A stretch of DNA of 50,504 nt from Thiobacillus denitrificans DSM 12475. Its GTDB lineage: Bacteria; Pseudomonadota; Gammaproteobacteria; Burkholderiales; Thiobacillaceae. The notes beneath the pieces are model-generated. The model saw nothing but the letters and a program-made list of their open reading frames with translations, did no database searches and was not told the origin of the DNA. The stretch lies in the NCBI RefSeq assembly GCF_000376425.1, contig NZ_AQWL01000015.1, forward strand, positions 1-50,504, read 5' to 3'. Below are positions 1 through 50,504 of this stretch, in pieces; position 1 is the stretch's first letter, and each line of letters begins with the position of its first letter. The position numbers were made by a program, and so were the translations under genes.

Positions 1-189
1 CTACAATCGCGTCATAACGTCGTTGCACTTCAGACTTGAATCCGCCCCCTAAATTCCTTACTGCAAGGGTGAACGTGGTCACTTTGACCGTCGGCCTATT
101 GCTGGGAGTTGCACATGAAACCCTCAGGAGATGTACTCATTAAAGGCTGGTCCATTCGTGACCATGCTCTGCCGTGACGGAGGCATCCA

Positions 190-462
190 ATGGAACAGTT
201 AATGCTGTTTGGCGTGATGCCGCCAATGATCGATCCAGTGAGTCTTCTTGGGCCGGAAACGGACCCGGAACGGTTGCAGGATTGCCTCGGCTGTTGGGAC
301 GATGCTGATGCCCTGATCAGCCATCTCGATGGTCTCAAGCATGACCTCATGGACGCGGAGAGTGTTCCTATCCGAATGATGGGAAGCTGGGAACGATCTC
401 TGATCCACGACATCAAGGACACCATCCGCGTAGTCGGTATGCGCGTTCGCGAGCTTCAATAA
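190..462 (+). CDS. hypothetical protein, 90 aa
   Basis: Short acidic, soluble protein that I do not recognise. It has no signal peptide, membrane segment or metal motif. The start is supported by GGAGG six bases before the ATG, and a stem-loop with a T-run follows the stop, so it looks like a complete single-gene unit. Reading frames on the opposite strand here are open but lack a comparable ribosome-binding site. It precedes the first radical-SAM pair but is separated from it by the terminator, so a shared function is not implied. Confidence 0.6.
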   Translation: MEQLMLFGVMPPMIDPVSLLGPETDPERLQDCLGCWDDADALISHLDGLKHDLMDAESVPIRMMGSWERSLIHDIKDTIRVVGMRVRELQ

Positions 463-468
463 CCCCCA

Positions 469-500
469 AGCCCCGTTAGCCATGTGCTATGGGGCTTTTT
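469..500 (+). terminator. Rho-independent terminator after the 90-aa gene
   Basis: AGCCCC at 469-474 pairs with GGGGCT at 491-496, extended inside by TAGC/GCTA, and is followed by TTTT. It ends the upstream transcript, so the radical-SAM gene to the right probably needs its own promoter. Confidence 0.75.
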
Positions 501-524
501 CGTTGGCGGAAAAGCTTTTCAGCA

Positions 525-553
525 TTCGTGGCGGGGGTGGCGGTCGATATACT
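525..553 (+). promoter_or_regulatory. candidate sigma-70 promoter for the first radical-SAM pair
   Basis: TATACT at 548-553 is a good -10 element. The -35 (TTCGTG at 525-530, spacing 17) is weak. Transcription would begin near 560, between the terminator and the proposed ATG at 582, which favours that start over an ATG at 489 inside the terminator. Confidence 0.4.
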
Positions 554-581
554 GGTTCACAGCCAATCGCCAGTCCCCAAG

Positions 582-1712
582 ATGCTCATCCGACCACAGT
601 CCACGCCAGGTAAACACGTCGTCAATCTCGCCTTTTCGCTGAATCGGGCGTGCAACCTCCGCTGCAAGCACTGCAATTTGAGCAATGAGTTCAAGAAAGA
701 CATGACTTTCCTGGACGAGGCGCGGCTGGAACATTTCATGGAGGTCGGGCGCCGCTTTCTGGCACAGAACGAGGGACATTTCTCCGACATCAACATGCTG
801 ATCACCGGCGGGGAAGTCACCATGCTTCCAAAAGCCGAGTTCAGGAGAATCGTCACCAGGCTCTCGGAATACTTTTCCGAGCTGCGTGCGAACTTTCCCA
901 ACACATCGCGGGTCGCCCTAGCTACGAATCTTGCCGCTCTCTCGGAGGAAAAGAGGGAACTGATGCTTGAGCTTGGCCAGGATGACGACGTCCGTCTGGA
1001 GATCGCGACAAGCTACGACCTGACCACAGACCGGTTCAGGAAGCCGATGGTCCGCAAGAAATGGGAGCAGAACCTCGAGTGGTTCAAAAAGCGTGGCATC
1101 CGCCCGACCATCTTCTGGACCCTTTGCAAGGGAGATGGCCAGAACTTCAAGCGGATCGCCGACTACCTGTTCTCTTTCGACCTTCCCGTGACTTACCTCA
1201 TCACTTTGCCATTCGGCGAAGCCAGGACCAACTATGACACCATCATGCCGGCCTACGAGGATGTGCAGCGCTTTCTGATCAACTTCTACGAATATGCCTA
1301 TTCACGCGGCCTTCAACACCTGTTACCGCGCAAGACGTACTACGCCTTCGACAAGATCATCAACGTGATCTTCGAACATAAGGGCTATATCTTCTTCGAC
1401 GTGTTTGGTCAGGACGAAATTCTGGAGATTGAAAAGCACGGCAGACCGCCCAGCATCTTCGAGAATGAGTATTTCATGATGGCGAACGGCGATCCGCAAG
1501 CTGTTGCAGACCAGTTGAGCCGCACCTATGTCCGCTTTAGCCGAGACGAGCAGCGGTACCTGTCCAAGGTAGGGTGCTATGGCTGCCGCCACTTCGAAGC
1601 GTGCGGAGGCGGTCACCGGCTATCGAGAAAGATGTTCGACACGCCTGAAGCCTGCGCCGGCTACAAAGGTGTCTTCGAACATTTCCAGAGGCATCCGCTC
1701 CATGCCTACTGA
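582..1712 (+). CDS. radical SAM protein 1 (group A, reduced SPASM-type C-terminus)
   Basis: Radical S-adenosylmethionine enzyme of about 376 residues. The [4Fe-4S]/SAM motif is C24-NLR-C28-KH-C31 and the barrel has a GGE-type motif in ITGGEVTML. The C-terminus holds CYGCRHFEAC plus one later Cys, a CX2CX5C...C set compatible with one auxiliary cluster instead of the two of a full SPASM domain. A stretch around SYD..T.RF...WEQN is shared with radical SAM proteins 2 and 12, so these three form a subgroup. The frame is open back to an ATG at 489, but that codon lies in the preceding terminator. The gene overlaps radical SAM protein 2 by 11 bases. Substrate unknown; peptide modification is inferred from the family and context. 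Confidence 0.85.
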   Translation: MLIRPQSTPGKHVVNLAFSLNRACNLRCKHCNLSNEFKKDMTFLDEARLEHFMEVGRRFLAQNEGHFSDINMLITGGEVTMLPKAEFRRIVTRLSEYFSELRANFPNTSRVALATNLAALSEEKRELMLELGQDDDVRLEIATSYDLTTDRFRKPMVRKKWEQNLEWFKKRGIRPTIFWTLCKGDGQNFKRIADYLFSFDLPVTYLITLPFGEARTNYDTIMPAYEDVQRFLINFYEYAYSRGLQHLLPRKTYYAFDKIINVIFEHKGYIFFDVFGQDEILEIEKHGRPPSIFENEYFMMANGDPQAVADQLSRTYVRFSRDEQRYLSKVGCYGCRHFEACGGGHRLSRKMFDTPEACAGYKGVFEHFQRHPLHAY

Positions 1713-2730
1713 CTCATTCATCGACGAGCAGTTTGCCGATTTCACAGTCAAGGTGAACAGCCTGTGCAATGCAGAGTGCGCCCACTGTTTCCAGTATTCA
1801 AAGTCACGTCGCGAGCTGGATCTTATGGCGTTTGTAGGCATCCTCCCTGGCGTGATGCGCGCGCTGGCGGCGCTCGGCACACGGCGAGTCATGATGTCGA
1901 TCGTGGGTGGAGAGCCCTGCCTGCTGACCCCGGAGAGCAAGGTAAAGCTGATACAGGTAGTGTTGCCTGCCGTGGCACGGGCTTCGCGTGACGCAGGCCT
2001 TTGTACTGAGATTACGGCCATCAGCAACCTGCTGGTAGGACCGGGCCCGGTGGAATGGCTGGCTGAACTTGGCAGGCGCTCCCACGCCCTCGGCGTGCCG
2101 CTGCAATACGCCACCAGCTATGAGACCGATACTGGCCGGTTCGATGGGAACGGAAGCGCACTGCGTTGGGAAAAGAATGTGGCCTACCTGAGACCGCGAG
2201 GTAGGCTGAGCGTGCAGGTGACCCTGACTCGCGGCGTGTGTCTGGAGGTGGAGAACATTATTGAGGAGCTGGCGCAGCAGTTCGACAGCATCGACTTTCA
2301 ACCGCTCGTATCACTGCCGGGCTCCACGCCGGACTCCGACATCGTGCCCGACTATTCCGAGCTTGCAGACGCGCTTGCGGTAATCCGGCTAAAACAGGCG
2401 AGAATCGAGACTATTAACCTTCCGCTCACTGTACTGAAACCAGGTTTCTATCTCGGCGTCGACGATGACGGGACCCTCTCGACAGCTTTCAGCGAGGAGA
2501 TACATTGCAACGGCAACCGAGTACCGCTTAGAAAACCAGACCTGGAATCATGGCTTCGCTGGCAACTGACCTCACAAATGCGTGATCGCATTCGTCGGCG
2601 AGTGACGTATGGTCGTTGTCGAACCTGTCCGGCTGCCCAAGACTGTACGTTTGGTTTCGAGAAGTTGGTGTCAACCTTTGAACCGCTCGCCTGTCACGGT
2701 TTTCCGGGAGCGCTGCAGGCTAGCTTGTAA
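1702..2730 (+). CDS. radical SAM protein 2 (group A, reduced SPASM-type C-terminus)
   Basis: About 342 residues, starting at an ATG that overlaps the end of radical SAM protein 1 by 11 bases. The cluster motif is C22-NAE-C26-AH-C29 and the GGE motif is in IVGGEPCLL. The C-terminus has CRTCPAAQDC and one later Cys, again CX2CX5C...C. The middle carries the SYE..TGRF...WEKN stretch also seen in proteins 1 and 12. The open frame extends upstream to 1579, but that region encodes protein 1 in another frame. The 3' end overlaps the convergent primase gene by 37 bases. Proteins 1 and 2 may act as a pair or heterodimer; this is inference. Confidence 0.85.
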   Translation: MPTDSFIDEQFADFTVKVNSLCNAECAHCFQYSKSRRELDLMAFVGILPGVMRALAALGTRRVMMSIVGGEPCLLTPESKVKLIQVVLPAVARASRDAGLCTEITAISNLLVGPGPVEWLAELGRRSHALGVPLQYATSYETDTGRFDGNGSALRWEKNVAYLRPRGRLSVQVTLTRGVCLEVENIIEELAQQFDSIDFQPLVSLPGSTPDSDIVPDYSELADALAVIRLKQARIETINLPLTVLKPGFYLGVDDDGTLSTAFSEEIHCNGNRVPLRKPDLESWLRWQLTSQMRDRIRRRVTYGRCRTCPAAQDCTFGFEKLVSTFEPLACHGFPGALQASL

Positions 2731-3749
2731 TCAAGCCAGTCAACCCCCTTTTCGCCCTCGGGGACGTCGATTGGGGGATAGTGGACGGTGAATCGTATGC
2801 CGCGGTCTAACATCTTCTCCCACAGGGTGTCTGCCGCGCGTTCGCCAGCTTGCGAAACGTCCTTGTCCGCGAAGACCATCAACCATTGTGTTTCGGCTGG
2901 CGGTTCGAACCCGCCTAGAAGTGTCGCGTTGATTGCCGCCCAGCAGGGAATGTCGAACAACTCTGTGACGGCCAGCGCGGTTTCGATTCCTTCGCTGATG
3001 CCGAGCACCACGGCTGACCTGGAAACGCGAATCGCTGCGCCATGCATAGTCAGGTCGTCGGGGTAGGGCAGGACTTTCTTGGCGCTTTCGACAGGGGCTT
3101 TGTGGCCGTCTTCGGTTAGATACGTTCGGTGAAGGGTGATGCGCGCGTTGTCGGGGGCCGCGACACGGGCAATCATGGCCGGGTAACGTGCCACGAATTT
3201 ACCGTCCTCATCCACGTAGGGAAGGGAAGGGTGGAGCCGCAGGGCATAGATGTCTTCGGTGACTGCCAATCCGCGGCCGTTGAGGTAACGGCGAAGCACC
3301 TCGGCCTTCTCATCCATGATCGGGGCAGATTCTGCCCAGAGCTTCTTCGTGTATTCTCTCAGGTCGGCGTTGCGCTGGTCCCGCGCGGCGCGGTCAACCT
3401 GTTTGGCTGGCAACGTGACGACGGGCACCAAGACCGCCGGGCCGCCGCCGAGCACCGCGTCCACCTCGCGTAGTGCTTCGGGGAACGTCCAGCCCTTGAG
3501 CCAACGGAGGGTGGCGAACCCATCCGCCTTGGGGCCGCATGTGTTGCACACGACACCGCCCGTTTCCGCAACGTTCTTGAAGACACGAAGCCCGTCCTTG
3601 CCACCGTGGACCGGGCAGGGAAAATGCTTTTTTGGCTTGTCCAGCGCGTCATGCAATTCTGGCGCCAGGGAGCGGAGGATCTGGTCCCAGCGACCGGCAG
3701 CGCGCCGTCTTACTTCGTCTGCATCCAGGCGCTGAATTTTTGTATCCAT
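2694..3749 (-). CDS. TOPRIM-domain DNA primase (P4-alpha/TraC type)
   Basis: 351 residues. An N-terminal zinc ribbon is seen in CPVHG (about 45-49) and CNTCG (about 68-72), as in the zinc-binding domain of phage and plasmid primases. The C-terminal half has TOPRIM features: GISEGIETAL near 250-259 (acidic residue) and MVFADKD near 291-297 (the D-x-D pair). Such proteins make RNA primers on single-stranded DNA, useful after conjugative transfer. There is no helicase domain, so it is a stand-alone primase or needs a partner helicase. It lies downstream of ssb on the same strand with a terminator between, and its ribosome-binding site is weak. Confidence 0.85.
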   Translation of the reverse strand: MDTKIQRLDADEVRRRAAGRWDQILRSLAPELHDALDKPKKHFPCPVHGGKDGLRVFKNVAETGGVVCNTCGPKADGFATLRWLKGWTFPEALREVDAVLGGGPAVLVPVVTLPAKQVDRAARDQRNADLREYTKKLWAESAPIMDEKAEVLRRYLNGRGLAVTEDIYALRLHPSLPYVDEDGKFVARYPAMIARVAAPDNARITLHRTYLTEDGHKAPVESAKKVLPYPDDLTMHGAAIRVSRSAVVLGISEGIETALAVTELFDIPCWAAINATLLGGFEPPAETQWLMVFADKDVSQAGERAADTLWEKMLDRGIRFTVHYPPIDVPEGEKGVDWLDYKLACSAPGKP

Positions 3750-3774
3750 TGCAAATCAGGAGTGGAAAATGGAA

Positions 3775-3806
3775 AAACCCCTAAGGCACAAGGCACAAAG
3801 GGGTTT
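3775..3806 (-). terminator. Rho-independent terminator of ssb
   Basis: Read leftward, AAACCCCT (3806-3799) pairs with AGGGGTTT (3782-3775), followed by more T. It lies 12 bases after the ssb stop. The loop contains GCACAAGGCA in plus-strand orientation (3786-3795), also found in the loop of the terminator at 29193-29223. Confidence 0.8.
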
Positions 3807-3817
3807 AGTTACTTCAA

Positions 3818-4246
3818 TCAATACGGAGGATCATCATCCGGATCGAGACCGTTGGGAGGAGACGCGGAAGCGGCTCCAGCAGCGGCAGCAGGCTCCGAGG
3901 TCGAAGCCTTCTTTCCATTCAAGGAATTCAAAAGCTGGAAGTTGCCGACCACGATTTCGGTCGTGTAGTGCTTCTCGCCATTCTTGTCGTATTCACGAGT
4001 CTGGAGTTTGCCTTCAACGAAGACGAGATCGCCTTTCTTGGCATACTGTTCGATGAATGTCGCCGGCTGGCGAAATGCAACGCAGCGATGCCATTCAGTG
4101 CTCTCTTTCTTCTCGCCGCTTTTGTCCTTGTAGGTTTCGGACGTGGCAACAGTAATGTTGGCCAACGCGTCACCAGAGGGCATATAACGGACTTCGGGAT
4201 CACGGCCGAGGCGGCCGATAAGTTTCACTTCATTCAAGTTAGCCAT
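3818..4246 (-). CDS. ssb: single-stranded DNA-binding protein
   Basis: 142 residues, shorter than E. coli SSB. It begins MANLNEVKLIGRLGRDPEVR, the OB-fold signature of bacterial SSB, followed by WHRCVAF and the EGKLQTR.Y strand. A low-complexity Ala/Ser/Pro linker leads to an acidic tip DDDPPY, close to the usual DDDIPF peptide that recruits replication partners. AGGAG stands eight bases before the ATG. Mobile elements often carry ssb to protect incoming single-stranded DNA, which fits the primase next to it and the conjugation genes to the right. Confidence 0.96.
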   Translation of the reverse strand: MANLNEVKLIGRLGRDPEVRYMPSGDALANITVATSETYKDKSGEKKESTEWHRCVAFRQPATFIEQYAKKGDLVFVEGKLQTREYDKNGEKHYTTEIVVGNFQLLNSLNGKKASTSEPAAAAGAASASPPNGLDPDDDPPY

Positions 4247-4269
4247 TTTTGGGCTCCTATAGTTAGCTG

Positions 4270-4383
4270 TCAGATTTCCTGATCAGCACAAGAAAAGACC
4301 TCGGTATTGACGGTCTCAAACACAGCCACTTCGATACCATCGATAACAGTGACTTCCACAACTTCCAGGGTTTCGACAACCAT
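4270..4383 (-). CDS. 37-aa acidic small protein upstream of ssb
   Basis: A small frame beginning MVVETLEVVEVTVIDGIEVA and ending in ...CADQEI. It has an excellent AAGGAG seven bases before the ATG and sits 23 bases upstream of ssb on the same strand, so it is probably cotranscribed. It contains many Glu/Asp and no Lys, Arg or His, alternates with Val/Ile as in a beta strand, and has one Cys. I do not recognise it. It could be a leader or regulator of ssb, a DNA-mimicking acidic peptide, or a short conserved element protein. Confidence 0.55.
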   Translation of the reverse strand: MVVETLEVVEVTVIDGIEVAVFETVNTEVFSCADQEI

Positions 4384-4511
4384 GTCGTACTCCTTTCAGA
4401 ATGCAATCACGGCTCAAAAGAGCAGCCTGGGACATCCAGGATTTCCACGTTGCAAAGGAAGTTGAGGTACACAGTCACATAAAAGCGACTTCTTCAGTCC
4501 AGCTATCAGGC

Positions 4512-5015
4512 CTAGTTTTTCGGCGCCTGGTTGATGCGGTTGGTTTTCGCCATTTCGGCCTTCATTGCGGCTTCTTGCGGAGACATGGGTTCCGGCAAGC
4601 CCAGTGCGTGGCGGGCTTTGTCCATCTTCTTGCCGAACTCGGTGAGCAGCTTCTGGGTATCGTGAACACTGTCGAAGGCCTGCCTCCGCTCAAGCTCGTT
4701 GCATTGCGTCACAGCGTCGACTGTCGCGGCCTTTCTCACGCATTCAGTAGTCGTATCGAGGGTATTTTTGCGCGACAGATAAACCTTGGCCTCCATCTTC
4801 CTCCGGAAATCAAGTGCGTCGAGCAGGGCCGCTTTTGCGGCGGCGAACTCGTCTTTTGCCGAGGCTTCGGCCTTGTCGGCCCTCGCGAGCGCGGGGTCCT
4901 TTTTCGCCGGAGCCTCCGCTTTCTTTACGTTGCCAGCCGATTGCGCTCCGGAAGCCGGGTCGGCGGCGAAGGCCAGCGGGGAGAAAAGCGCAAGAATCAG
5001 AGCCAGATAACGCAT
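4512..5015 (-). CDS. exported coiled-coil protein, hypothetical
   Basis: About 167 residues starting MRYLALILALFSPLAFAADP, a clear Sec signal peptide with cleavage after AFA. The mature part is rich in Ala, Lys and Glu and probably alpha-helical/coiled-coil, with two Cys (TTECV and TQCNE). Two further in-frame ATGs lie 6 and 12 bases upstream of the chosen one, and the frame is open still further; none has a strong ribosome-binding site, and the signal peptide decides the start. The protein at 26867-27697 begins with the same MRYLAL. Function unknown; periplasmic. Confidence 0.65.
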   Translation of the reverse strand: MRYLALILALFSPLAFAADPASGAQSAGNVKKAEAPAKKDPALARADKAEASAKDEFAAAKAALLDALDFRRKMEAKVYLSRKNTLDTTTECVRKAATVDAVTQCNELERRQAFDSVHDTQKLLTEFGKKMDKARHALGLPEPMSPQEAAMKAEMAKTNRINQAPKN

Positions 5016-5047
5016 GTCCATAACCATTTCAGAAGTTGGGTGAAGCC

Positions 5048-5056
5048 ATCCTAGCA
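5048..5056 (-). promoter_or_regulatory. candidate extended -10 promoter element
   Basis: Read leftward: TGCTAGGAT, a TGn extended -10, about 33 bases before the start of the exported protein gene. No good -35 is seen. A near-identical TGCTAGGCT precedes the leftward radical-SAM operon at 24729-24737. Confidence 0.3.
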
Positions 5057-5256
5057 AGTCACACCCTGCGAAAACGACACCAAAAATCGAAATGTTCATG
5101 AGACGGCGAACAAAACAGAATTGGCTGTTCGGCGGCCACCCCCAAATTGATATTCTTAGAGGACCATGCGCTTGGATTATTCCCCGGCGCATTAGCGCTT
5201 GAATTCAGCGGCGCCGACGACGTCCGATGCAGTGATTTGTTCGGAGAGAAAAGACG

Positions 5257-5490
5257 ATGAAACGAGAAAACCGGTACTTTGTGATAAAGCTGACCGACGC
5301 TGCCAAATACCTGACGCAGACTCAAATTAGCGGGCTGCAAGAAATGGGGGAACAGGTCAACGAATTTCGAGCAGCTGACGGGAAGCCGCCGATGCACGGT
5401 GTATTCGTGGAGCACGATTGGCCTGAATACGAACCGACGTGGCAGGCCATCGAGCAGCGTATGGACGCGGCGCCCAACTCAGGGGCTTAA
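5257..5490 (+). CDS. small conserved-type protein at head of radical-SAM operon
   Basis: 77 residues starting MKRENRYFVIKL, with VEHDWPEYEPTWQAIEQR near the end. I associate this type of short protein, with its W-PEYE--W--IE pattern, with plasmid and phage hypothetical proteins, but I know no function. GGAG lies about 11 bases before the ATG. The stop is three bases before the GTG start of radical SAM protein 3, so it heads that operon. It lacks the PqqD fold signature, so I do not call it a leader-recognition protein, though a small accessory or precursor role cannot be excluded. Confidence 0.65.
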   Translation: MKRENRYFVIKLTDAAKYLTQTQISGLQEMGEQVNEFRAADGKPPMHGVFVEHDWPEYEPTWQAIEQRMDAAPNSGA

Positions 5491-5493
5491 CCA

Positions 5494-6612
5494 GTGCTCA
5501 GTACAGTCATTCTTAAGCCAACCAAATTCTGCAACGCGGACTGCGCCTATTGCTCCGCACCGCCGGATGGCCATGGCCGCTGGTCGTTCGATACGTTCAA
5601 GCGCCTGATGGATAACTTGGCCCCCCACCTGACAGAACGCGCCATGCTGCTCTGGCACGGTGGAGAACCGATGCTGATGGGACCGGACTTCTACTGGAAG
5701 GCATACGAATACGCCTCCAGCCTCAAGCCGGAGATCCATTTCGCCATGCAGACCAACATCCTGCTGTACGACAGCGCCAGGTGGAGGTCGGTCTTCGCGG
5801 ACATCATGGCTGGTGCGATCTCGACAAGTTTCGACCCGGACGGCAAGCGCCGGACGCTCAAGGGAAGTGCCGAGGCCTACAACGCGCGTTTCTGGCGCAA
5901 GCTTGACGAGGTTCTGGGCGATGGTTTTGAACCCCTTGTTATTGGCACATATGACGAAGCTTCGGCGCCGTTGGCCATGCAAATGTATGAAACGTCCCTC
6001 TCATATGGGGATAGGGCTTTCGATCTCAGGGTCAATTACGCCTATCCGGCTGGCCGCTCGGCTGGGACAGGTGCCGCGATCACCCCGGAAGCCTATGCCG
6101 ATACCCTGCTTGGCCTGTATGAGCGCTGGATGGCTGACGCGCCGGGCATTCTGATCACCCCACTCGACCAGATGCTCCGCAAGGTATTGGGTGAGGAAAT
6201 CTCTCGTTGCCCGTGGACGAAGAGTTGCGGGGGGCGCTTCCTATCCGTCGAGCCGAATGGTGATGCCTACAACTGCGGTGAATTTTCGGACATGGGCGAG
6301 GGGTATCGTTTCGGGAACGCCTTCACCCAGCCGGTTCAGGAGCTTCTCGCGTCCGTTCCGGCCCGCATCATCCGCCGCCGCGCCTATTCGCTCCCCACCG
6401 ATTGCCAATCGTGCCGCCACTATCACGAATGCGAGGGCGGCTGCTCGCGCGACTCCGCGCTCTACGGGAGCGGCGTCCTCGGCAAGTATTACTACTGCGC
6501 TTCCTGGAAGCGGGTTTTCGATCGCATCAAGGAAAGCGTCAGAACAGGCGAAGCATTCCCGCTGATGGAGAGCATTGGCCTTGGCCGGCACATTCGGAGG
6601 AATGTGGCATGA
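5494..6612 (+). CDS. radical SAM/SPASM protein 3 (group B, full SPASM)
   Basis: 372 residues with a GTG start three bases after the previous stop. The cluster motif is C13-NAD-C17-AY-C20 and the GGE motif is in LWHGGEPMLM. ISTSFDPDGKRRTLKGS in the barrel is shared in outline with proteins 4, 5, 10 and 11. The C-terminus has all seven SPASM cysteines: CGG..NGDAYNC, then CQSCRHYHECEGGC, then a last Cys in YYYC. This is the arrangement of anaerobic sulfatase-maturating and peptide-maturating enzymes with two auxiliary [4Fe-4S] clusters. ATGA overlap with protein 4 indicates translational coupling. It probably acts on a ribosomal peptide such as the one encoded at 8777. Confidence 0.88.
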   Translation: MLSTVILKPTKFCNADCAYCSAPPDGHGRWSFDTFKRLMDNLAPHLTERAMLLWHGGEPMLMGPDFYWKAYEYASSLKPEIHFAMQTNILLYDSARWRSVFADIMAGAISTSFDPDGKRRTLKGSAEAYNARFWRKLDEVLGDGFEPLVIGTYDEASAPLAMQMYETSLSYGDRAFDLRVNYAYPAGRSAGTGAAITPEAYADTLLGLYERWMADAPGILITPLDQMLRKVLGEEISRCPWTKSCGGRFLSVEPNGDAYNCGEFSDMGEGYRFGNAFTQPVQELLASVPARIIRRRAYSLPTDCQSCRHYHECEGGCSRDSALYGSGVLGKYYYCASWKRVFDRIKESVRTGEAFPLMESIGLGRHIRRNVA

Positions 6613-7715
6613 GGGCCGCCAAGGCTGATCTGCTGGCTTATGTGAAGCCGACCAACCGCTGCAACGTGGGCTGCTCCCATTGCTACTTGTCCGAGGAGGT
6701 CCGGGCAACCAAGGACAAAATGTCCAGCGATACGCTGGCCAACGTTGGTCATTTTCTGTCCGACATGGCTAGTCGGGAGAACAAGGGCCGTGTCCATGTC
6801 CTCTGGCATGGCGGTGAGCCCATGAACCTGAACCCGGATTGGTACCGCGAGGCCGGAAGTGTTCTTGACCACACGCTCGGCGCTCACGTAGAGAGCATGC
6901 AGACCTCGCTCATTCCCTTCAATTCGGACTGGATTGACCTGGTACACGAGCGCTTCGACGGCCATCTCGGATCTTCGGTCGATTTTTCCGGCCTTCGCAC
7001 CATCAAGGGCTCAGGCGAGCGGTACATGTCATTTTGGCTGAAAAAGGCAGACGAGGCGCGTACGGCCGGCATTCAGATCACGCCGGGTATGGTTCCTACC
7101 CGCAACGATCTCGGAAGGGTGTTCGAAATTCTGGACTGGATGGAGGCGCATGATTTTCCTGCCTTCAACATCGACCGTTACAACCAGTTCGGAGAAAAGC
7201 AGGCTGACTGCCCGTCCAACGTGGAACATGCCAGTTTCCTCACCGAGCTTTTTGACATGGTCATGGCGAGGGTGGGCGGCCACGCGCCCCAGATCAATGT
7301 CATCGAAGCCGCGCTGGGAGGTGTGTTGAATGGCGAGCCCGGCGATCGCTGGGGAGGACACTGCCAGTCGAATTTCGTGGTTATCGAGCCGGATGGCTCG
7401 CTCAATACCTGCCCGGACCGGAGCGCATGGGAAGGTTCATTTGGGCAGGTGCAGGCAGGGCATCAGGCCTTCTCTGGTTCTTCCATGCGCCGCAAGTGGA
7501 TTAGGCTTCAGGAATCCGGGCATCGAAATAATCATTGTGCCTCCTGCGAATACGCTTCATGGTGCCGGTCTGGTTGCCCCATCACTCACAACGATCCGGA
7601 CGGCGAGGGGGATTGTTCTGGGTACAAGTCTTTCCTCAACCATGTGAAGGGCTACGTTTCCACGCAAGATGGCATGGCCACGGCGATACGCTACATGGGA
7701 TGGAGCCGGGCATGA
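6609..7715 (+). CDS. radical SAM/SPASM protein 4 (group B, full SPASM)
   Basis: 368 residues. The ATG overlaps the stop of protein 3 (ATGA) and is preceded by GGAGGA. The cluster motif is C18-NVG-C22-SH-C25, the GGE motif is in LWHGGEPMNL, and the SPASM part has HCQSN..PDGSLNTC, CASCEYASWCRSGC and a final Cys in GDCSGY. The barrel stretch MQTSLIPFNSDW aligns with MQTNILLYDSARW in protein 3 and IQTNLMKYSPEW in protein 5, so the three look like products of duplication. The reading frame is open upstream, but that part is the frame of protein 3. It ends in another ATGA overlap with protein 5. Confidence 0.88.
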   Translation: MRAAKADLLAYVKPTNRCNVGCSHCYLSEEVRATKDKMSSDTLANVGHFLSDMASRENKGRVHVLWHGGEPMNLNPDWYREAGSVLDHTLGAHVESMQTSLIPFNSDWIDLVHERFDGHLGSSVDFSGLRTIKGSGERYMSFWLKKADEARTAGIQITPGMVPTRNDLGRVFEILDWMEAHDFPAFNIDRYNQFGEKQADCPSNVEHASFLTELFDMVMARVGGHAPQINVIEAALGGVLNGEPGDRWGGHCQSNFVVIEPDGSLNTCPDRSAWEGSFGQVQAGHQAFSGSSMRRKWIRLQESGHRNNHCASCEYASWCRSGCPITHNDPDGEGDCSGYKSFLNHVKGYVSTQDGMATAIRYMGWSRA

Positions 7716-8773
7716 AGCACTTCGATCACCTGGTCTATCTGCGTATCCACGAGGGGTGCAACCTTTGGTGCGAGCACTGCTATATCCCGGCCAATCCCAA
7801 GCGGATGGGACTGGATAACATCGCGACCGTACCGAAAACCATCGCTGCCTTCGCCAAGACTGGCGACCATGTTCGTTTGCAATGGCATGGCGGTGAACCG
7901 ACCCTTGTTGGCGCGGCATGGATGCGCGAAGCCATCGAGATCATCGAGGCCAACACTGACTATCGCTGGTCGCACGACATCCAGACCAACCTCATGAAAT
8001 ACTCCCCGGAATGGGCCGCGCTTTTTCATGAGCATTTCGACAGCCATATTGGGGTTTCTTGGGACCCGGTGATACGCATGTCCAGGAAGTCAGAGGATGG
8101 TAACGCTCGCTATGAATCCGGTTTTCGGGTCAACCTTGCGCAGGCAGTGGCAGACGGCCTTGCCGTCAGCATGACGATCACTGCGACCAAGCCATTCTTC
8201 GAGCGCTTCAGGAATCCGTTGCAGTTGTTTGCGCTGCTGGAGGATATGGGCGTGATGGAAGCCCATATTGAACGCCTGACAAAGGTCGGTCGTGCGCGCG
8301 AAACGTGGGACGCGATCGGCGTGCGCCACGCAGAATACAGCCACGGCATGAGCAGGATTCTGAGGGCCTACCAGGCCTACCTCAGAGCCGGAGGACGCGT
8401 TCGGATCTCTCCATTCGATAGCATGGTGGAAGCATTCATCAGCTCGGATGCCGGACTTGGGTGCTGGTCAGGTGCGTGCGACAGCCGGTTCCACACCATC
8501 GATGCCAACGGCTACAAGTCGGGCTGTACCGCATTGACCTCGGAGTATGACAACACCCGCTCCAAGGCAAACGTGATCCGCATCGAGAACATAGGGCGGG
8601 CAAGGGACGCGCATCGCGTCAATTGTGCGGCCTGCAACTTCAAGGCAGTTTGCTCCAGCGGCTGTCTTGCTCTGGAAGTGGAGGACGGTTCAGGCGAGTG
8701 CTCCGGCGCTTCCCGCCTTCTGGGTACCGCCCAAAACATCGCAAATCTGCAAGCCAAAGAAATGGGAGTCTGA
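7712..8773 (+). CDS. radical SAM/SPASM protein 5 (group B, full SPASM)
   Basis: 353 residues, coupled to protein 4 by an ATGA overlap. The cluster motif is C16-NLW-C20-EH-C23 and the GGE motif is in QWHGGEPTLV. The C-terminal cysteines are in ACDSRF..ANGYKSGC, CAACNFKAVCSSGC and GECSG, a complete SPASM pattern. The gene stops three bases before the ATG of the candidate precursor peptide, which makes it, with proteins 3 and 4, a likely enzyme acting on that peptide. Members of this family form thioether, C-C or beta-amino-type modifications; which one applies here cannot be read from the sequence. Confidence 0.88.
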   Translation: MKHFDHLVYLRIHEGCNLWCEHCYIPANPKRMGLDNIATVPKTIAAFAKTGDHVRLQWHGGEPTLVGAAWMREAIEIIEANTDYRWSHDIQTNLMKYSPEWAALFHEHFDSHIGVSWDPVIRMSRKSEDGNARYESGFRVNLAQAVADGLAVSMTITATKPFFERFRNPLQLFALLEDMGVMEAHIERLTKVGRARETWDAIGVRHAEYSHGMSRILRAYQAYLRAGGRVRISPFDSMVEAFISSDAGLGCWSGACDSRFHTIDANGYKSGCTALTSEYDNTRSKANVIRIENIGRARDAHRVNCAACNFKAVCSSGCLALEVEDGSGECSGASRLLGTAQNIANLQAKEMGV

Positions 8774-8776
8774 TTG

Positions 8777-9148
8777 ATGACCACACCGACAAACATCGTT
8801 GTATCCATATCGGTCGCCATGGTGGCCACCAATGCCCTGGCGTCAATCCGCGACACCAAGATAGAAATTGCGGACGCTTCCGAAGTACCTCAGGAAGTGA
8901 TGCAACGCATCGATGCTGCCGTTTCAAAACGCAATGTTCGGGAAGCCGTTGCGGACGCTTTCGGCATCATTTCCGAGAACCTGACTGAGCAGGGTGAGAC
9001 GATCAAGGCCAAGTATGTGCCTGACCACATCAAGCTCGCGCTTAATCAGCCAAGCGACATCCCCGGTGCTCAGGCGGCGGGTGCTTGTTACACCAATTGT
9101 TACAAAAATTGCCACTGTAATTGCCATGGCTCAAGGGGATGGAGATAA
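8777..9148 (+). CDS. candidate RiPP precursor peptide with Cys-rich core
   Basis: 123 residues. All five cysteines of the protein lie in the last 20 residues, CYTNCYKNCHCNCHGSRGWR (C104, C108, C112, C114, C116), giving C-X3-C-X3-C-X-C-X-C with interleaved Tyr, Asn and His and a basic tail with one Trp. The preceding hundred residues are Cys-free; a leader helix is likely around EVPQEVMQRIDAAVSKRN, and PGAQAAGA just before the first Cys is a plausible cleavage region. The extreme N-terminus is hydrophobic and ends in NALAS, signal-like but lacking positive charges. It sits between radical SAM proteins 5 and 6, three bases after the stop of protein 5. Precursor status is inferred from this architecture and position; no family was recognised. 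Confidence 0.75.
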   Translation: MTTPTNIVVSISVAMVATNALASIRDTKIEIADASEVPQEVMQRIDAAVSKRNVREAVADAFGIISENLTEQGETIKAKYVPDHIKLALNQPSDIPGAQAAGACYTNCYKNCHCNCHGSRGWR

Positions 9149-9150
9149 GC

Positions 9151-9825
9151 ATGCTGCTCAGTGAAATCATAGACAATCCATCCGCTGGCGATGGTTTTTT
9201 TCGCGAGGTGGTTGCCGACGTCGAGAGCTTTGTCCCCCCCGAGGGATTGAAGTCGATCGGCTTCCTTTATCGTGGCGGCAACGGTGATCTGGGTGAGCTG
9301 CTTCTCGACGTTATGATCGCCTACGCGATTGCCGGCGTTGAAGTCGTTCTAGAAGTCCCGGCGGAGGAAACATCGGTCGACATCCCATACCTGATTTCGG
9401 TGGCGACAAATGTTGGCTTCACCCTCTCGTTGCTTCCGCCGGTCGACGACAGCGAGGAGGCATTCCAAGCCTACCTCGTGAGCGTTGAAACCTGCACGGA
9501 CGCCTATATTTCGCAGCCCAACGTGTCCAGGTATGTATATCCTGTCTCCAACTACCTCGAATACCTGTTTATCGAAGCCTGGACGGGCAACGCCCAGGTA
9601 AAGCCGAACGATGAATATGTCGCAAAGGCTTTCCTGAACCAGCTTCCCAAGGAGCGTGAGGACCGGCTCAAGGCCGCGATGCGTGAGCGCATCTACCGCT
9701 ACTACGGTGGCGAGGTCGGGTTCAAGACTTTCTCGAAGGGCATGCTGTCGTCGATTTCCAGAGAGGTCGTCAATATCGCTCACGATCTTAGCGGTCCCCA
9801 GGAACAGGTTTCCCCTGCTTCATGA
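9151..9825 (+). CDS. unknown protein, 224 aa, next to precursor
   Basis: Starts two bases after the precursor stop, with GGAG six bases before the ATG (the GGAG overlaps the last precursor codons). No Cys cluster motif, signal peptide or membrane segment is seen. The stretch SIGFLYRGGNGDLGELLL followed by an alternating hydrophobic run (residues about 35-70) resembles the beta2/GGE region of radical-SAM barrels, with GGN in place of GGE, so it may be a cluster-less relative or partner of these enzymes; this is inference. Its single Cys is in VETCTDAYIS. It overlaps the next gene by ATGA. A role in binding or presenting the precursor is plausible. Confidence 0.7.
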   Translation: MLLSEIIDNPSAGDGFFREVVADVESFVPPEGLKSIGFLYRGGNGDLGELLLDVMIAYAIAGVEVVLEVPAEETSVDIPYLISVATNVGFTLSLLPPVDDSEEAFQAYLVSVETCTDAYISQPNVSRYVYPVSNYLEYLFIEAWTGNAQVKPNDEYVAKAFLNQLPKEREDRLKAAMRERIYRYYGGEVGFKTFSKGMLSSISREVVNIAHDLSGPQEQVSPAS

Positions 9826-10664
9826 ATCAGCCAAGCGTCCATGCCGGACGCATGATGCTGGCGCCCTGGTCACTCCGCAAACGCCTCCTTGAAAGTCGCA
9901 ATGCGGAAGTAACCGGAAGGATCGGGAACTTCATGGCCAAGGCAGAGGTGCTTGCCGGATTTCACCGTTACCATCGGACGGATGTCTTGGTTGCAGGCGG
10001 CAATCCCTGGCTGAACACTTTCCTGCTCGCGTCGCTGGCACGCAAAGGCATTCGCACCTTGCTGGTGCCCACGGAATCCGACTCGGAAGACCAATGGAAC
10101 TACAAGCTCATCCGTCACCCGGTATTCCGGGCCACGGTTGACCGCGTGGCGGGCATGGCGTTGTCCCCGACTGACCACGTGGAATGGGCGGATCACTACT
10201 TCGGTGTCATGGCATGCCGCATAAGCGCCGCAGAGGACCAGGCGATGGTGTTGCAGCCTGGCAAGACAATCACCGCATCCATACTGAACCCGAACGGCGC
10301 GCTTCACTTCTTTGTAAGGGATGGCAAGCCAATGGTTCAATCGTCGAATGACCCAGGCTCGCTCCACTCGCGGCGTTCGGTAGAACGTGCCTACGCTTCG
10401 GCGACAAGGCTCAAGGTCAACAAGTGCAATGGCAAGCTGCACACGGTCATTTTTGCGGACACGCTAATCCAGACCTCGCAGGTCTTTGGCATTGCAGAAC
10501 CACAAACCGCGGACGCTGATGACGAGACGAACGAAGGGCGGGTCATCCGTCTTGGTTCCGCGAGGCGTCGCCTGAATAGCGTGGACGATGCCATCAAGCA
10601 GCCATTCGAAGATTTTCTGGTGGCCGGAGACATGGTGTCTCGAATGTCCATGAAGGGACTCTGA
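9822..10664 (+). CDS. unknown protein, 280 aa, radical-SAM operon
   Basis: Coupled to the upstream gene by an ATGA overlap and ends directly against the ATG of radical SAM protein 6. No family recognised. Residues 53-75, including DVLVAGGNPWLNTFLLASLA, look like an alpha/beta repeat with a GGN loop, reminiscent of the unknown protein just upstream and of the GGE region of radical-SAM barrels. There is no CX3CX2C. The C-terminal third is charged and probably flexible. Its position between precursor and protein 6 suggests an accessory role in peptide maturation. Confidence 0.7.
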   Translation: MNQPSVHAGRMMLAPWSLRKRLLESRNAEVTGRIGNFMAKAEVLAGFHRYHRTDVLVAGGNPWLNTFLLASLARKGIRTLLVPTESDSEDQWNYKLIRHPVFRATVDRVAGMALSPTDHVEWADHYFGVMACRISAAEDQAMVLQPGKTITASILNPNGALHFFVRDGKPMVQSSNDPGSLHSRRSVERAYASATRLKVNKCNGKLHTVIFADTLIQTSQVFGIAEPQTADADDETNEGRVIRLGSARRRLNSVDDAIKQPFEDFLVAGDMVSRMSMKGL

Positions 10665-11816
10665 ATGCGCGCACATGAAATTCAGATAGAAATAGACGAT
10701 GTTGCCTCATGCCCCGGCAGCTGCGCCGGTTGCATCCTGACCAAAGACGAGCGATTGAGCCACGGCCCTATGATGTCTGAAGACATGCTCGAGCGTGTAC
10801 ATGGACGCGTGGCTGAATACGTTGGCACGCTTGAAGGCCTGAAAACCATCAACATCACTTACGGCATTGCCGACCACCTGATGATGCCGGATGGTTATGT
10901 GGAACGGTTGTACCGGCGTGGCGCTGATCTCGTTCTGGGTTCTGGCATCTCCGGCGGCGAGTGTGCGGTCTTTTTCACGACCTCCGTCATTGGTCGCTAT
11001 GAGAAGGTTGCGCCGAAGCTGGAGCGCATCGCCGAGACCATTGTCGAAGGCGTGCCGCTTTACCCGGTCGTGGTGCTTGACCCATGCAAGCTGCAGCTCA
11101 CCGAGTACGGCAAGACCTACGCCAAATCGTTTGCCCTGTCGCGCACACTCTTTGGCAAGGTCGATCTCACACTGAATCTTTCCCGCTCGGCAATACGCTC
11201 GATGACCGCGAAAGAGCTGTGCGACTTCGCTTCTGAGCATGGATTTTCCTGGCTGACGGTAAACCTCGCCCCGACCCGCCAAAACTACGAGGCCACCCTG
11301 GGTGCAAGGGCGGAGATACAAGACTGGCTCCTTGAGTTTGCAAAGGAAGCGGACGCCCGCAGCATCGCCTACAGTTACGGCCCGGTCATGCGCCGTTCTC
11401 TGGCGGCCACAACCATTAATCCAGGTGACTTCGTAATCAACGAGGTGGTGTTCGAGACCACGGCTAAATCCCTCCAGGTCGATCACCACGGCAACATCAT
11501 GTTCAAGGCAGAAGCCATCGGCGACGTTTTTCACGGCGAACGATTCGGGTACAAGCCTATGGGCAACGTTGAAGACGGCCCGATCCGGCCGATGGTGGAT
11601 GTGGCAAAACACAAGATTTCCAGAGCCATCGTCCAGGACCACCTAAAGGTTCCCGCCTGCCGTGACTGCCAATACCTGAATCCGTGCATGATGACGGGAT
11701 TCCACACCTACAACAGGATGCTTGGCGAAATGGGCGGATGGCCAAAGGGCGATGGTTGTCCGCACGTTGCGAAGGCTTTGTTCAATCATTATGCTGCAGA
11801 AGTGGCTGCTGCCTGA
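10665..11816 (+). CDS. radical SAM protein 6 (group C, reduced SPASM-type C-terminus)
   Basis: 383 residues. The cluster motif is C16-PGS-C20-AG-C23, with Gly where most radical-SAM proteins have an aromatic residue before the third Cys. There is no canonical GGE; the equivalent position reads INITYGIADHLMMP. The C-terminus has CRDCQYLNPC and a later Cys in GDGCP, a CX2CX5C...C pattern for one auxiliary cluster. It resembles proteins 7, 8 and 9 of the leftward operon in these features. It is the only group C enzyme in the rightward operon and lies between the unknown pair and the flavin enzyme. AAGGGA precedes the start. Confidence 0.83.
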   Translation: MRAHEIQIEIDDVASCPGSCAGCILTKDERLSHGPMMSEDMLERVHGRVAEYVGTLEGLKTINITYGIADHLMMPDGYVERLYRRGADLVLGSGISGGECAVFFTTSVIGRYEKVAPKLERIAETIVEGVPLYPVVVLDPCKLQLTEYGKTYAKSFALSRTLFGKVDLTLNLSRSAIRSMTAKELCDFASEHGFSWLTVNLAPTRQNYEATLGARAEIQDWLLEFAKEADARSIAYSYGPVMRRSLAATTINPGDFVINEVVFETTAKSLQVDHHGNIMFKAEAIGDVFHGERFGYKPMGNVEDGPIRPMVDVAKHKISRAIVQDHLKVPACRDCQYLNPCMMTGFHTYNRMLGEMGGWPKGDGCPHVAKALFNHYAAEVAAA

Positions 11817-11839
11817 CACTCCACAGGAAAGCTGAAACA

Positions 11840-13171
11840 ATGAACGATTTTTTCTGCGATGCCTTGATTGTCGGCGGCGGACCGGCAGGATATATGGCGG
11901 CCATTGGTGCCAAACAGTCCAACCCAAACCTGAATGTTGTTCTTCTGGAGCGCCACGAACAGCCCAAGCACAAGATCGGGGAAGCACTTCTTACAGGAAC
12001 CATCATCGCGCTTGACCAGGCGGGCCTCACCGAGCGCATAGCCTCGGTAGGCTTTCATCGGAAGATCGGCGCCGCCTATGTCTGGGGTGAGTCCGCCGAG
12101 CCATGGTACGTGAATTACCCGCTCGACTCCGATATGCCCTATCCGGAGCAATTCCGGGACCATGAGCGTCGTTATTCCATCCATGTGCCACGCCACAAAT
12201 TCGATGCCGTATTGAAAGACGAGGCTATCAAGCGCGGTGTCACCATAATTTACGAACAGGGTGAATTTATCACCGCGCGGAATCCAATGGTGAAACCGCC
12301 CAAGCATGACATCACTGTTATTTCCGTGCAAACACCGATCCGGAAGATACGCGCAGGTTATTACATTGACGCCACCGGTCAGGCGGCTGTGATGGCCAAG
12401 TCCGTGGGTATGCGCACCAGGATCGGCAGCAGCCGCGTCGGGAAATATTGCTACCTTGCGGACATCGATTGGGAAAATGCGCGGGACAACGGATTCGACA
12501 TACATCGGACGAATATCTTGTCCAACGAACATGGCTGGATGTGGGTCATTCACCTTGGCGAGGCCGGAGACAATCTCACCAGCGTCGGTTTCATCAGCAC
12601 GCCAGACCTGGTGAGCAAGCTCGAATTCGGCAACATCACGCAATACTTTCCCGAGCTGGGAAAATTCGGAATCAAAGACCTGAGCCCCAAGGATGTGTAC
12701 GGCAAGCCGCTATCGAAATGGTATGCCCAGCCGGACTATTCCTATAAGAGTGAAGCCCTGCACGGCAAGAACTGGGCCTTGGCTGGTGATGCCTCGATGT
12801 TCATCGACCCCATTCTCTCCCAAGGCGTCACATTGGCCACGCATTACGGTTTGCTACGAGGCCGTGCGGTAGCAGCTGCGCTAGAGGGTGATGTGCGACG
12901 CCAGTATGATGTCTCCCATCACTACAAGTGCGAAGGGATCGTGCTGCAGGAAGTAATTCGTCAGTGGTACGGATCTAACCGGAACGCCGGCGACTGGAAG
13001 CTTCATGCAGCGATGCTGGCGGAGACAGTCTATTCCGAAAAGAAGGATAGTGATGACGCGTTCCGTTACATCACCAACCTTGAGAACATTCGCAAGGAAT
13101 ACTGGCCCTACCCCATGAGCGAACAGCGAGAAATCGACGCGCGGCTTGGCACATCCACCCTTGTTTCATGA
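11840..13171 (+). CDS. flavin-dependent halogenase-like monooxygenase
   Basis: 443 residues. The N-terminal FAD-binding Rossmann motif GGGPAG is at 12-17. HKIGEALLTGT follows the region where flavin-dependent halogenases have a G-E-[AS] block. GWMWVIHL (Trp about 233 and 235) matches the W-x-W-x-I-P halogenase signature except that His replaces Pro. WALAGDASMFIDPILSQGV is the second FAD motif in the usual GDA..F.DP form. Family: tryptophan-halogenase/geranylgeranyl-reductase-like FAD oxidoreductases. It is the last gene of the radical-SAM operon, 23 bases after protein 6, and could halogenate or hydroxylate a Tyr or Trp of the precursor core. Activity is inference; a hydroxylase or reductase is possible. 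It ends one base from the convergent M50 gene. Confidence 0.8.
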   Translation: MNDFFCDALIVGGGPAGYMAAIGAKQSNPNLNVVLLERHEQPKHKIGEALLTGTIIALDQAGLTERIASVGFHRKIGAAYVWGESAEPWYVNYPLDSDMPYPEQFRDHERRYSIHVPRHKFDAVLKDEAIKRGVTIIYEQGEFITARNPMVKPPKHDITVISVQTPIRKIRAGYYIDATGQAAVMAKSVGMRTRIGSSRVGKYCYLADIDWENARDNGFDIHRTNILSNEHGWMWVIHLGEAGDNLTSVGFISTPDLVSKLEFGNITQYFPELGKFGIKDLSPKDVYGKPLSKWYAQPDYSYKSEALHGKNWALAGDASMFIDPILSQGVTLATHYGLLRGRAVAAALEGDVRRQYDVSHHYKCEGIVLQEVIRQWYGSNRNAGDWKLHAAMLAETVYSEKKDSDDAFRYITNLENIRKEYWPYPMSEQREIDARLGTSTLVS

Positions 13172-13172
13172 C

Positions 13173-13889
13173 CTATAGGCCGGTTGCCATCTGCTGGTGA
13201 ACGGTTGCGCTCATCACTCCAAGAAAGCCGACGAGCAGCAGATATTGCGCAAGATACTTGTAGCGGACGACCGGAGCAACCGAGTAATACCCGGCGGGCA
13301 CCTGGGTCTTCCCTGTCCATGCTGACCACACCTGCGGAAGTGCCATGATGGCGATCAGGGCGATCAGCGGGTTCGGCTGGATGAAGAACGTGCCAATCAG
13401 CGCAATGAGGCCGACGCCCCAGACCTTTGGCGAGACGATCCCAAGCACGCGCCCACCATCGAGCGGGGAAACCGGAATCAAGTTGAATAGGTTGAGGATG
13501 AAACCAGCGTAGGCAAGGGCAAGCAGCAATCCGCTTTGTCCATCAGCCAAGAGATAACAGGCAAAGGCCGCGACTGTTCCAAGCACGGGGCCGGCAATCC
13601 CTATGTAGGCTTCCGTCTCGGCATCATGCGGCTGCTCCTTGAGTTGTATCCACGCGCCGACGAAGGGAATGAAGGTGGGCAAACCAACATTGAGGCCGCG
13701 CTGCTTTGCCGTAAGGTAATGGCCCATCTCATGAAAGAAGATCAGTCCGACGAAGCCAGCTGCATACCGCCACCCGAACATCGCCCCATAGACGACGACC
13801 GACAGCAACATGCTCCCTCCGGAAAACAGGAATTTTCCGAATTTCGCCATCTTTGCAAACCCGAACAGTATTGCCAGGAGCGCTTTCAA
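13173..13889 (-). CDS. M50 family (site-2-type) membrane metalloprotease
   Basis: 238 residues, mostly hydrophobic with about five or six membrane segments. HEMGH at 53-57 gives the HExxH zinc ligands and NLIPVSPLDGG at about 136-146 gives the third ligand (Asp144), the hallmark of M50 proteases. These cut substrates inside or near the membrane. It follows the J-domain gene by one base, so it belongs to a leftward operon starting at the DUF2167-like gene. A role in trimming the hydrophobic N-terminus of the nearby precursor is conceivable but not shown. Confidence 0.85.
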   Translation of the reverse strand: MKALLAILFGFAKMAKFGKFLFSGGSMLLSVVVYGAMFGWRYAAGFVGLIFFHEMGHYLTAKQRGLNVGLPTFIPFVGAWIQLKEQPHDAETEAYIGIAGPVLGTVAAFACYLLADGQSGLLLALAYAGFILNLFNLIPVSPLDGGRVLGIVSPKVWGVGLIALIGTFFIQPNPLIALIAIMALPQVWSAWTGKTQVPAGYYSVAPVVRYKYLAQYLLLVGFLGVMSATVHQQMATGL

Positions 13890-13890
13890 A

Positions 13891-14268
13891 TTACCCCCTC
13901 AGCTTGAACGCATAGTCGTACGCAGCGTTGATCTGCTTCGACTTGAGCTCCGCCAGTTCGCGCAGTTCAGGCCCCAATGAGGCCACCTTGTCAGGGTGAT
14001 ATTGGCGAATCTTGGCCTTGTAGGCCGATGCTATTTCTTCTTTGCCCGCGGATTCGGACACCCCAAGTATCCGGAACCAGGGTTCATCTTGCGGCGCCTG
14101 GCTCTGCGACTGGCGAGTGTTTTCCTGCGCTTCGCCTTCTGCCGAACGGGTTTCTTCGGTTTGTTCGGGGCCAGGCTTCTTGGCGGGCTTCGAGCCCATC
14201 ACGCTGTTGACGATCCAAAAGCCAAGGAACAGGCCGCCAACGATTACAGCAACATCCGTTGTTGTCAT
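13891..14268 (-). CDS. membrane-anchored J-domain protein
   Basis: 125 residues. One membrane segment near residues 6-22, a Gln/Glu-rich linker to about 60, then a C-terminal J-domain (WFRILGVSESAGKEEI..AYK..IRQYHPDK) with the HPD triad at 91-93 that stimulates Hsp70 ATPase. The layout is that of DjlA-like or small anchored J-proteins with the J-domain facing the cytoplasm. It overlaps the stop of the upstream membrane protein by ATGA and is one base from the M50 gene. It probably recruits DnaK to the membrane; partner and client are unknown. Confidence 0.85.
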   Translation of the reverse strand: MTTTDVAVIVGGLFLGFWIVNSVMGSKPAKKPGPEQTEETRSAEGEAQENTRQSQSQAPQDEPWFRILGVSESAGKEEIASAYKAKIRQYHPDKVASLGPELRELAELKSKQINAAYDYAFKLRG

Positions 14269-14987
14269 TTTGCGAGCTCTGTCAGGTGGTCGTGATACGC
14301 CTTGAGCGCGTTGCTTTGCTCGGTGTCTTCCTCGTAATCCATTTCTTCATTGAGTCGTTCCTTTATCTTGGACGCGAGATCCGCAAAGCACTCCTTAGTG
14401 AAATGATGGTGGGCATACGCGACCGGATTCAGGCCCGCCGCCTTGGGTAGCGTAATCTTGCGCAGCATGTTGATGGCAAACGGTGGGCAGGCCAGCGAAT
14501 CGAACGCCAAGCCGGCGAATCTCTTGTTGGAAAGCGCCAATCCAGCCCGGTTCGCGTATACAAGACCAAGGGCCAGAAGAATGGTGAGGTAAACAGCCAG
14601 CAAAGTGCCCAGGAATAACGGGCCCGTTCCACGCGTAAAGATTACGGCGGGCACAACGAGGACCATTTCGGCCAGAAGCAGCATAACTATGATGCTTAGA
14701 GGCCTGGTCAAACTGACAACCTTCAGCAGCTCGTTCGTACTTTCCTCGGCGAGCGGGGAATCATTGGGCGACCAGGCAACCCTGAACGTCGGCTTGAAGG
14801 GCGTCAAAGGATTGAGCAGGAAGAGCGCCTTGTGACGCACTCTGAGGTTGTTGTCGGGGTGCGCGAACGTCCATTTGCCGAACGACTCAGAAAAGACAAC
14901 CTCGTCGTAGCGCAGGAGCATCATCGAGTCATACAAATAGAACCCGATGATGCCCAGCACAAGCAGTGCCTCGAAAGAAAGGCTCAC
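14265..14987 (-). CDS. hypothetical integral membrane protein, 240 aa
   Basis: One N-terminal hydrophobic segment (about 4-22), a soluble stretch, then two more segments (about 97-118 and 122-145), followed by a charged C-terminal domain with a HHHF motif (AYAHHHFTKECF) and an acidic tail (NEEMDYEEDTEQ). No family recognised. It overlaps both neighbours by ATGA-type junctions, so it is produced together with the DUF2167-like protein and the J-domain protein. A structural or scaffolding role in a membrane complex is the most that can be said. Confidence 0.7.
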   Translation of the reverse strand: MSLSFEALLVLGIIGFYLYDSMMLLRYDEVVFSESFGKWTFAHPDNNLRVRHKALFLLNPLTPFKPTFRVAWSPNDSPLAEESTNELLKVVSLTRPLSIIVMLLLAEMVLVVPAVIFTRGTGPLFLGTLLAVYLTILLALGLVYANRAGLALSNKRFAGLAFDSLACPPFAINMLRKITLPKAAGLNPVAYAHHHFTKECFADLASKIKERLNEEMDYEEDTEQSNALKAYHDHLTELAK

Positions 14988-15826
14988 TGGCTCTTCTTTT
15001 TACCGAACAGCGCCTTAAGCCAGGCGATGGCGCCGATGACGATGGCAAAAACAAACTTCCATGCGGCCGCCAGAAATGCACCAATAACTGCGAAAACGCC
15101 TTTCTTCGCCGCTACGGCGGCGGCGCCGCCTGCGACAAGGGCGGCCAAGCCATATTCCGCCACGTGGTCACCTTGCTTGAACTCTGAGTATTTCTCACCG
15201 GGAGCGAACTGATATCCGTCCGTCAGCATCGTCTTAAGGGTCGCTGAGGCCGTATCGAGAATCCCCGGGTCAGAAACCAGCACTACCTGCATCACGCCTG
15301 ATCTGCCCAAGAGCCGGGTGTTGTAATTGATCACGTCCGAGCCAGTACTATCGTCTCGTCCAATGAACGCCCACTCGAGCAGTTTCGAATCACGGTCGTA
15401 ATGGGGCTTGAACCGCCAGCCAACGATCGACATCGTCGGCCAGCCGCGACGCTTCCGTTCTTCGTTGCCCTGCTTGGTGCCTTCCCTCACCGTGTCGAGG
15501 ACAGCATCAGCATCGATGGTATCGTTGTCCTTTACATAGCCGATGGGGTCAAATGAAAATAGGGAAAACCACTGCAGGTTGTCGGGTGCCAGAAGATACT
15601 CATGGCCACTCGAGACATTTTGGTTCGCTTCCATGAACTTCTTGGTGTCGGCGGCGCCAAGGAAGACATAACCGGCTGGTACTTTGATAGTCGCCTTGTC
15701 TCCAATGATTGCTTCTGAGGGCCCCCGCTGCCACGCGAGTTCAGCCAGAGGATTTGCCTCTTGCGCGTGCGACAGGCCAAAGAAAAGAAATGCCACCAAC
15801 CCTAATGCAAGGCGTAAATACCACAT
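14984..15826 (-). CDS. DUF2167-like membrane-anchored protein
   Basis: About 280 residues from MWYLRLALGL, chosen because a signal peptide starts there and GAGG precedes the ATG. The mature part has the features I associate with DUF2167: an N-terminal AELAWQRGP, a beta-rich body, VGWRFKPHYD, LEWAF and NYNTRLLGRSGV, then a C-terminal Ala/Gly-rich membrane segment and a basic tail GKKKSQ. The family is of unknown function, extracytoplasmic with a C-terminal anchor. It is the first gene of a four-gene leftward operon and has a good promoter just upstream. Confidence 0.8.
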   Translation of the reverse strand: MWYLRLALGLVAFLFFGLSHAQEANPLAELAWQRGPSEAIIGDKATIKVPAGYVFLGAADTKKFMEANQNVSSGHEYLLAPDNLQWFSLFSFDPIGYVKDNDTIDADAVLDTVREGTKQGNEERKRRGWPTMSIVGWRFKPHYDRDSKLLEWAFIGRDDSTGSDVINYNTRLLGRSGVMQVVLVSDPGILDTASATLKTMLTDGYQFAPGEKYSEFKQGDHVAEYGLAALVAGGAAAVAAKKGVFAVIGAFLAAAWKFVFAIVIGAIAWLKALFGKKKSQ

Positions 15827-15876
15827 CTGTCCTCTCCCTTTATGATTGTTGCCGTTAATTGGTATGGCTGGCACGT

Positions 15877-15905
15877 AGTGTACTGAGGGCGTATGGCCGA
15901 ATCAA
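15877..15905 (-). promoter_or_regulatory. sigma-70-like promoter of the DUF2167/M50 operon
   Basis: Read leftward: TTGATT (15905-15900), 17 bases, TACACT (15882-15877). Four of six consensus bases in each box with ideal spacing. Transcription would begin near 15870, about 45 bases before the DUF2167-like start. Confidence 0.55.
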
Positions 15906-15923
15906 TTGTGCGTCTGAACAAGC

Positions 15924-16997
15924 TCAATACAAATCCGCTTTCTCGAAGACGGGCTTCAGGCCCGTCATACAAACAGGCGAAGATCCTTCCATGGCCAATG
16001 CATTCGCCGTGAAGAGATGCGCGCCGCCGGCGTGCACGCACGCGGCAAGGTAGGGGCAGGCACGGCAGCTCCGGTTTCTCAGCATGGGTGCGACGGATAC
16101 TTCCTTTCCGCCAAGCGGGAATCGCATCGGGTCCATGTCGCCAAGCAAGGTGAACGCGCCTCGATGTACCCTCCCAACATGGTCGACGAAGACGAGGCTT
16201 TCACTGACGGCGTCAGCCATGTCCTGGAGGGTAGACAGGCCTCCACCTGATTCCGACGCCACCAAGGCGTTCTGCGCCCTGGAAACAAGGCTGCAATCGA
16301 GCCCAAGACGAACGCTTTCTTCATAAAAGTCGGCAAACCAGCGGCCGACCTGGTCGATCGCGTTCCATCCAGCCACGCCTTCATCCACGCCGCCGACCCA
16401 AGCCACGTTCACGGGGAAGTGCCAGCCGGCCATGCGGTGGGCAAACGCACTCGGTTCGGGCAGGGTATCTGCCGACAGGTTCACGACCGCGATGTCGCCG
16501 GGAGCTTCGCTATGCGGTGACCGGCGCTGTTCCATTGCTTCGAAGAAATCGCACAGGAGCCGCCAATAGCCTTCGGAACTGAGGGCCGGGTTGATGACCA
16601 CCACGAAGCGAGTCTCTAGGCCGCTTGTCTCTTCGACGCGCGCCTCGATCTCGTTGGCGCGTTCGATCTGGTCTTCCAGCCGTCCGACCAGCGAGGTGGA
16701 CACTTCTAGGATGCCTCGATCAAAAGTCAGCTCATCGCGCACACGGGAGGCGAGGAAGGCGATGTCATCGACTGAGTTCTCCCGAAGCGTCAGTGTGTTG
16801 CCCCGTCCGACCCCGATGGCCAGAAACTCGCTTCGGGGCAGAAGCCTCGCCGCGGCCGTTACGGCCGCACCAAGCTGTTTCTGGTTGAGAAACGGGACAT
16901 CCCGCTTTCGCTCCTCCTCGCTCAGAAGACATGCCCGGCACTTGCCGTGGCAGTTGCCGCAGTAGTCGAAGTTGAGGATCCGGCTTTCAGCCTGCAT
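15924..16997 (-). CDS. radical SAM protein 7 (group C, reduced SPASM-type C-terminus)
   Basis: About 357 residues from MQAESRILNFDYCGNC; the ATG overlaps the preceding gene's stop by 11 bases. The cluster motif is C16-HGK-C20-RA-C23, with another Cys at 13. A canonical GGE is absent (GVGRGNTLTL instead). The C-terminus has CRACPYLAAC and a later Cys in PVCM, giving CX2CX5C...C. It is the last gene of the leftward nine-gene operon and is close in type to proteins 6, 8 and 9. It is the most divergent member of the group, so activity is less certain than for the others. Confidence 0.78.
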   Translation of the reverse strand: MQAESRILNFDYCGNCHGKCRACLLSEEERKRDVPFLNQKQLGAAVTAAARLLPRSEFLAIGVGRGNTLTLRENSVDDIAFLASRVRDELTFDRGILEVSTSLVGRLEDQIERANEIEARVEETSGLETRFVVVINPALSSEGYWRLLCDFFEAMEQRRSPHSEAPGDIAVVNLSADTLPEPSAFAHRMAGWHFPVNVAWVGGVDEGVAGWNAIDQVGRWFADFYEESVRLGLDCSLVSRAQNALVASESGGGLSTLQDMADAVSESLVFVDHVGRVHRGAFTLLGDMDPMRFPLGGKEVSVAPMLRNRSCRACPYLAACVHAGGAHLFTANALAMEGSSPVCMTGLKPVFEKADLY

Positions 16998-17832
16998 GGA
17001 TGCCGTCCCAGTCGTTGTCCAAGGCATCCGTAAGGATGACATTGCGCACCGGCTCCTCGAACTCGAGGTCGTCGCGGGAAGGAGCCTCGATGGTCACGAA
17101 ACGTCCGGAGTCAAGCTCAACTGTCACGGCCCAGGCATTGGTCATGTGCCTACTGAAGGAGACGCGCGTTCCCCGGATTACCGGATGAAGGTCACAGATA
17201 AAGTAGGGATGGTCTGTCCCGCGCAAGCGGCATGATTGCCCGCAGGCAGTGAGGCCCTTGCCCGTCTCGATGTAGAACCGGAACTCCCCGTCCTTGCCAA
17301 GGAGGTCGTCGTCGTCAATGACAAACGAGAGATGGCTCGCCTCATCGGCTTCCTGGCTTGAAGACCGCGTGTCGAAGCGATAGTGACTGGCAGTCGGTGC
17401 CACCACATGTACCCGGCTCAGTTTGCCATCGCGCACCCGCAACGACATGCCACGCGAGGCCGTGCCGTCTGCATGGAAATGGAGCTTTGGAACCATCTCG
17501 ACGAGATCCCCGTTCCCGACCAGTCGCCCTTGGCCGTCGACATGAAGCAAGTCTTCATAGACGAAGTGCCCCAAGGCGTCCTCGATGGCAATGTGGTAAC
17601 ACGTATCGGCGCGGTCGAGTATGTTCACCTTCAAGGGAAGACGGAGCCATGGCCGCCTCCTGCCGAACTCACGGATTTCATGATCGGCGTAGGCATAGCG
17701 GTCGAGACCGTCATGGACCCCGAATTCCTCCGAGAGGAAGTGGGCGGCACTCGCGGCGTCGCCCGCCTGCACGGACTCGATGAATCCGCAGATCGAATCA
17801 GAGGCGTCCATGGAAGACATGCTTGTGCTCAT
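16987..17832 (-). CDS. unknown protein, about 281 aa, leftward radical-SAM operon
   Basis: Soluble, acidic protein with no recognised family. The N-terminal part (DSICGFIESVQAGDAASAAH) is helical; the rest is beta-rich, ending ...NDWDGIHAG. Cysteines occur at ADTCYH, ACGQSCR and FICD. A C-terminal stretch, ELDSGRFVTIEAPSRDD, faintly resembles MHDGSRHAMAIEAPCDF in the next gene upstream, so the two may be related. In-frame ATGs at 17832, 17820 and 17811 are all possible starts and none has a strong ribosome-binding site; the gene overlaps its upstream neighbour in every case. Context suggests a partner of the radical-SAM enzymes. Confidence 0.65.
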   Translation of the reverse strand: MSTSMSSMDASDSICGFIESVQAGDAASAAHFLSEEFGVHDGLDRYAYADHEIREFGRRRPWLRLPLKVNILDRADTCYHIAIEDALGHFVYEDLLHVDGQGRLVGNGDLVEMVPKLHFHADGTASRGMSLRVRDGKLSRVHVVAPTASHYRFDTRSSSQEADEASHLSFVIDDDDLLGKDGEFRFYIETGKGLTACGQSCRLRGTDHPYFICDLHPVIRGTRVSFSRHMTNAWAVTVELDSGRFVTIEAPSRDDLEFEEPVRNVILTDALDNDWDGIHAG

Positions 17833-18418
17833 AGTCGTGGCCGGTCGGCATCCGGGCGTTGATGGAGACCCCAAAGTAGGCAAGTGCAGGATCGAGCTCA
17901 TAGGCAATCAGGTGCCGGCCAGCCGGGTACACTGTCCGCTTCTCCACAAAGCGGAAGCCGACCATTCGTTGCTCCACCACCTCGATATCCTGGTGCGACA
18001 GAGTCCACAGCAGCTGACTGCCATCCGATCTTGGCATGGCTGAACTCGTAAGCGGGGTATCCTGAAAGACCGAGAAGTCGCATGGTGCTTCAATGGCCAT
18101 CGCGTGGCGGCTCCCGTCGTGCATCTCGATCATGACCTCCCGGTCTTTGCCGGAAAGGTCATATAGGCCGATTTCAACGAAGTGACGGTCATTGTCTCGA
18201 ACGATGTAGAGCGGGTCGCGGTGGCTGCCAACGATCTCGACCAGGCGGGCAGTGTGGTCAATGGTCGCCGTTGAATTGCCGCATCGCACCGATTTAATCC
18301 TACGAAGGTCATGCGCTTTTCCAAAAACTGTCAGCAGACCGATGTCATGAGTCACGCGCTCGCCTACATCATGGAAGAAGGCGATGCTCCGGTGAGCCTT
18401 CAGGTCGCACTCAAACAA
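17798..18418 (-). CDS. unknown protein, 206 aa, TTG start, leftward radical-SAM operon
   Basis: The open frame runs far upstream, but that part overlaps radical SAM protein 8. The start I choose is a TTG at 18418, exactly six bases after AGGAGG, which overlaps the end of protein 8 by eight bases. The protein would begin with FECDLKAHRSIAFF. It is beta-rich, with IEMHDGSRHAMAIEAP in the middle, and has no membrane segment. No family recognised. It sits between radical SAM proteins 8 and 7, paired with the 281-residue protein downstream, as the unknown pair at 9151/9822 sits beside protein 6. Confidence 0.65.
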   Translation of the reverse strand: MFECDLKAHRSIAFFHDVGERVTHDIGLLTVFGKAHDLRRIKSVRCGNSTATIDHTARLVEIVGSHRDPLYIVRDNDRHFVEIGLYDLSGKDREVMIEMHDGSRHAMAIEAPCDFSVFQDTPLTSSAMPRSDGSQLLWTLSHQDIEVVEQRMVGFRFVEKRTVYPAGRHLIAYELDPALAYFGVSINARMPTGHDYEHKHVFHGRL

Positions 18419-19484
18419 CTGCGGCCTCCTCGTTCGTGAAAGCGCGCGGCCCGTAGCAGGTGCCGTGCTTGGAGTCATGGCCGGAGTAGAGCTTGTTGGC
18501 GATGCCGACGCCATGGAAGGAGCAAACTTCGTAGTGCTCGCAGGTGCCACAGCCGTAGGTGTCGTGCCGAAGCCAGCCGGCGTTGCGAGCCTGTAGTGAC
18601 AGCAGGCGCGGTGCGCGCGGCAGGCCTTCCAGCGCATCGTCGCAGAGGTTGCCCACGGGAGCCATGCCGTTGCGCCCGTCAAGAATGAGGTCTCCGAATG
18701 GCGTGAAGATCGTGGCGTAAAGGTCGAGTCCCCGACCGATATGGAAAGCCTGGCCAACGAATGAGGCGTAGTCCCCATGGGCACAGGTCAGGCGCTTCAT
18801 CTCCCGCCTATAGTGGGCTTCATGCCATGGACGGGTGGCATAGAATTCACGGGCGTACCGGATGGCCTCGTTCACGTCGAACTGGTACTGGCGCCGGAGC
18901 AGGTTGACCTGTGTTGGCGTGAAGACGATCGAGACCGGGTGGTCGCCGATGACTGACTCCAGCTGTGCAGCCAGTTCTTCGGGCACCATGCGGTTGATCA
19001 TGACCTCCGACAAAAGCACTTGCACATGGTTGTGGCCATTGCTCGCCAAGGCTGATTGAACCCGCAGTGCATAGGGTTCCTTGGCCGTCAGCCGGAACGG
19101 GTCAATCGTCATGTCCAGCACCACGTCGCCGTGGCCAAGAATCATCTGAACGCTCTCGGCATAATGTTCGTCCAGCCCTTCGCTTGCCAGGGTGAGCGTG
19201 ACTCCGATGGGCAGTTCATTTCTGGCGCAAGCATCGAGGTAGCCCTTCAGCATCGCATGGGGCATCAACGGCATGTCGCCGTACACCAGCACCGGACGGA
19301 ACACCATGCCATGTTGGTTTCCGTGGCGTGCCAGGTGTTTCATTGCCGTCTCAAACTCACCCAGACCGACCACAGCCTCGCCATGGCGACGTTCCTCCAG
19401 CGACAGAGTGCAGCCGGTGCACGACCCCGCGCACTGGTTCATCACTTCGACTGTGACGTCCCAGGCTTTAGAACCCGAGTTCAC
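18411..19484 (-). CDS. radical SAM protein 8 (group C, reduced SPASM-type C-terminus)
   Basis: 357 residues with a GTG start preceded by GGAGGG five bases away; it overlaps the end of protein 9 by 17 bases. The cluster motif is C18-AGS-C22-TG-C25, nearly the same as CPGSCAGC in protein 6. In place of GGE it has VLVYGDMPLMP. The C-terminus has CGTCEHYEVC and a later Cys in GTCYG. The ...SLEERRHGE stretch after the cluster matches LTKDERLSHG in protein 6 and LSEEERKRD in protein 7. A radical-SAM fold is well supported; the substrate is unknown. Confidence 0.83.
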   Translation of the reverse strand: MNSGSKAWDVTVEVMNQCAGSCTGCTLSLEERRHGEAVVGLGEFETAMKHLARHGNQHGMVFRPVLVYGDMPLMPHAMLKGYLDACARNELPIGVTLTLASEGLDEHYAESVQMILGHGDVVLDMTIDPFRLTAKEPYALRVQSALASNGHNHVQVLLSEVMINRMVPEELAAQLESVIGDHPVSIVFTPTQVNLLRRQYQFDVNEAIRYAREFYATRPWHEAHYRREMKRLTCAHGDYASFVGQAFHIGRGLDLYATIFTPFGDLILDGRNGMAPVGNLCDDALEGLPRAPRLLSLQARNAGWLRHDTYGCGTCEHYEVCSFHGVGIANKLYSGHDSKHGTCYGPRAFTNEEAAVV

Positions 19485-20769
19485 GGAATCCCTCCACCAT
19501 GTTGTTCAGGAACGAGAGGTCGCGCTGGTACTCGCGGATGACCGGCAGATAGCCGTAGCAATGTTCGCCGTCGTCCTTGTGAAAGCGCCTGAATAACGGC
19601 ACGGCATGGGAGGCGCAGAAGGACTTGTAGCGACATGGCGCGCACTTCCGGTTCGTCAGGAGCTCACGGATGACTTCGTTGAGCATCCGATCGAGCGCGC
19701 CGCCATTTTCCGTGGCCATGTCGATGATGCTGTTCTGTCTGAGGTTGCCCAAGGGGGGGTAGCCAAAGTTTGAATCGAGGACATGCTGGCCCATGCTTTC
19801 CGACCAGACGAAGACGTCGAGGTTGTGGTCGATGTAGAGGCTGGTCAGGAAGATGTCGCGGGTTTTCTCTCGTACCGACTTGACAAGGAACGGGTCTGGT
19901 TCGCGCAACCTTGCTGGATCAACGTAGCCATCTTCTCCAACGGCCTCAATCTCCCGGTATTCATCCAGCAGGGTCACGGCATACTCGCCGAGCGGAATGG
20001 GGTGGATGTCGTGGCCACGGGCAACGATGCCTTTGGCGAGAACGGCGAGCCATTCAGCTTCCTCGTCCACGGTGGCCATCTGGGTCTTGTTGAAGTTGCG
20101 GGTGCGCGAGGGCGAATAGCGGCCGAACTGGATTTGTGCGCCGATGTCGCCAAAGATCGACACGCACTCGTCGAGAAAACGCTCGGCCGGATAGTCACGG
20201 ATCAGGCGCTTGGTCAGGAGCAGTTCGGGATAGCCGTTCAGTCCATTTTCTCGCATTGCCAACACCGCATCACGGATGGCCTCTGGCGAATCCGCGAAGG
20301 GGTCGTAGATGATTTCGAGGAAGACGCTGCCGCCGAGAATGGACTTCATGGTGGCGAACTTCTCGATCTCCTCATTGGTGGGGGGCGCCACCGAAAACAC
20401 CCGGTAGTCGGTATGCAGCATGCCGCCGAGGGCAATAAGCTCGTCGACTGGCAGCTCGGCGTGGTTACCGAAGCGGAAGGTATAGCTGTGGTGCTGCACC
20501 TGATAGCCGTTCCGGCCGAAATAGCCGCCTTCCTTGTAGTTGAGCGTCTTTTGAACCCAGTCGCTGTATTCGAGCACCCGACGGTTGATGAGCTGAAGGT
20601 CATCCCCTTTCAAGATCGGCTCGAACCGCGCGTGGTTCTTGAAGTGCTTGTCCACGATGCAGCCGGGGCAGCCGCGCGCGCACCCGTCGTAGCTGTGCAC
20701 GGCGATCTGCAGGTCGTCCATGACGCCGAGGGTACTGCCGGTACGGTCAATGATGCTTGAGTGCTTCAT
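19468..20769 (-). CDS. radical SAM protein 9 (group C, reduced SPASM-type C-terminus)
   Basis: 433 residues, the longest of the set. The cluster motif is C30-ARG-C34-PG-C37. The GGE position reads FRFGNHAELPVDEL. The C-terminus has CAPCRYKSFC and a final Cys in EHCYG, the same CX2CX5C...C pattern as its relatives. A second in-frame ATG at residue 17 (MDDLQIAVHS) is an alternative start. It begins four bases after the end of protein 10. Likely part of the same peptide-modification complex. Confidence 0.82.
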   Translation of the reverse strand: MKHSSIIDRTGSTLGVMDDLQIAVHSYDGCARGCPGCIVDKHFKNHARFEPILKGDDLQLINRRVLEYSDWVQKTLNYKEGGYFGRNGYQVQHHSYTFRFGNHAELPVDELIALGGMLHTDYRVFSVAPPTNEEIEKFATMKSILGGSVFLEIIYDPFADSPEAIRDAVLAMRENGLNGYPELLLTKRLIRDYPAERFLDECVSIFGDIGAQIQFGRYSPSRTRNFNKTQMATVDEEAEWLAVLAKGIVARGHDIHPIPLGEYAVTLLDEYREIEAVGEDGYVDPARLREPDPFLVKSVREKTRDIFLTSLYIDHNLDVFVWSESMGQHVLDSNFGYPPLGNLRQNSIIDMATENGGALDRMLNEVIRELLTNRKCAPCRYKSFCASHAVPLFRRFHKDDGEHCYGYLPVIREYQRDLSFLNNMVEGFRELGF

Positions 20770-20773
20770 TTAC

Positions 20774-21901
20774 TCAATAGAGCCTGGATTGGTTGAGGAC
20801 GTCGCCGGGAAGCCGATCGCGTTCGGCTTGGAGCCATTCGACGTAGCCTTTGGCCCCGAAACAGTCATCACCATTGCGGTTCTCCTTCCAGAACTCCATC
20901 AGGCAGTGGCCGCCGTGTTCGCAGCCGCCGCAGTCGGCATTGCCGTTCCGAAGCACCTGTTTTCTCAGGTAGGCGCGGCGCGCAGGCGAGGAAAGCACAT
21001 CGGCAAAGTCCTGGCTCAGGATGTTCCCAAACGGCTGCATGAATTCCTGGCACCCGTTCCGGTAGTCTGGGAGCACGAAGTCGCCATTGGGCAGCAGGAA
21101 CAGGGTCTGCCCGGCAATATTGGCGAGGCCGCCCTTGGCCTGCTGTGCCAGGATGAACCGCATCTGACCGATCTCCGGCGGGTTGGCACCGGTCGCTCTC
21201 AGCTTCAGCCAATGCCGGGTCAGCCTGGACATGAATTCGGAATACGCCCGCATCGTCGGGGCAAAGCGCGTATAGGCGCCACTGTCGTTCTGCTCGTTCC
21301 ACATAAACGGAAGCCAGCTGGTTTCGGCGACGCCATGGTCGGTCAGGTAATCGAGGACTTGTTCCGGCCCAAACTCCAGAATTTCACGGTTCACAACGCT
21401 GATGGTGGACACCCTGAGACCGTCCAGACGCGCCCCCCGCACCGACCGTTCCCAGTGGCGGACGTAGCCAGCGCCCCGCATCGTCCAATCGAATGAAGTC
21501 TGGATCTCGCCGCCGCAGTGCTTGTGGAAAAGCGCATGCCATGATGGATCGACATTGATTAGCGAGGACAGGACCGTATGCTTGACGGTATATCCGTCAC
21601 GCGCTGGGAAGGCGTCTCCGATGGTCACAACGGCGCTCTCGAAGTATTCCTGCCCCATCTCGGTTGGCTCACCGCCATACCAGTAGCAGACGATGGTCTT
21701 CTGCTTCAGGCCGCGCATCCGGTAATAGTCGGCTACCTTGCCGCAGGCCCTGCCAAGGTTCTCGACCGAAAGAATGTCCTTCGAGCGCCTCTGTTCCTTG
21801 GAAAGGTAGCAGTGTGGGCAATTCAGGGAGCAGCGCAGGCTCGGCATCATCGTGAATACGAAGTACCCGCTCTCGATGCTGAAGGATTCCAGGTTCATCA
21901 T
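20774..21901 (-). CDS. radical SAM protein 10 (group B barrel, reduced SPASM-type C-terminus)
   Basis: 375 residues. The cluster motif is C24-SLN-C28-PH-C31 and the GGE motif is in CYWYGGEPTEM. The barrel matches proteins 3-5 (VLSSLINVDPSWHALFHKH; IQTSFDW). The SPASM part has lost cysteines: the first pair is absent around LLPNGDFVLPDYRNG, leaving CGGCEHGGHC and DDCFG. It therefore looks like a group B enzyme reduced to one auxiliary cluster. The start overlaps the HAD-gene stop by ATGA. Confidence 0.85.
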   Translation of the reverse strand: MMNLESFSIESGYFVFTMMPSLRCSLNCPHCYLSKEQRRSKDILSVENLGRACGKVADYYRMRGLKQKTIVCYWYGGEPTEMGQEYFESAVVTIGDAFPARDGYTVKHTVLSSLINVDPSWHALFHKHCGGEIQTSFDWTMRGAGYVRHWERSVRGARLDGLRVSTISVVNREILEFGPEQVLDYLTDHGVAETSWLPFMWNEQNDSGAYTRFAPTMRAYSEFMSRLTRHWLKLRATGANPPEIGQMRFILAQQAKGGLANIAGQTLFLLPNGDFVLPDYRNGCQEFMQPFGNILSQDFADVLSSPARRAYLRKQVLRNGNADCGGCEHGGHCLMEFWKENRNGDDCFGAKGYVEWLQAERDRLPGDVLNQSRLY

Positions 21902-22419
21902 TTGCGCATCAAGAGCATGTCCAGTTCTAGCAGCGTCTGCTCGGTGAGCCCCTCAAAGTAATCGGTCATGACGAGATGGCTCGCGCCTGTGGTGGGGAAC
22001 TCGTATGCCAAGTCATCCACGGCCACCCATTGCTCGATGTGGTAGCTTTCCACACAGGCAAGAATCTCGTCTTCCCTGAGCGCGCCAAGCACGCGCGGTG
22101 TGGTGCCGAGTACCCGTGGTTGCAGGTCGGGCGAAAAGAAGCCCCGCAGCTCATCAATACTCCATGTCTCGCGCCAGCTCGAGACAATGACGATTTCGAC
22201 ATCACGATGCTTTCTCAGCCACTCTTCGAGCAGTGGCAGCTTGCTGAACGTTCCTGTCTGGGCTCGATGCAACACCCCGTCGATGTCCAGCATCAGGACG
22301 GGGCCTTGTGGTGCACGCTGGAGTTCGCCATGGATCGTAACGGGCGATTTGTCCTGTGTGTTTTCGGGTGTGTCCTTGCCCGCGAAGAAAGCGGAAAACA
22401 GGTCAGTCAGCAGCGTCAT
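21898..22419 (-). CDS. HAD-fold hydrolase-like protein
   Basis: 173 residues. After a helical N-terminus, MLDIDGVLHR (about 43-52) gives the DxDGV nucleophile motif, IVSSWRETW supplies the Ser of motif II, and VAVDDLAYEF is a motif IV-like acidic site. This layout fits the compact HAD domain also found attached to RNA-repair proteins. A phosphatase is expected but the substrate is unknown. ATGA overlaps on both sides place it inside the leftward radical-SAM operon between proteins 11 and 10; such an enzyme is not a usual partner of radical-SAM peptide maturases. Confidence 0.8.
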   Translation of the reverse strand: MTLLTDLFSAFFAGKDTPENTQDKSPVTIHGELQRAPQGPVLMLDIDGVLHRAQTGTFSKLPLLEEWLRKHRDVEIVIVSSWRETWSIDELRGFFSPDLQPRVLGTTPRVLGALREDEILACVESYHIEQWVAVDDLAYEFPTTGASHLVMTDYFEGLTEQTLLELDMLLMRK

Positions 22420-23561
22420 ATTCCGCCCTCCATGCCGACGAGTCCCTCCGACCAGGCGCGGACATTGGCAGGGCCGTGCCGAGCGATCGCGTCATCGATG
22501 GCCGAGAAACATGACTGCCACGTACCGCAGAGCGGGGTCTTGCCGTCGATTTGACCGGAATGTTGAATGGCCTCCATCGTGCAGCCACCACGACAGGAAA
22601 CCCGCCATTGGCAGGCTTGGCAATCGGGATGAAGGTTGCCATATCGCTTTGCAATTCCTTGATGCATGCCCCAGTCGAACTCCCGGGCGAGCGCATTCCC
22701 GAGCGGCAGGAGGCCGGCATCCGCCATGTCGAGACAAACGTACAGGGAGCCGTCGGGATCAAGATTGAGGGATTCGTGCGCGCAGTTGTCGCTGAACGGG
22801 CATCCCGAGCTCTGGGTCCCGGTTCCACCGTCAACCTCGGCCAACCGCAGCAGCAAGAGCTGCATGAATGGATCCACCGATATCCGGCTGTTCATCAGCC
22901 AGGACGAACAGGCCTTCCCGAAGCTTTCGGCCATCGCGCCAGGTTCGGCGGGGGAAATTGGGCTTCCCCCATGGAAAACAGGACGCAGGCGCATCGGACG
23001 GCCAGCTTCTTCGCTTATTGCGATCTCGCTGCTGAGGTAGGGGAGGGAGTCCCGGTCCACCACCACGATCGCTGCCGGATTGAAGCTCCGGCGCTTCAGG
23101 CTGTCGAGCGAGATGCGAATCGTTTTGCGGTAGAGCTCTGCGCTGCCGTTCAGGGTTCGCTTATTGCCGAACGAATCAATGGAGGTGCTGATTCGCTTGC
23201 CGAACAGAGCCTGCAGGTTTGAAATGCGATCAGGCGGCCCGACAAGGTTGGACTGGGTTCCGTCCACAACGTGGCTGAAATAACCGGAAAAGACCTCTCG
23301 TCCAACGGTGACGATCTCGCGCAGTTGGCGTTTCGGGATCGTCAGGATTTCCCCGCCGATGTACTGGATGTGGATTTGGCCATTGCGGTGAATGCCGCCG
23401 AAGCTTGGGTTTTCCAGCAGTTCAAGAATGTATTTTGCGGACCGCCTGTATTCGCTCGCCGTCATGTATCCCTTGTGGTCAGACCGCGACGAGCAATACG
23501 CGCAATCCGCGTTGCACCGCCGGGTCAGACGCACATGGAGGGTGAACGAGGGACGCACCAT
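22416..23561 (-). CDS. radical SAM/SPASM protein 11 (group B, full SPASM)
   Basis: 381 residues. The cluster motif is C16-NAD-C20-AY-C23, the same CNADCAYC as protein 3, and ISTSIDSFGNKRTLNGSAE matches the barrel of protein 3. The GGE is in YIGGEILTI. The C-terminal part has CPFSDNC and DPDGSLYVC, CQACQWRVSCRGGC and PLCGTW, a full SPASM set plus an extra Cys pair. It shares one base (TGATG) with the end of protein 12 and overlaps the HAD gene by ATGA. Confidence 0.88.
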   Translation of the reverse strand: MVRPSFTLHVRLTRRCNADCAYCSSRSDHKGYMTASEYRRSAKYILELLENPSFGGIHRNGQIHIQYIGGEILTIPKRQLREIVTVGREVFSGYFSHVVDGTQSNLVGPPDRISNLQALFGKRISTSIDSFGNKRTLNGSAELYRKTIRISLDSLKRRSFNPAAIVVVDRDSLPYLSSEIAISEEAGRPMRLRPVFHGGSPISPAEPGAMAESFGKACSSWLMNSRISVDPFMQLLLLRLAEVDGGTGTQSSGCPFSDNCAHESLNLDPDGSLYVCLDMADAGLLPLGNALAREFDWGMHQGIAKRYGNLHPDCQACQWRVSCRGGCTMEAIQHSGQIDGKTPLCGTWQSCFSAIDDAIARHGPANVRAWSEGLVGMEGGI

Positions 23562-24655
23562 CAGGCCGCTTCACCGGCGGATTCTTCCACCACCTGTCGG
23601 ACGTGCTTGATGAAACCCTTGAACCCGGGACATTCGCCTTCCCCGTTCCAGCTGTCGTGCAGGACACCGCACGCGGACTGGCACACGGCATACTCCTCGC
23701 ACCGCATGCAGATGGAGCGGGGCCGTACAGCATGGAAGTGCTCACGCCGGTAGTCCATGCCCTGGAAGATCTGTTCGACGCTGTAGGACTGGACACTGCC
23801 GATCATCGGCGCTTCCTTTTCACCGCCGGCGCACAGGCAAGTGCGTGCGTCTCCGTTCCAGTCGATGTCGATCGATCCCGTGATGATTGGGCAAACGATG
23901 TCGTCCATCGGACGCTCCTCGACAATCGCGTGCATCATCGATTCGACCGGGTTTACATGCAGCTCGCGGTCGCCCGCGCGATGCTCAAGAAACCAGTCCG
24001 TCAGGTTCACGAGGAATGATGTTGTCTGCTCGAAGCTCGGAAACACGTCACGCGCATGGTGCTTGCCGTCCCCGGTCGGGATAAAGAAGCCCATGTGCAC
24101 GTTCTTCACGCCCAGTTCATGGACGATGTGACCCATGAGCTTGGGCACGCCCATCCTGACCATGCCGAGGGTGATCGCCGAAGTAATGCCAAACCTGCGT
24201 CCGACGCGCCTGGAATCATCGATCATGGCCATGACGTTCTGCTCCCACCGGGTGCGCAGCGTCTGCTTGGGAAAGCGCGTGTCGATCTCGTAGGAGGTCT
24301 GAGCCACGTCGAAAAGTTTCGCGATAGCCAGCGCCTCGTCGGTAACAAGGTTGGTGACGATGCCCAGCGATGCGGTCTTGCCTTCAATGCGACCGAGAAT
24401 GTCTTTCGCCTTGGGCAGGACACGTTGGTAGAACTCCATGCCCAGCATCGAGGGTTCGCCGCCGATCACGTGGATCTCAGCGGCGTCATGTTTGTCGGAG
24501 TTGCGGAGGTAGTCAGCGATGGAGCGAATGCTGGACAGAAAAAGCTCCTCGGACATCATGCCAGAAGCCTTTTTCTTCTCTGACGAGATGTAGCAGTGCG
24601 TGCAACGCAGGTTGCAGTCGCGCGTAACGTTGATGTTGCACAGTAAGGAATGCAT
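23561..24655 (-). CDS. radical SAM/SPASM protein 12 (group A barrel, full SPASM)
   Basis: 364 residues from the ATG with GGAG seven bases upstream; another in-frame ATG lies six bases earlier. The cluster motif is C14-NLR-C18-TH-C21 and the GGE is in VIGGEPSML. TSYEIDTRF...RWEQN matches the signature stretch of proteins 1 and 2. The SPASM cysteines are complete: IVCPIIT..NGDARTC, CMRCEEYAVCQSAC and GECPGF. It is the first gene of the leftward operon, so group A enzymes are at the head of both the 582 unit and this one. Confidence 0.88.
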   Translation of the reverse strand: MHSLLCNINVTRDCNLRCTHCYISSEKKKASGMMSEELFLSSIRSIADYLRNSDKHDAAEIHVIGGEPSMLGMEFYQRVLPKAKDILGRIEGKTASLGIVTNLVTDEALAIAKLFDVAQTSYEIDTRFPKQTLRTRWEQNVMAMIDDSRRVGRRFGITSAITLGMVRMGVPKLMGHIVHELGVKNVHMGFFIPTGDGKHHARDVFPSFEQTTSFLVNLTDWFLEHRAGDRELHVNPVESMMHAIVEERPMDDIVCPIITGSIDIDWNGDARTCLCAGGEKEAPMIGSVQSYSVEQIFQGMDYRREHFHAVRPRSICMRCEEYAVCQSACGVLHDSWNGEGECPGFKGFIKHVRQVVEESAGEAA

Positions 24656-24728
24656 AGACATGCTCCGCCATTACCCCTTCAACCGCGCCCAGACGCCAGG
24701 GTGCTCCAGCAAGGGGTGACACGGGACT

Positions 24729-24737
24729 AGCCTAGCA
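24729..24737 (-). promoter_or_regulatory. candidate extended -10 for the leftward radical-SAM operon
   Basis: Read leftward: TGCTAGGCT, about 75 bases before the start of radical SAM protein 12. TTGACC boxes lie upstream but not at ideal spacing. Nearly identical to the element at 5048-5056. Confidence 0.3.
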
Positions 24738-24780
24738 AATCAGGGGGGTCAAAAAGAACGGTCAAAACCGGTCAGGAAGG

Positions 24781-25821
24781 CTATTTCATGGGCTGCAGGA
24801 TGACGACGTGCCTTTTGTTGTCATCGGCGTACAGCGCGATGGCCAGAATCTCCCCTTTGCCGTTTATCGAGCGTGGCTCAAGGACGTTCCAGCGGGTGGC
24901 GTCAATGAGTGAGCTGATGAGCACGGGCGTGTCGCCATAGGCCTTGTCCCAGATCCAACTCGACGAGTCGAGCCCGATGCCAACCACGGTCCCATGGTCA
25001 TTGATGGCCGTCGCCATTCCGACGTTGCCGAATTCCTTGTTGAAGCGGGACAACAACACCTTGCCTGTTCTTGAATCCCAGACCCGGTAACCGTGGCCCT
25101 GTTCGCAGCATGGGTCTTCTTCTGCGCAAAGCGTCTCATTCAGCAGTGCAACGCCTTGTGAATTGAGGCCAGCGACCGTCGCAAAACCGCCTTCGCCAAA
25201 TACGGCGGACAGTTTCTTGACCTGGTAGCCACCGGCGCCGGGCGCTGCGACGTAGAAACTCGCGTGGGATTTTTCGTCAATCATGCCAGCCACTTCTCCG
25301 GAAGTGTTGATGCGTGCTGCGAAACCATCAAGTGAAGCTTCAGGCTGGCCACTAAAAACCCTGGTCATCTGTCCATTCGAGAGCACATACGGGTTGCGTA
25401 CCCCCTGGTCGTCTTCCGCTGTCTCAGCGATATCGCCACGGTCGTTGATATCTGCATAGGAAGACCGGTGTTGCCTGTCCGCCTCCCGGAGTCCGACGCG
25501 TTTGTCCCACGCCCAGCCGTACCGGTTGCCATCGCTACCGTAATATTCGCCGACTACCTGGCCGCTACTGTTCATTGCCTGCGGATGGAGGCTCTCGTCT
25601 GTCTTCGCCCCGATCTCTCGCCACGACACCCCGTCCCAGGCGATAGGCTTCTTGACGGTTCGCCCTAGCGCGTCAGTCGACACCTCATAGGCGATTGCGC
25701 CGCCATTGTCGTTCAGTGCGACTGGCACGGCGTCCATCTCGCCCAAGTCCACCACCTGGTAGGCGGGATCTGCGTAAGCGACCTGCGCAAGGAACAAAGT
25801 CAGGTAAAGCATTTTTTTCAT
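24781..25821 (-). CDS. exported HAF-repeat-like beta-propeller protein
   Basis: 346 residues from MKKMLYLTLFLAQVAYADPA, a signal peptide preceded by GAGG at six bases. The body contains about seven copies of a degenerate repeat of the form [AI]N..G.[VI].G: VALNDNGGAI, AMNSSGQVVGEY, INDRGDIAE, INTSGEVAGM, LNSQGVALL, AINDHGTVVGIG and SINGKGEILAI. Such repeats, about 40-50 residues apart, occur in HAF/DUF3466-type secreted proteins and probably fold as a beta-propeller. A CCEQ Cys pair is present. It is the last gene of the MBOAT module; only a weak hairpin lies after it. It may bind a surface glycan or peptide, by inference. Confidence 0.72.
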   Translation of the reverse strand: MKKMLYLTLFLAQVAYADPAYQVVDLGEMDAVPVALNDNGGAIAYEVSTDALGRTVKKPIAWDGVSWREIGAKTDESLHPQAMNSSGQVVGEYYGSDGNRYGWAWDKRVGLREADRQHRSSYADINDRGDIAETAEDDQGVRNPYVLSNGQMTRVFSGQPEASLDGFAARINTSGEVAGMIDEKSHASFYVAAPGAGGYQVKKLSAVFGEGGFATVAGLNSQGVALLNETLCAEEDPCCEQGHGYRVWDSRTGKVLLSRFNKEFGNVGMATAINDHGTVVGIGLDSSSWIWDKAYGDTPVLISSLIDATRWNVLEPRSINGKGEILAIALYADDNKRHVVILQPMK

Positions 25822-25829
25822 GATTTGCC

Positions 25830-26867
25830 TCAATGTAGAGTGAATGCCTGTTTCGCAAGATGCGCGGCATTGAGCGCGACCACTCCGCCGGCTTTTGGGT
25901 TGACCTCATCACCAAGCATTTGGGCAACGATCGTGTTGGCCACCTTCTGCGTGTAGTGCTTGGTATCGAAATAATTCAGGTCGTCGCGCGTGATGCCGTC
26001 ATCCTTCGAGAAATCGGCCAACGGCCCGGTAATAGACTGAATGCGCGCCCTGAACTCGCCCATAGACCTCTTGGACACAGAGTCCAGCAGACGATGGTTG
26101 AACGGGTGGATGAAATACCGCGCCTCGACGTTGTGTGCTTTCAGCCACGCAACGAGAATCGCAAGGTCCTCAAACCGGCCTTCTACCCAGGCCACTTCGG
26201 AACCTCCGGCCTTTGCGTCCTCTGCGTGTGGGAGATGGCGCTTCGCGTAGCCCGCGGGGTCTGCGGCCATTTCGTTTTCCTGCTTGACCAGCCGGTAGCG
26301 ACCACCGCCATCGATGTCGAAGTGGATGTCGGGCAAGGCAGAGTGTTCGCTGATTACCCTCAGTGCGCCGGTCCAGAAGCTGGATGCGAACAGAAAATGC
26401 CGGTACCACAGCAATGGATGTTCACCTGTGACGAGAGGATGGGGGTAACGGGACGGGGAGTCCTCCCCGGCAGAATCCTGCCGGAACGGGAAGAAATCGA
26501 TCCCGACCAGGACTTGCTTGGGGATGATGCCGCGCCGGGAAAGCGCTGTCAGGGCATCGAGAGACTCCTTGGGAGTGCCGCCCAGGAACGACAGGTTGTA
26601 CCAACTGAGTCCCGGCGTCGCGATATTCATCACCACCGGGTCGAAGGCGCCCATCATTGAGCTTCCGAGAATGAAAGCGTTGTGCTTGCCGGGATGTTCG
26701 ATGAGGTGCTCGACCTTCAGGTAGCGTTCGTCGAAGGCAGGGCTGTCATGCTTCCAGCCCATGTGAAACACGCCATAGGGGTCGGTGACCACGTTGAAGG
26801 CGGGCACGCCGATCGCGCAAACCGCAAGCATAAAGACAACGAGAAGGTTCCATTTGCACAAGGACAT
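25830..26867 (-). CDS. SGNH-like membrane-anchored hydrolase, partner of the MBOAT
   Basis: 345 residues with one N-terminal membrane segment (about 8-25) and an extracytoplasmic domain. FILGSSMMGAFDP (S69/S70) resembles SGNH block I, NLSFLGGTP block II, and DTKH (D301, H304) the catalytic D-x-x-H. Proteins of this form (AlgJ/AlgX/DltD-like) take acyl groups delivered by a MBOAT and transfer them to a polymer outside the membrane. The gene overlaps the upstream gene by one base (TAATG). Confidence 0.72.
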   Translation of the reverse strand: MSLCKWNLLVVFMLAVCAIGVPAFNVVTDPYGVFHMGWKHDSPAFDERYLKVEHLIEHPGKHNAFILGSSMMGAFDPVVMNIATPGLSWYNLSFLGGTPKESLDALTALSRRGIIPKQVLVGIDFFPFRQDSAGEDSPSRYPHPLVTGEHPLLWYRHFLFASSFWTGALRVISEHSALPDIHFDIDGGGRYRLVKQENEMAADPAGYAKRHLPHAEDAKAGGSEVAWVEGRFEDLAILVAWLKAHNVEARYFIHPFNHRLLDSVSKRSMGEFRARIQSITGPLADFSKDDGITRDDLNYFDTKHYTQKVANTIVAQMLGDEVNPKAGGVVALNAAHLAKQAFTLH

Positions 26868-27697
26868 TACATCTGCGCCGGAATCTGTATTCCTTGAGGG
26901 CTGTTGGGCCCTTGCTCGATTTCCTGGATTAACCGGTCAAATGCCCGGGCCGCCACAACGGCGTGAGCTTTGGTTGTCTGTCGCACGATCCAAGCGATGT
27001 TTTCGTCGGTTAAGGCCTCGAGATATCCCTTGATCTCTTCATCTTTCAGGCCTTTGTAGATATAGAGCATGTTCAGGGTCAGCTCGTCCTTGCTCGACTT
27101 GTCGATTTTGGCGACGTCCTGGGGACCGAGGGACTGGCCGAGGAACAACGAAATAATGTATTGCTTCAGGTAGGAACTGTACTGGCTTGCCCCTGAAATC
27201 TTGTCGAGGTAGTTCACATAGGCCATCCTCTCTTTGCTCGGCGGGTTGATGCCCAAGGTGATGTAGTAGGCCTTCACGGCGTTGGCCGTCAGTTTGCGGC
27301 CCATGGTTTTTTCAATCAGGATGACCTTCTTGACCAGAGTCTGTTTCAGCACCTTGTTCGCCTTGACAAGCTGCTCTTCGTCGACGTTGTTTAGCAGGTA
27401 GTTTTCAACGCCTTTGTTGAAAACGTCTGCCGAAAAGATGATGTGGATGAGGTTCCGAATTCTCTTTATCTCGGCTCGCTTCGCGGCGGGAAGTTTATTC
27501 ACTGGCACACCTGACATCGCCTGCGCAGAGTCGAAGCCGTCCAAAACGATCCGCGACAAGTCAGTGTGCGTGCTTTTGACGCCGGACAGTTCCATGTATT
27601 CCTGTACCAGGTACGACTTGGCATAGGCGTCGGAAACGTCAGAAGCTTGCCCCAGAGATGGCAGGAAACCAATGAGTAACAGGGCTAGATATCGCAT
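26867..27697 (-). CDS. exported protein of MBOAT module, hypothetical
   Basis: 276 residues from MRYLALLLIGFLPSLGQASD, a clear signal peptide. The open frame extends upstream but there it overlaps the MBOAT gene. The mature part is predominantly helical and charged, with no Cys and no recognised domain, and ends in a Gln/Pro tail. It starts two bases after the MBOAT stop and ends with a one-base overlap with the SGNH-like gene, so all three are coexpressed. Probably a periplasmic subunit of the acyl-transfer system. Confidence 0.7.
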   Translation of the reverse strand: MRYLALLLIGFLPSLGQASDVSDAYAKSYLVQEYMELSGVKSTHTDLSRIVLDGFDSAQAMSGVPVNKLPAAKRAEIKRIRNLIHIIFSADVFNKGVENYLLNNVDEEQLVKANKVLKQTLVKKVILIEKTMGRKLTANAVKAYYITLGINPPSKERMAYVNYLDKISGASQYSSYLKQYIISLFLGQSLGPQDVAKIDKSSKDELTLNMLYIYKGLKDEEIKGYLEALTDENIAWIVRQTTKAHAVVAARAFDRLIQEIEQGPNSPQGIQIPAQM

Positions 27698-27699
27698 GG

Positions 27700-29118
27700 T
27701 CAGAACTGGAAATAGAGAAATGTGGATGGCTTCGCCAGGCTGAAAAACGACATCAGCGCAACGGTCGTGATCAGCGCGGCCCAGCGCTTGCTCGGCTGGA
27801 ACCAGCGTTCCCAGACCTCGTGCACGGTTGGTGCCGACATCACGAAATAGACAAGCCCGGCCAACGGCAGCAGCTCCCAGCCCTCCCCGTAACTGGAGAA
27901 GCGGAACCATGCGACCGGCGCGGACTGCAAGACGAATGAAAGGCCGTGCGGCATCTGGAAACCGGACAGGCCTGCCATCGCGCGCCAGATCGTCACGGCA
28001 TCTCCGATCGAGTGCGCCCGGAACAAGACCCAGCTGGCCACTACGGCGAGGAAGGTAACACTCACCCCCAGCCGCGTGGGCATACGCCAACCTCTAAGCG
28101 TCCAGGCCCGGTGCATGACGAGCATCGTTCCGTGGAGTAGGCCCCAGATGACGAACGTCCAGCCGGCGCCGTGCCAGAGTCCGCCGAGGAACATCGTGGC
28201 CAGCAGCGCTCCGAACATTCTTACCCAGCCGTTCCGGTTGCCGCCGAGGGGCTGGTAGAGATATTCGCGCAGGAACGACCCAAGGGTCATGTGCCATCGC
28301 CTCCAGAATTCGGTGATGGAAGGCGACTTGTAGGGGGCATTGAAGTTTAGAGGGAGTTGTATCCCGAACATGAGGCCGATGCCCAGCGCCAACTCCGAGT
28401 ATGCCGAGAAATCGAAATAGAGCTGCATGGTGTAGGCAAGTGCGCCAACCCACGCGTCAATGAACTGCAGTTCGCCCGGATTGTTGAATACCACGTCCGC
28501 CCACGGCGCGATGTTGTCAGCGATGACCACCTTCTTAAATAACCCCACAACGAGTAAAAACACGCCCTGGGCGAAAGCCCGCTTGTCGATCACGTCACCC
28601 AGACGCTTGAGCTGGGGCACGATGTCCCGGTGACGGATGATTGGCCCTGCGATCAGGTGTGGGAAAAACAGGACGAAGAGTGCGTAAAGGAGAGGGTCTT
28701 TGTCGTGTTCCCTAGTCTGGCGACACTCCACCAGGTAGCCGATCTGCTCGAAGGTATAGAAGGAGATTGCCAGAGGCAGGGCGAGGCCGAGCAGGGGAAT
28801 CGACCAACCTCCGGCCGAATTTATTGTAGACGTGAAGAAGTCGGCATATTTAAAGAAGCCAAGGAGTGTGAGGTTGAAGGCGATACCGGCGGTCAGCCAG
28901 AATTTGGCTCCGCTCTCGGCGATCCTCCGCCCGAACCAATAGTTGGCCGCAATGCTGACGGTGATCAGTGCGGCGTCGCGCAAGCTCCAAAACGCATAGA
29001 ACGTGGCCGACGCGATGAACAGCGCCCACTGGCGTTCGCGCGTGGCTTGTCTCCGGCCGACAAATATGAGTGCCAGGGGCAAAAATGCGAATAGAAAGAG
29101 TGGCGTGCTGAAAAGCAA
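27700..29118 (-). CDS. AlgI-like MBOAT O-acyltransferase
   Basis: 472 residues, about ten membrane segments. Start: a TTG (protein beginning LLFSTPLFLFAFLPL, as usual for this family) seven bases after AGAGG; a GTG 18 bases earlier has no ribosome-binding site. Signature regions: YFDFSAYSELALGIGLMFG, FWRRWHMTLGSFLREYLY, and GLWHGAGWTF with the invariant MBOAT His at about 316. Relatives O-acetylate alginate, cellulose or teichoic acids at the outer face of the membrane. The next two genes downstream encode exported proteins likely to work with it. Confidence 0.9.
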   Translation of the reverse strand: MLFSTPLFLFAFLPLALIFVGRRQATRERQWALFIASATFYAFWSLRDAALITVSIAANYWFGRRIAESGAKFWLTAGIAFNLTLLGFFKYADFFTSTINSAGGWSIPLLGLALPLAISFYTFEQIGYLVECRQTREHDKDPLLYALFVLFFPHLIAGPIIRHRDIVPQLKRLGDVIDKRAFAQGVFLLVVGLFKKVVIADNIAPWADVVFNNPGELQFIDAWVGALAYTMQLYFDFSAYSELALGIGLMFGIQLPLNFNAPYKSPSITEFWRRWHMTLGSFLREYLYQPLGGNRNGWVRMFGALLATMFLGGLWHGAGWTFVIWGLLHGTMLVMHRAWTLRGWRMPTRLGVSVTFLAVVASWVLFRAHSIGDAVTIWRAMAGLSGFQMPHGLSFVLQSAPVAWFRFSSYGEGWELLPLAGLVYFVMSAPTVHEVWERWFQPSKRWAALITTVALMSFFSLAKPSTFLYFQF

Positions 29119-29192
29119 AGTTTTGCCTCTGTCCACGGGGTGTCAGACGAGTATAAAAAATCGGCCCCCCTGAACTAAGCCTGAAAACGAAA

Positions 29193-29223
29193 AAACCCTC
29201 TCTGCACAAGGCAAGGAGGGTTT
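29193..29223 (-). terminator. Rho-independent terminator between the 83-aa gene and the MBOAT gene
   Basis: Read leftward, AAACCCTC (29223-29216) pairs with GAGGGTTT (29200-29193), followed by TTTCG. Located six bases after the 29229 stop. The loop shares GCACAAGGCA (29204-29213) with the ssb terminator. Confidence 0.75.
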
Positions 29224-29228
29224 AGGTG

Positions 29229-29480
29229 TTACTGGTCATCCGCAAAATCCTGGGTGTCGTCAGCCCAGGGTTTTTGTGGATCTTTGACCACGAGCTCAAT
29301 CTGCTGCTCGTGTTGCTGCGGAAGTGCATGCGTTTCAGCTGCCATCTCCCGACCGGGTGAAGTGGCCACGAAGAACGGAATCAGCAGGGTGCCCACGATA
29401 GCCTGGCCGGCTTGCACCAGAAGACCAACGTTATGCGGGGCAGTTGCAGGGTGGGACAGAATGGAACCGAGAATATCCAT
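29229..29480 (-). CDS. small membrane protein, 83 aa
   Basis: Starts MDILGSILSHPATAPHNVGL, has one probable membrane segment (about residues 17-40) and a charged C-terminal tail rich in Gln, Asp and Glu. AAGGAG precedes the ATG by ten bases. A sigma-70-like promoter lies about 80 bases upstream and a terminator directly follows, so it is the promoter-proximal gene of the module, with the MBOAT genes reached by read-through or by a separate promoter. No family recognised. Confidence 0.65.
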   Translation of the reverse strand: MDILGSILSHPATAPHNVGLLVQAGQAIVGTLLIPFFVATSPGREMAAETHALPQQHEQQIELVVKDPQKPWADDTQDFADDQ

Positions 29481-29559
29481 GATTACATAACTCCTTCAAA
29501 TAACGTCGTACTGGACCATCCAGTCGTTCACGTTGTACAAGAGATTTAACTGACACGTC

Positions 29560-29588
29560 CCTATAAAAACAGCCCGTAATCGGTTCAA
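29560..29588 (-). promoter_or_regulatory. sigma-70-like promoter for the 83-aa gene / MBOAT module
   Basis: Read leftward: TTGAAC (29588-29583), 17 bases, TATAGG (29565-29560). Four of six consensus bases in each box with ideal spacing. Start of transcription expected near 29553. Confidence 0.6.
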
Positions 29589-29717
29589 ACAAAATCTTGG
29601 ATTGCCGCTTCCCAGCCCACCTGTATTCGGTTACTCAGCTTTGTTGTATCGTCAGGCGTTAACGAAGGGTTTTCTTTTCCTTCTACGACAATCTGATGAT
29701 CTATGATGTTGCCAATA

Positions 29718-29779
29718 GACATCGAGCCATGTTGTTGTCATGTGACATCGAAACGGTTTGATGCTCCGATGTTTCGATG
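29718..29779. repeat. short repeats, possible operator
   Basis: The divergent 345-base gap 29481-29825 holds the promoter above and this region. GACATCGA occurs at 29718-29725 and 29745-29752, and CATCGAAAC (29746-29754) is the inverted match of GTTTCGATG (29771-29779). Such sites often bind a regulator. Nothing else is recognised in the gap. Confidence 0.4.
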
Positions 29780-29825
29780 AGTTTCATTTAGCAAAGGAGA
29801 GCGGGAAGAAGGAAAGGAGTGCATG

Positions 29826-30236
29826 ATGAGCGATACAGATCTATTAACGGGTGCATCATTAGCGGCCTATTTTTTTGGCCGTCACCTTGTCAACTTTACA
29901 GGGTTGCTCTGGGCAATCAGCCGGAGAAACAAACAGGAAAGTTCTGTAGCCACTTACCAGAAGTGGGTGGATTTCTACACCCTGGTTGTGGGCTCGGCCA
30001 ACATCCTTCTATTCTTTGCCATCATTTTGCTTGGCCAGTTCAGCGAGCTCTGGGGCTTTTTTGTTATCGCTGCCATAACGGGGATCACCACCTGGTTTAT
30101 CCAGCGTCCAATCGCGATCGAAGTCGCCGATTTCCTTGGCGCGTTGGGGAAAATACCGGACAGCAAGCAACTGATTGCCCACATCCGCAAAACCAAACCA
30201 AGAGTGTTTGTGCCGGTGTACTACATGCGCTATTGA
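29826..30236 (+). CDS. small inner-membrane protein facing traG (candidate entry-exclusion protein)
   Basis: 136 residues; the second of two adjacent ATGs is chosen because AAGGAG is six bases before it. Two strong membrane segments lie at about 52-71 and 75-93, preceded by a possible weaker one, with a basic C-terminal tail ending VYYMRY. It is convergent with traG and shares a terminator with it. In SXT/R391-type elements the exclusion gene eex encodes a small inner-membrane protein close to traG and acts through TraG, so this gene is a candidate by size, location and membrane topology. I see no diagnostic sequence match. Confidence 0.6.
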   Translation: MSDTDLLTGASLAAYFFGRHLVNFTGLLWAISRRNKQESSVATYQKWVDFYTLVVGSANILLFFAIILLGQFSELWGFFVIAAITGITTWFIQRPIAIEVADFLGALGKIPDSKQLIAHIRKTKPRVFVPVYYMRY

Positions 30237-30290
30237 TCGCGAGTTTCAATGGCTCTGTATGGTCACCAGTAATCTGCTCTCACCACCAAC

Positions 30291-30317
30291 AAAAAGCCCG
30301 GCCTAGCCGGGCTTTTT
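30291..30317. terminator. bidirectional terminator between the 29826 gene and traG
   Basis: AAAAAGCCCGGC and GCCGGGCTTTTT form a near-perfect stem with a tiny loop, with A-run on one side and T-run on the other, so it can stop transcripts from both directions. Confidence 0.85.
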
Positions 30318-30321
30318 CATA

Positions 30322-33300
30322 TCAGTAGTCGTCATCTCGAGGCTTATCTGCCTCTCGATTTAGGCCATCCCATGTCCGGAAGACCGATCCAAGAATTACA
30401 CCACCCACCTTGGCGCCCAGTGAAGGCTCTTCGTCCTTCTTGTCATCCGTTTTCGCTGGCGGTTGCGTAGGAGATGCTGCGCTACCACCACGGAAAGTCG
30501 CGGGCTGCGGCGGCGTCGCCGGTATTTCTCTATGAGCAGGCGCAGTGTGGCCTTGCTGCTGCTGGCTCGCTTGCGCGTCACTGTCACCGAACCACCCCTT
30601 TACCGTATCGACCGCCTTGCCACCGAGCGCCTTGGCGCCATCGACCGCCTCACCGACTGCGGCTTCGGTTTCTTTCAGTCTCCCTGGCTGGGCATGAAAC
30701 TCTTCCGAATCAGGCTCGCCCCAATGACGCGGCTTTTCAGGTGTTGAACCACCTGATACCTCATCGAAGCCCTGATGGGTCGCCGTTGCAGTGTTACTTG
30801 CGCCGCTTCCAGAATATTCATTCATTTTCTTTTCGACGCGGTTCTGAGTATCCGTCCCTATCTCACCGAGACCCTTTTCAGTTGATTCCAGATTTGTCTT
30901 AGAACGGTCTTGGACGTCATGACCACGCTTGGCGGCACTACCGTAACCGGCAGGTGCGTTACTGTCAGGTCGGACATTGGATTTATCAATCCTGCCTTGA
31001 ACCAACCCGTTGTAACCAGCGTGCGCTTCTTCAGGATTATGCGGCCCCTGTACACGACTGCGGTCCGCTTCGTTTTTACCTGTAATGCGGTCTTCCAGAT
31101 CACGGTCAGATGGCAAAGCACTCAGGCCAGCTGCTGCCAGCAATTGATCGCCCTTTCGCTCTGCATATTCTTGCTGGAATTTGCCGGTCAAACGAGCCTT
31201 CTCTTCCTCCGAAGTCCTTGCATAGAAGTCGTTTGGATCCTTCCCTTCGCGACGCAGGAATGCCACGAATGCTTCGTTGTCAGCAACCGTAACATTGACG
31301 CCGACGCCTTGCGACTGTGTTTGAGATTTACGCAGGGTGTCCGCTTTTTGCAACGTGGCTTCCCCACGCTCGATAAGCTCCGTGGAGACTCGAAGCGAAG
31401 ACCGGTCCTGGTCACTACCCGTTCTTCTGACGGTGTCGCCACGCGAATCGTCGGCTTTGTCGAGTTGTGCACGCTCGACTTCAGAAGCCTTGTCATCCAG
31501 TTTGTGCGACTTAACATATTGTGAGACTTCATCAAGGGTCGCCCTAAAGGAAGTATCGATGGCACCGCGCAGGCTAGCAGTCACGCCTGTCCGCGCGCGG
31601 CCACCCGTCTCGGGCGCATGTTCGGCCGCATTTGGGTCAGCGTCCGCAGTATCCTTGCCTTTGCCATGCACCGGGAAACCATGCTGGTTCCGTGTTTCCG
31701 CCTCGCCAAGTATGCCTTTCTTACCATGACCATGATTGAGCTCGTGATAGTAATTCTCGATGTCAGTCTCAGAAAACGAGCCCCTGCCGTGTTTTGCCAA
31801 CGATCCCTTCATGAGTTTAGTGAATCTTCCTACTGGCAATACTTGAGCTGCGATCGCTACTACATCCTTCCCGTCCAGGGTTGCGAGCCCTGCAAGGGTG
31901 GCGGCGTCCTGGCGCGTGAAATTCCCACCAACGGAGAACCGATCTGTAAAATCTTTCAGGTCCGATGCTGCCTTCCCCACTTCCACGCTTCTCGCATAGT
32001 CGCTACCGGTACGGTGGGTTGTGTCATTGGCGTGCTCCGCACTGTAGCCAAGCGCCTTTTCGTACGCTGCTATCCTGCCACGAGCACCCGCAAGGACCTC
32101 AGAGGAACCTGCTGTAACTGCTTGATCGTAGGCCCTTGTATAAGCACTGTCATTGGCCGCTCTCCAATTGACAGCTGCGCCGACATCAGACACTTGTAGA
32201 CGGGAGTCATAAGCAACTTGTCCTGTGCGTGTATCAGTACGCACTTGATCCAGTCCATCTTGTTGGGTATGCATGCCACCACGCCATGCAGTATTTCCGT
32301 CGTAGCTAAAGCCTGTCTTGTACTGCCATTGCGTGGAATTGTTGGCAGACAAGGTATCCATCGCGACGACGCCCATCTGCATATTGCCCATCGCGGCTTG
32401 AGAGCCAGCGGTTTGAGCAGCTTGTTGCGCAGGCTGGGTAAGATGCGCGGCCACCTGGGAACCAATCTGAGCGCCACCCCGAACCAGCATGTACGAGATC
32501 ATGGGTATGGAGATCGCCATGTAACCCGCCAACGCGACAATCTCACTGTTGGTTTCCATGATTCCTGGCAAGCTCCACATCGTCCAGTCGGTCAGGCCCG
32601 TTGGCATCATTGCCCCGGTCGTGTTCGCTTGTTGTGCGTACCAATAAATTAAGGAATTCAGAATGGCATACAAGACGGGCCACATTTGCAGCCACATCAG
32701 AACGACAAAGTAGTTCAGGAACGCGCTCAACCCCATGGGCAGAAGAATCATCACCCCGACTACAGGGAAAAGCCCGTAGGCGATGGCCTCGAGAATCGAA
32801 CGCATCAACGGAATGGATCGCGAGGCCACCGCGCCCATGGTCATGTACACGTTCTCTCGCTGCTTTTCCGCTGCTGTCTTAGCCTGTATCGCCGCGAGTG
32901 CGCCAGCAGTCGATGTTGGTGGCAAACGGTCAAGTCCCGCCTCAATGGCGTTTACCATCATTGCCTGCCGAACCATTTGCGACGAGTTCATGTTTATCGC
33001 TGCCAGATCGAGCGCGGTAGGCGAGAGCAGGTTACTGGCGTCTGCCTGAGCCACGGCTGAAGTCTTGTATGGCCACATGATCTTGCCGAGGTTCATCAAT
33101 GCGGTGTTTTCTTCTGCAGGTATCCGCGCCGTCAGGTCATTCGCAGCATCCTGACAGGTCATGGGAGCGGGACTTGAAGAGATCTGTACCCAGCGATTGG
33201 TCTGCGCGAGCCCACTTAACAGACCCCAGATGTCCTGGGATTTTTCGACCTGTTCTACCAGGGTGGGGTCATTGGCGAACAACGACGCGGCGCAGATGTC

Positions 33301-33783
33301 CAGAAACGACGACATGTCGCCAGAGAACGTTGCATCGGAGAAATTGAGCTGCGGCGTCTTTTTCATCAACGTCGAGCCGAAAACCATTCCGTTTTGCTGG
33401 TAGCGTTGATCCGCCGGGAAGGCCATGGCCGTTTCGTAGAGGGTAGTCAGCCGATCCCCGATAAAGGACGTGAAGTGCGCAAACATCGCCAGCCCGAACG
33501 GGACCTGAGCCACGACCCCACCGCCGACAACAGGCGTGATTCTGTCAACAACTGCAATATCTGCTTTGGGAACAAACAGCGCCCCATAGAAGACAGCGAA
33601 ACGCAGGATATAAGCGAGATCGATGTTGTGCTTTGGCCCAAGGTACGACATCAGGATTGCAATCAGGCCCATCAGGCCGGCCACCTGTGCAAGTGACTGG
33701 AAAGGGCCGCCAAAGAACAGCGAGACCGCCCCGAACACCTGAACGAGATAGTCGCCGCCACCGTAAGTATAGACGTCCCACAT
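30322..33783 (-). CDS. traG: conjugal transfer protein TraG (F-type mating-pair stabilisation)
   Basis: 1153 residues, longer than F TraG (about 940). The first 460 residues carry several membrane segments and the TraG_N features (MWDVYTYGGGDYLVQVFG; VPFGLAMFAHFTSFIGD; MVFGSTLM; CQDAANDLTARI; SQMVRQAMMVNAIEAG). The long C-terminal part is hydrophilic, rich in Gln, Asp, Lys and Ser, without membrane segments, as in the periplasmic/cytoplasmic tail used in pair stabilisation and entry exclusion. GAGG precedes the ATG. It is the last gene of the leftward tra operon and is followed by the bidirectional terminator. Confidence 0.93.
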   Translation of the reverse strand: MWDVYTYGGGDYLVQVFGAVSLFFGGPFQSLAQVAGLMGLIAILMSYLGPKHNIDLAYILRFAVFYGALFVPKADIAVVDRITPVVGGGVVAQVPFGLAMFAHFTSFIGDRLTTLYETAMAFPADQRYQQNGMVFGSTLMKKTPQLNFSDATFSGDMSSFLDICAASLFANDPTLVEQVEKSQDIWGLLSGLAQTNRWVQISSSPAPMTCQDAANDLTARIPAEENTALMNLGKIMWPYKTSAVAQADASNLLSPTALDLAAINMNSSQMVRQAMMVNAIEAGLDRLPPTSTAGALAAIQAKTAAEKQRENVYMTMGAVASRSIPLMRSILEAIAYGLFPVVGVMILLPMGLSAFLNYFVVLMWLQMWPVLYAILNSLIYWYAQQANTTGAMMPTGLTDWTMWSLPGIMETNSEIVALAGYMAISIPMISYMLVRGGAQIGSQVAAHLTQPAQQAAQTAGSQAAMGNMQMGVVAMDTLSANNSTQWQYKTGFSYDGNTAWRGGMHTQQDGLDQVRTDTRTGQVAYDSRLQVSDVGAAVNWRAANDSAYTRAYDQAVTAGSSEVLAGARGRIAAYEKALGYSAEHANDTTHRTGSDYARSVEVGKAASDLKDFTDRFSVGGNFTRQDAATLAGLATLDGKDVVAIAAQVLPVGRFTKLMKGSLAKHGRGSFSETDIENYYHELNHGHGKKGILGEAETRNQHGFPVHGKGKDTADADPNAAEHAPETGGRARTGVTASLRGAIDTSFRATLDEVSQYVKSHKLDDKASEVERAQLDKADDSRGDTVRRTGSDQDRSSLRVSTELIERGEATLQKADTLRKSQTQSQGVGVNVTVADNEAFVAFLRREGKDPNDFYARTSEEEKARLTGKFQQEYAERKGDQLLAAAGLSALPSDRDLEDRITGKNEADRSRVQGPHNPEEAHAGYNGLVQGRIDKSNVRPDSNAPAGYGSAAKRGHDVQDRSKTNLESTEKGLGEIGTDTQNRVEKKMNEYSGSGASNTATATHQGFDEVSGGSTPEKPRHWGEPDSEEFHAQPGRLKETEAAVGEAVDGAKALGGKAVDTVKGWFGDSDAQASQQQQGHTAPAHREIPATPPQPATFRGGSAASPTQPPAKTDDKKDEEPSLGAKVGGVILGSVFRTWDGLNREADKPRDDDY

Positions 33784-33800
33784 GATCTAAACCTCGCCCG

Positions 33801-35273
33801 TTACCGCGGCGTCCGCAGTGCTCTCGCGAGTGCGATGCGGCGTTGCATATCAGGGGCGTACCTATTCATCGCCCGAACGCGGTATTCATCGATCCTGTTC
33901 ATGACGTCAAACGTGCCGCCCATCGCCTTCCGTTCTTTTCCGACATCGTCAGCCGCGTACTTCATGAAGTTCTCAAGGTTTTTCAGGAAGGCTTGTCTTT
34001 CAGCATCTGTCCCGGCTGTTGGCGCCGCCATGATTGCGGCACGCGCAGTCGATGCCGCGTCGTTGAGAAACGAATACGCCACTTCTGCCGTCGCGTAATT
34101 GGTAAAGGCTTTCGTAACGGCATCCAGTTCGCCTACGCCAACATCCGCTGCCGCCTGCATCAGGCCGAAAATCGGAACATCCATCATTCCGATGAGGTTG
34201 AGTTCTTCTTGCGTCAACGCTCCGCCACCCGGACCTACCTTGATCGCAATGTCATCCACCAGACCTTTTATCTTCGTCCGGAAGGTTTTGAGGTCGACAC
34301 CGCCAGGATAGGTACTTACAGTGAGGCACCGGTCCCAGTCGCCGTTGTCGCACTGAAGGAGATCGGCGGACATGCCAACTGCTGATGCCTGATCGGCATA
34401 CACCAGGTCGCTGTATTTCAATGAACCGATCTTGAATTGATAGGGTAGCCGATCCCCTGAGACAGGGTCCGTATCATTGGGCGACGGAATAATGAGCGTG
34501 CCAGTGATGGACATGATCAACTGCATGATGTCCCGGTCAGCTGGAACGTTCACCGGGTCAAAGCCCCTCTTTTTCAGGCCTTCCCATATCAGGTTGCCGG
34601 AAAAGGTTCTTACCCAGTCTTTGCTTGCCTTGTCAGGCTTTGATTCTGCGGTCGCGTAAAGGTCTTTCAAGTAAACATCGCTCTTACACACGTCTTTTGC
34701 CGCAGCGCCATCCGGAACCATCGTGTAATCCAGCGAAGCGCTCTCGCAATACGACTGTTGCAAACCGCTTACTTCTAGTGCTCCGCCAACCAACGCCTTG
34801 GCGGCTGAACAAGAATTCATGTTGAACTGGTTGAATTTGTCGATGTAAGAGCGGAGGTCTTTCAACTCACCTGCGATCTGCGGAGAAATCACATCAATCG
34901 CGAGCTGAAACGCGAAACCGATTGCATTGGAGCCAATGTTCTTCAGTAGCGCAATGAACTGATCGACATTGATCATGCTGAAGGCACCACCAAAAACATC
35001 AATACCCCCGCAGCCGCCGGACGCCTTGGGCAACGCAATCGAGCCCAACGTGAAGTTTCTGACCGGAGTACGAGCCTTCACCGTACCCAGCGAAAGGTAA
35101 TAAGCGGATTGGCCTTCGGCCACGGATGGCGGGGTGGCCACGGCCAGGCCGCCCATGCTGCTGTAGAAGTCATTCAACTCCGTATTGACGGAGCTGTTTG
35201 CGGGGATAGACAGGAGTGCGCCCGTTGCCAAGACGACTGCTATGACAGTTTTCTTCAGGCCGAATTTCTTCAT
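33801..35273 (-). CDS. traH: conjugal transfer protein TraH
   Basis: 490 residues, close to F TraH (458). A Sec signal peptide (MKKFGLKKTVIAVVLATGAL) leads to a mature protein starting near the SSVNTELNDFYSSMGG block that typifies TraH. Conserved blocks GGCGGIDVFGGAFSMIN and MNSCSAAKALVGG are present. TraH is periplasmic, with an outer-membrane association, and is needed for pilus extension and assembly. GGGAG is seven bases before the ATG, which overlaps the TraF stop by one base. Confidence 0.95.
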   Translation of the reverse strand: MKKFGLKKTVIAVVLATGALLSIPANSSVNTELNDFYSSMGGLAVATPPSVAEGQSAYYLSLGTVKARTPVRNFTLGSIALPKASGGCGGIDVFGGAFSMINVDQFIALLKNIGSNAIGFAFQLAIDVISPQIAGELKDLRSYIDKFNQFNMNSCSAAKALVGGALEVSGLQQSYCESASLDYTMVPDGAAAKDVCKSDVYLKDLYATAESKPDKASKDWVRTFSGNLIWEGLKKRGFDPVNVPADRDIMQLIMSITGTLIIPSPNDTDPVSGDRLPYQFKIGSLKYSDLVYADQASAVGMSADLLQCDNGDWDRCLTVSTYPGGVDLKTFRTKIKGLVDDIAIKVGPGGGALTQEELNLIGMMDVPIFGLMQAAADVGVGELDAVTKAFTNYATAEVAYSFLNDAASTARAAIMAAPTAGTDAERQAFLKNLENFMKYAADDVGKERKAMGGTFDVMNRIDEYRVRAMNRYAPDMQRRIALARALRTPR

Positions 35274-36064
35274 CAGATATCTCCCACGCGCTTCATCGCG
35301 ATCGTATAAATCCTGTCCTTGATTTCCTCTTCAGAGATCACGCCGTATGCCATCGGAACGATTTCCCTGGTTCTCGGGTTGACCATGAACATTGCGGGCG
35401 TGACGTTAACGCCAAGCCGCTCTGCCCAGCCAACATCGGGCGTGGGAACCGGGTACTCGGGCAGGCCTCCCCCATCCAGCGAAATCGGTATGACACTAAC
35501 CCCATACTTGGCCGCAAAGCTTTTGAGAATCGGCGCCTGCGCGTGGCAATAGGGGCAACTCTTCTTGAAGAAGAAAAAGATTCCGTCGGTCTGTGCCAAT
35601 TGGTTGATAGCTTCTTCCTTGCCAAGGCGAACCTGGTTCTTGTGAACATCCATCCCGGCCTTGCCCATGGGCGATTTGAGCGATTCGTCCAGTTCCGGGG
35701 TTTCCCAAAGCACCCGACGCCAAGTGTCAGCAAAGATTCCGGAACGATTCATGGCCTCCTTCTGTACAGCCATGTAGTGCTTAACATTGGCCGGTGAGGG
35801 GTCCAGGATCGCCAGGTTGCGCGCGTCCTCGATGCTCTTCTGATAGGCCTTCATCGCCCCCGTGGGGTCGACATAGGGGTTTGGCGCTACGGAAGTCTGG
35901 GGTTCCGGCTTCTTTTCCGGCTCGGGCGCCTTTTCCTGGGGAATCTCCACAGGCTCATACCAAAACCAGCCACGGTCGTGTTCCTTAAGGTATTCGAGCC
36001 CGCCGGCAGCATTGCAGGGGAGGGTAACCAGGAGTGCAAGGGCAGGAATGAGTGACTTGAGCAT
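35273..36064 (-). CDS. traF: conjugal transfer protein TraF (thioredoxin-like)
   Basis: 263 residues with signal peptide MLKSLIPALALLVTLPCNAA. The C-terminal half is a thioredoxin fold with CPYC at 170-173 and a following cis-Pro loop (VNVTPAMFMV). Some F-like TraF proteins lack CXXC; this one keeps it and could be an active periplasmic oxidoreductase acting on the Cys-rich TraN, TraU and TraH. A PEPEKKPEP linker occupies about 46-60. The gene lies after a hairpin and a gap, and -10-like TATACT/TATAAA motifs there suggest a possible internal promoter. Confidence 0.93.
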   Translation of the reverse strand: MLKSLIPALALLVTLPCNAAGGLEYLKEHDRGWFWYEPVEIPQEKAPEPEKKPEPQTSVAPNPYVDPTGAMKAYQKSIEDARNLAILDPSPANVKHYMAVQKEAMNRSGIFADTWRRVLWETPELDESLKSPMGKAGMDVHKNQVRLGKEEAINQLAQTDGIFFFFKKSCPYCHAQAPILKSFAAKYGVSVIPISLDGGGLPEYPVPTPDVGWAERLGVNVTPAMFMVNPRTREIVPMAYGVISEEEIKDRIYTIAMKRVGDI

Positions 36065-36115
36065 AGCCTTCTACTTTATACAGTCGCACGGTCCTGTAAG
36101 TATAAAGAATAGCAA

Positions 36116-36134
36116 TGCCCATTCACGATGGGCA
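36116..36134 (-). terminator. hairpin downstream of the 36141 gene
   Basis: TGCCCAT and ATGGGCA flank a five-base loop and, read leftward, are followed by TTGCTATTCTTT. A partial terminator or RNA-stabilising stem inside the tra operon before traF. Confidence 0.5.
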
Positions 36135-36140
36135 AAACCG

Positions 36141-36515
36141 TTATTTCCTGCTGACTTTGTAGGGCTGACCGTTTGTGCAGACGTTGAGCTGGGTATTCAC
36201 CTGCAGCACGCCTCGGCTACCGTCTCGTTTTAGGGCATCTGGCTGGATCAAGGAGAGGACGACCTTGGCGCAGTCATCCGTGTAGCGTTCCAGCACCTTC
36301 ACTTCACCCATAGTCTGCGCATTGGTCTGGGCCACCATTCTCATCATGGTTGCCGGCCGGTCATCAATGGGAGACTTCGCAAAACCTGCCTCGGACCGTA
36401 TGGCCGCGGCGGTCAGCGCCTTGATGGATATTCCAAAGCCTGCATAGGCGACACCAAGCAGGGCACCTGTTCCGATAATAACGGCAGCCAGTAGTGGTGC
36501 GGGGCGCATTTTCAT
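36141..36515 (-). CDS. small exported or anchored protein of the tra operon
   Basis: 124 residues with an N-terminal hydrophobic segment (MKMRPAPLLAAVIIGTGALL) that could be a signal peptide or anchor. The rest is hydrophilic with two Cys (DDCAKV and LNVCTN) that may form a disulfide, fitting the Dsb-type enzymes nearby. GGAG is nine bases before the ATG. No family recognised; it sits between the lipoprotein gene and traF, where F-type operons often carry element-specific genes. Confidence 0.65.
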   Translation of the reverse strand: MKMRPAPLLAAVIIGTGALLGVAYAGFGISIKALTAAAIRSEAGFAKSPIDDRPATMMRMVAQTNAQTMGEVKVLERYTDDCAKVVLSLIQPDALKRDGSRGVLQVNTQLNVCTNGQPYKVSRK

Positions 36516-36537
36516 CAGCTGATACTCCGAATGGATG

Positions 36538-37020
36538 TCATTGGTTTACTGGCAAGCAATCCGACTCGACCGCGCAGGCATAGACGTAGGCCGTTCCCTG
36601 TTCTTTAGTCCAAGGGATATACCTAACCCAGGATCCCTCCTTGATTTCATGGACCCCCTGGTAGGGCTGAGTTCCGACTGCCGCAAAATATCGTCGTCTA
36701 TCCTCGCCATCGCTACCGCGTACAACCTTAATCCAGACCCAGGGGACACGGCCGCCGCCACTCCCCGCGGAAGCAACAGCACGACCAATTAAATCTCCTA
36801 CGATTGGAGTTATACCGATTGCACTACCCAGTAGTTGTCCAACATTGCCGACAGGTGCCGTGTTCGGGTTTTCCCTGTTCGTGAACTGGATATCTTTAAC
36901 ATACACAACATCCTCCCCATATTTGTTTTTATAGGGCGCATATCCGTGGTCAACCGTACCCATGGCGCATCCGGTAATACTGGCGATAAAAGGGAACAAT
37001 TTCAGCAGGTTTTTCATCAT
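36538..37020 (-). CDS. putative outer-membrane lipoprotein of the tra operon
   Basis: 160 residues. The N-terminus MMKNLLKLFPFIASITGCAM ends in a lipobox-like ITGC, so Cys18 is a likely lipidation site. A glycine-rich stretch (VGNVGQLLGSAIGITPIVGDL) resembles the small Gly-zipper segments of Slp/SlyB-type lipoproteins, and the C-terminal part is beta-rich with a late Cys pair. The ATG overlaps the TraN stop, indicating coupling. Function in conjugation unknown. Confidence 0.68.
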   Translation of the reverse strand: MMKNLLKLFPFIASITGCAMGTVDHGYAPYKNKYGEDVVYVKDIQFTNRENPNTAPVGNVGQLLGSAIGITPIVGDLIGRAVASAGSGGGRVPWVWIKVVRGSDGEDRRRYFAAVGTQPYQGVHEIKEGSWVRYIPWTKEQGTAYVYACAVESDCLPVNQ

Positions 37021-38819
37021 TTCGAGAAATAGTTGTTGTACTTGGTCTTAAAGGTATCCGAAATGGACTGTGCGTGCGAATTCACAATCGATTCGAGACC
37101 TGCCTGATTGATGGCTTGCTGCTGAATATCCGCGTAAAACTCGCTGAAATCGAACGTGCTGAAATCCATTTGTGTCAGTTGTTCCAAGGTAAATCCGCTG
37201 CAGTCTGGATTCTGTGGCGTATTCCAGCCCTTGCCGAATTGCGCTCTTCCTTGTTCGTTGATGATCCTGGAAAGCTTGGAGTTATAACAGCACCAGCCAG
37301 TTTTATCCTCTTCGCATCCCAACCACGTATCGTTCGAACACCAACTACCGACACGGTGGCAAAGGTTCGCACCACGCTTCATCGCCAGTTCCATTTCCGG
37401 CTCATCGCAATCCAAGTAGGACATGACGACCATGATCACGATCGCAATCGCGAACATGTATGGGTTGAAGGCAAACTCAAAACCACCGACTGAGGCTGGC
37501 CCACCTGCTGCAGTTACAGCCGCTGTATCACCGGCCGCTACAAACCCGCCCTGGGTGGTTAAAACATAGTTGGTCGTGCCAAGAGTTGTGGCTGATACTG
37601 AGCCATACGTTGCCGACAAGCCATAGGCCCCGAAGCTTGGGTTGAAGGAATATGTCGATCCCCCAGCGCCGATAAGGTTGGTCGCCGAGGCATAACCGTC
37701 AACTATCCAGTTCGGGACCATGTCGTTCATGAACAAGGCATCGTAGACGTAGTAAGAGCCAAACAGACTGCCTACCGAGTACCCAACGTATTCAACGCCT
37801 TCCCATGCCAGGGAACCCACGGCCGAATAGGCCATCTGCCCGAGCACGTTCTGGTTATTCTGCTGACCTCCTTGCGCATCGACGTCACAGCAATCCCCAA
37901 GACCGTACAGAACCTTGTCCCGGCACCATGATTGTGTTCCGTTGAAAACTGTCATCGTGCCACGGTCAAGGTAGTTACCAGCCTCACGAGCGATTTCAGT
38001 CATGGTGACAGCCGTCGCAAAGTCCTTGTCTGGCTCATAGTTCGTGTCAAAGCACGTGCTGGTCCCATCAAGGCAGAAACTTGTTCCACCGCAGTTCGTG
38101 ATCGTCTGATCCGGATCAGAGCTGACGAGACAATCGAAAGTCTTCGTTGTCAACGCGCACCCCCCTGGCAGAAGGGAGCTAACCTGATCGCAAGTTGTGT
38201 CCTTGAGTGTGCAGTTAGGATCAGACTCAAGCGTCTGGCATGGTGAAGAAGGATCCGGCACCACACAACGATATGTCTTGTCCCAACGCCAGCAGTCCTT
38301 GTAGACATCCAGGCCGTTGATGTTGCGGGTTTCGGCGGGCTCGAGACAGGTTTGAGTATCCAGAACGCAATTATTGGCGGCAAGATGTTCCGCACACCCA
38401 TCGACCTGGTCATTCTTCGTCATCGTGTAGACGATCCGGTCGTAAGTAACATCGGTGGGAACCGTGGTCAGCTGGTCAGGGCACCGATAGTCCACCTTCC
38501 AATCAAGGCAAGTCCCATTGAAAGCCATGGTGGCGCAGGTTGACTGGGCGTTGTCGTAGCAGCCGTATTGCTGGAGTTGCGAACAGGTGTTGATGGCGCC
38601 GGGAGTATGGTCAACACAATCGTAAGTGTCCGTGCTCTGCCAGCAGCCACCAACGTCCGCGAGCGTAACCGTCACACCATCAACGATTTTTGAAGAGGTC
38701 GTATCAAGGCAAACCGTGCCAACCTTCTGGCACTCGGCAGCCATCACCAAATTGACATGGAAGAGTGAGGCGGCCAAACAGACGTAAGCGGCAAACCGAC
38801 GGATTCGCTCAAACATCAT
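37017..38819 (-). CDS. traN: conjugal transfer mating-pair stabilisation protein TraN
   Basis: 600 residues, close to F TraN (602). A signal peptide is followed by a strongly Cys-rich mature protein: CQKVGTVCLD, GGCWQSTDTYDC, CLDWKVDYRC, CWRWDKTYRC and many more. These repeated C..W...Y.C units are typical of TraN, the outer-membrane adhesin that recognises recipient surface proteins. The C-terminal region has a second Cys cluster (DWCCYNSKLSR-like WCCYN) before the end. The start overlaps the upstream TraN-like gene by ATGA. Confidence 0.9.
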   Translation of the reverse strand: MMFERIRRFAAYVCLAASLFHVNLVMAAECQKVGTVCLDTTSSKIVDGVTVTLADVGGCWQSTDTYDCVDHTPGAINTCSQLQQYGCYDNAQSTCATMAFNGTCLDWKVDYRCPDQLTTVPTDVTYDRIVYTMTKNDQVDGCAEHLAANNCVLDTQTCLEPAETRNINGLDVYKDCWRWDKTYRCVVPDPSSPCQTLESDPNCTLKDTTCDQVSSLLPGGCALTTKTFDCLVSSDPDQTITNCGGTSFCLDGTSTCFDTNYEPDKDFATAVTMTEIAREAGNYLDRGTMTVFNGTQSWCRDKVLYGLGDCCDVDAQGGQQNNQNVLGQMAYSAVGSLAWEGVEYVGYSVGSLFGSYYVYDALFMNDMVPNWIVDGYASATNLIGAGGSTYSFNPSFGAYGLSATYGSVSATTLGTTNYVLTTQGGFVAAGDTAAVTAAGGPASVGGFEFAFNPYMFAIAIVIMVVMSYLDCDEPEMELAMKRGANLCHRVGSWCSNDTWLGCEEDKTGWCCYNSKLSRIINEQGRAQFGKGWNTPQNPDCSGFTLEQLTQMDFSTFDFSEFYADIQQQAINQAGLESIVNSHAQSISDTFKTKYNNYFSK

Positions 38820-39961
38820 TTGGCCCTCTGCTCAAAAACTGCGCAACCGCTGTCACTGCCGACTGAGCCGAGGCTGGGTACATTGATGTTGCCAGTTATC
38901 CCAAATTGGCACGGGCGCGCTGTTCCGCCAACATTGATGCAGGTGAGTTCAATAATGTTGAACCCGGTATGGAAGTAGGCCGTGATGTCCTTATTGGGGT
39001 TTATCCCAGTGCTGCATTCAACCAACGCGCAATTGTTGGTCCCGATGCCGCCGAGAGGTACACCAGTGCGTGTGTAGAGAGTGTTGCCACAATTTGAACC
39101 AGGGGTATTACCCCACCAAGTGTTGCGCACATCGCTGTATGGGGCATTGGAATAAACCGAGAATCCATTGATGTACAACTGGATATAGTCGCCGCCCTGG
39201 ATCCAATTGAGCAGCATGCTCAAAGGATTACCGTTAAAGTTCACTGCCCACGAGTAGTTGGTAACCCTGAGTGCTCCGGCAGCTTCGGTAGTGGTGGCGA
39301 CGGCATAGGGCGTTGGCGTATAGGTGATATTCGGGATCGCGTTCCAGGTGCATGTGCTCTCATTTAGCGTGTAGTCGCTTTGGTCGCACTTGTACGCAAA
39401 ATCCTGATCGACTTGCACGTCCCAGTAGGTCTGACAGTTGAAGGGATCCAGCGTCAGGCTTTCGCTACAGGAACTAGTCGTGTAGGTCTTCGCGCCCGGG
39501 ATCACCTGGGTCGTGCAGTCCGTGTATGTTCCCGTGATCCCGGGCATAGTCCCTGTCACAGACTGCGGGTCGTTGCCAATCGTGACAGCTCTCACAACCA
39601 TCGGGTCCGTCGCGCGCGAGACGTTTGCTTGGGGACGGATGCTGGGGTTTTTCTGCCACCAGTTGATGGCCTCGCATTCCTGCCGCTTGTACGTGTCGGG
39701 GTCAGGAGTATTGTTGGCGCAGTCCGTGACCTTGGCGACTGAACCACTTACTACGGGTGAGATTTGTGTGCCGTCTCCGAACAGCCCGCTCTGATCAGCT
39801 GTGGCTGGGAAAGTCGGCAAGATCGTGCTGGGGTCCTGCGTCCCGGCATCAAAAACGCCTTGGTTTTTCGATGCGCCCCAGCTCAAGGCATCAGATGTCG
39901 GGTCGGCCAACGCATGTCCAACCGCAAGAGAGGCGAGAAGTAAAAGTGCTCTTGCCTTCAA
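38816..39961 (-). CDS. second TraN-like Cys-rich protein
   Basis: 381 residues with a signal peptide ending HALADP. The part around CTTQVIPGAKTYTTSSCSES and CQTYWDVQVDQ, followed by YKCDQSDYTL, is the kind of sequence found in the N-terminal half of long TraN proteins. A later region (YIQLYINGFSVYSNA, with ECSTG and LTCINVGG) looks like a galactose-binding-type beta-sandwich. It lies exactly where F has traN and overlaps the real traN by ATGA, so TraN function may be divided between two polypeptides, or this may be an extra adhesin. Family assignment is by eye. Confidence 0.7.
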   Translation of the reverse strand: MKARALLLLASLAVGHALADPTSDALSWGASKNQGVFDAGTQDPSTILPTFPATADQSGLFGDGTQISPVVSGSVAKVTDCANNTPDPDTYKRQECEAINWWQKNPSIRPQANVSRATDPMVVRAVTIGNDPQSVTGTMPGITGTYTDCTTQVIPGAKTYTTSSCSESLTLDPFNCQTYWDVQVDQDFAYKCDQSDYTLNESTCTWNAIPNITYTPTPYAVATTTEAAGALRVTNYSWAVNFNGNPLSMLLNWIQGGDYIQLYINGFSVYSNAPYSDVRNTWWGNTPGSNCGNTLYTRTGVPLGGIGTNNCALVECSTGINPNKDITAYFHTGFNIIELTCINVGGTARPCQFGITGNINVPSLGSVGSDSGCAVFEQRAK

Positions 39962-40680
39962 TTTGACAACCGTTTCAAGTAAAACTGAATGCTATCCATG
40001 TATGCGCGGTCGCCGTGGCCGGCCATGTACTCGAGGGCATAATCGAGGGTCACATCGCCGGCTACCGCGATGTAATCTGCGCCATTGCATTGACCTGTTG
40101 CTCCGCAGCTAGGGGTACGCTCAGCGTTTTCCTTCACTCGTGCAACCACATAGGTCGGCACTGCCGTCACGTTGTAGCGCTTGAACCCGTCCGGGTCGAT
40201 GGTCATGTCGGTGATGCCCTCGTCCGCGAGGAACTTCAACGCCTTTTGCATCTCGCTCATCTTGTTGTTGTGAAATCCGCGGAATGCGATCATTCCGCCG
40301 GCCTTGTTCACGTCTTTTGCTAGCTGGATCAGCGATGCTTTTGGCATCGAAAGTGAAACAAACACATACAGAACATCGCGGCTGCCGACCATCTCGTTCG
40401 CAGCCGCTGCAGCGTTGTATTGGTTGACGAGCATGTTCAGATCAACTCCGCCATTCTGCGTGGCGAGTTGACGCGCATTGTCCATGTGCCCGCCGAAATC
40501 TGGCCGTTGTTGCCTTTTAGCTTCCACAGTTGCGCGGTCAAGGAAGTCCCTTACCTCTGACTTGGTTGGTACGTCAGATTTGGACGGGGTCTTGTCGCTC
40601 TCAGCAGACCATGACGTTGTCGCTACTCCGATCAGCAGAGCAGCCAGGCATGACAAGGCATATTTGAATCGCGAACTCAT
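39958..40680 (-). CDS. trbC: type-F conjugative pilus assembly protein TrbC
   Basis: About 240 residues from MSSRFKYALSC, with ATG overlapping the TraU stop. A signal peptide leads to a mature protein with the TrbC features DVLYVFVSLSMP, GGMIAFRGF, ITDMTIDPDGFKRYNVTAVPTYV and VAGDVTLDYALEYM. TrbC is a periplasmic protein of thioredoxin-like fold that works with TraW in pilin assembly. A frame-open extension upstream of the chosen start overlaps traU. Confidence 0.93.
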   Translation of the reverse strand: MSSRFKYALSCLAALLIGVATTSWSAESDKTPSKSDVPTKSEVRDFLDRATVEAKRQQRPDFGGHMDNARQLATQNGGVDLNMLVNQYNAAAAANEMVGSRDVLYVFVSLSMPKASLIQLAKDVNKAGGMIAFRGFHNNKMSEMQKALKFLADEGITDMTIDPDGFKRYNVTAVPTYVVARVKENAERTPSCGATGQCNGADYIAVAGDVTLDYALEYMAGHGDRAYMDSIQFYLKRLSN

Positions 40681-41696
40681 TGGCCGAACACTCCCTGACA
40701 GCAATTGCGCTTGCGATAGATTTGATAAGAAAAATCTTCCCCTTCAATGGGAAACTCCTTACCAGATCCCCACAGTACGGTTGAACGACCGAGCGGCTGG
40801 CAGCAACGACCGTCGATCTTCTTCGTCTGCGGAACCGGGTAAACCATGGTCATCTTGTAAGCCTGCTTGTTCATGATTAGCTGCGGATAGTTGTGACATT
40901 CGCCGTCAGAACCCCAGGTTCCAAACATCACGCCTTCCCGGTGCAGCTTCGCGATCATCCGCTGTACCAGTAGTGCGGATGCATCTACACCACCTGTGTG
41001 GTGTTCAACGACGCCGTTCAACGGATAAAGTCCGCCTTGGCACCCGGCGCACCACATCATCGACGTCAACGGGAACCCAACCATCGCAGCAGCACAGTCA
41101 GCAGCGCACAAGCTCTGCGCGAAGGGGTTGGCAAAGAGTGCTGCATCCCACTCCAGCACAGCGGTCATTTCATCATCAGACCACAAGGGATCGAGCGAAG
41201 TGGTGTAGGCGAGGTCGAAGCCCTTACGCTCAAGACAATCGGAATCCAGTACCGCACCCAACCAAGTCATGAGCGGGTTGATGTACCAATTCGCGTGGTA
41301 GAACGAGCGCTTGCCATAGTATTGGTCACCCTGTTCCTTCATGCCCTGTGCCGGCACGGGCGCGTTGAATCCAAGGTCGATCTTGATACCGCCAAGCGAC
41401 ACCAGGCATCCAGGCGTGCGGGTGACGTCCATCATTCGTGCGGGCTCCCAAAAAGCAACAGGCAGACCAACTTTCGGGGGATTGCCGCAAGCGCAAACAG
41501 CATGGCTTGGGTTGTCCGTGTCCTCCTGGCTGCCGACATATACCTTTTGTCCGGATATCGACATGGGGAACATGCACGACCAGCAATAGTCAGTGATGGG
41601 GTTTGGGAACTTCCCCTTGCACTCGTTGGCGTTTGCCGCCCCCGCCACCGACAATGCCGCCAAGATGACGGCGGCTGTTTTATGGAACCAGTTCAT
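40677..41696 (-). CDS. traU: conjugal transfer protein TraU
   Basis: About 339 residues with a signal peptide (MNWFHKTAAVILAALSVAGA) and the TraU block CKGKFPNPITDYCWSCMFPM close after it. The many conserved cysteines (CACGNPP, GCLVSLGG, CCQPLGRS, NCCQG) are typical and need disulfide formation. TraU is periplasmic and required for DNA transfer and pilus assembly. The ATG lies 17 bases inside the end of traW. Confidence 0.95.
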   Translation of the reverse strand: MNWFHKTAAVILAALSVAGAANANECKGKFPNPITDYCWSCMFPMSISGQKVYVGSQEDTDNPSHAVCACGNPPKVGLPVAFWEPARMMDVTRTPGCLVSLGGIKIDLGFNAPVPAQGMKEQGDQYYGKRSFYHANWYINPLMTWLGAVLDSDCLERKGFDLAYTTSLDPLWSDDEMTAVLEWDAALFANPFAQSLCAADCAAAMVGFPLTSMMWCAGCQGGLYPLNGVVEHHTGGVDASALLVQRMIAKLHREGVMFGTWGSDGECHNYPQLIMNKQAYKMTMVYPVPQTKKIDGRCCQPLGRSTVLWGSGKEFPIEGEDFSYQIYRKRNCCQGVFGQ

Positions 41697-42306
41697 CGAT
41701 GCGAATCCTCTTGCCTTCCTGGTAGGCGATGGCAGGCACGTGCTCAATCTGGAACTTGTCGATCATGTGACGATCTTGCGACGCGTAGACTGGCCGCTTC
41801 CATTTCGCGCCAAGCTTGGTAGGAGAGCCGCCAACCAGAATTAACTTCACGCCATCCCCATACTTCTTGATGACCTTCGCCGCGAAGTTCACCTGGTCCT
41901 TGTCGCGCCCATCGAAGAAAAAGTAGTGGCTGGTCAGTGTGATGTAATCGAACGGGTTGCTCACCGTACCCTTCGGTACGACAACGCGTCCTGAAGTGGG
42001 ATCAATGATGTCCTCAACCACAGTGACAGTTGGGTCGTACCAGTGGCTAGCGGGCTCGCTGGTTCGCGTAATTCCTTCAACTGGATGCGGATTGTTGAAT
42101 GTTTCGACCGCGCGCTTCTGCTGTTCCTTTTGAATGCGCGCGAGTTCGCCCGTTTTTTCCATCTTACGCAAGTGCGCCTGCATGACCTCGATGGCATCCT
42201 CTTCCTGAATCGGATAGATGGTGGAGATCTGCCCCAGGTAGGTCGCAAACGCGCACGCAGGCGCGAGCAGAAGGAGAACGAGGAGTTTAGAACAGGGGTA
42301 CCGCAC
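41680..42306 (-). CDS. traW: conjugal transfer protein TraW
   Basis: About 208 residues. The start is taken as a GTG with AGGTGG six bases upstream, followed by a short basic part and a signal peptide (LLVLLLLAPACAFA). The mature part has YLGQISTIYPIQEEDAIEVM, FDYITLTSHYFFFDGRD, KLILVGGSPTKL and VPAIAYQEGKRIRIDEL, all recognisable TraW features. TraW is a periplasmic pilus-assembly partner of TrbC. It overlaps the S26 peptidase gene by 20 bases and traU by 17. Confidence 0.92.
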   Translation of the reverse strand: MRYPCSKLLVLLLLAPACAFATYLGQISTIYPIQEEDAIEVMQAHLRKMEKTGELARIQKEQQKRAVETFNNPHPVEGITRTSEPASHWYDPTVTVVEDIIDPTSGRVVVPKGTVSNPFDYITLTSHYFFFDGRDKDQVNFAAKVIKKYGDGVKLILVGGSPTKLGAKWKRPVYASQDRHMIDKFQIEHVPAIAYQEGKRIRIDELVP

Positions 42307-42811
42307 TTCCGACCACCTGTTCTTGAGAGACAAGCCCGATATCCTTGTAGCGCGAGTCATAGGAATCCTTGCTCGGCGTCCAGGCAAAATAGTGGCCAGG
42401 TGGGATCACGCCGCTAAACCCAAGGTCCAGGCGTTCGCCCATCTGCGAGTGTTCCTTCGCGATACCGATCTTCTGGCCATTGAGGTATACCTCGCGGCCA
42501 CGATATTCGACGCGGTCACCGGCCACACCCTTGACGATCTTGGTGAACTGGTAGCCGGGCGGGTAATACTTCACGCCGGTCATGGGTACGTGGAAAGTAA
42601 CCATTTCACCTTTCTTCGGCAGTACCCCACGCTTGATGAGGAAAACCTTTTGAGGCAGGCTGTTGGTTTCGTTTATGGCGATGGTGTAGTACGGTGAGGC
42701 CAACCACGTCAGCACCCACATGCCGAGGAATATCACCATCGTGATGGTGACCCAGCGCACCGCGCGGCGGAATATTGGCGATTCGACGACGCCTTGAGCG
42801 ACGTAATTCAT
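42287..42811 (-). CDS. S26-family signal peptidase of the transfer operon
   Basis: 174 residues with one N-terminal membrane segment (about 22-40). The catalytic Ser is S51 in NETNSLPQKV and the general base Lys is K91 in FTKIVKGVAGDRV, the S26 serine/lysine dyad. This is a TraF(RP4)/TrhF-type peptidase, smaller than housekeeping LepB, and would process prepilin or other Tra proteins. It overlaps the trbI stop by ATGA and the traW start by 20 bases. Confidence 0.88.
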   Translation of the reverse strand: MNYVAQGVVESPIFRRAVRWVTITMVIFLGMWVLTWLASPYYTIAINETNSLPQKVFLIKRGVLPKKGEMVTFHVPMTGVKYYPPGYQFTKIVKGVAGDRVEYRGREVYLNGQKIGIAKEHSQMGERLDLGFSGVIPPGHYFAWTPSKDSYDSRYKDIGLVSQEQVVGSAVPLF

Positions 42812-43272
42812 TGCACCGCCCCCATGATTTTCATGACTTCTTCGGTGAAATCCGGCACGCCGCTGCCGATCAAGGCCTGCTTCTGGATAAACACCATGTT
42901 TTGCTTCTTGCTAAGGCCGTCCAACACGGTCTCCAGCTTTACCGCAATCTGCGCACGGTCAGCGGCCGCCTTCTTGGCTGCTTCCAGATCGCCGTCCCGG
43001 ATTGCCCTGAGCGCAGGCGCATCCGCCGATTCCATGATCTTCATGATGTCAACGGTGGCGAGCTGGGGAGTTTTGGGCGCGAGGAAATACTGGTAACCAA
43101 CCACTGTGATCAAGGCTGCCAGCATCGAGAAAACGATGTTGACAGCGAGTCCCGAAAAAACGTCAGAGACCGCGAACCGAAACCGCGCCGGCGTGCTGGG
43201 TGCCACCTCCTCGCCTTTCTGCGTTTCCGCCTGCTGGAGTTCGTCCGGGGGCAGGCTAGTGGTTTCTTGCAT
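42808..43272 (-). CDS. trbI: type-F conjugative transfer protein TrbI
   Basis: 154 residues. A Glu/Pro-rich N-terminal tail, one membrane segment (about 41-62), then a periplasmic part with MKIMESADAPALRAI and a helical stretch. This is the layout of TrbI, an inner-membrane protein that affects pilus retraction in F. It overlaps the traC end by 17 bases. Confidence 0.85.
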   Translation of the reverse strand: MQETTSLPPDELQQAETQKGEEVAPSTPARFRFAVSDVFSGLAVNIVFSMLAALITVVGYQYFLAPKTPQLATVDIMKIMESADAPALRAIRDGDLEAAKKAAADRAQIAVKLETVLDGLSKKQNMVFIQKQALIGSGVPDFTEEVMKIMGAVQ

Positions 43273-45835
43273 AGAGTTTTTCCTCTGTGAGTTTTTCGAT
43301 GGCCTTGGTCGTCGTCATGCCGGCACGGGTGAGTTGCTGGATGCGCGCGAAGTCCTCGGCCTTCGTGGAATAGAGCGTGGCGGAGAAGGGGTCCACGATC
43401 AGACGATTGATCGCGATACCGTGCGGGCCCTTGATGGCCACTTCTGAATACTTGCCGTGGACGGTGTGGACCGACCGAAGCAGACGCTTCTTGTGCTCGT
43501 CCAAATACAGCTTGCCGTCGCTGGCGAGTTTTTCGATGGACTCTGCAGACTGAGCGAGCAGACAAATCCAGTCTGAGTTATCCAGCGCGGCCTTGGCGGC
43601 CGGAGAACGGTAATAATCCTCGATGTTCTGCGTCGCCGTGATGAAGGATCCGCCGTACTTCCTGACCCTTCTATATCCAGTTTCGATGAAGGAAGCGGCA
43701 TTACCCGCGTTCGAAAACAGGTCCCAGGCTTCGTCGAGTACGCACACCTTCCTCTGGCTGCGGTCACCGAGATACATCGTCTGCTGAATCTGCATCATCA
43801 CGATCAGCAAGACGACGCTCTGCAAATCGCGCTTCGATTTCAGTTCTTCGAGTTCAAGCGTAATCAGCGGCTTTTCGAACTGGATGCAGGTGCGCCCCTC
43901 GAAGAATCGGCTGTACACACCCTTGCGCGTGTAGGGGAAAAGCATGTGGCCAAGGTCGTTGGCACGCTCATCCTTGTGCCCAAGCAGCAATTCCGCAACG
44001 GCCGTGACTTCGCCATCCTTTTCGTACTCCTGCCACACTTTGCGGATAGCCTGCTCGACGTAGGAGTTTTCCAGGTCATCCGTGGGACGCGATGGCGAGG
44101 CCATCTGGCAGATCACGCTTTTGAGTAGGGGTAGTTCCTCATCAATGTCATTAACAAGCGGAAAGGGATTGATACAGATGTCCTTGTCCGCGCTGAACTC
44201 GATGAACTGTCCTCCCAGGACCTTTGTCGTGTTCATATAGCTGCGGCCGACGTCAATAATCCACGCACGGCCTCCGGTGCCCACTGTCGAGGTGACAACT
44301 TCGTTCAAGAAGAAACTCTTGCCGGCGCCAGACTTCGCGGACACTGCTACGTTGTAATTGCCTTGGTCGTTGTCGAAGAAATCGACGAAATTGATCTGAC
44401 CGCGACGCCCGAACATCATCAGCGACGGGCTCGGTGTTCCTTTCCACTCACCGATCACCGGCATGGTGTTGACGGCATTCGACTGCAACTGCGTACGCAA
44501 GCTCATGTCCGTCTTGAGGTCGTCCGCCATGGACGGCGTAAACGATAGGGGCAGGCAAGACATCATGGTCGGAAACTGCATCATGCTAGCGCGTTCGAGC
44601 AGCCATCCCTTGGAACGGAACAGTGACTTGGCCATCTGCTCGATCCGGTCACCTTGGCCGAGTTCGGTGAAGACCGTCAGCGCATGGGTCATGCGGATGA
44701 CGCTCTGCCCGCTGGCAATCGCCTTTTGAACGTGACGCCATTCCTCTGCCTGGTCCTTGAAGATTGGCACATACTTGGACAACTGCCCCTCGGCGTTCTG
44801 AACGGCGCGCGCCGCCTTGAAATCAAGGGTTCTCTTGAATATTTCCTGGTCAGGCACCTGTATGTTCAGCGTGAACAGGAATGGGCAAGGAATCTGCAGT
44901 ACACCCTGAAACATGTCCCCGATCATGTCTGACATCCCGCCCAGCCAGAATTCGCGCGGGTAGCTTCGTATACGCAGAGAACGAACGGCCTTCTCGCCAA
45001 TCACCATCCCGTCACGGTCGATAAGGACATGGTCCTCGGCAGAGGGGACCTGGGTACGAAGCAACCGCAGCGGGTCCCACTCAACCCTCCCGTCCGCTTT
45101 GCCGCCGGAAAGGATCTCGTCCATGAGGTTCAGAAAATCGTTGACTCCCATGTTGCGGTTCGGGATGCCGGCCGTCGAAAGCGTCGACGAAATGGAGTCG
45201 CGCGCGGAGTTCATCAGGTTGACGCCGTGTTCCGTCATCTCGCCCGGGAACATCACCGAAATGAACAATTGCAAGTCGCGGATCACGTAGGGGATCTCCG
45301 GAAAGAGGCTCTTCCCTGTTCCCTGCATGAGATATTCGACCCGGCGGCGCGACAGGGTCCGATAAACATTGTCCTCACGGCGTTCCGTGAAGATACTGTG
45401 TTCATCTTCGTGGCCACTGACACGCGCATTGGCCCACTTCTGCATCCACGGCCTGACATGTGGCGACCCATACATCAGAACCTGTATGCATGCGTTGTCG
45501 GGGAGGCCAAGCTCCATAATTGAGGAGAGGATGCGGCTCACTTCCTCGTTCGCGCCGGACAGAGGCACGCACTCGATGATGAAGCCAAAGCTGTCCTTGG
45601 GACGCTCGCCAGTCTTTTTGTCTTGAATCGAGGACACATTCACAAACGCGTTCGAATCAGGGTCGTAGCTTTCGTAGGGAAGCAGGTCGGCGAGCGTATA
45701 GTGCTGAAGGAATGCAGCCTGCTGGCTCAAGGAAGGCGGCATGTAGCCCGCCATCACGGACGGATCGGGCGTGTCGGCAGCCGAAGAAGGGCTTACGAAC
45801 TCACGGATCTTATTCAGGATTTCCGCGGCGCCCAT
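43256..45835 (-). CDS. traC: type IV secretion ATPase TraC (VirB4 family)
   Basis: About 859 residues from MGAAEILNKIREF, the ATG with GGAG seven bases upstream. Walker A AKSGAGKS is near residue 500 and Walker B VCVLDEAWDLF near 700, followed by TQNIEDYY. The N-terminal half has the TraC-type dimer region. The cytoplasmic ATPase powers pilus assembly. The gene starts one base after the traV stop. Confidence 0.97.
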   Translation of the reverse strand: MGAAEILNKIREFVSPSSAADTPDPSVMAGYMPPSLSQQAAFLQHYTLADLLPYESYDPDSNAFVNVSSIQDKKTGERPKDSFGFIIECVPLSGANEEVSRILSSIMELGLPDNACIQVLMYGSPHVRPWMQKWANARVSGHEDEHSIFTERREDNVYRTLSRRRVEYLMQGTGKSLFPEIPYVIRDLQLFISVMFPGEMTEHGVNLMNSARDSISSTLSTAGIPNRNMGVNDFLNLMDEILSGGKADGRVEWDPLRLLRTQVPSAEDHVLIDRDGMVIGEKAVRSLRIRSYPREFWLGGMSDMIGDMFQGVLQIPCPFLFTLNIQVPDQEIFKRTLDFKAARAVQNAEGQLSKYVPIFKDQAEEWRHVQKAIASGQSVIRMTHALTVFTELGQGDRIEQMAKSLFRSKGWLLERASMMQFPTMMSCLPLSFTPSMADDLKTDMSLRTQLQSNAVNTMPVIGEWKGTPSPSLMMFGRRGQINFVDFFDNDQGNYNVAVSAKSGAGKSFFLNEVVTSTVGTGGRAWIIDVGRSYMNTTKVLGGQFIEFSADKDICINPFPLVNDIDEELPLLKSVICQMASPSRPTDDLENSYVEQAIRKVWQEYEKDGEVTAVAELLLGHKDERANDLGHMLFPYTRKGVYSRFFEGRTCIQFEKPLITLELEELKSKRDLQSVVLLIVMMQIQQTMYLGDRSQRKVCVLDEAWDLFSNAGNAASFIETGYRRVRKYGGSFITATQNIEDYYRSPAAKAALDNSDWICLLAQSAESIEKLASDGKLYLDEHKKRLLRSVHTVHGKYSEVAIKGPHGIAINRLIVDPFSATLYSTKAEDFARIQQLTRAGMTTTKAIEKLTEEKLYARNH

Positions 45836-45836
45836 T

Positions 45837-46433
45837 TCATTTCTCCATCGACTGGGTTGCGCCGTCAAACGTGCCCTTTATCGCCCTGTTGGGCGCGGCA
45901 GACGCAGAAGGTGCCATCACCGGTTTCCTATCTTTCCCTTCGTTTTCCTCGCTCACGGGTGCTTTGTTCACCGGCGGGATGACCATGCGGATCCGCGAGG
46001 TCATTTCCAGTTGGTTCCGGTTCTGGCTCAGAAGCCAGCGGCCATCGTCCACGACCACATAGGCAAAGGACTGGTCGTGGAATACACGGTCTTGATCCTC
46101 CCAAGGCGCGTACCAGATGCGCAGCAGTCGAGGCTCGACGCGCAAAGGGGCACCTGGCTCTATCTTCGGCAAGTCGACGGGCTGGCCGGTCAGGAGCGTG
46201 GACCTATAGTCAGGGGGCTGATTGGCGTCCTTGCTGTCAGTCTTCTTGTCATCCTTGGAAGGCACTTTCGCTGGAGGAGGAAGTTTCCCGTTGGTGTCGT
46301 TATACGTTTCCTTGAGGCTCTGGCAGGTCACTCCATTCGGGAGTCCGCAGGCATAGTTGCCGTGGATGGTGCCGCAGCCCGACAGCGCGCCAACGCTTCC
46401 AAGCGACAGAAGGATGAGAGTTTTTTTGAGCAT
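45837..46433 (-). CDS. traV: outer-membrane lipoprotein TraV
   Basis: 198 residues. Signal peptide with lipobox LSGC (MLKKTLILLSLGSVGALSGC) and the following CGTIHGNYACGLPNGVTCQSL with two more Cys, the TraV signature. The C-terminal part is Pro-rich then basic. TraV, a VirB7-like lipoprotein, forms the outer-membrane core with TraK and TraB. The start lies ten bases after the dsbC stop. Confidence 0.93.
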   Translation of the reverse strand: MLKKTLILLSLGSVGALSGCGTIHGNYACGLPNGVTCQSLKETYNDTNGKLPPPAKVPSKDDKKTDSKDANQPPDYRSTLLTGQPVDLPKIEPGAPLRVEPRLLRIWYAPWEDQDRVFHDQSFAYVVVDDGRWLLSQNRNQLEMTSRIRMVIPPVNKAPVSEENEGKDRKPVMAPSASAAPNRAIKGTFDGATQSMEK

Positions 46434-46443
46434 GGACTTCCCC

Positions 46444-47217
46444 TTACTTCGTCTTGGCGATCACAGCGGGCTTCACGTCTGGTGCGCTCGCCACCGGTGC
46501 GACTTCCACGTAGGTCGTGCCGAGCCACTGAGCAAGTTGCTTGGCCGGTCGCATACCTGGCACCAGTTCGCCATCCTCGCGAATGAGGGCAGGAGTACCT
46601 TGAAGGCCAAGCTTTTGGGCTAATGCAATGTTGCGTTCCACCACGCTGCTGTCGCAATCCCGTGTCTTGAAGCCTTTGTTGGCGATCGCGGAATCCCACG
46701 CCTTTTCACGATCTTCGGCACACCACACTGCCTTGGATTTCTCCAACGCCTTCGGATGCAAACCCGCAATGGGGTTCATGAACAGGTAGATCGTGACGTC
46801 GTTCAGCTTGGCCAGTTCGCCTTCTAGGCGCTTGCAGAACGGGCAATCCGGGTCGGAGAACACTGCCAACTTTTTCGAACCGTTCCCGCGTTTGATCGCG
46901 TCCTGTAGTGGCAAGTCGTTGAAACTAACCTTCGGCGCGGCTTTCTCGGCACGCCCAGCTGTCAAGTCGGTACCGGTGCGCGTGTCAAACACATGACCAA
47001 CCAGGAGATACGGCAGGCCTTCCATCACGTAGGCCACATTCCGGCCCATGGCGAGTTCATAGAGGCCGGGAAACTCAGAAAGGCGAACCTCTTCGATCTT
47101 CGTCTTCGGGAAGGCCGCACGAATTTTGGCTGCGGTTTCCGCCGGAACCATGTCAGCGGCCACGGCCGAGCAGGAGAATGCAACCATCAAAGCGGTTGCT
47201 ACGATGCCTTTTTTCAT
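46444..47217 (-). CDS. dsbC: thiol:disulfide interchange protein DsbC
   Basis: 257 residues with signal peptide ending AVAAD. An N-terminal dimerisation-type domain is followed by a thioredoxin fold with CPFC at 125-128 and cis-Pro region GLQGTPALI. DsbC-type isomerases in F-like operons correct disulfides in the Cys-rich TraN, TraU and TraH. Its place between traB and traV matches the neisserial/betaproteobacterial F-like systems. It starts one base into the stop of traB. Confidence 0.94.
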   Translation of the reverse strand: MKKGIVATALMVAFSCSAVAADMVPAETAAKIRAAFPKTKIEEVRLSEFPGLYELAMGRNVAYVMEGLPYLLVGHVFDTRTGTDLTAGRAEKAAPKVSFNDLPLQDAIKRGNGSKKLAVFSDPDCPFCKRLEGELAKLNDVTIYLFMNPIAGLHPKALEKSKAVWCAEDREKAWDSAIANKGFKTRDCDSSVVERNIALAQKLGLQGTPALIREDGELVPGMRPAKQLAQWLGTTYVEVAPVASAPDVKPAVIAKTK

Positions 47218-48665
47218 CAGGATTTCCTCTTTCCAAGTACGCCTTCCAGGGTGACTCCAGACGTGAACACCAAGTCCACTTGCCTCATGGCGTCGATTTC
47301 GATGACCGGCGCGGTCTGATCAGCCAATTTCAGGTAGTAGTCCGCAATTTTTTCCATGCCCGTTGAAAGACCTTGTGCCAGTCCGGTCTGAAGTGTCTTG
47401 CTTGGATCGGGTACGTTGGAGATGCCGATGCCGCTCGTCACGGTTGTTTGGTAGGACGCTGACAACCCCTTACCCAAGCCGGACAAGGTGCCTGCCAGCA
47501 TTGCGCGGGCGATCATCTGGCCTTGCTTCTCCACAAGCCGGCCGCGCATTCCGGTTTTTCCGTCCTCACCAACGATGTAGCCCTTCACCTTTGCCTCGAC
47601 CACCTGTCCATCATTCTGGACACAGCTAAGGGTCTCCGTTCTGATGTAGGCACGCTCGGAGGACATATCCCCGTAGGCCGCGCCGACAACAAGGCACTCC
47701 TTCACATTGCTCCGGAACTTGTTTGGCAGAATCGCCAGTTCCTTCAAACGAATCAGCACTGGATGTGGGTTGTTCTGGGAAGTGGTGGCGGCTGGTGCAT
47801 CGACACCTCCCAGCAGAACGCCATGAACGAATGAACCTGCGGGAATGTAGGTCTCTGCATCAGCAACCTTTTTCTTGTCATCTTTGGCGCTGGCGCTGGC
47901 GCTGTCAGGATGACCCGGCGCACCACCAGGCGCGGTAGCTTGAGGACCGGCATCGATCTCGATGCGGAACACTCGCGATTCCGGAACAGGGCCCTGTCCT
48001 TGGCCCATCATGTTTCCGGCTTGAACCACGGCGGGTGCCTGCATGTCGCGAGCTGGTGCACCGTTTGCGCCGACCGGGGCATAGCTTCCGTCCGGAAGTT
48101 GGCTCGATGCCTCGCGGGAGGCGAGGAAACCACCGGGAGGAGGTGCAGAAGACGGACCACCTCGCGCATTAGGTGGCGCCACCTGAAACAGGTTGCGCAC
48201 GGCAGCCTTCGCGTCGCGCGTCGGAGGCGGAGGCGGAAGGTTGCTTGGTGGCACCATTGCGCCATTGCGGTCAGGTGCGCCAGATACTGGCGGCAGTGGA
48301 GGCGGAGGTGGCAAGGAGGCCGAGTCTGCGTTCCGGCCCAGACGACCCGAATCAAGGTCGCGCCGCAACAGCTCCAGCTCACGCTTCATGTTGTCCTTGT
48401 CAGTCCGCAGTTCTTTCAGCTCGGCCTCGGACTTGGCTGTCCAGACCTCTTTGTCCGACAGCTGCTTACCAGCCACCATGAAGTCTTTCTTGACCTCCTG
48501 CTTGGCTCGCTCGGTGTATGCCGTGGGCTTGTTGCTGTTCATCATGATCATCGCGCTGATTACGCCGAGCAGGCCGAGCCCGCCGACCATCAAAAGAAGC
48601 TTTTGCTTGCGCTTCTGGGCTGATGGATCGGGAATGGAAGCGCGCGGGATATTGTTATTGGCCAT
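47217..48665 (-). CDS. traB: conjugal transfer protein TraB (VirB10-like)
   Basis: 482 residues. A short basic cytoplasmic tail, one membrane segment (about 22-43), a coiled-coil (KSEAELKELRTDKDNMKREL), a Pro-rich spacer with PPPPPLPPVSG, then the conserved C-terminal domain with AETYIPAGSFVHGVLLGGVDAP, SSERAYIRTETLSC and GRLVEKQGQMIARA. TraB spans the cell envelope and joins the outer-membrane core to the inner-membrane complex. Confidence 0.95.
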   Translation of the reverse strand: MANNNIPRASIPDPSAQKRKQKLLLMVGGLGLLGVISAMIMMNSNKPTAYTERAKQEVKKDFMVAGKQLSDKEVWTAKSEAELKELRTDKDNMKRELELLRRDLDSGRLGRNADSASLPPPPPLPPVSGAPDRNGAMVPPSNLPPPPPTRDAKAAVRNLFQVAPPNARGGPSSAPPPGGFLASREASSQLPDGSYAPVGANGAPARDMQAPAVVQAGNMMGQGQGPVPESRVFRIEIDAGPQATAPGGAPGHPDSASASAKDDKKKVADAETYIPAGSFVHGVLLGGVDAPAATTSQNNPHPVLIRLKELAILPNKFRSNVKECLVVGAAYGDMSSERAYIRTETLSCVQNDGQVVEAKVKGYIVGEDGKTGMRGRLVEKQGQMIARAMLAGTLSGLGKGLSASYQTTVTSGIGISNVPDPSKTLQTGLAQGLSTGMEKIADYYLKLADQTAPVIEIDAMRQVDLVFTSGVTLEGVLGKRKS

Positions 48666-49380
48666 CGCTGTTTACCTCACGAATCACGTAAACGCCAGTG
48701 GCCTGGTGGGGAAGCAGCGCATGGTTGTCGATGGCAATGGCCAACACACCCCGGCGCATGAATTCTTGCTCATCCAGGCGTAGTTCGCTGTCTGTGACGT
48801 TGACCAGGGTGTAGCGCTCGCCCACCAAGTAGTCGCCGCGCCATACGCGCTCAAGCCTCAGATCTGCCTCGCGCCAGATTGGCACACGGCTGGCAACTTC
48901 CTCGACCTCATAGCCTTGGCTATCGGGGTTGTTTGTTGCCATCGACACCATCAGGTCCTTGATCTCGGACTGATACGGGTCGTTCTTTTCTTTTTCCAGC
49001 GCCGTTTTGCTCGGCTGCTTGCTGACCAGCAGAATCGATTCACCGGGCACATCCTCCGCCGTCAGGATCAGCGAGTAGGTATGGCCCTGGTCGTCGGTGA
49101 GGAAGATGTTGATGGGCGCTACAATGGGCATGTCACCCAAGGGCCGCACAAAAATCTGGCCGATATCACGGTCAACCTGAATTTCGAAGTCGCCACGCGA
49201 GCCAACCACGGAGCGGATGCGCGCGCCGTCTACCGCGATGCGCGAAACCTCGTGCTTGGCGATTCTCGCACCCTGCGTGTCGCCGTCCTTCATCCGAAGC
49301 ACCTGCTGGGCGAACGCGCCTTGCGCCACGAACGCGACAAGAACGGCCGAGAGAAGGATGGGTAAGAGTTTACTTTTCAT
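48655..49380 (-). CDS. traK: conjugal transfer protein TraK (VirB9-like)
   Basis: About 241 residues from MKSKLLPILLSAVLVAF, a signal peptide ending GAFAQ, with GAGG six bases before the ATG. The mature beta-rich protein has RIAVDGARIRSVVGSRGDFEIQ and GDMPIVAPINIFLTDDQGHTYSL, typical of TraK. It is a periplasmic/outer-membrane core protein that binds TraV and TraB. The 3' end overlaps traB by 11 bases. Confidence 0.94.
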   Translation of the reverse strand: MKSKLLPILLSAVLVAFVAQGAFAQQVLRMKDGDTQGARIAKHEVSRIAVDGARIRSVVGSRGDFEIQVDRDIGQIFVRPLGDMPIVAPINIFLTDDQGHTYSLILTAEDVPGESILLVSKQPSKTALEKEKNDPYQSEIKDLMVSMATNNPDSQGYEVEEVASRVPIWREADLRLERVWRGDYLVGERYTLVNVTDSELRLDEQEFMRRGVLAIAIDNHALLPHQATGVYVIREVNSDGQ

Positions 49381-49388
49381 GGATAACC

Positions 49389-49976
49389 TCATTGGGCAGC
49401 TTGGTCGGTCACGTTGTCGCCGATGCGGTCGAGCAGCTGGAATTTGTCCACGTAGAGCTTTCCAGAGTCGTACTTGAACTTGATGCTGTAATTCACAGCT
49501 TTTTCCGACGTGACCTTGTCACCGATGGTCGTGATCAGCCGGCCTTTCAAATTGGCTTCGGTCTTGTTGACGTGAATGTTGGCCGGGAAAAATGCCTGGG
49601 ACGCGCCGTCACGGATCAGCTTGTCGGAGGCATATTCCAGTTCCGACTTCAATGCTCCATAGGCACCCGGCGCGACGTACTGCAACAGAAGTTGCTGGCG
49701 GTACTTCACGTTGTTCGGGTTGGCTGACAGCGCGAGGCCGGCGAAGTAGTCGGCCATCTGTTCGACGTATTCGGGAGAAATTTGGTCACCGTCCACCCAG
49801 AAGGTCTTGCTGACCACAGGTGGCGCGATGATCGTTTTTTCCGTGCCCTTGCCGATCACCATCAGGGTTGCGGCGAGAACGCATGAGGTCAGGCTTGCGA
49901 GAACGCCTACCTGCTGCCAGGTACGCTTGTCCGATTGGCTCTGGTCCAGAGCGCCTTTGTATTTGGCAAAAAGCAT
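49389..49976 (-). CDS. traE: conjugal transfer protein TraE (VirB5/8-like)
   Basis: 195 residues with one membrane segment (about 24-43) and a periplasmic domain containing FWVDGDQISPEYVEQMADYF and YASDKLIRDGASQAFFP, characteristic of TraE. TraE is needed for pilus assembly and is thought to sit at the inner membrane. It is six bases downstream of traL and eight bases upstream of traK, consistent with one transcript. Confidence 0.95.
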   Translation of the reverse strand: MLFAKYKGALDQSQSDKRTWQQVGVLASLTSCVLAATLMVIGKGTEKTIIAPPVVSKTFWVDGDQISPEYVEQMADYFAGLALSANPNNVKYRQQLLLQYVAPGAYGALKSELEYASDKLIRDGASQAFFPANIHVNKTEANLKGRLITTIGDKVTSEKAVNYSIKFKYDSGKLYVDKFQLLDRIGDNVTDQAAQ

Positions 49977-49982
49977 TTTTGA

Positions 49983-50285
49983 TTACCCCACAATGTCGCG
50001 GATGTACGAGGGCGGAAACCGCTTGAAGCGGAAGAGCGTGTTGTGCGGCAGGTACCAGTAGCAGATTGCAGGGAGGAATCCCCGGCCGCGTGCTGCTTTG
50101 GTTTTCGCGATCACATAGGCCAGGAAAAAGCCAAGCAGAATGAAAATGATTAACTGCTTGGTGATAATGCCAACGCTGAGACCGCCCAGGATTCCCATGG
50201 CCTCGTCCATGTCCCAAATAAGAATCTTGGCCTGATCATCGAGGTGCGACGGAATGAAGTAGAAATCCTTGTCCCCCGTATTCAT
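49983..50285 (-). CDS. traL: conjugal transfer protein TraL (VirB3-like)
   Basis: 100 residues, typical TraL length. YFIPSHLDDQAKILIWDMDE at the start is the conserved motif, followed by two membrane segments and the positively charged FKRFPPSYIRD end. TraL is a small inner-membrane assembly protein next to the ATPase. The ATG has strong GGAGGA upstream. Confidence 0.95.
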   Translation of the reverse strand: MNTGDKDFYFIPSHLDDQAKILIWDMDEAMGILGGLSVGIITKQLIIFILLGFFLAYVIAKTKAARGRGFLPAICYWYLPHNTLFRFKRFPPSYIRDIVG

Positions 50286-50332
50286 CGTTTCCTCCGATCA
50301 AATTAAGTTGAGTGGCCTTAGCGTTGGCACTA

Positions 50333-50354
50333 GAAAGGGGGTTGCCCCCCTTTC
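50333..50354 (-). other. stem-loop between traA and traL
   Basis: Nine-base-pair stem GAAAGGGGG/CCCCCTTTC with a four-base loop and no T-run. In pilus operons such a hairpin after the pilin gene stabilises the abundant pilin mRNA; that role here is inferred. Confidence 0.6.
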
Positions 50355-50370
50355 CGTAAACAAAGAAGGC

Positions 50371-50504
50371 TTAGATGGTGCCGGTAGCGATGCCGGTCAG
50401 AACGCCGGGGCCGAAGTTGGCGAACAGAGCGACCACGATGCCGATCACAGCGGGAGTCGCCGTGGCACGCGCGATGCCCATGCCCAGGCCGATGGCGAGG
50501 GACA
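50371..50504 (-). CDS. traA: TraA-type pilin, C-terminal part (cut by window edge)
   Basis: Last 44 codons of a leftward gene that continues beyond the window. The visible residues include SLAIGLGMGIARAT, then a hydrophobic run AVIGIVVALFANFGPGV and the end LTGIATGTI. Two hydrophobic segments joined by a short loop with one Arg, and position directly before traL, identify it as the pilin subunit. Upstream start and signal sequence are not seen. Confidence 0.85.
   Translation of the reverse strand, partial: SLAIGLGMGIARATATPAVIGIVVALFANFGPGVLTGIATGTI

Follow-up and report, generated by a model that had tools for sequence, protein, structure and literature searches.

A recurrent set of radical SAM enzymes and a putative repeat-tailed precursor peptide next to conjugation genes of Thiobacillus denitrificans

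A conserved cluster of radical SAM (rSAM) genes occurs on Pseudomonas megaplasmids, and in the accessible parts of the published accounts its role is left open (Hall 2015, PMC4989453; Cazares 2020, PMC7070040; a 2026 paper, PMC13391042). We found no paper whose accessible text names a precursor or a RiPP for this cluster, and the word 'RiPP' has 0 occurrences in the 2026 text (PMC13391042). Triceptide systems (XncB, OscB, MscB, YxdB, HaaB, YhhB, ScaB) combine rSAM enzymes with a substrate that carries aromatic-X-acceptor motifs. Known three-residue cyclophane enzymes link a Trp, Phe, Tyr or His to the C-beta two residues further on (i+2), and their acceptors include Asn, Ser and Ala (PMC11002830).

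The 'arylsulfatase/radical SAM' region of pQBR57, pQBR103 and IncP-2-like Pseudomonas megaplasmids contains the same six core rSAMs (here r3, r4, r5, r10, r11 and r12), the same orfA and the same putative precursor gene as the DNA studied here. This DNA, hereafter the window, is the whole stretch of 50,504 nucleotides from Thiobacillus denitrificans DSM 12475 (GCF_000376425.1, NZ_AQWL01000015.1, positions 1-50,504, forward strand). The gene order r3-r4-r5-precursor-orfA is identical in the window and the Pseudomonas megaplasmids. All eight genes compared with pQBR57 (r3, r4, r5, precursor, orfA, r10, r11, r12) are reciprocal best matches, the core rSAMs being 34-52% identical. In contrast to pQBR57, the window cassette lies on an F-type element and is split into units, with r10-r12 in a separate run. 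It also carries r6-r9 and an FAD enzyme, whereas the pQBR57 region has large rSAMs, a PEP-utilising enzyme and a 2OG oxygenase. The original prediction of an 'undescribed' system is half right: the rSAM cluster of the megaplasmids is in print, with its role left open. Sulfatase maturation, from which that plasmid region took its older label, was rejected; r3 scored best against the anaerobic sulfatase maturase model, with 116 bits against a cut-off of 349.

The rSAM genes of the window extend from 489 to 24661 in three same-strand runs, within which genes mostly abut or overlap by a few bases, in agreement with the three operon-like units originally proposed. Unit 1 (489-2730, plus strand) has two rSAMs, r1 (489-1712; CNLRCKHC, GGEV, CxxCx5C; PF04055 44 bits) and r2 (1702-2730; CNAECAHC, GGEP). 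Unit 2 (5494-13171, plus strand) has four, and runs through the core maturase r3 (5494-6612), r4 (6609-7715) and r5 (7712-8773), all of radical SAM/SPASM type, the putative precursor of 123 aa (8777-9148), orfA (9139-9825; a conserved partner protein, predicted to be a partial beta-alpha barrel), orfB (9822-10664), the divergent r6 (10665-11816; CPGSCAGC and CxxCx5C) and an FAD-dependent monooxygenase/halogenase-like enzyme (11840-13171). Unit 3 (24661-15924, minus strand) has six: the core radical SAM/SPASM proteins r12 (23561-24661; PapB/DynA-like), r11 (22416-23561) and r10 (20774-21901), followed by the divergent r9 (19468-20769), r8 (18411-19484) and r7 (15924-16997), which carry rSAM motifs. 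This run also includes a HAD-family phosphatase-like gene (HAD_SAK_2; 21898-22419; PF18143 84 bits) that overlaps r10 and r11 and has a counterpart in 0 of 14 other loci, orfD (17798-18418, start uncertain; 26% over 182 aa to a Rhizobium ORF), and orfC (16987-17832), assigned to the run by its position and giving no family match.

The runs are separated by Toprim-like and SSB-like genes (2694-4246, assigned by eye) and by a run at 13173-15874, which encodes an M50 protease and, as judged by eye, J-domain-like and DUF2167-like proteins. None of these separating genes has a counterpart in the 14 other loci, and the genes at 13173-15874 were accordingly rejected as part of the system. As predicted, the right half of the window is a conjugation operon, identified by Pfam as an F-type type IV secretion operon on the minus strand (30322-49976). 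It encodes TraG, TraH, TraF, TraN, TrbC, TraU, an S26 peptidase, TraC and TraV, and further DsbC-like, TraB/TrbI, TraK and TraE proteins. TraE, TraK, TraB, TraV, TraC, TraU, TrbC, TraN, TraF, TraH and TraG thus stand in one run, as in F-type (MPF_F) conjugation systems.

The count of twelve rSAM proteins was borne out. CX3CX2C is present in all twelve ORFs, starting at residues 13-55, as is a C-terminal CxxCx5C...C auxiliary-cluster motif (SPASM-type). The two motifs jointly mark exactly 12 of the 28 picked window ORFs of at least 280 aa and none of the remaining 16. The Pfam Radical_SAM cut-off was passed by r1, r5 and r12 only, so that Pfam alone would miss most of the set, and no window rSAM reached the cut-off of an equivalog model among the best 25 listed. 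Four proteins, r6-r9, matched no Pfam or NCBIfam model, but a profile of these four can be aligned to the profile of the remaining rSAMs (335 columns, hhalign E 1.9e-17). Within this genome of 3.6 Mb, 7 of the 25 Radical_SAM matches at E ≤ 0.001 fall inside these 24 kb. DynA, the dynobactin maturase, was the top model for r3, r4, r5 and r11, all below cut-off (for r3, whose best NCBIfam model it is, 128 bits against 450), and r12 scored 67 bits against the PapB cut-off of 340. Among the cyclophane-forming families AmcB, YhhB, GrrM/OscB, FxsB and XyeB, no maturase exceeded its cut-off, the best being AmcB with 55.6 bits against 425.

The ORF at 8777-9148, which was absent from the original prediction, is probably the substrate of the core rSAMs. 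It has a signal-peptide-like N-terminus and then the tail CYTN-CYKN-CHCN-CHGS-RGWR. In relatives the tail core consists of 2-6 units of C-[Tyr/His]-X-[Asn/Ala/Ser] and ends in CHGSRGWR. Nineteen tail proteins were found, of which 16 entered the repeat count (the near-duplicates L014, L015 and L018 were excluded) and 14 the precursor alignment. In all 60 units counted, the second residue is Tyr or His and the fourth is Asn, Ala or Ser; the search pattern itself had prescribed the stop and some positions of the final two units (Tyr/His there, in the genome loci). The N-terminus is hydrophobic in 16/16 tail proteins, with a best Kyte-Doolittle 15-mer of 1.39-2.45.

The tripeptides expected of triceptide substrates are thus found in every unit counted. 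Unlike triceptides, the window tail has a Cys before each aromatic residue, there are six or more enzymes per precursor, the precursor is of an export type, and the family cut-offs were not reached. The tail also resembles the CXXX-repeat rSAM target TIGR04117, with a Cys at every fourth residue, a C-terminal repeat and rSAM genes nearby. However, the Thalassospira member scored 21.6 bits against a cut-off of 50, and 13 of 14 proteins gave no match at E ≤ 0.1. The His-Xaa-Ser system (HxsA/B/C) similarly pairs a repeat substrate with two rSAMs, but its substrate differs and the window rSAMs score far below the HxsB and HxsC cut-offs where these are listed. Contig C3 of this genome encodes a full HxsABC set, which was rejected as a missing part of the present system because it forms a complete, known system by itself.

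A scan of the DNA of genome contigs for the tail yielded 13 further genomes or loci. r3 is encoded in 12 of 13 tail-bearing genomes (50-57% identity, worst best-E 4.2e-110), and among 398 phylum-sampled and 399 order-sampled genomes the window's own copy was the only match at E ≤ 1e-50. Across 14 other loci, reciprocal best matches were obtained for r3 (14 loci, 49-57% identity), r4 (14, 44-51%), r11 (14, 33-42%), r5 (13, 41-49%), r10 (13, 46-61%), r12 (12, 40-48%) and orfA (13). A precursor match lies inside the locus in 13 of the 14, and the core rSAMs share one strand with the precursor in 10. Pairwise distances of the six core rSAMs correlate (r 0.75-0.95, shared ancestry being uncontrolled). 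The 14 loci are not all independent, since seven come from Pseudomonas or have its layout.

This comparison omits L014 and L018 as near repeats of L015 and L011, and also L022 (Pseudomonas kairouanensis), a draft genome in which the precursor is present and r3 has no match, on the contig or elsewhere in the genome. Also uncounted are the plasmid of P. aeruginosa DN1 and, as a paralogous set, the C8 cassette of Cysteiniphilum. In P. mucoides r10 is cut by the end of the stretch examined, and in Oceanospirillaceae it is split over two ORFs. In Methylococcales r5 is absent between r4 and the precursor, and the contig stops before r12 and r10 could appear. In the Vibrio plasmid the precursor lies ~137 kb away from the rSAM operon.

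Because the six core rSAMs recur together, we take unit 2 and one half of unit 3 to form one pathway. This upholds part of the single shared pathway originally suggested for all three units. The other part was not supported. Only one other locus among the 14, in Rhizobium, has r6-r9 together (r6 36% identical to pRlX5, its only plasmid match at E ≤ 1e-5; r7 35%, r8 35%, r9 61%). As for unit 1, r1 is a reciprocal best match of only one Thalassospira protein, weakly (22%), and has no plasmid relative at E ≤ 1e-15, while r2 has a reciprocal best match in 0 of 14 loci and no plasmid relative at E ≤ 1e-8. A pathway comprising all twelve was rejected, since r1 and r2 are without support, and their membership is unproven. 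Relatives of orfB stand between r11 and r12 in some loci (30% over 124 aa to Thalassospira, 31% over 98 aa to a Pseudomonas oleovorans ORF).

Most probably, this is a RiPP system on a conjugative element, in which the core set of rSAMs tailors the 8777-9148 precursor. Genes, motifs, co-occurrence and position are observed, while all reactions, the export and the role in mating given below are inferred. Behind its export signal-like N-terminus the precursor has a short C-terminal repeat core, which r3, r4, r5, r10, r11 and r12, aided by orfA and partly by orfB, would modify in the cytoplasm. The likely chemistry is a C-C ring from Tyr or His to the Asn, Ala or Ser two residues on, as in three-residue cyclophanes, with additional reactions on the Cys residues of the tail. 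Locus-specific oxygenases might add changes, namely the FAD enzyme in the window and Cysteiniphilum (where a 41% relative adjoins orfA) and a 2OG-Fe oxygenase in Pseudomonas plasmids, and the accessory r6-r9 might add others. The modified protein would exit via Sec and may then work with the transfer or pilus apparatus next to which the cassette is usually found, either in the periplasm or on the surface of the donor. Cyclophane-type rings on the exported peptide seem rather likely; the role of the product in mating is a tentative suggestion.

An alternative explanation might be a metal- or redox-active peptide, which would serve as a metallophore or, with the FAD enzyme assisting, become a quinone cofactor derived from Cys/Trp. 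The tail is rich in Cys and His and has a Trp in 14/14 aligned relatives (partly set by the search pattern), and a 2OG-Fe oxygenase is present in Pseudomonas loci. The FAD protein passes the Trp_halogenase cut-off and resembles CmlS, QhpG, LodB and GoxB, all below cut-off; the last three are makers of tryptophan-derived quinones. Yet the FAD gene is found in just 1 of 14 other loci and its QhpG score is 89.6 bits, under the cut-off of 240 (LodB 74.0 against 400); we regard this explanation as unlikely. Still less probable is a bacteriocin-like peptide released by the plasmid carrier against plasmid-free neighbours. RiPPs encoded on plasmids are often bacteriocins, and the below-cut-off DynA matches of r3, r4, r5 and r11 point to the maturase of an antibiotic. 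However, the alignment of 14 shows hardly any variation in the final eight residues from Alpha- to Gammaproteobacteria (the pattern having partly fixed them), unlike arms-race peptides, an unsystematic inspection revealed no exporter- or immunity-like gene among the window genes common to the loci, and the position after PilV would be left unexplained.

The three units could also be cargos without relation to one another, if a single element had collected several independent rSAM pathways. The single weak counterpart of r1, the lack of any for r2 and the restricted recurrence of r6-r9 would fit; for the six core rSAMs this is contradicted by their joint recurrence in 12-14 of 14 loci, and as a whole it is very improbable. 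It is scarcely credible that the protein is a small exported cytochrome, with the CX3CH spacing of its tail serving as a variant motif for haem c attachment, and that the rSAMs are neighbours with no connection to it. C-X-X-X-C-H is indeed present in 16/16 tails counted and the protein is export-like, but Tyr replaces the ligand His in 13 of 60 units, tandem haem motifs four residues apart would have little room, and six rSAMs accompany the tail across classes.

If the precursor is indeed tailored by the core rSAMs, plasmid genes of open role now have a likely substrate, a repeat code and six named core enzymes. Six or more radical SAM enzymes outside the curated families all go with one short peptide, which to our knowledge would be the largest such set around a single precursor. 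The system looks like one old, undescribed way of peptide tailoring, possibly used in mating.

Evidence for a tie between RiPP chemistry and mating comes from gene position. In 9 of the 14 loci r3 follows a prepilin/PilV-type gene at a distance of 0-111 bp (with a one-base overlap in one of them), and in two further loci such a gene, with Shufflon_N, ends 0.7 and 1.3 kb before r3. For plasmid TP114, PilV is described as an adhesin that helps recipient selection (PMC9045228). In the window, reference pilus proteins matched no ORF at E ≤ 1e-3, including none upstream of r3, and the F-type genes lie 5.7 kb from the cassette; the link to mating is therefore made by analogy here. It is doubtful, though conceivable, that a densely cross-linked RiPP is part of the mating apparatus, for example by forming a hard ligand or a component of the tip next to the adhesin PilV, or by acting as a mating signal. 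If true, this would be a RiPP with a role in horizontal gene transfer.

The original prediction took the cassette as probable mobile cargo, and it does lie beside a conjugation operon; it looks more like a recurrent part of large plasmids than the cargo of one element. At E ≤ 1e-60, r3 is found on 136 of 72,556 plasmid records (130 from Pseudomonas), and r10 on a similar number, 139, in the same four genera. PLSDB types 114 of the 136 r3 plasmids as non-mobilizable and 22 as conjugative. pQBR57 is itself typed non-mobilizable there, although PMC4989453 reports its transfer by conjugation. Many of the 60 r3 plasmid records listed are large and patient-derived.

The first half of the window encodes twelve radical-SAM (rSAM) ORFs, r1 to r12, in three same-strand runs: unit 1 (r1, r2), unit 2 (r3 to r6) and unit 3 (r7 to r12). 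In a motif scan, all twelve carried CX3CX2C near the N-terminus, as originally predicted for three units, together with CxxCx5C...C near the C-terminus. Of the 28 picked window ORFs of at least 280 aa, these 12 and no others had this joint cysteine motif, and eight of the 12 also had a GGE[P/V/I] motif. Radical_SAM had 25 matches in the genome at E ≤ 0.001, 7 of which fall in the rSAM region of the window. No Pfam or NCBIfam model matched r6, r7, r8 or r9. When these four were aligned with four Rhizobium relatives, the triad and auxiliary-cluster cysteines were invariant, and the resulting profile could be aligned across 335 columns with one built from the other rSAMs (E 1.9e-17).

The window proteins were compared with 14 other loci, a Pseudomonas-rich set, by reciprocal best match on the fetched neighbourhoods. 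Reciprocal best matches were obtained in all 14 loci for r3 (identity 49–57%), r4 (44–51%) and r11 (33–42%), in 13 for r5 (41–49%), r10 (46–61%) and the partner ORF orfA (9139..9825, +), and in 12 for r12 (40–48%); a precursor gene lay within the locus in 13. The r10 gene of P. mucoides is cut at the stretch edge, and r5 is absent beside the Methylococcales precursor. In 10 of the 14 loci the genes all lie on a single strand, with r3-r4-r5-precursor-orfA followed by r11, r12 and r10 and, in Pseudomonas-type loci, further genes interspersed. The Cysteiniphilum and Rhizobium loci are split, the Methylococcales locus is a fragment, and in Vibrio the precursor alone is displaced, to ~137 kb from the rSAM operon. 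In the window, r3-r5/precursor/orfA and r10-r12 form two facing runs. Complete loci contain 5 to 12 rSAM genes by motif. Among 398 phylum-sampled and 399 order-sampled genomes, r3 was found at E ≤ 1e-50 only in the window's own genome; r10 was likewise confined to that genome within the phylum sample.

The joint recurrence of the core genes in the other loci argues that a single pathway comprises unit 2 together with one half of unit 3. Inter-locus distances also run in parallel for the six core enzymes (r 0.75 to 0.95); joint inheritance would produce such a correlation, but so could shared ancestry alone. Weighing against this reading are the tail gene of P. kairouanensis without an r3 match in its draft, the displaced Vibrio precursor, the missing r5 in Methylococcales and the weight of Pseudomonas in the comparison. 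The original prediction that all three units serve one pathway is supported for these parts, but gains no support for r1, with a single weak counterpart (22%, within the Thalassospira operon), or r2, with none in the 14 loci. Counterparts of r6, r7, r8 and r9 at 35–61% occurred only on Rhizobium pRlX5, where r12-r6-r8-r7-r9 adjoin one another; r6 has an additional 22% match in Thalassospira. The FAD enzyme (11840..13171, +) has one counterpart in the 14 loci (41%), adjoining orfA in Cysteiniphilum.

Several other genes lie among these operons. A HAD_SAK_2 phosphatase-like gene (21898-22419), tightly packed between r10 and r11, had no counterpart in the 14 loci; it is an insertion or an additional gene of this locus. 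The minus-strand run between units 2 and 3 (13173-15874), which likewise had no counterpart there, includes an M50 protease and, by eye, a J-domain-like, a membrane and a DUF2167-like protein. Within the rSAM operon found on Pseudomonas plasmids there is a gene for a PEP-utilising enzyme of 1117 aa (pQBR57, L003:26261-29614). On several of these plasmids r10 relatives (e.g. L003:35401-36558) are annotated 'transcriptional regulator', which is probably a misannotation, because r10 has rSAM and auxiliary-cluster motifs.

The original prediction recognized the enzymes but overlooked the probable substrate, the 123-aa ORF 8777-9148 (+), which follows r5 and precedes two unnamed ORFs. The protein begins with a hydrophobic, signal-like stretch, and its cysteines are confined to the tail CYTN-CYKN-CHCN-CHGS-RGWR. 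No NCBIfam model covers it; the nearest, TIGR04117, gave no match to 13 of 14 family members and stayed below cut-off for the remaining one. A tblastn search of plasmids gave matches in 124 of 72,556 records (E ≤ 0.1, many tail-only), from Pseudomonas (118), Vibrio (4), Rhizobium (1) and Stutzerimonas (1). A degenerate DNA pattern for the tail plus stop, scanned against 84,980 species of bacteria and archaea with one genome each, yielded 13 loci: seven in Pseudomonas and the others in Oceanospirillaceae, Psychromonas, Cysteiniphilum, Methylococcales, Thalassospira and Roseovarius. Twelve of these 13 genomes encode r3 (best E per genome ≤ 4.2e-110, identity 50–57%). The P. kairouanensis draft has the tail gene (L022 5238-5588, near a ParA-like gene by eye) and no r3 match.

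Adding the window and five plasmids brings the set to 19 tail proteins, 116–142 aa long when read from the first start codon. After exclusion of three near-duplicate proteins, the remaining 16 contain 60 repeat units, with 2 to 6 in each. Cys at position 1 defines the unit; position 2 is His (47) or Tyr (13), position 3 is variable, and position 4 is Ala (27), Asn (19) or Ser (14). The invariance of the last two units in the genome loci is partly circular, because their C-terminal position and the residues Cys, Tyr/His, His-Gly, Arg and Trp were written into the search pattern, which put no constraint on position 4 or on any earlier unit.

Relatives of r3 to r10 occupy the same place on pQBR57 as a 16-gene arylsulfatase/SAM region that, in the available text of Hall 2015 (PMC4989453), is possibly 'involved in biosynthetic processes'. 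Cazares 2020 (PMC7070040, available text) included rSAM enzymes in the core genome shared by the megaplasmid family under study, and called their functional association with pilus and chemotaxis genes unclear. In the accessible portion of a 2026 paper (PMC13391042) their role is again left open and the term 'RiPP' is absent. Among titles and abstract starts of the open-licence literature, nothing was found that combines a radical-SAM RiPP and its precursor peptide with both conjugation and a pilus, or on a CXXX repeat with radical SAM, or on GSRGWR; matches to radical SAM with PilV were unrelated, and papers linking RiPPs, radical SAM and conjugation did not concern this system. Lanthipeptide genes have been reported near genetic-exchange genes (PMC12715929, in part), so the proximity of a RiPP to transfer genes is not in itself novel.

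In 9 of the 14 loci, a type IV pilus operon closes with a prepilin/PilV-type gene that shares the strand of r3 and stops 0–111 bp upstream of it, with a one-base overlap in one case. The gap is 1.3 kb in Thalassospira and 0.7 kb in Rhizobium, where the PilV-type gene has a Shufflon_N domain in both; in Psychromonas a PilV-like gene lies on the opposite strand, 2.2 kb beyond r10. None was found in the 6.4 kb upstream in Roseovarius or the 2.9 kb upstream in Methylococcales. A second Cysteiniphilum locus (contig C8, L040/L041) has a PilV-type gene, a small protein, one ORF and four rSAMs related to r3 and r4. The small protein is a different export-type precursor candidate, with a tail ending ...CYVESYTPCYSNHSDCGRGSW, and the cassette is possibly a sister class. 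This other PilV-linked cassette suggests that the position after PilV is a general site for peptide cassettes with rSAMs. PilV of TP114 is described as an adhesin selecting recipients (PMC9045228, in part).

The window itself has no prepilin/PilV-type gene. The neighbour of its cassette, 5.7 kb away, is an F-type conjugation operon that makes up the right half, in line with the original prediction. Since the window covers 50,504 of the 50,632 bases of its contig, the rest of the element lies on other contigs. Of 136 r3 plasmids, PLSDB classed 22 as conjugative and the other 114 as non-mobilizable. The latter include pQBR57, yet this plasmid transferred by conjugation (PMC4989453, available text), so PLSDB typing misses such plasmids. 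Beside the conjugation operon, 25830-29136 encodes a DUF1574-like protein (below the Pfam cut-off) and, by eye, an MBOAT-type acyltransferase, possibly a surface O-acylation pair.

Exact copies of window positions 1-46 occur near the starts of contigs C6, C14 and C21; the sequence is probably a repeat where the assembly broke. Contig C3 of the same genome has a complete His-Xaa-Ser system at one end (L047:2-3490), with HxsB (564 bits), HxsC (338 bits) and HxsA (127 bits) all above cut-off; the genes beyond it look Tn7-like to the eye.
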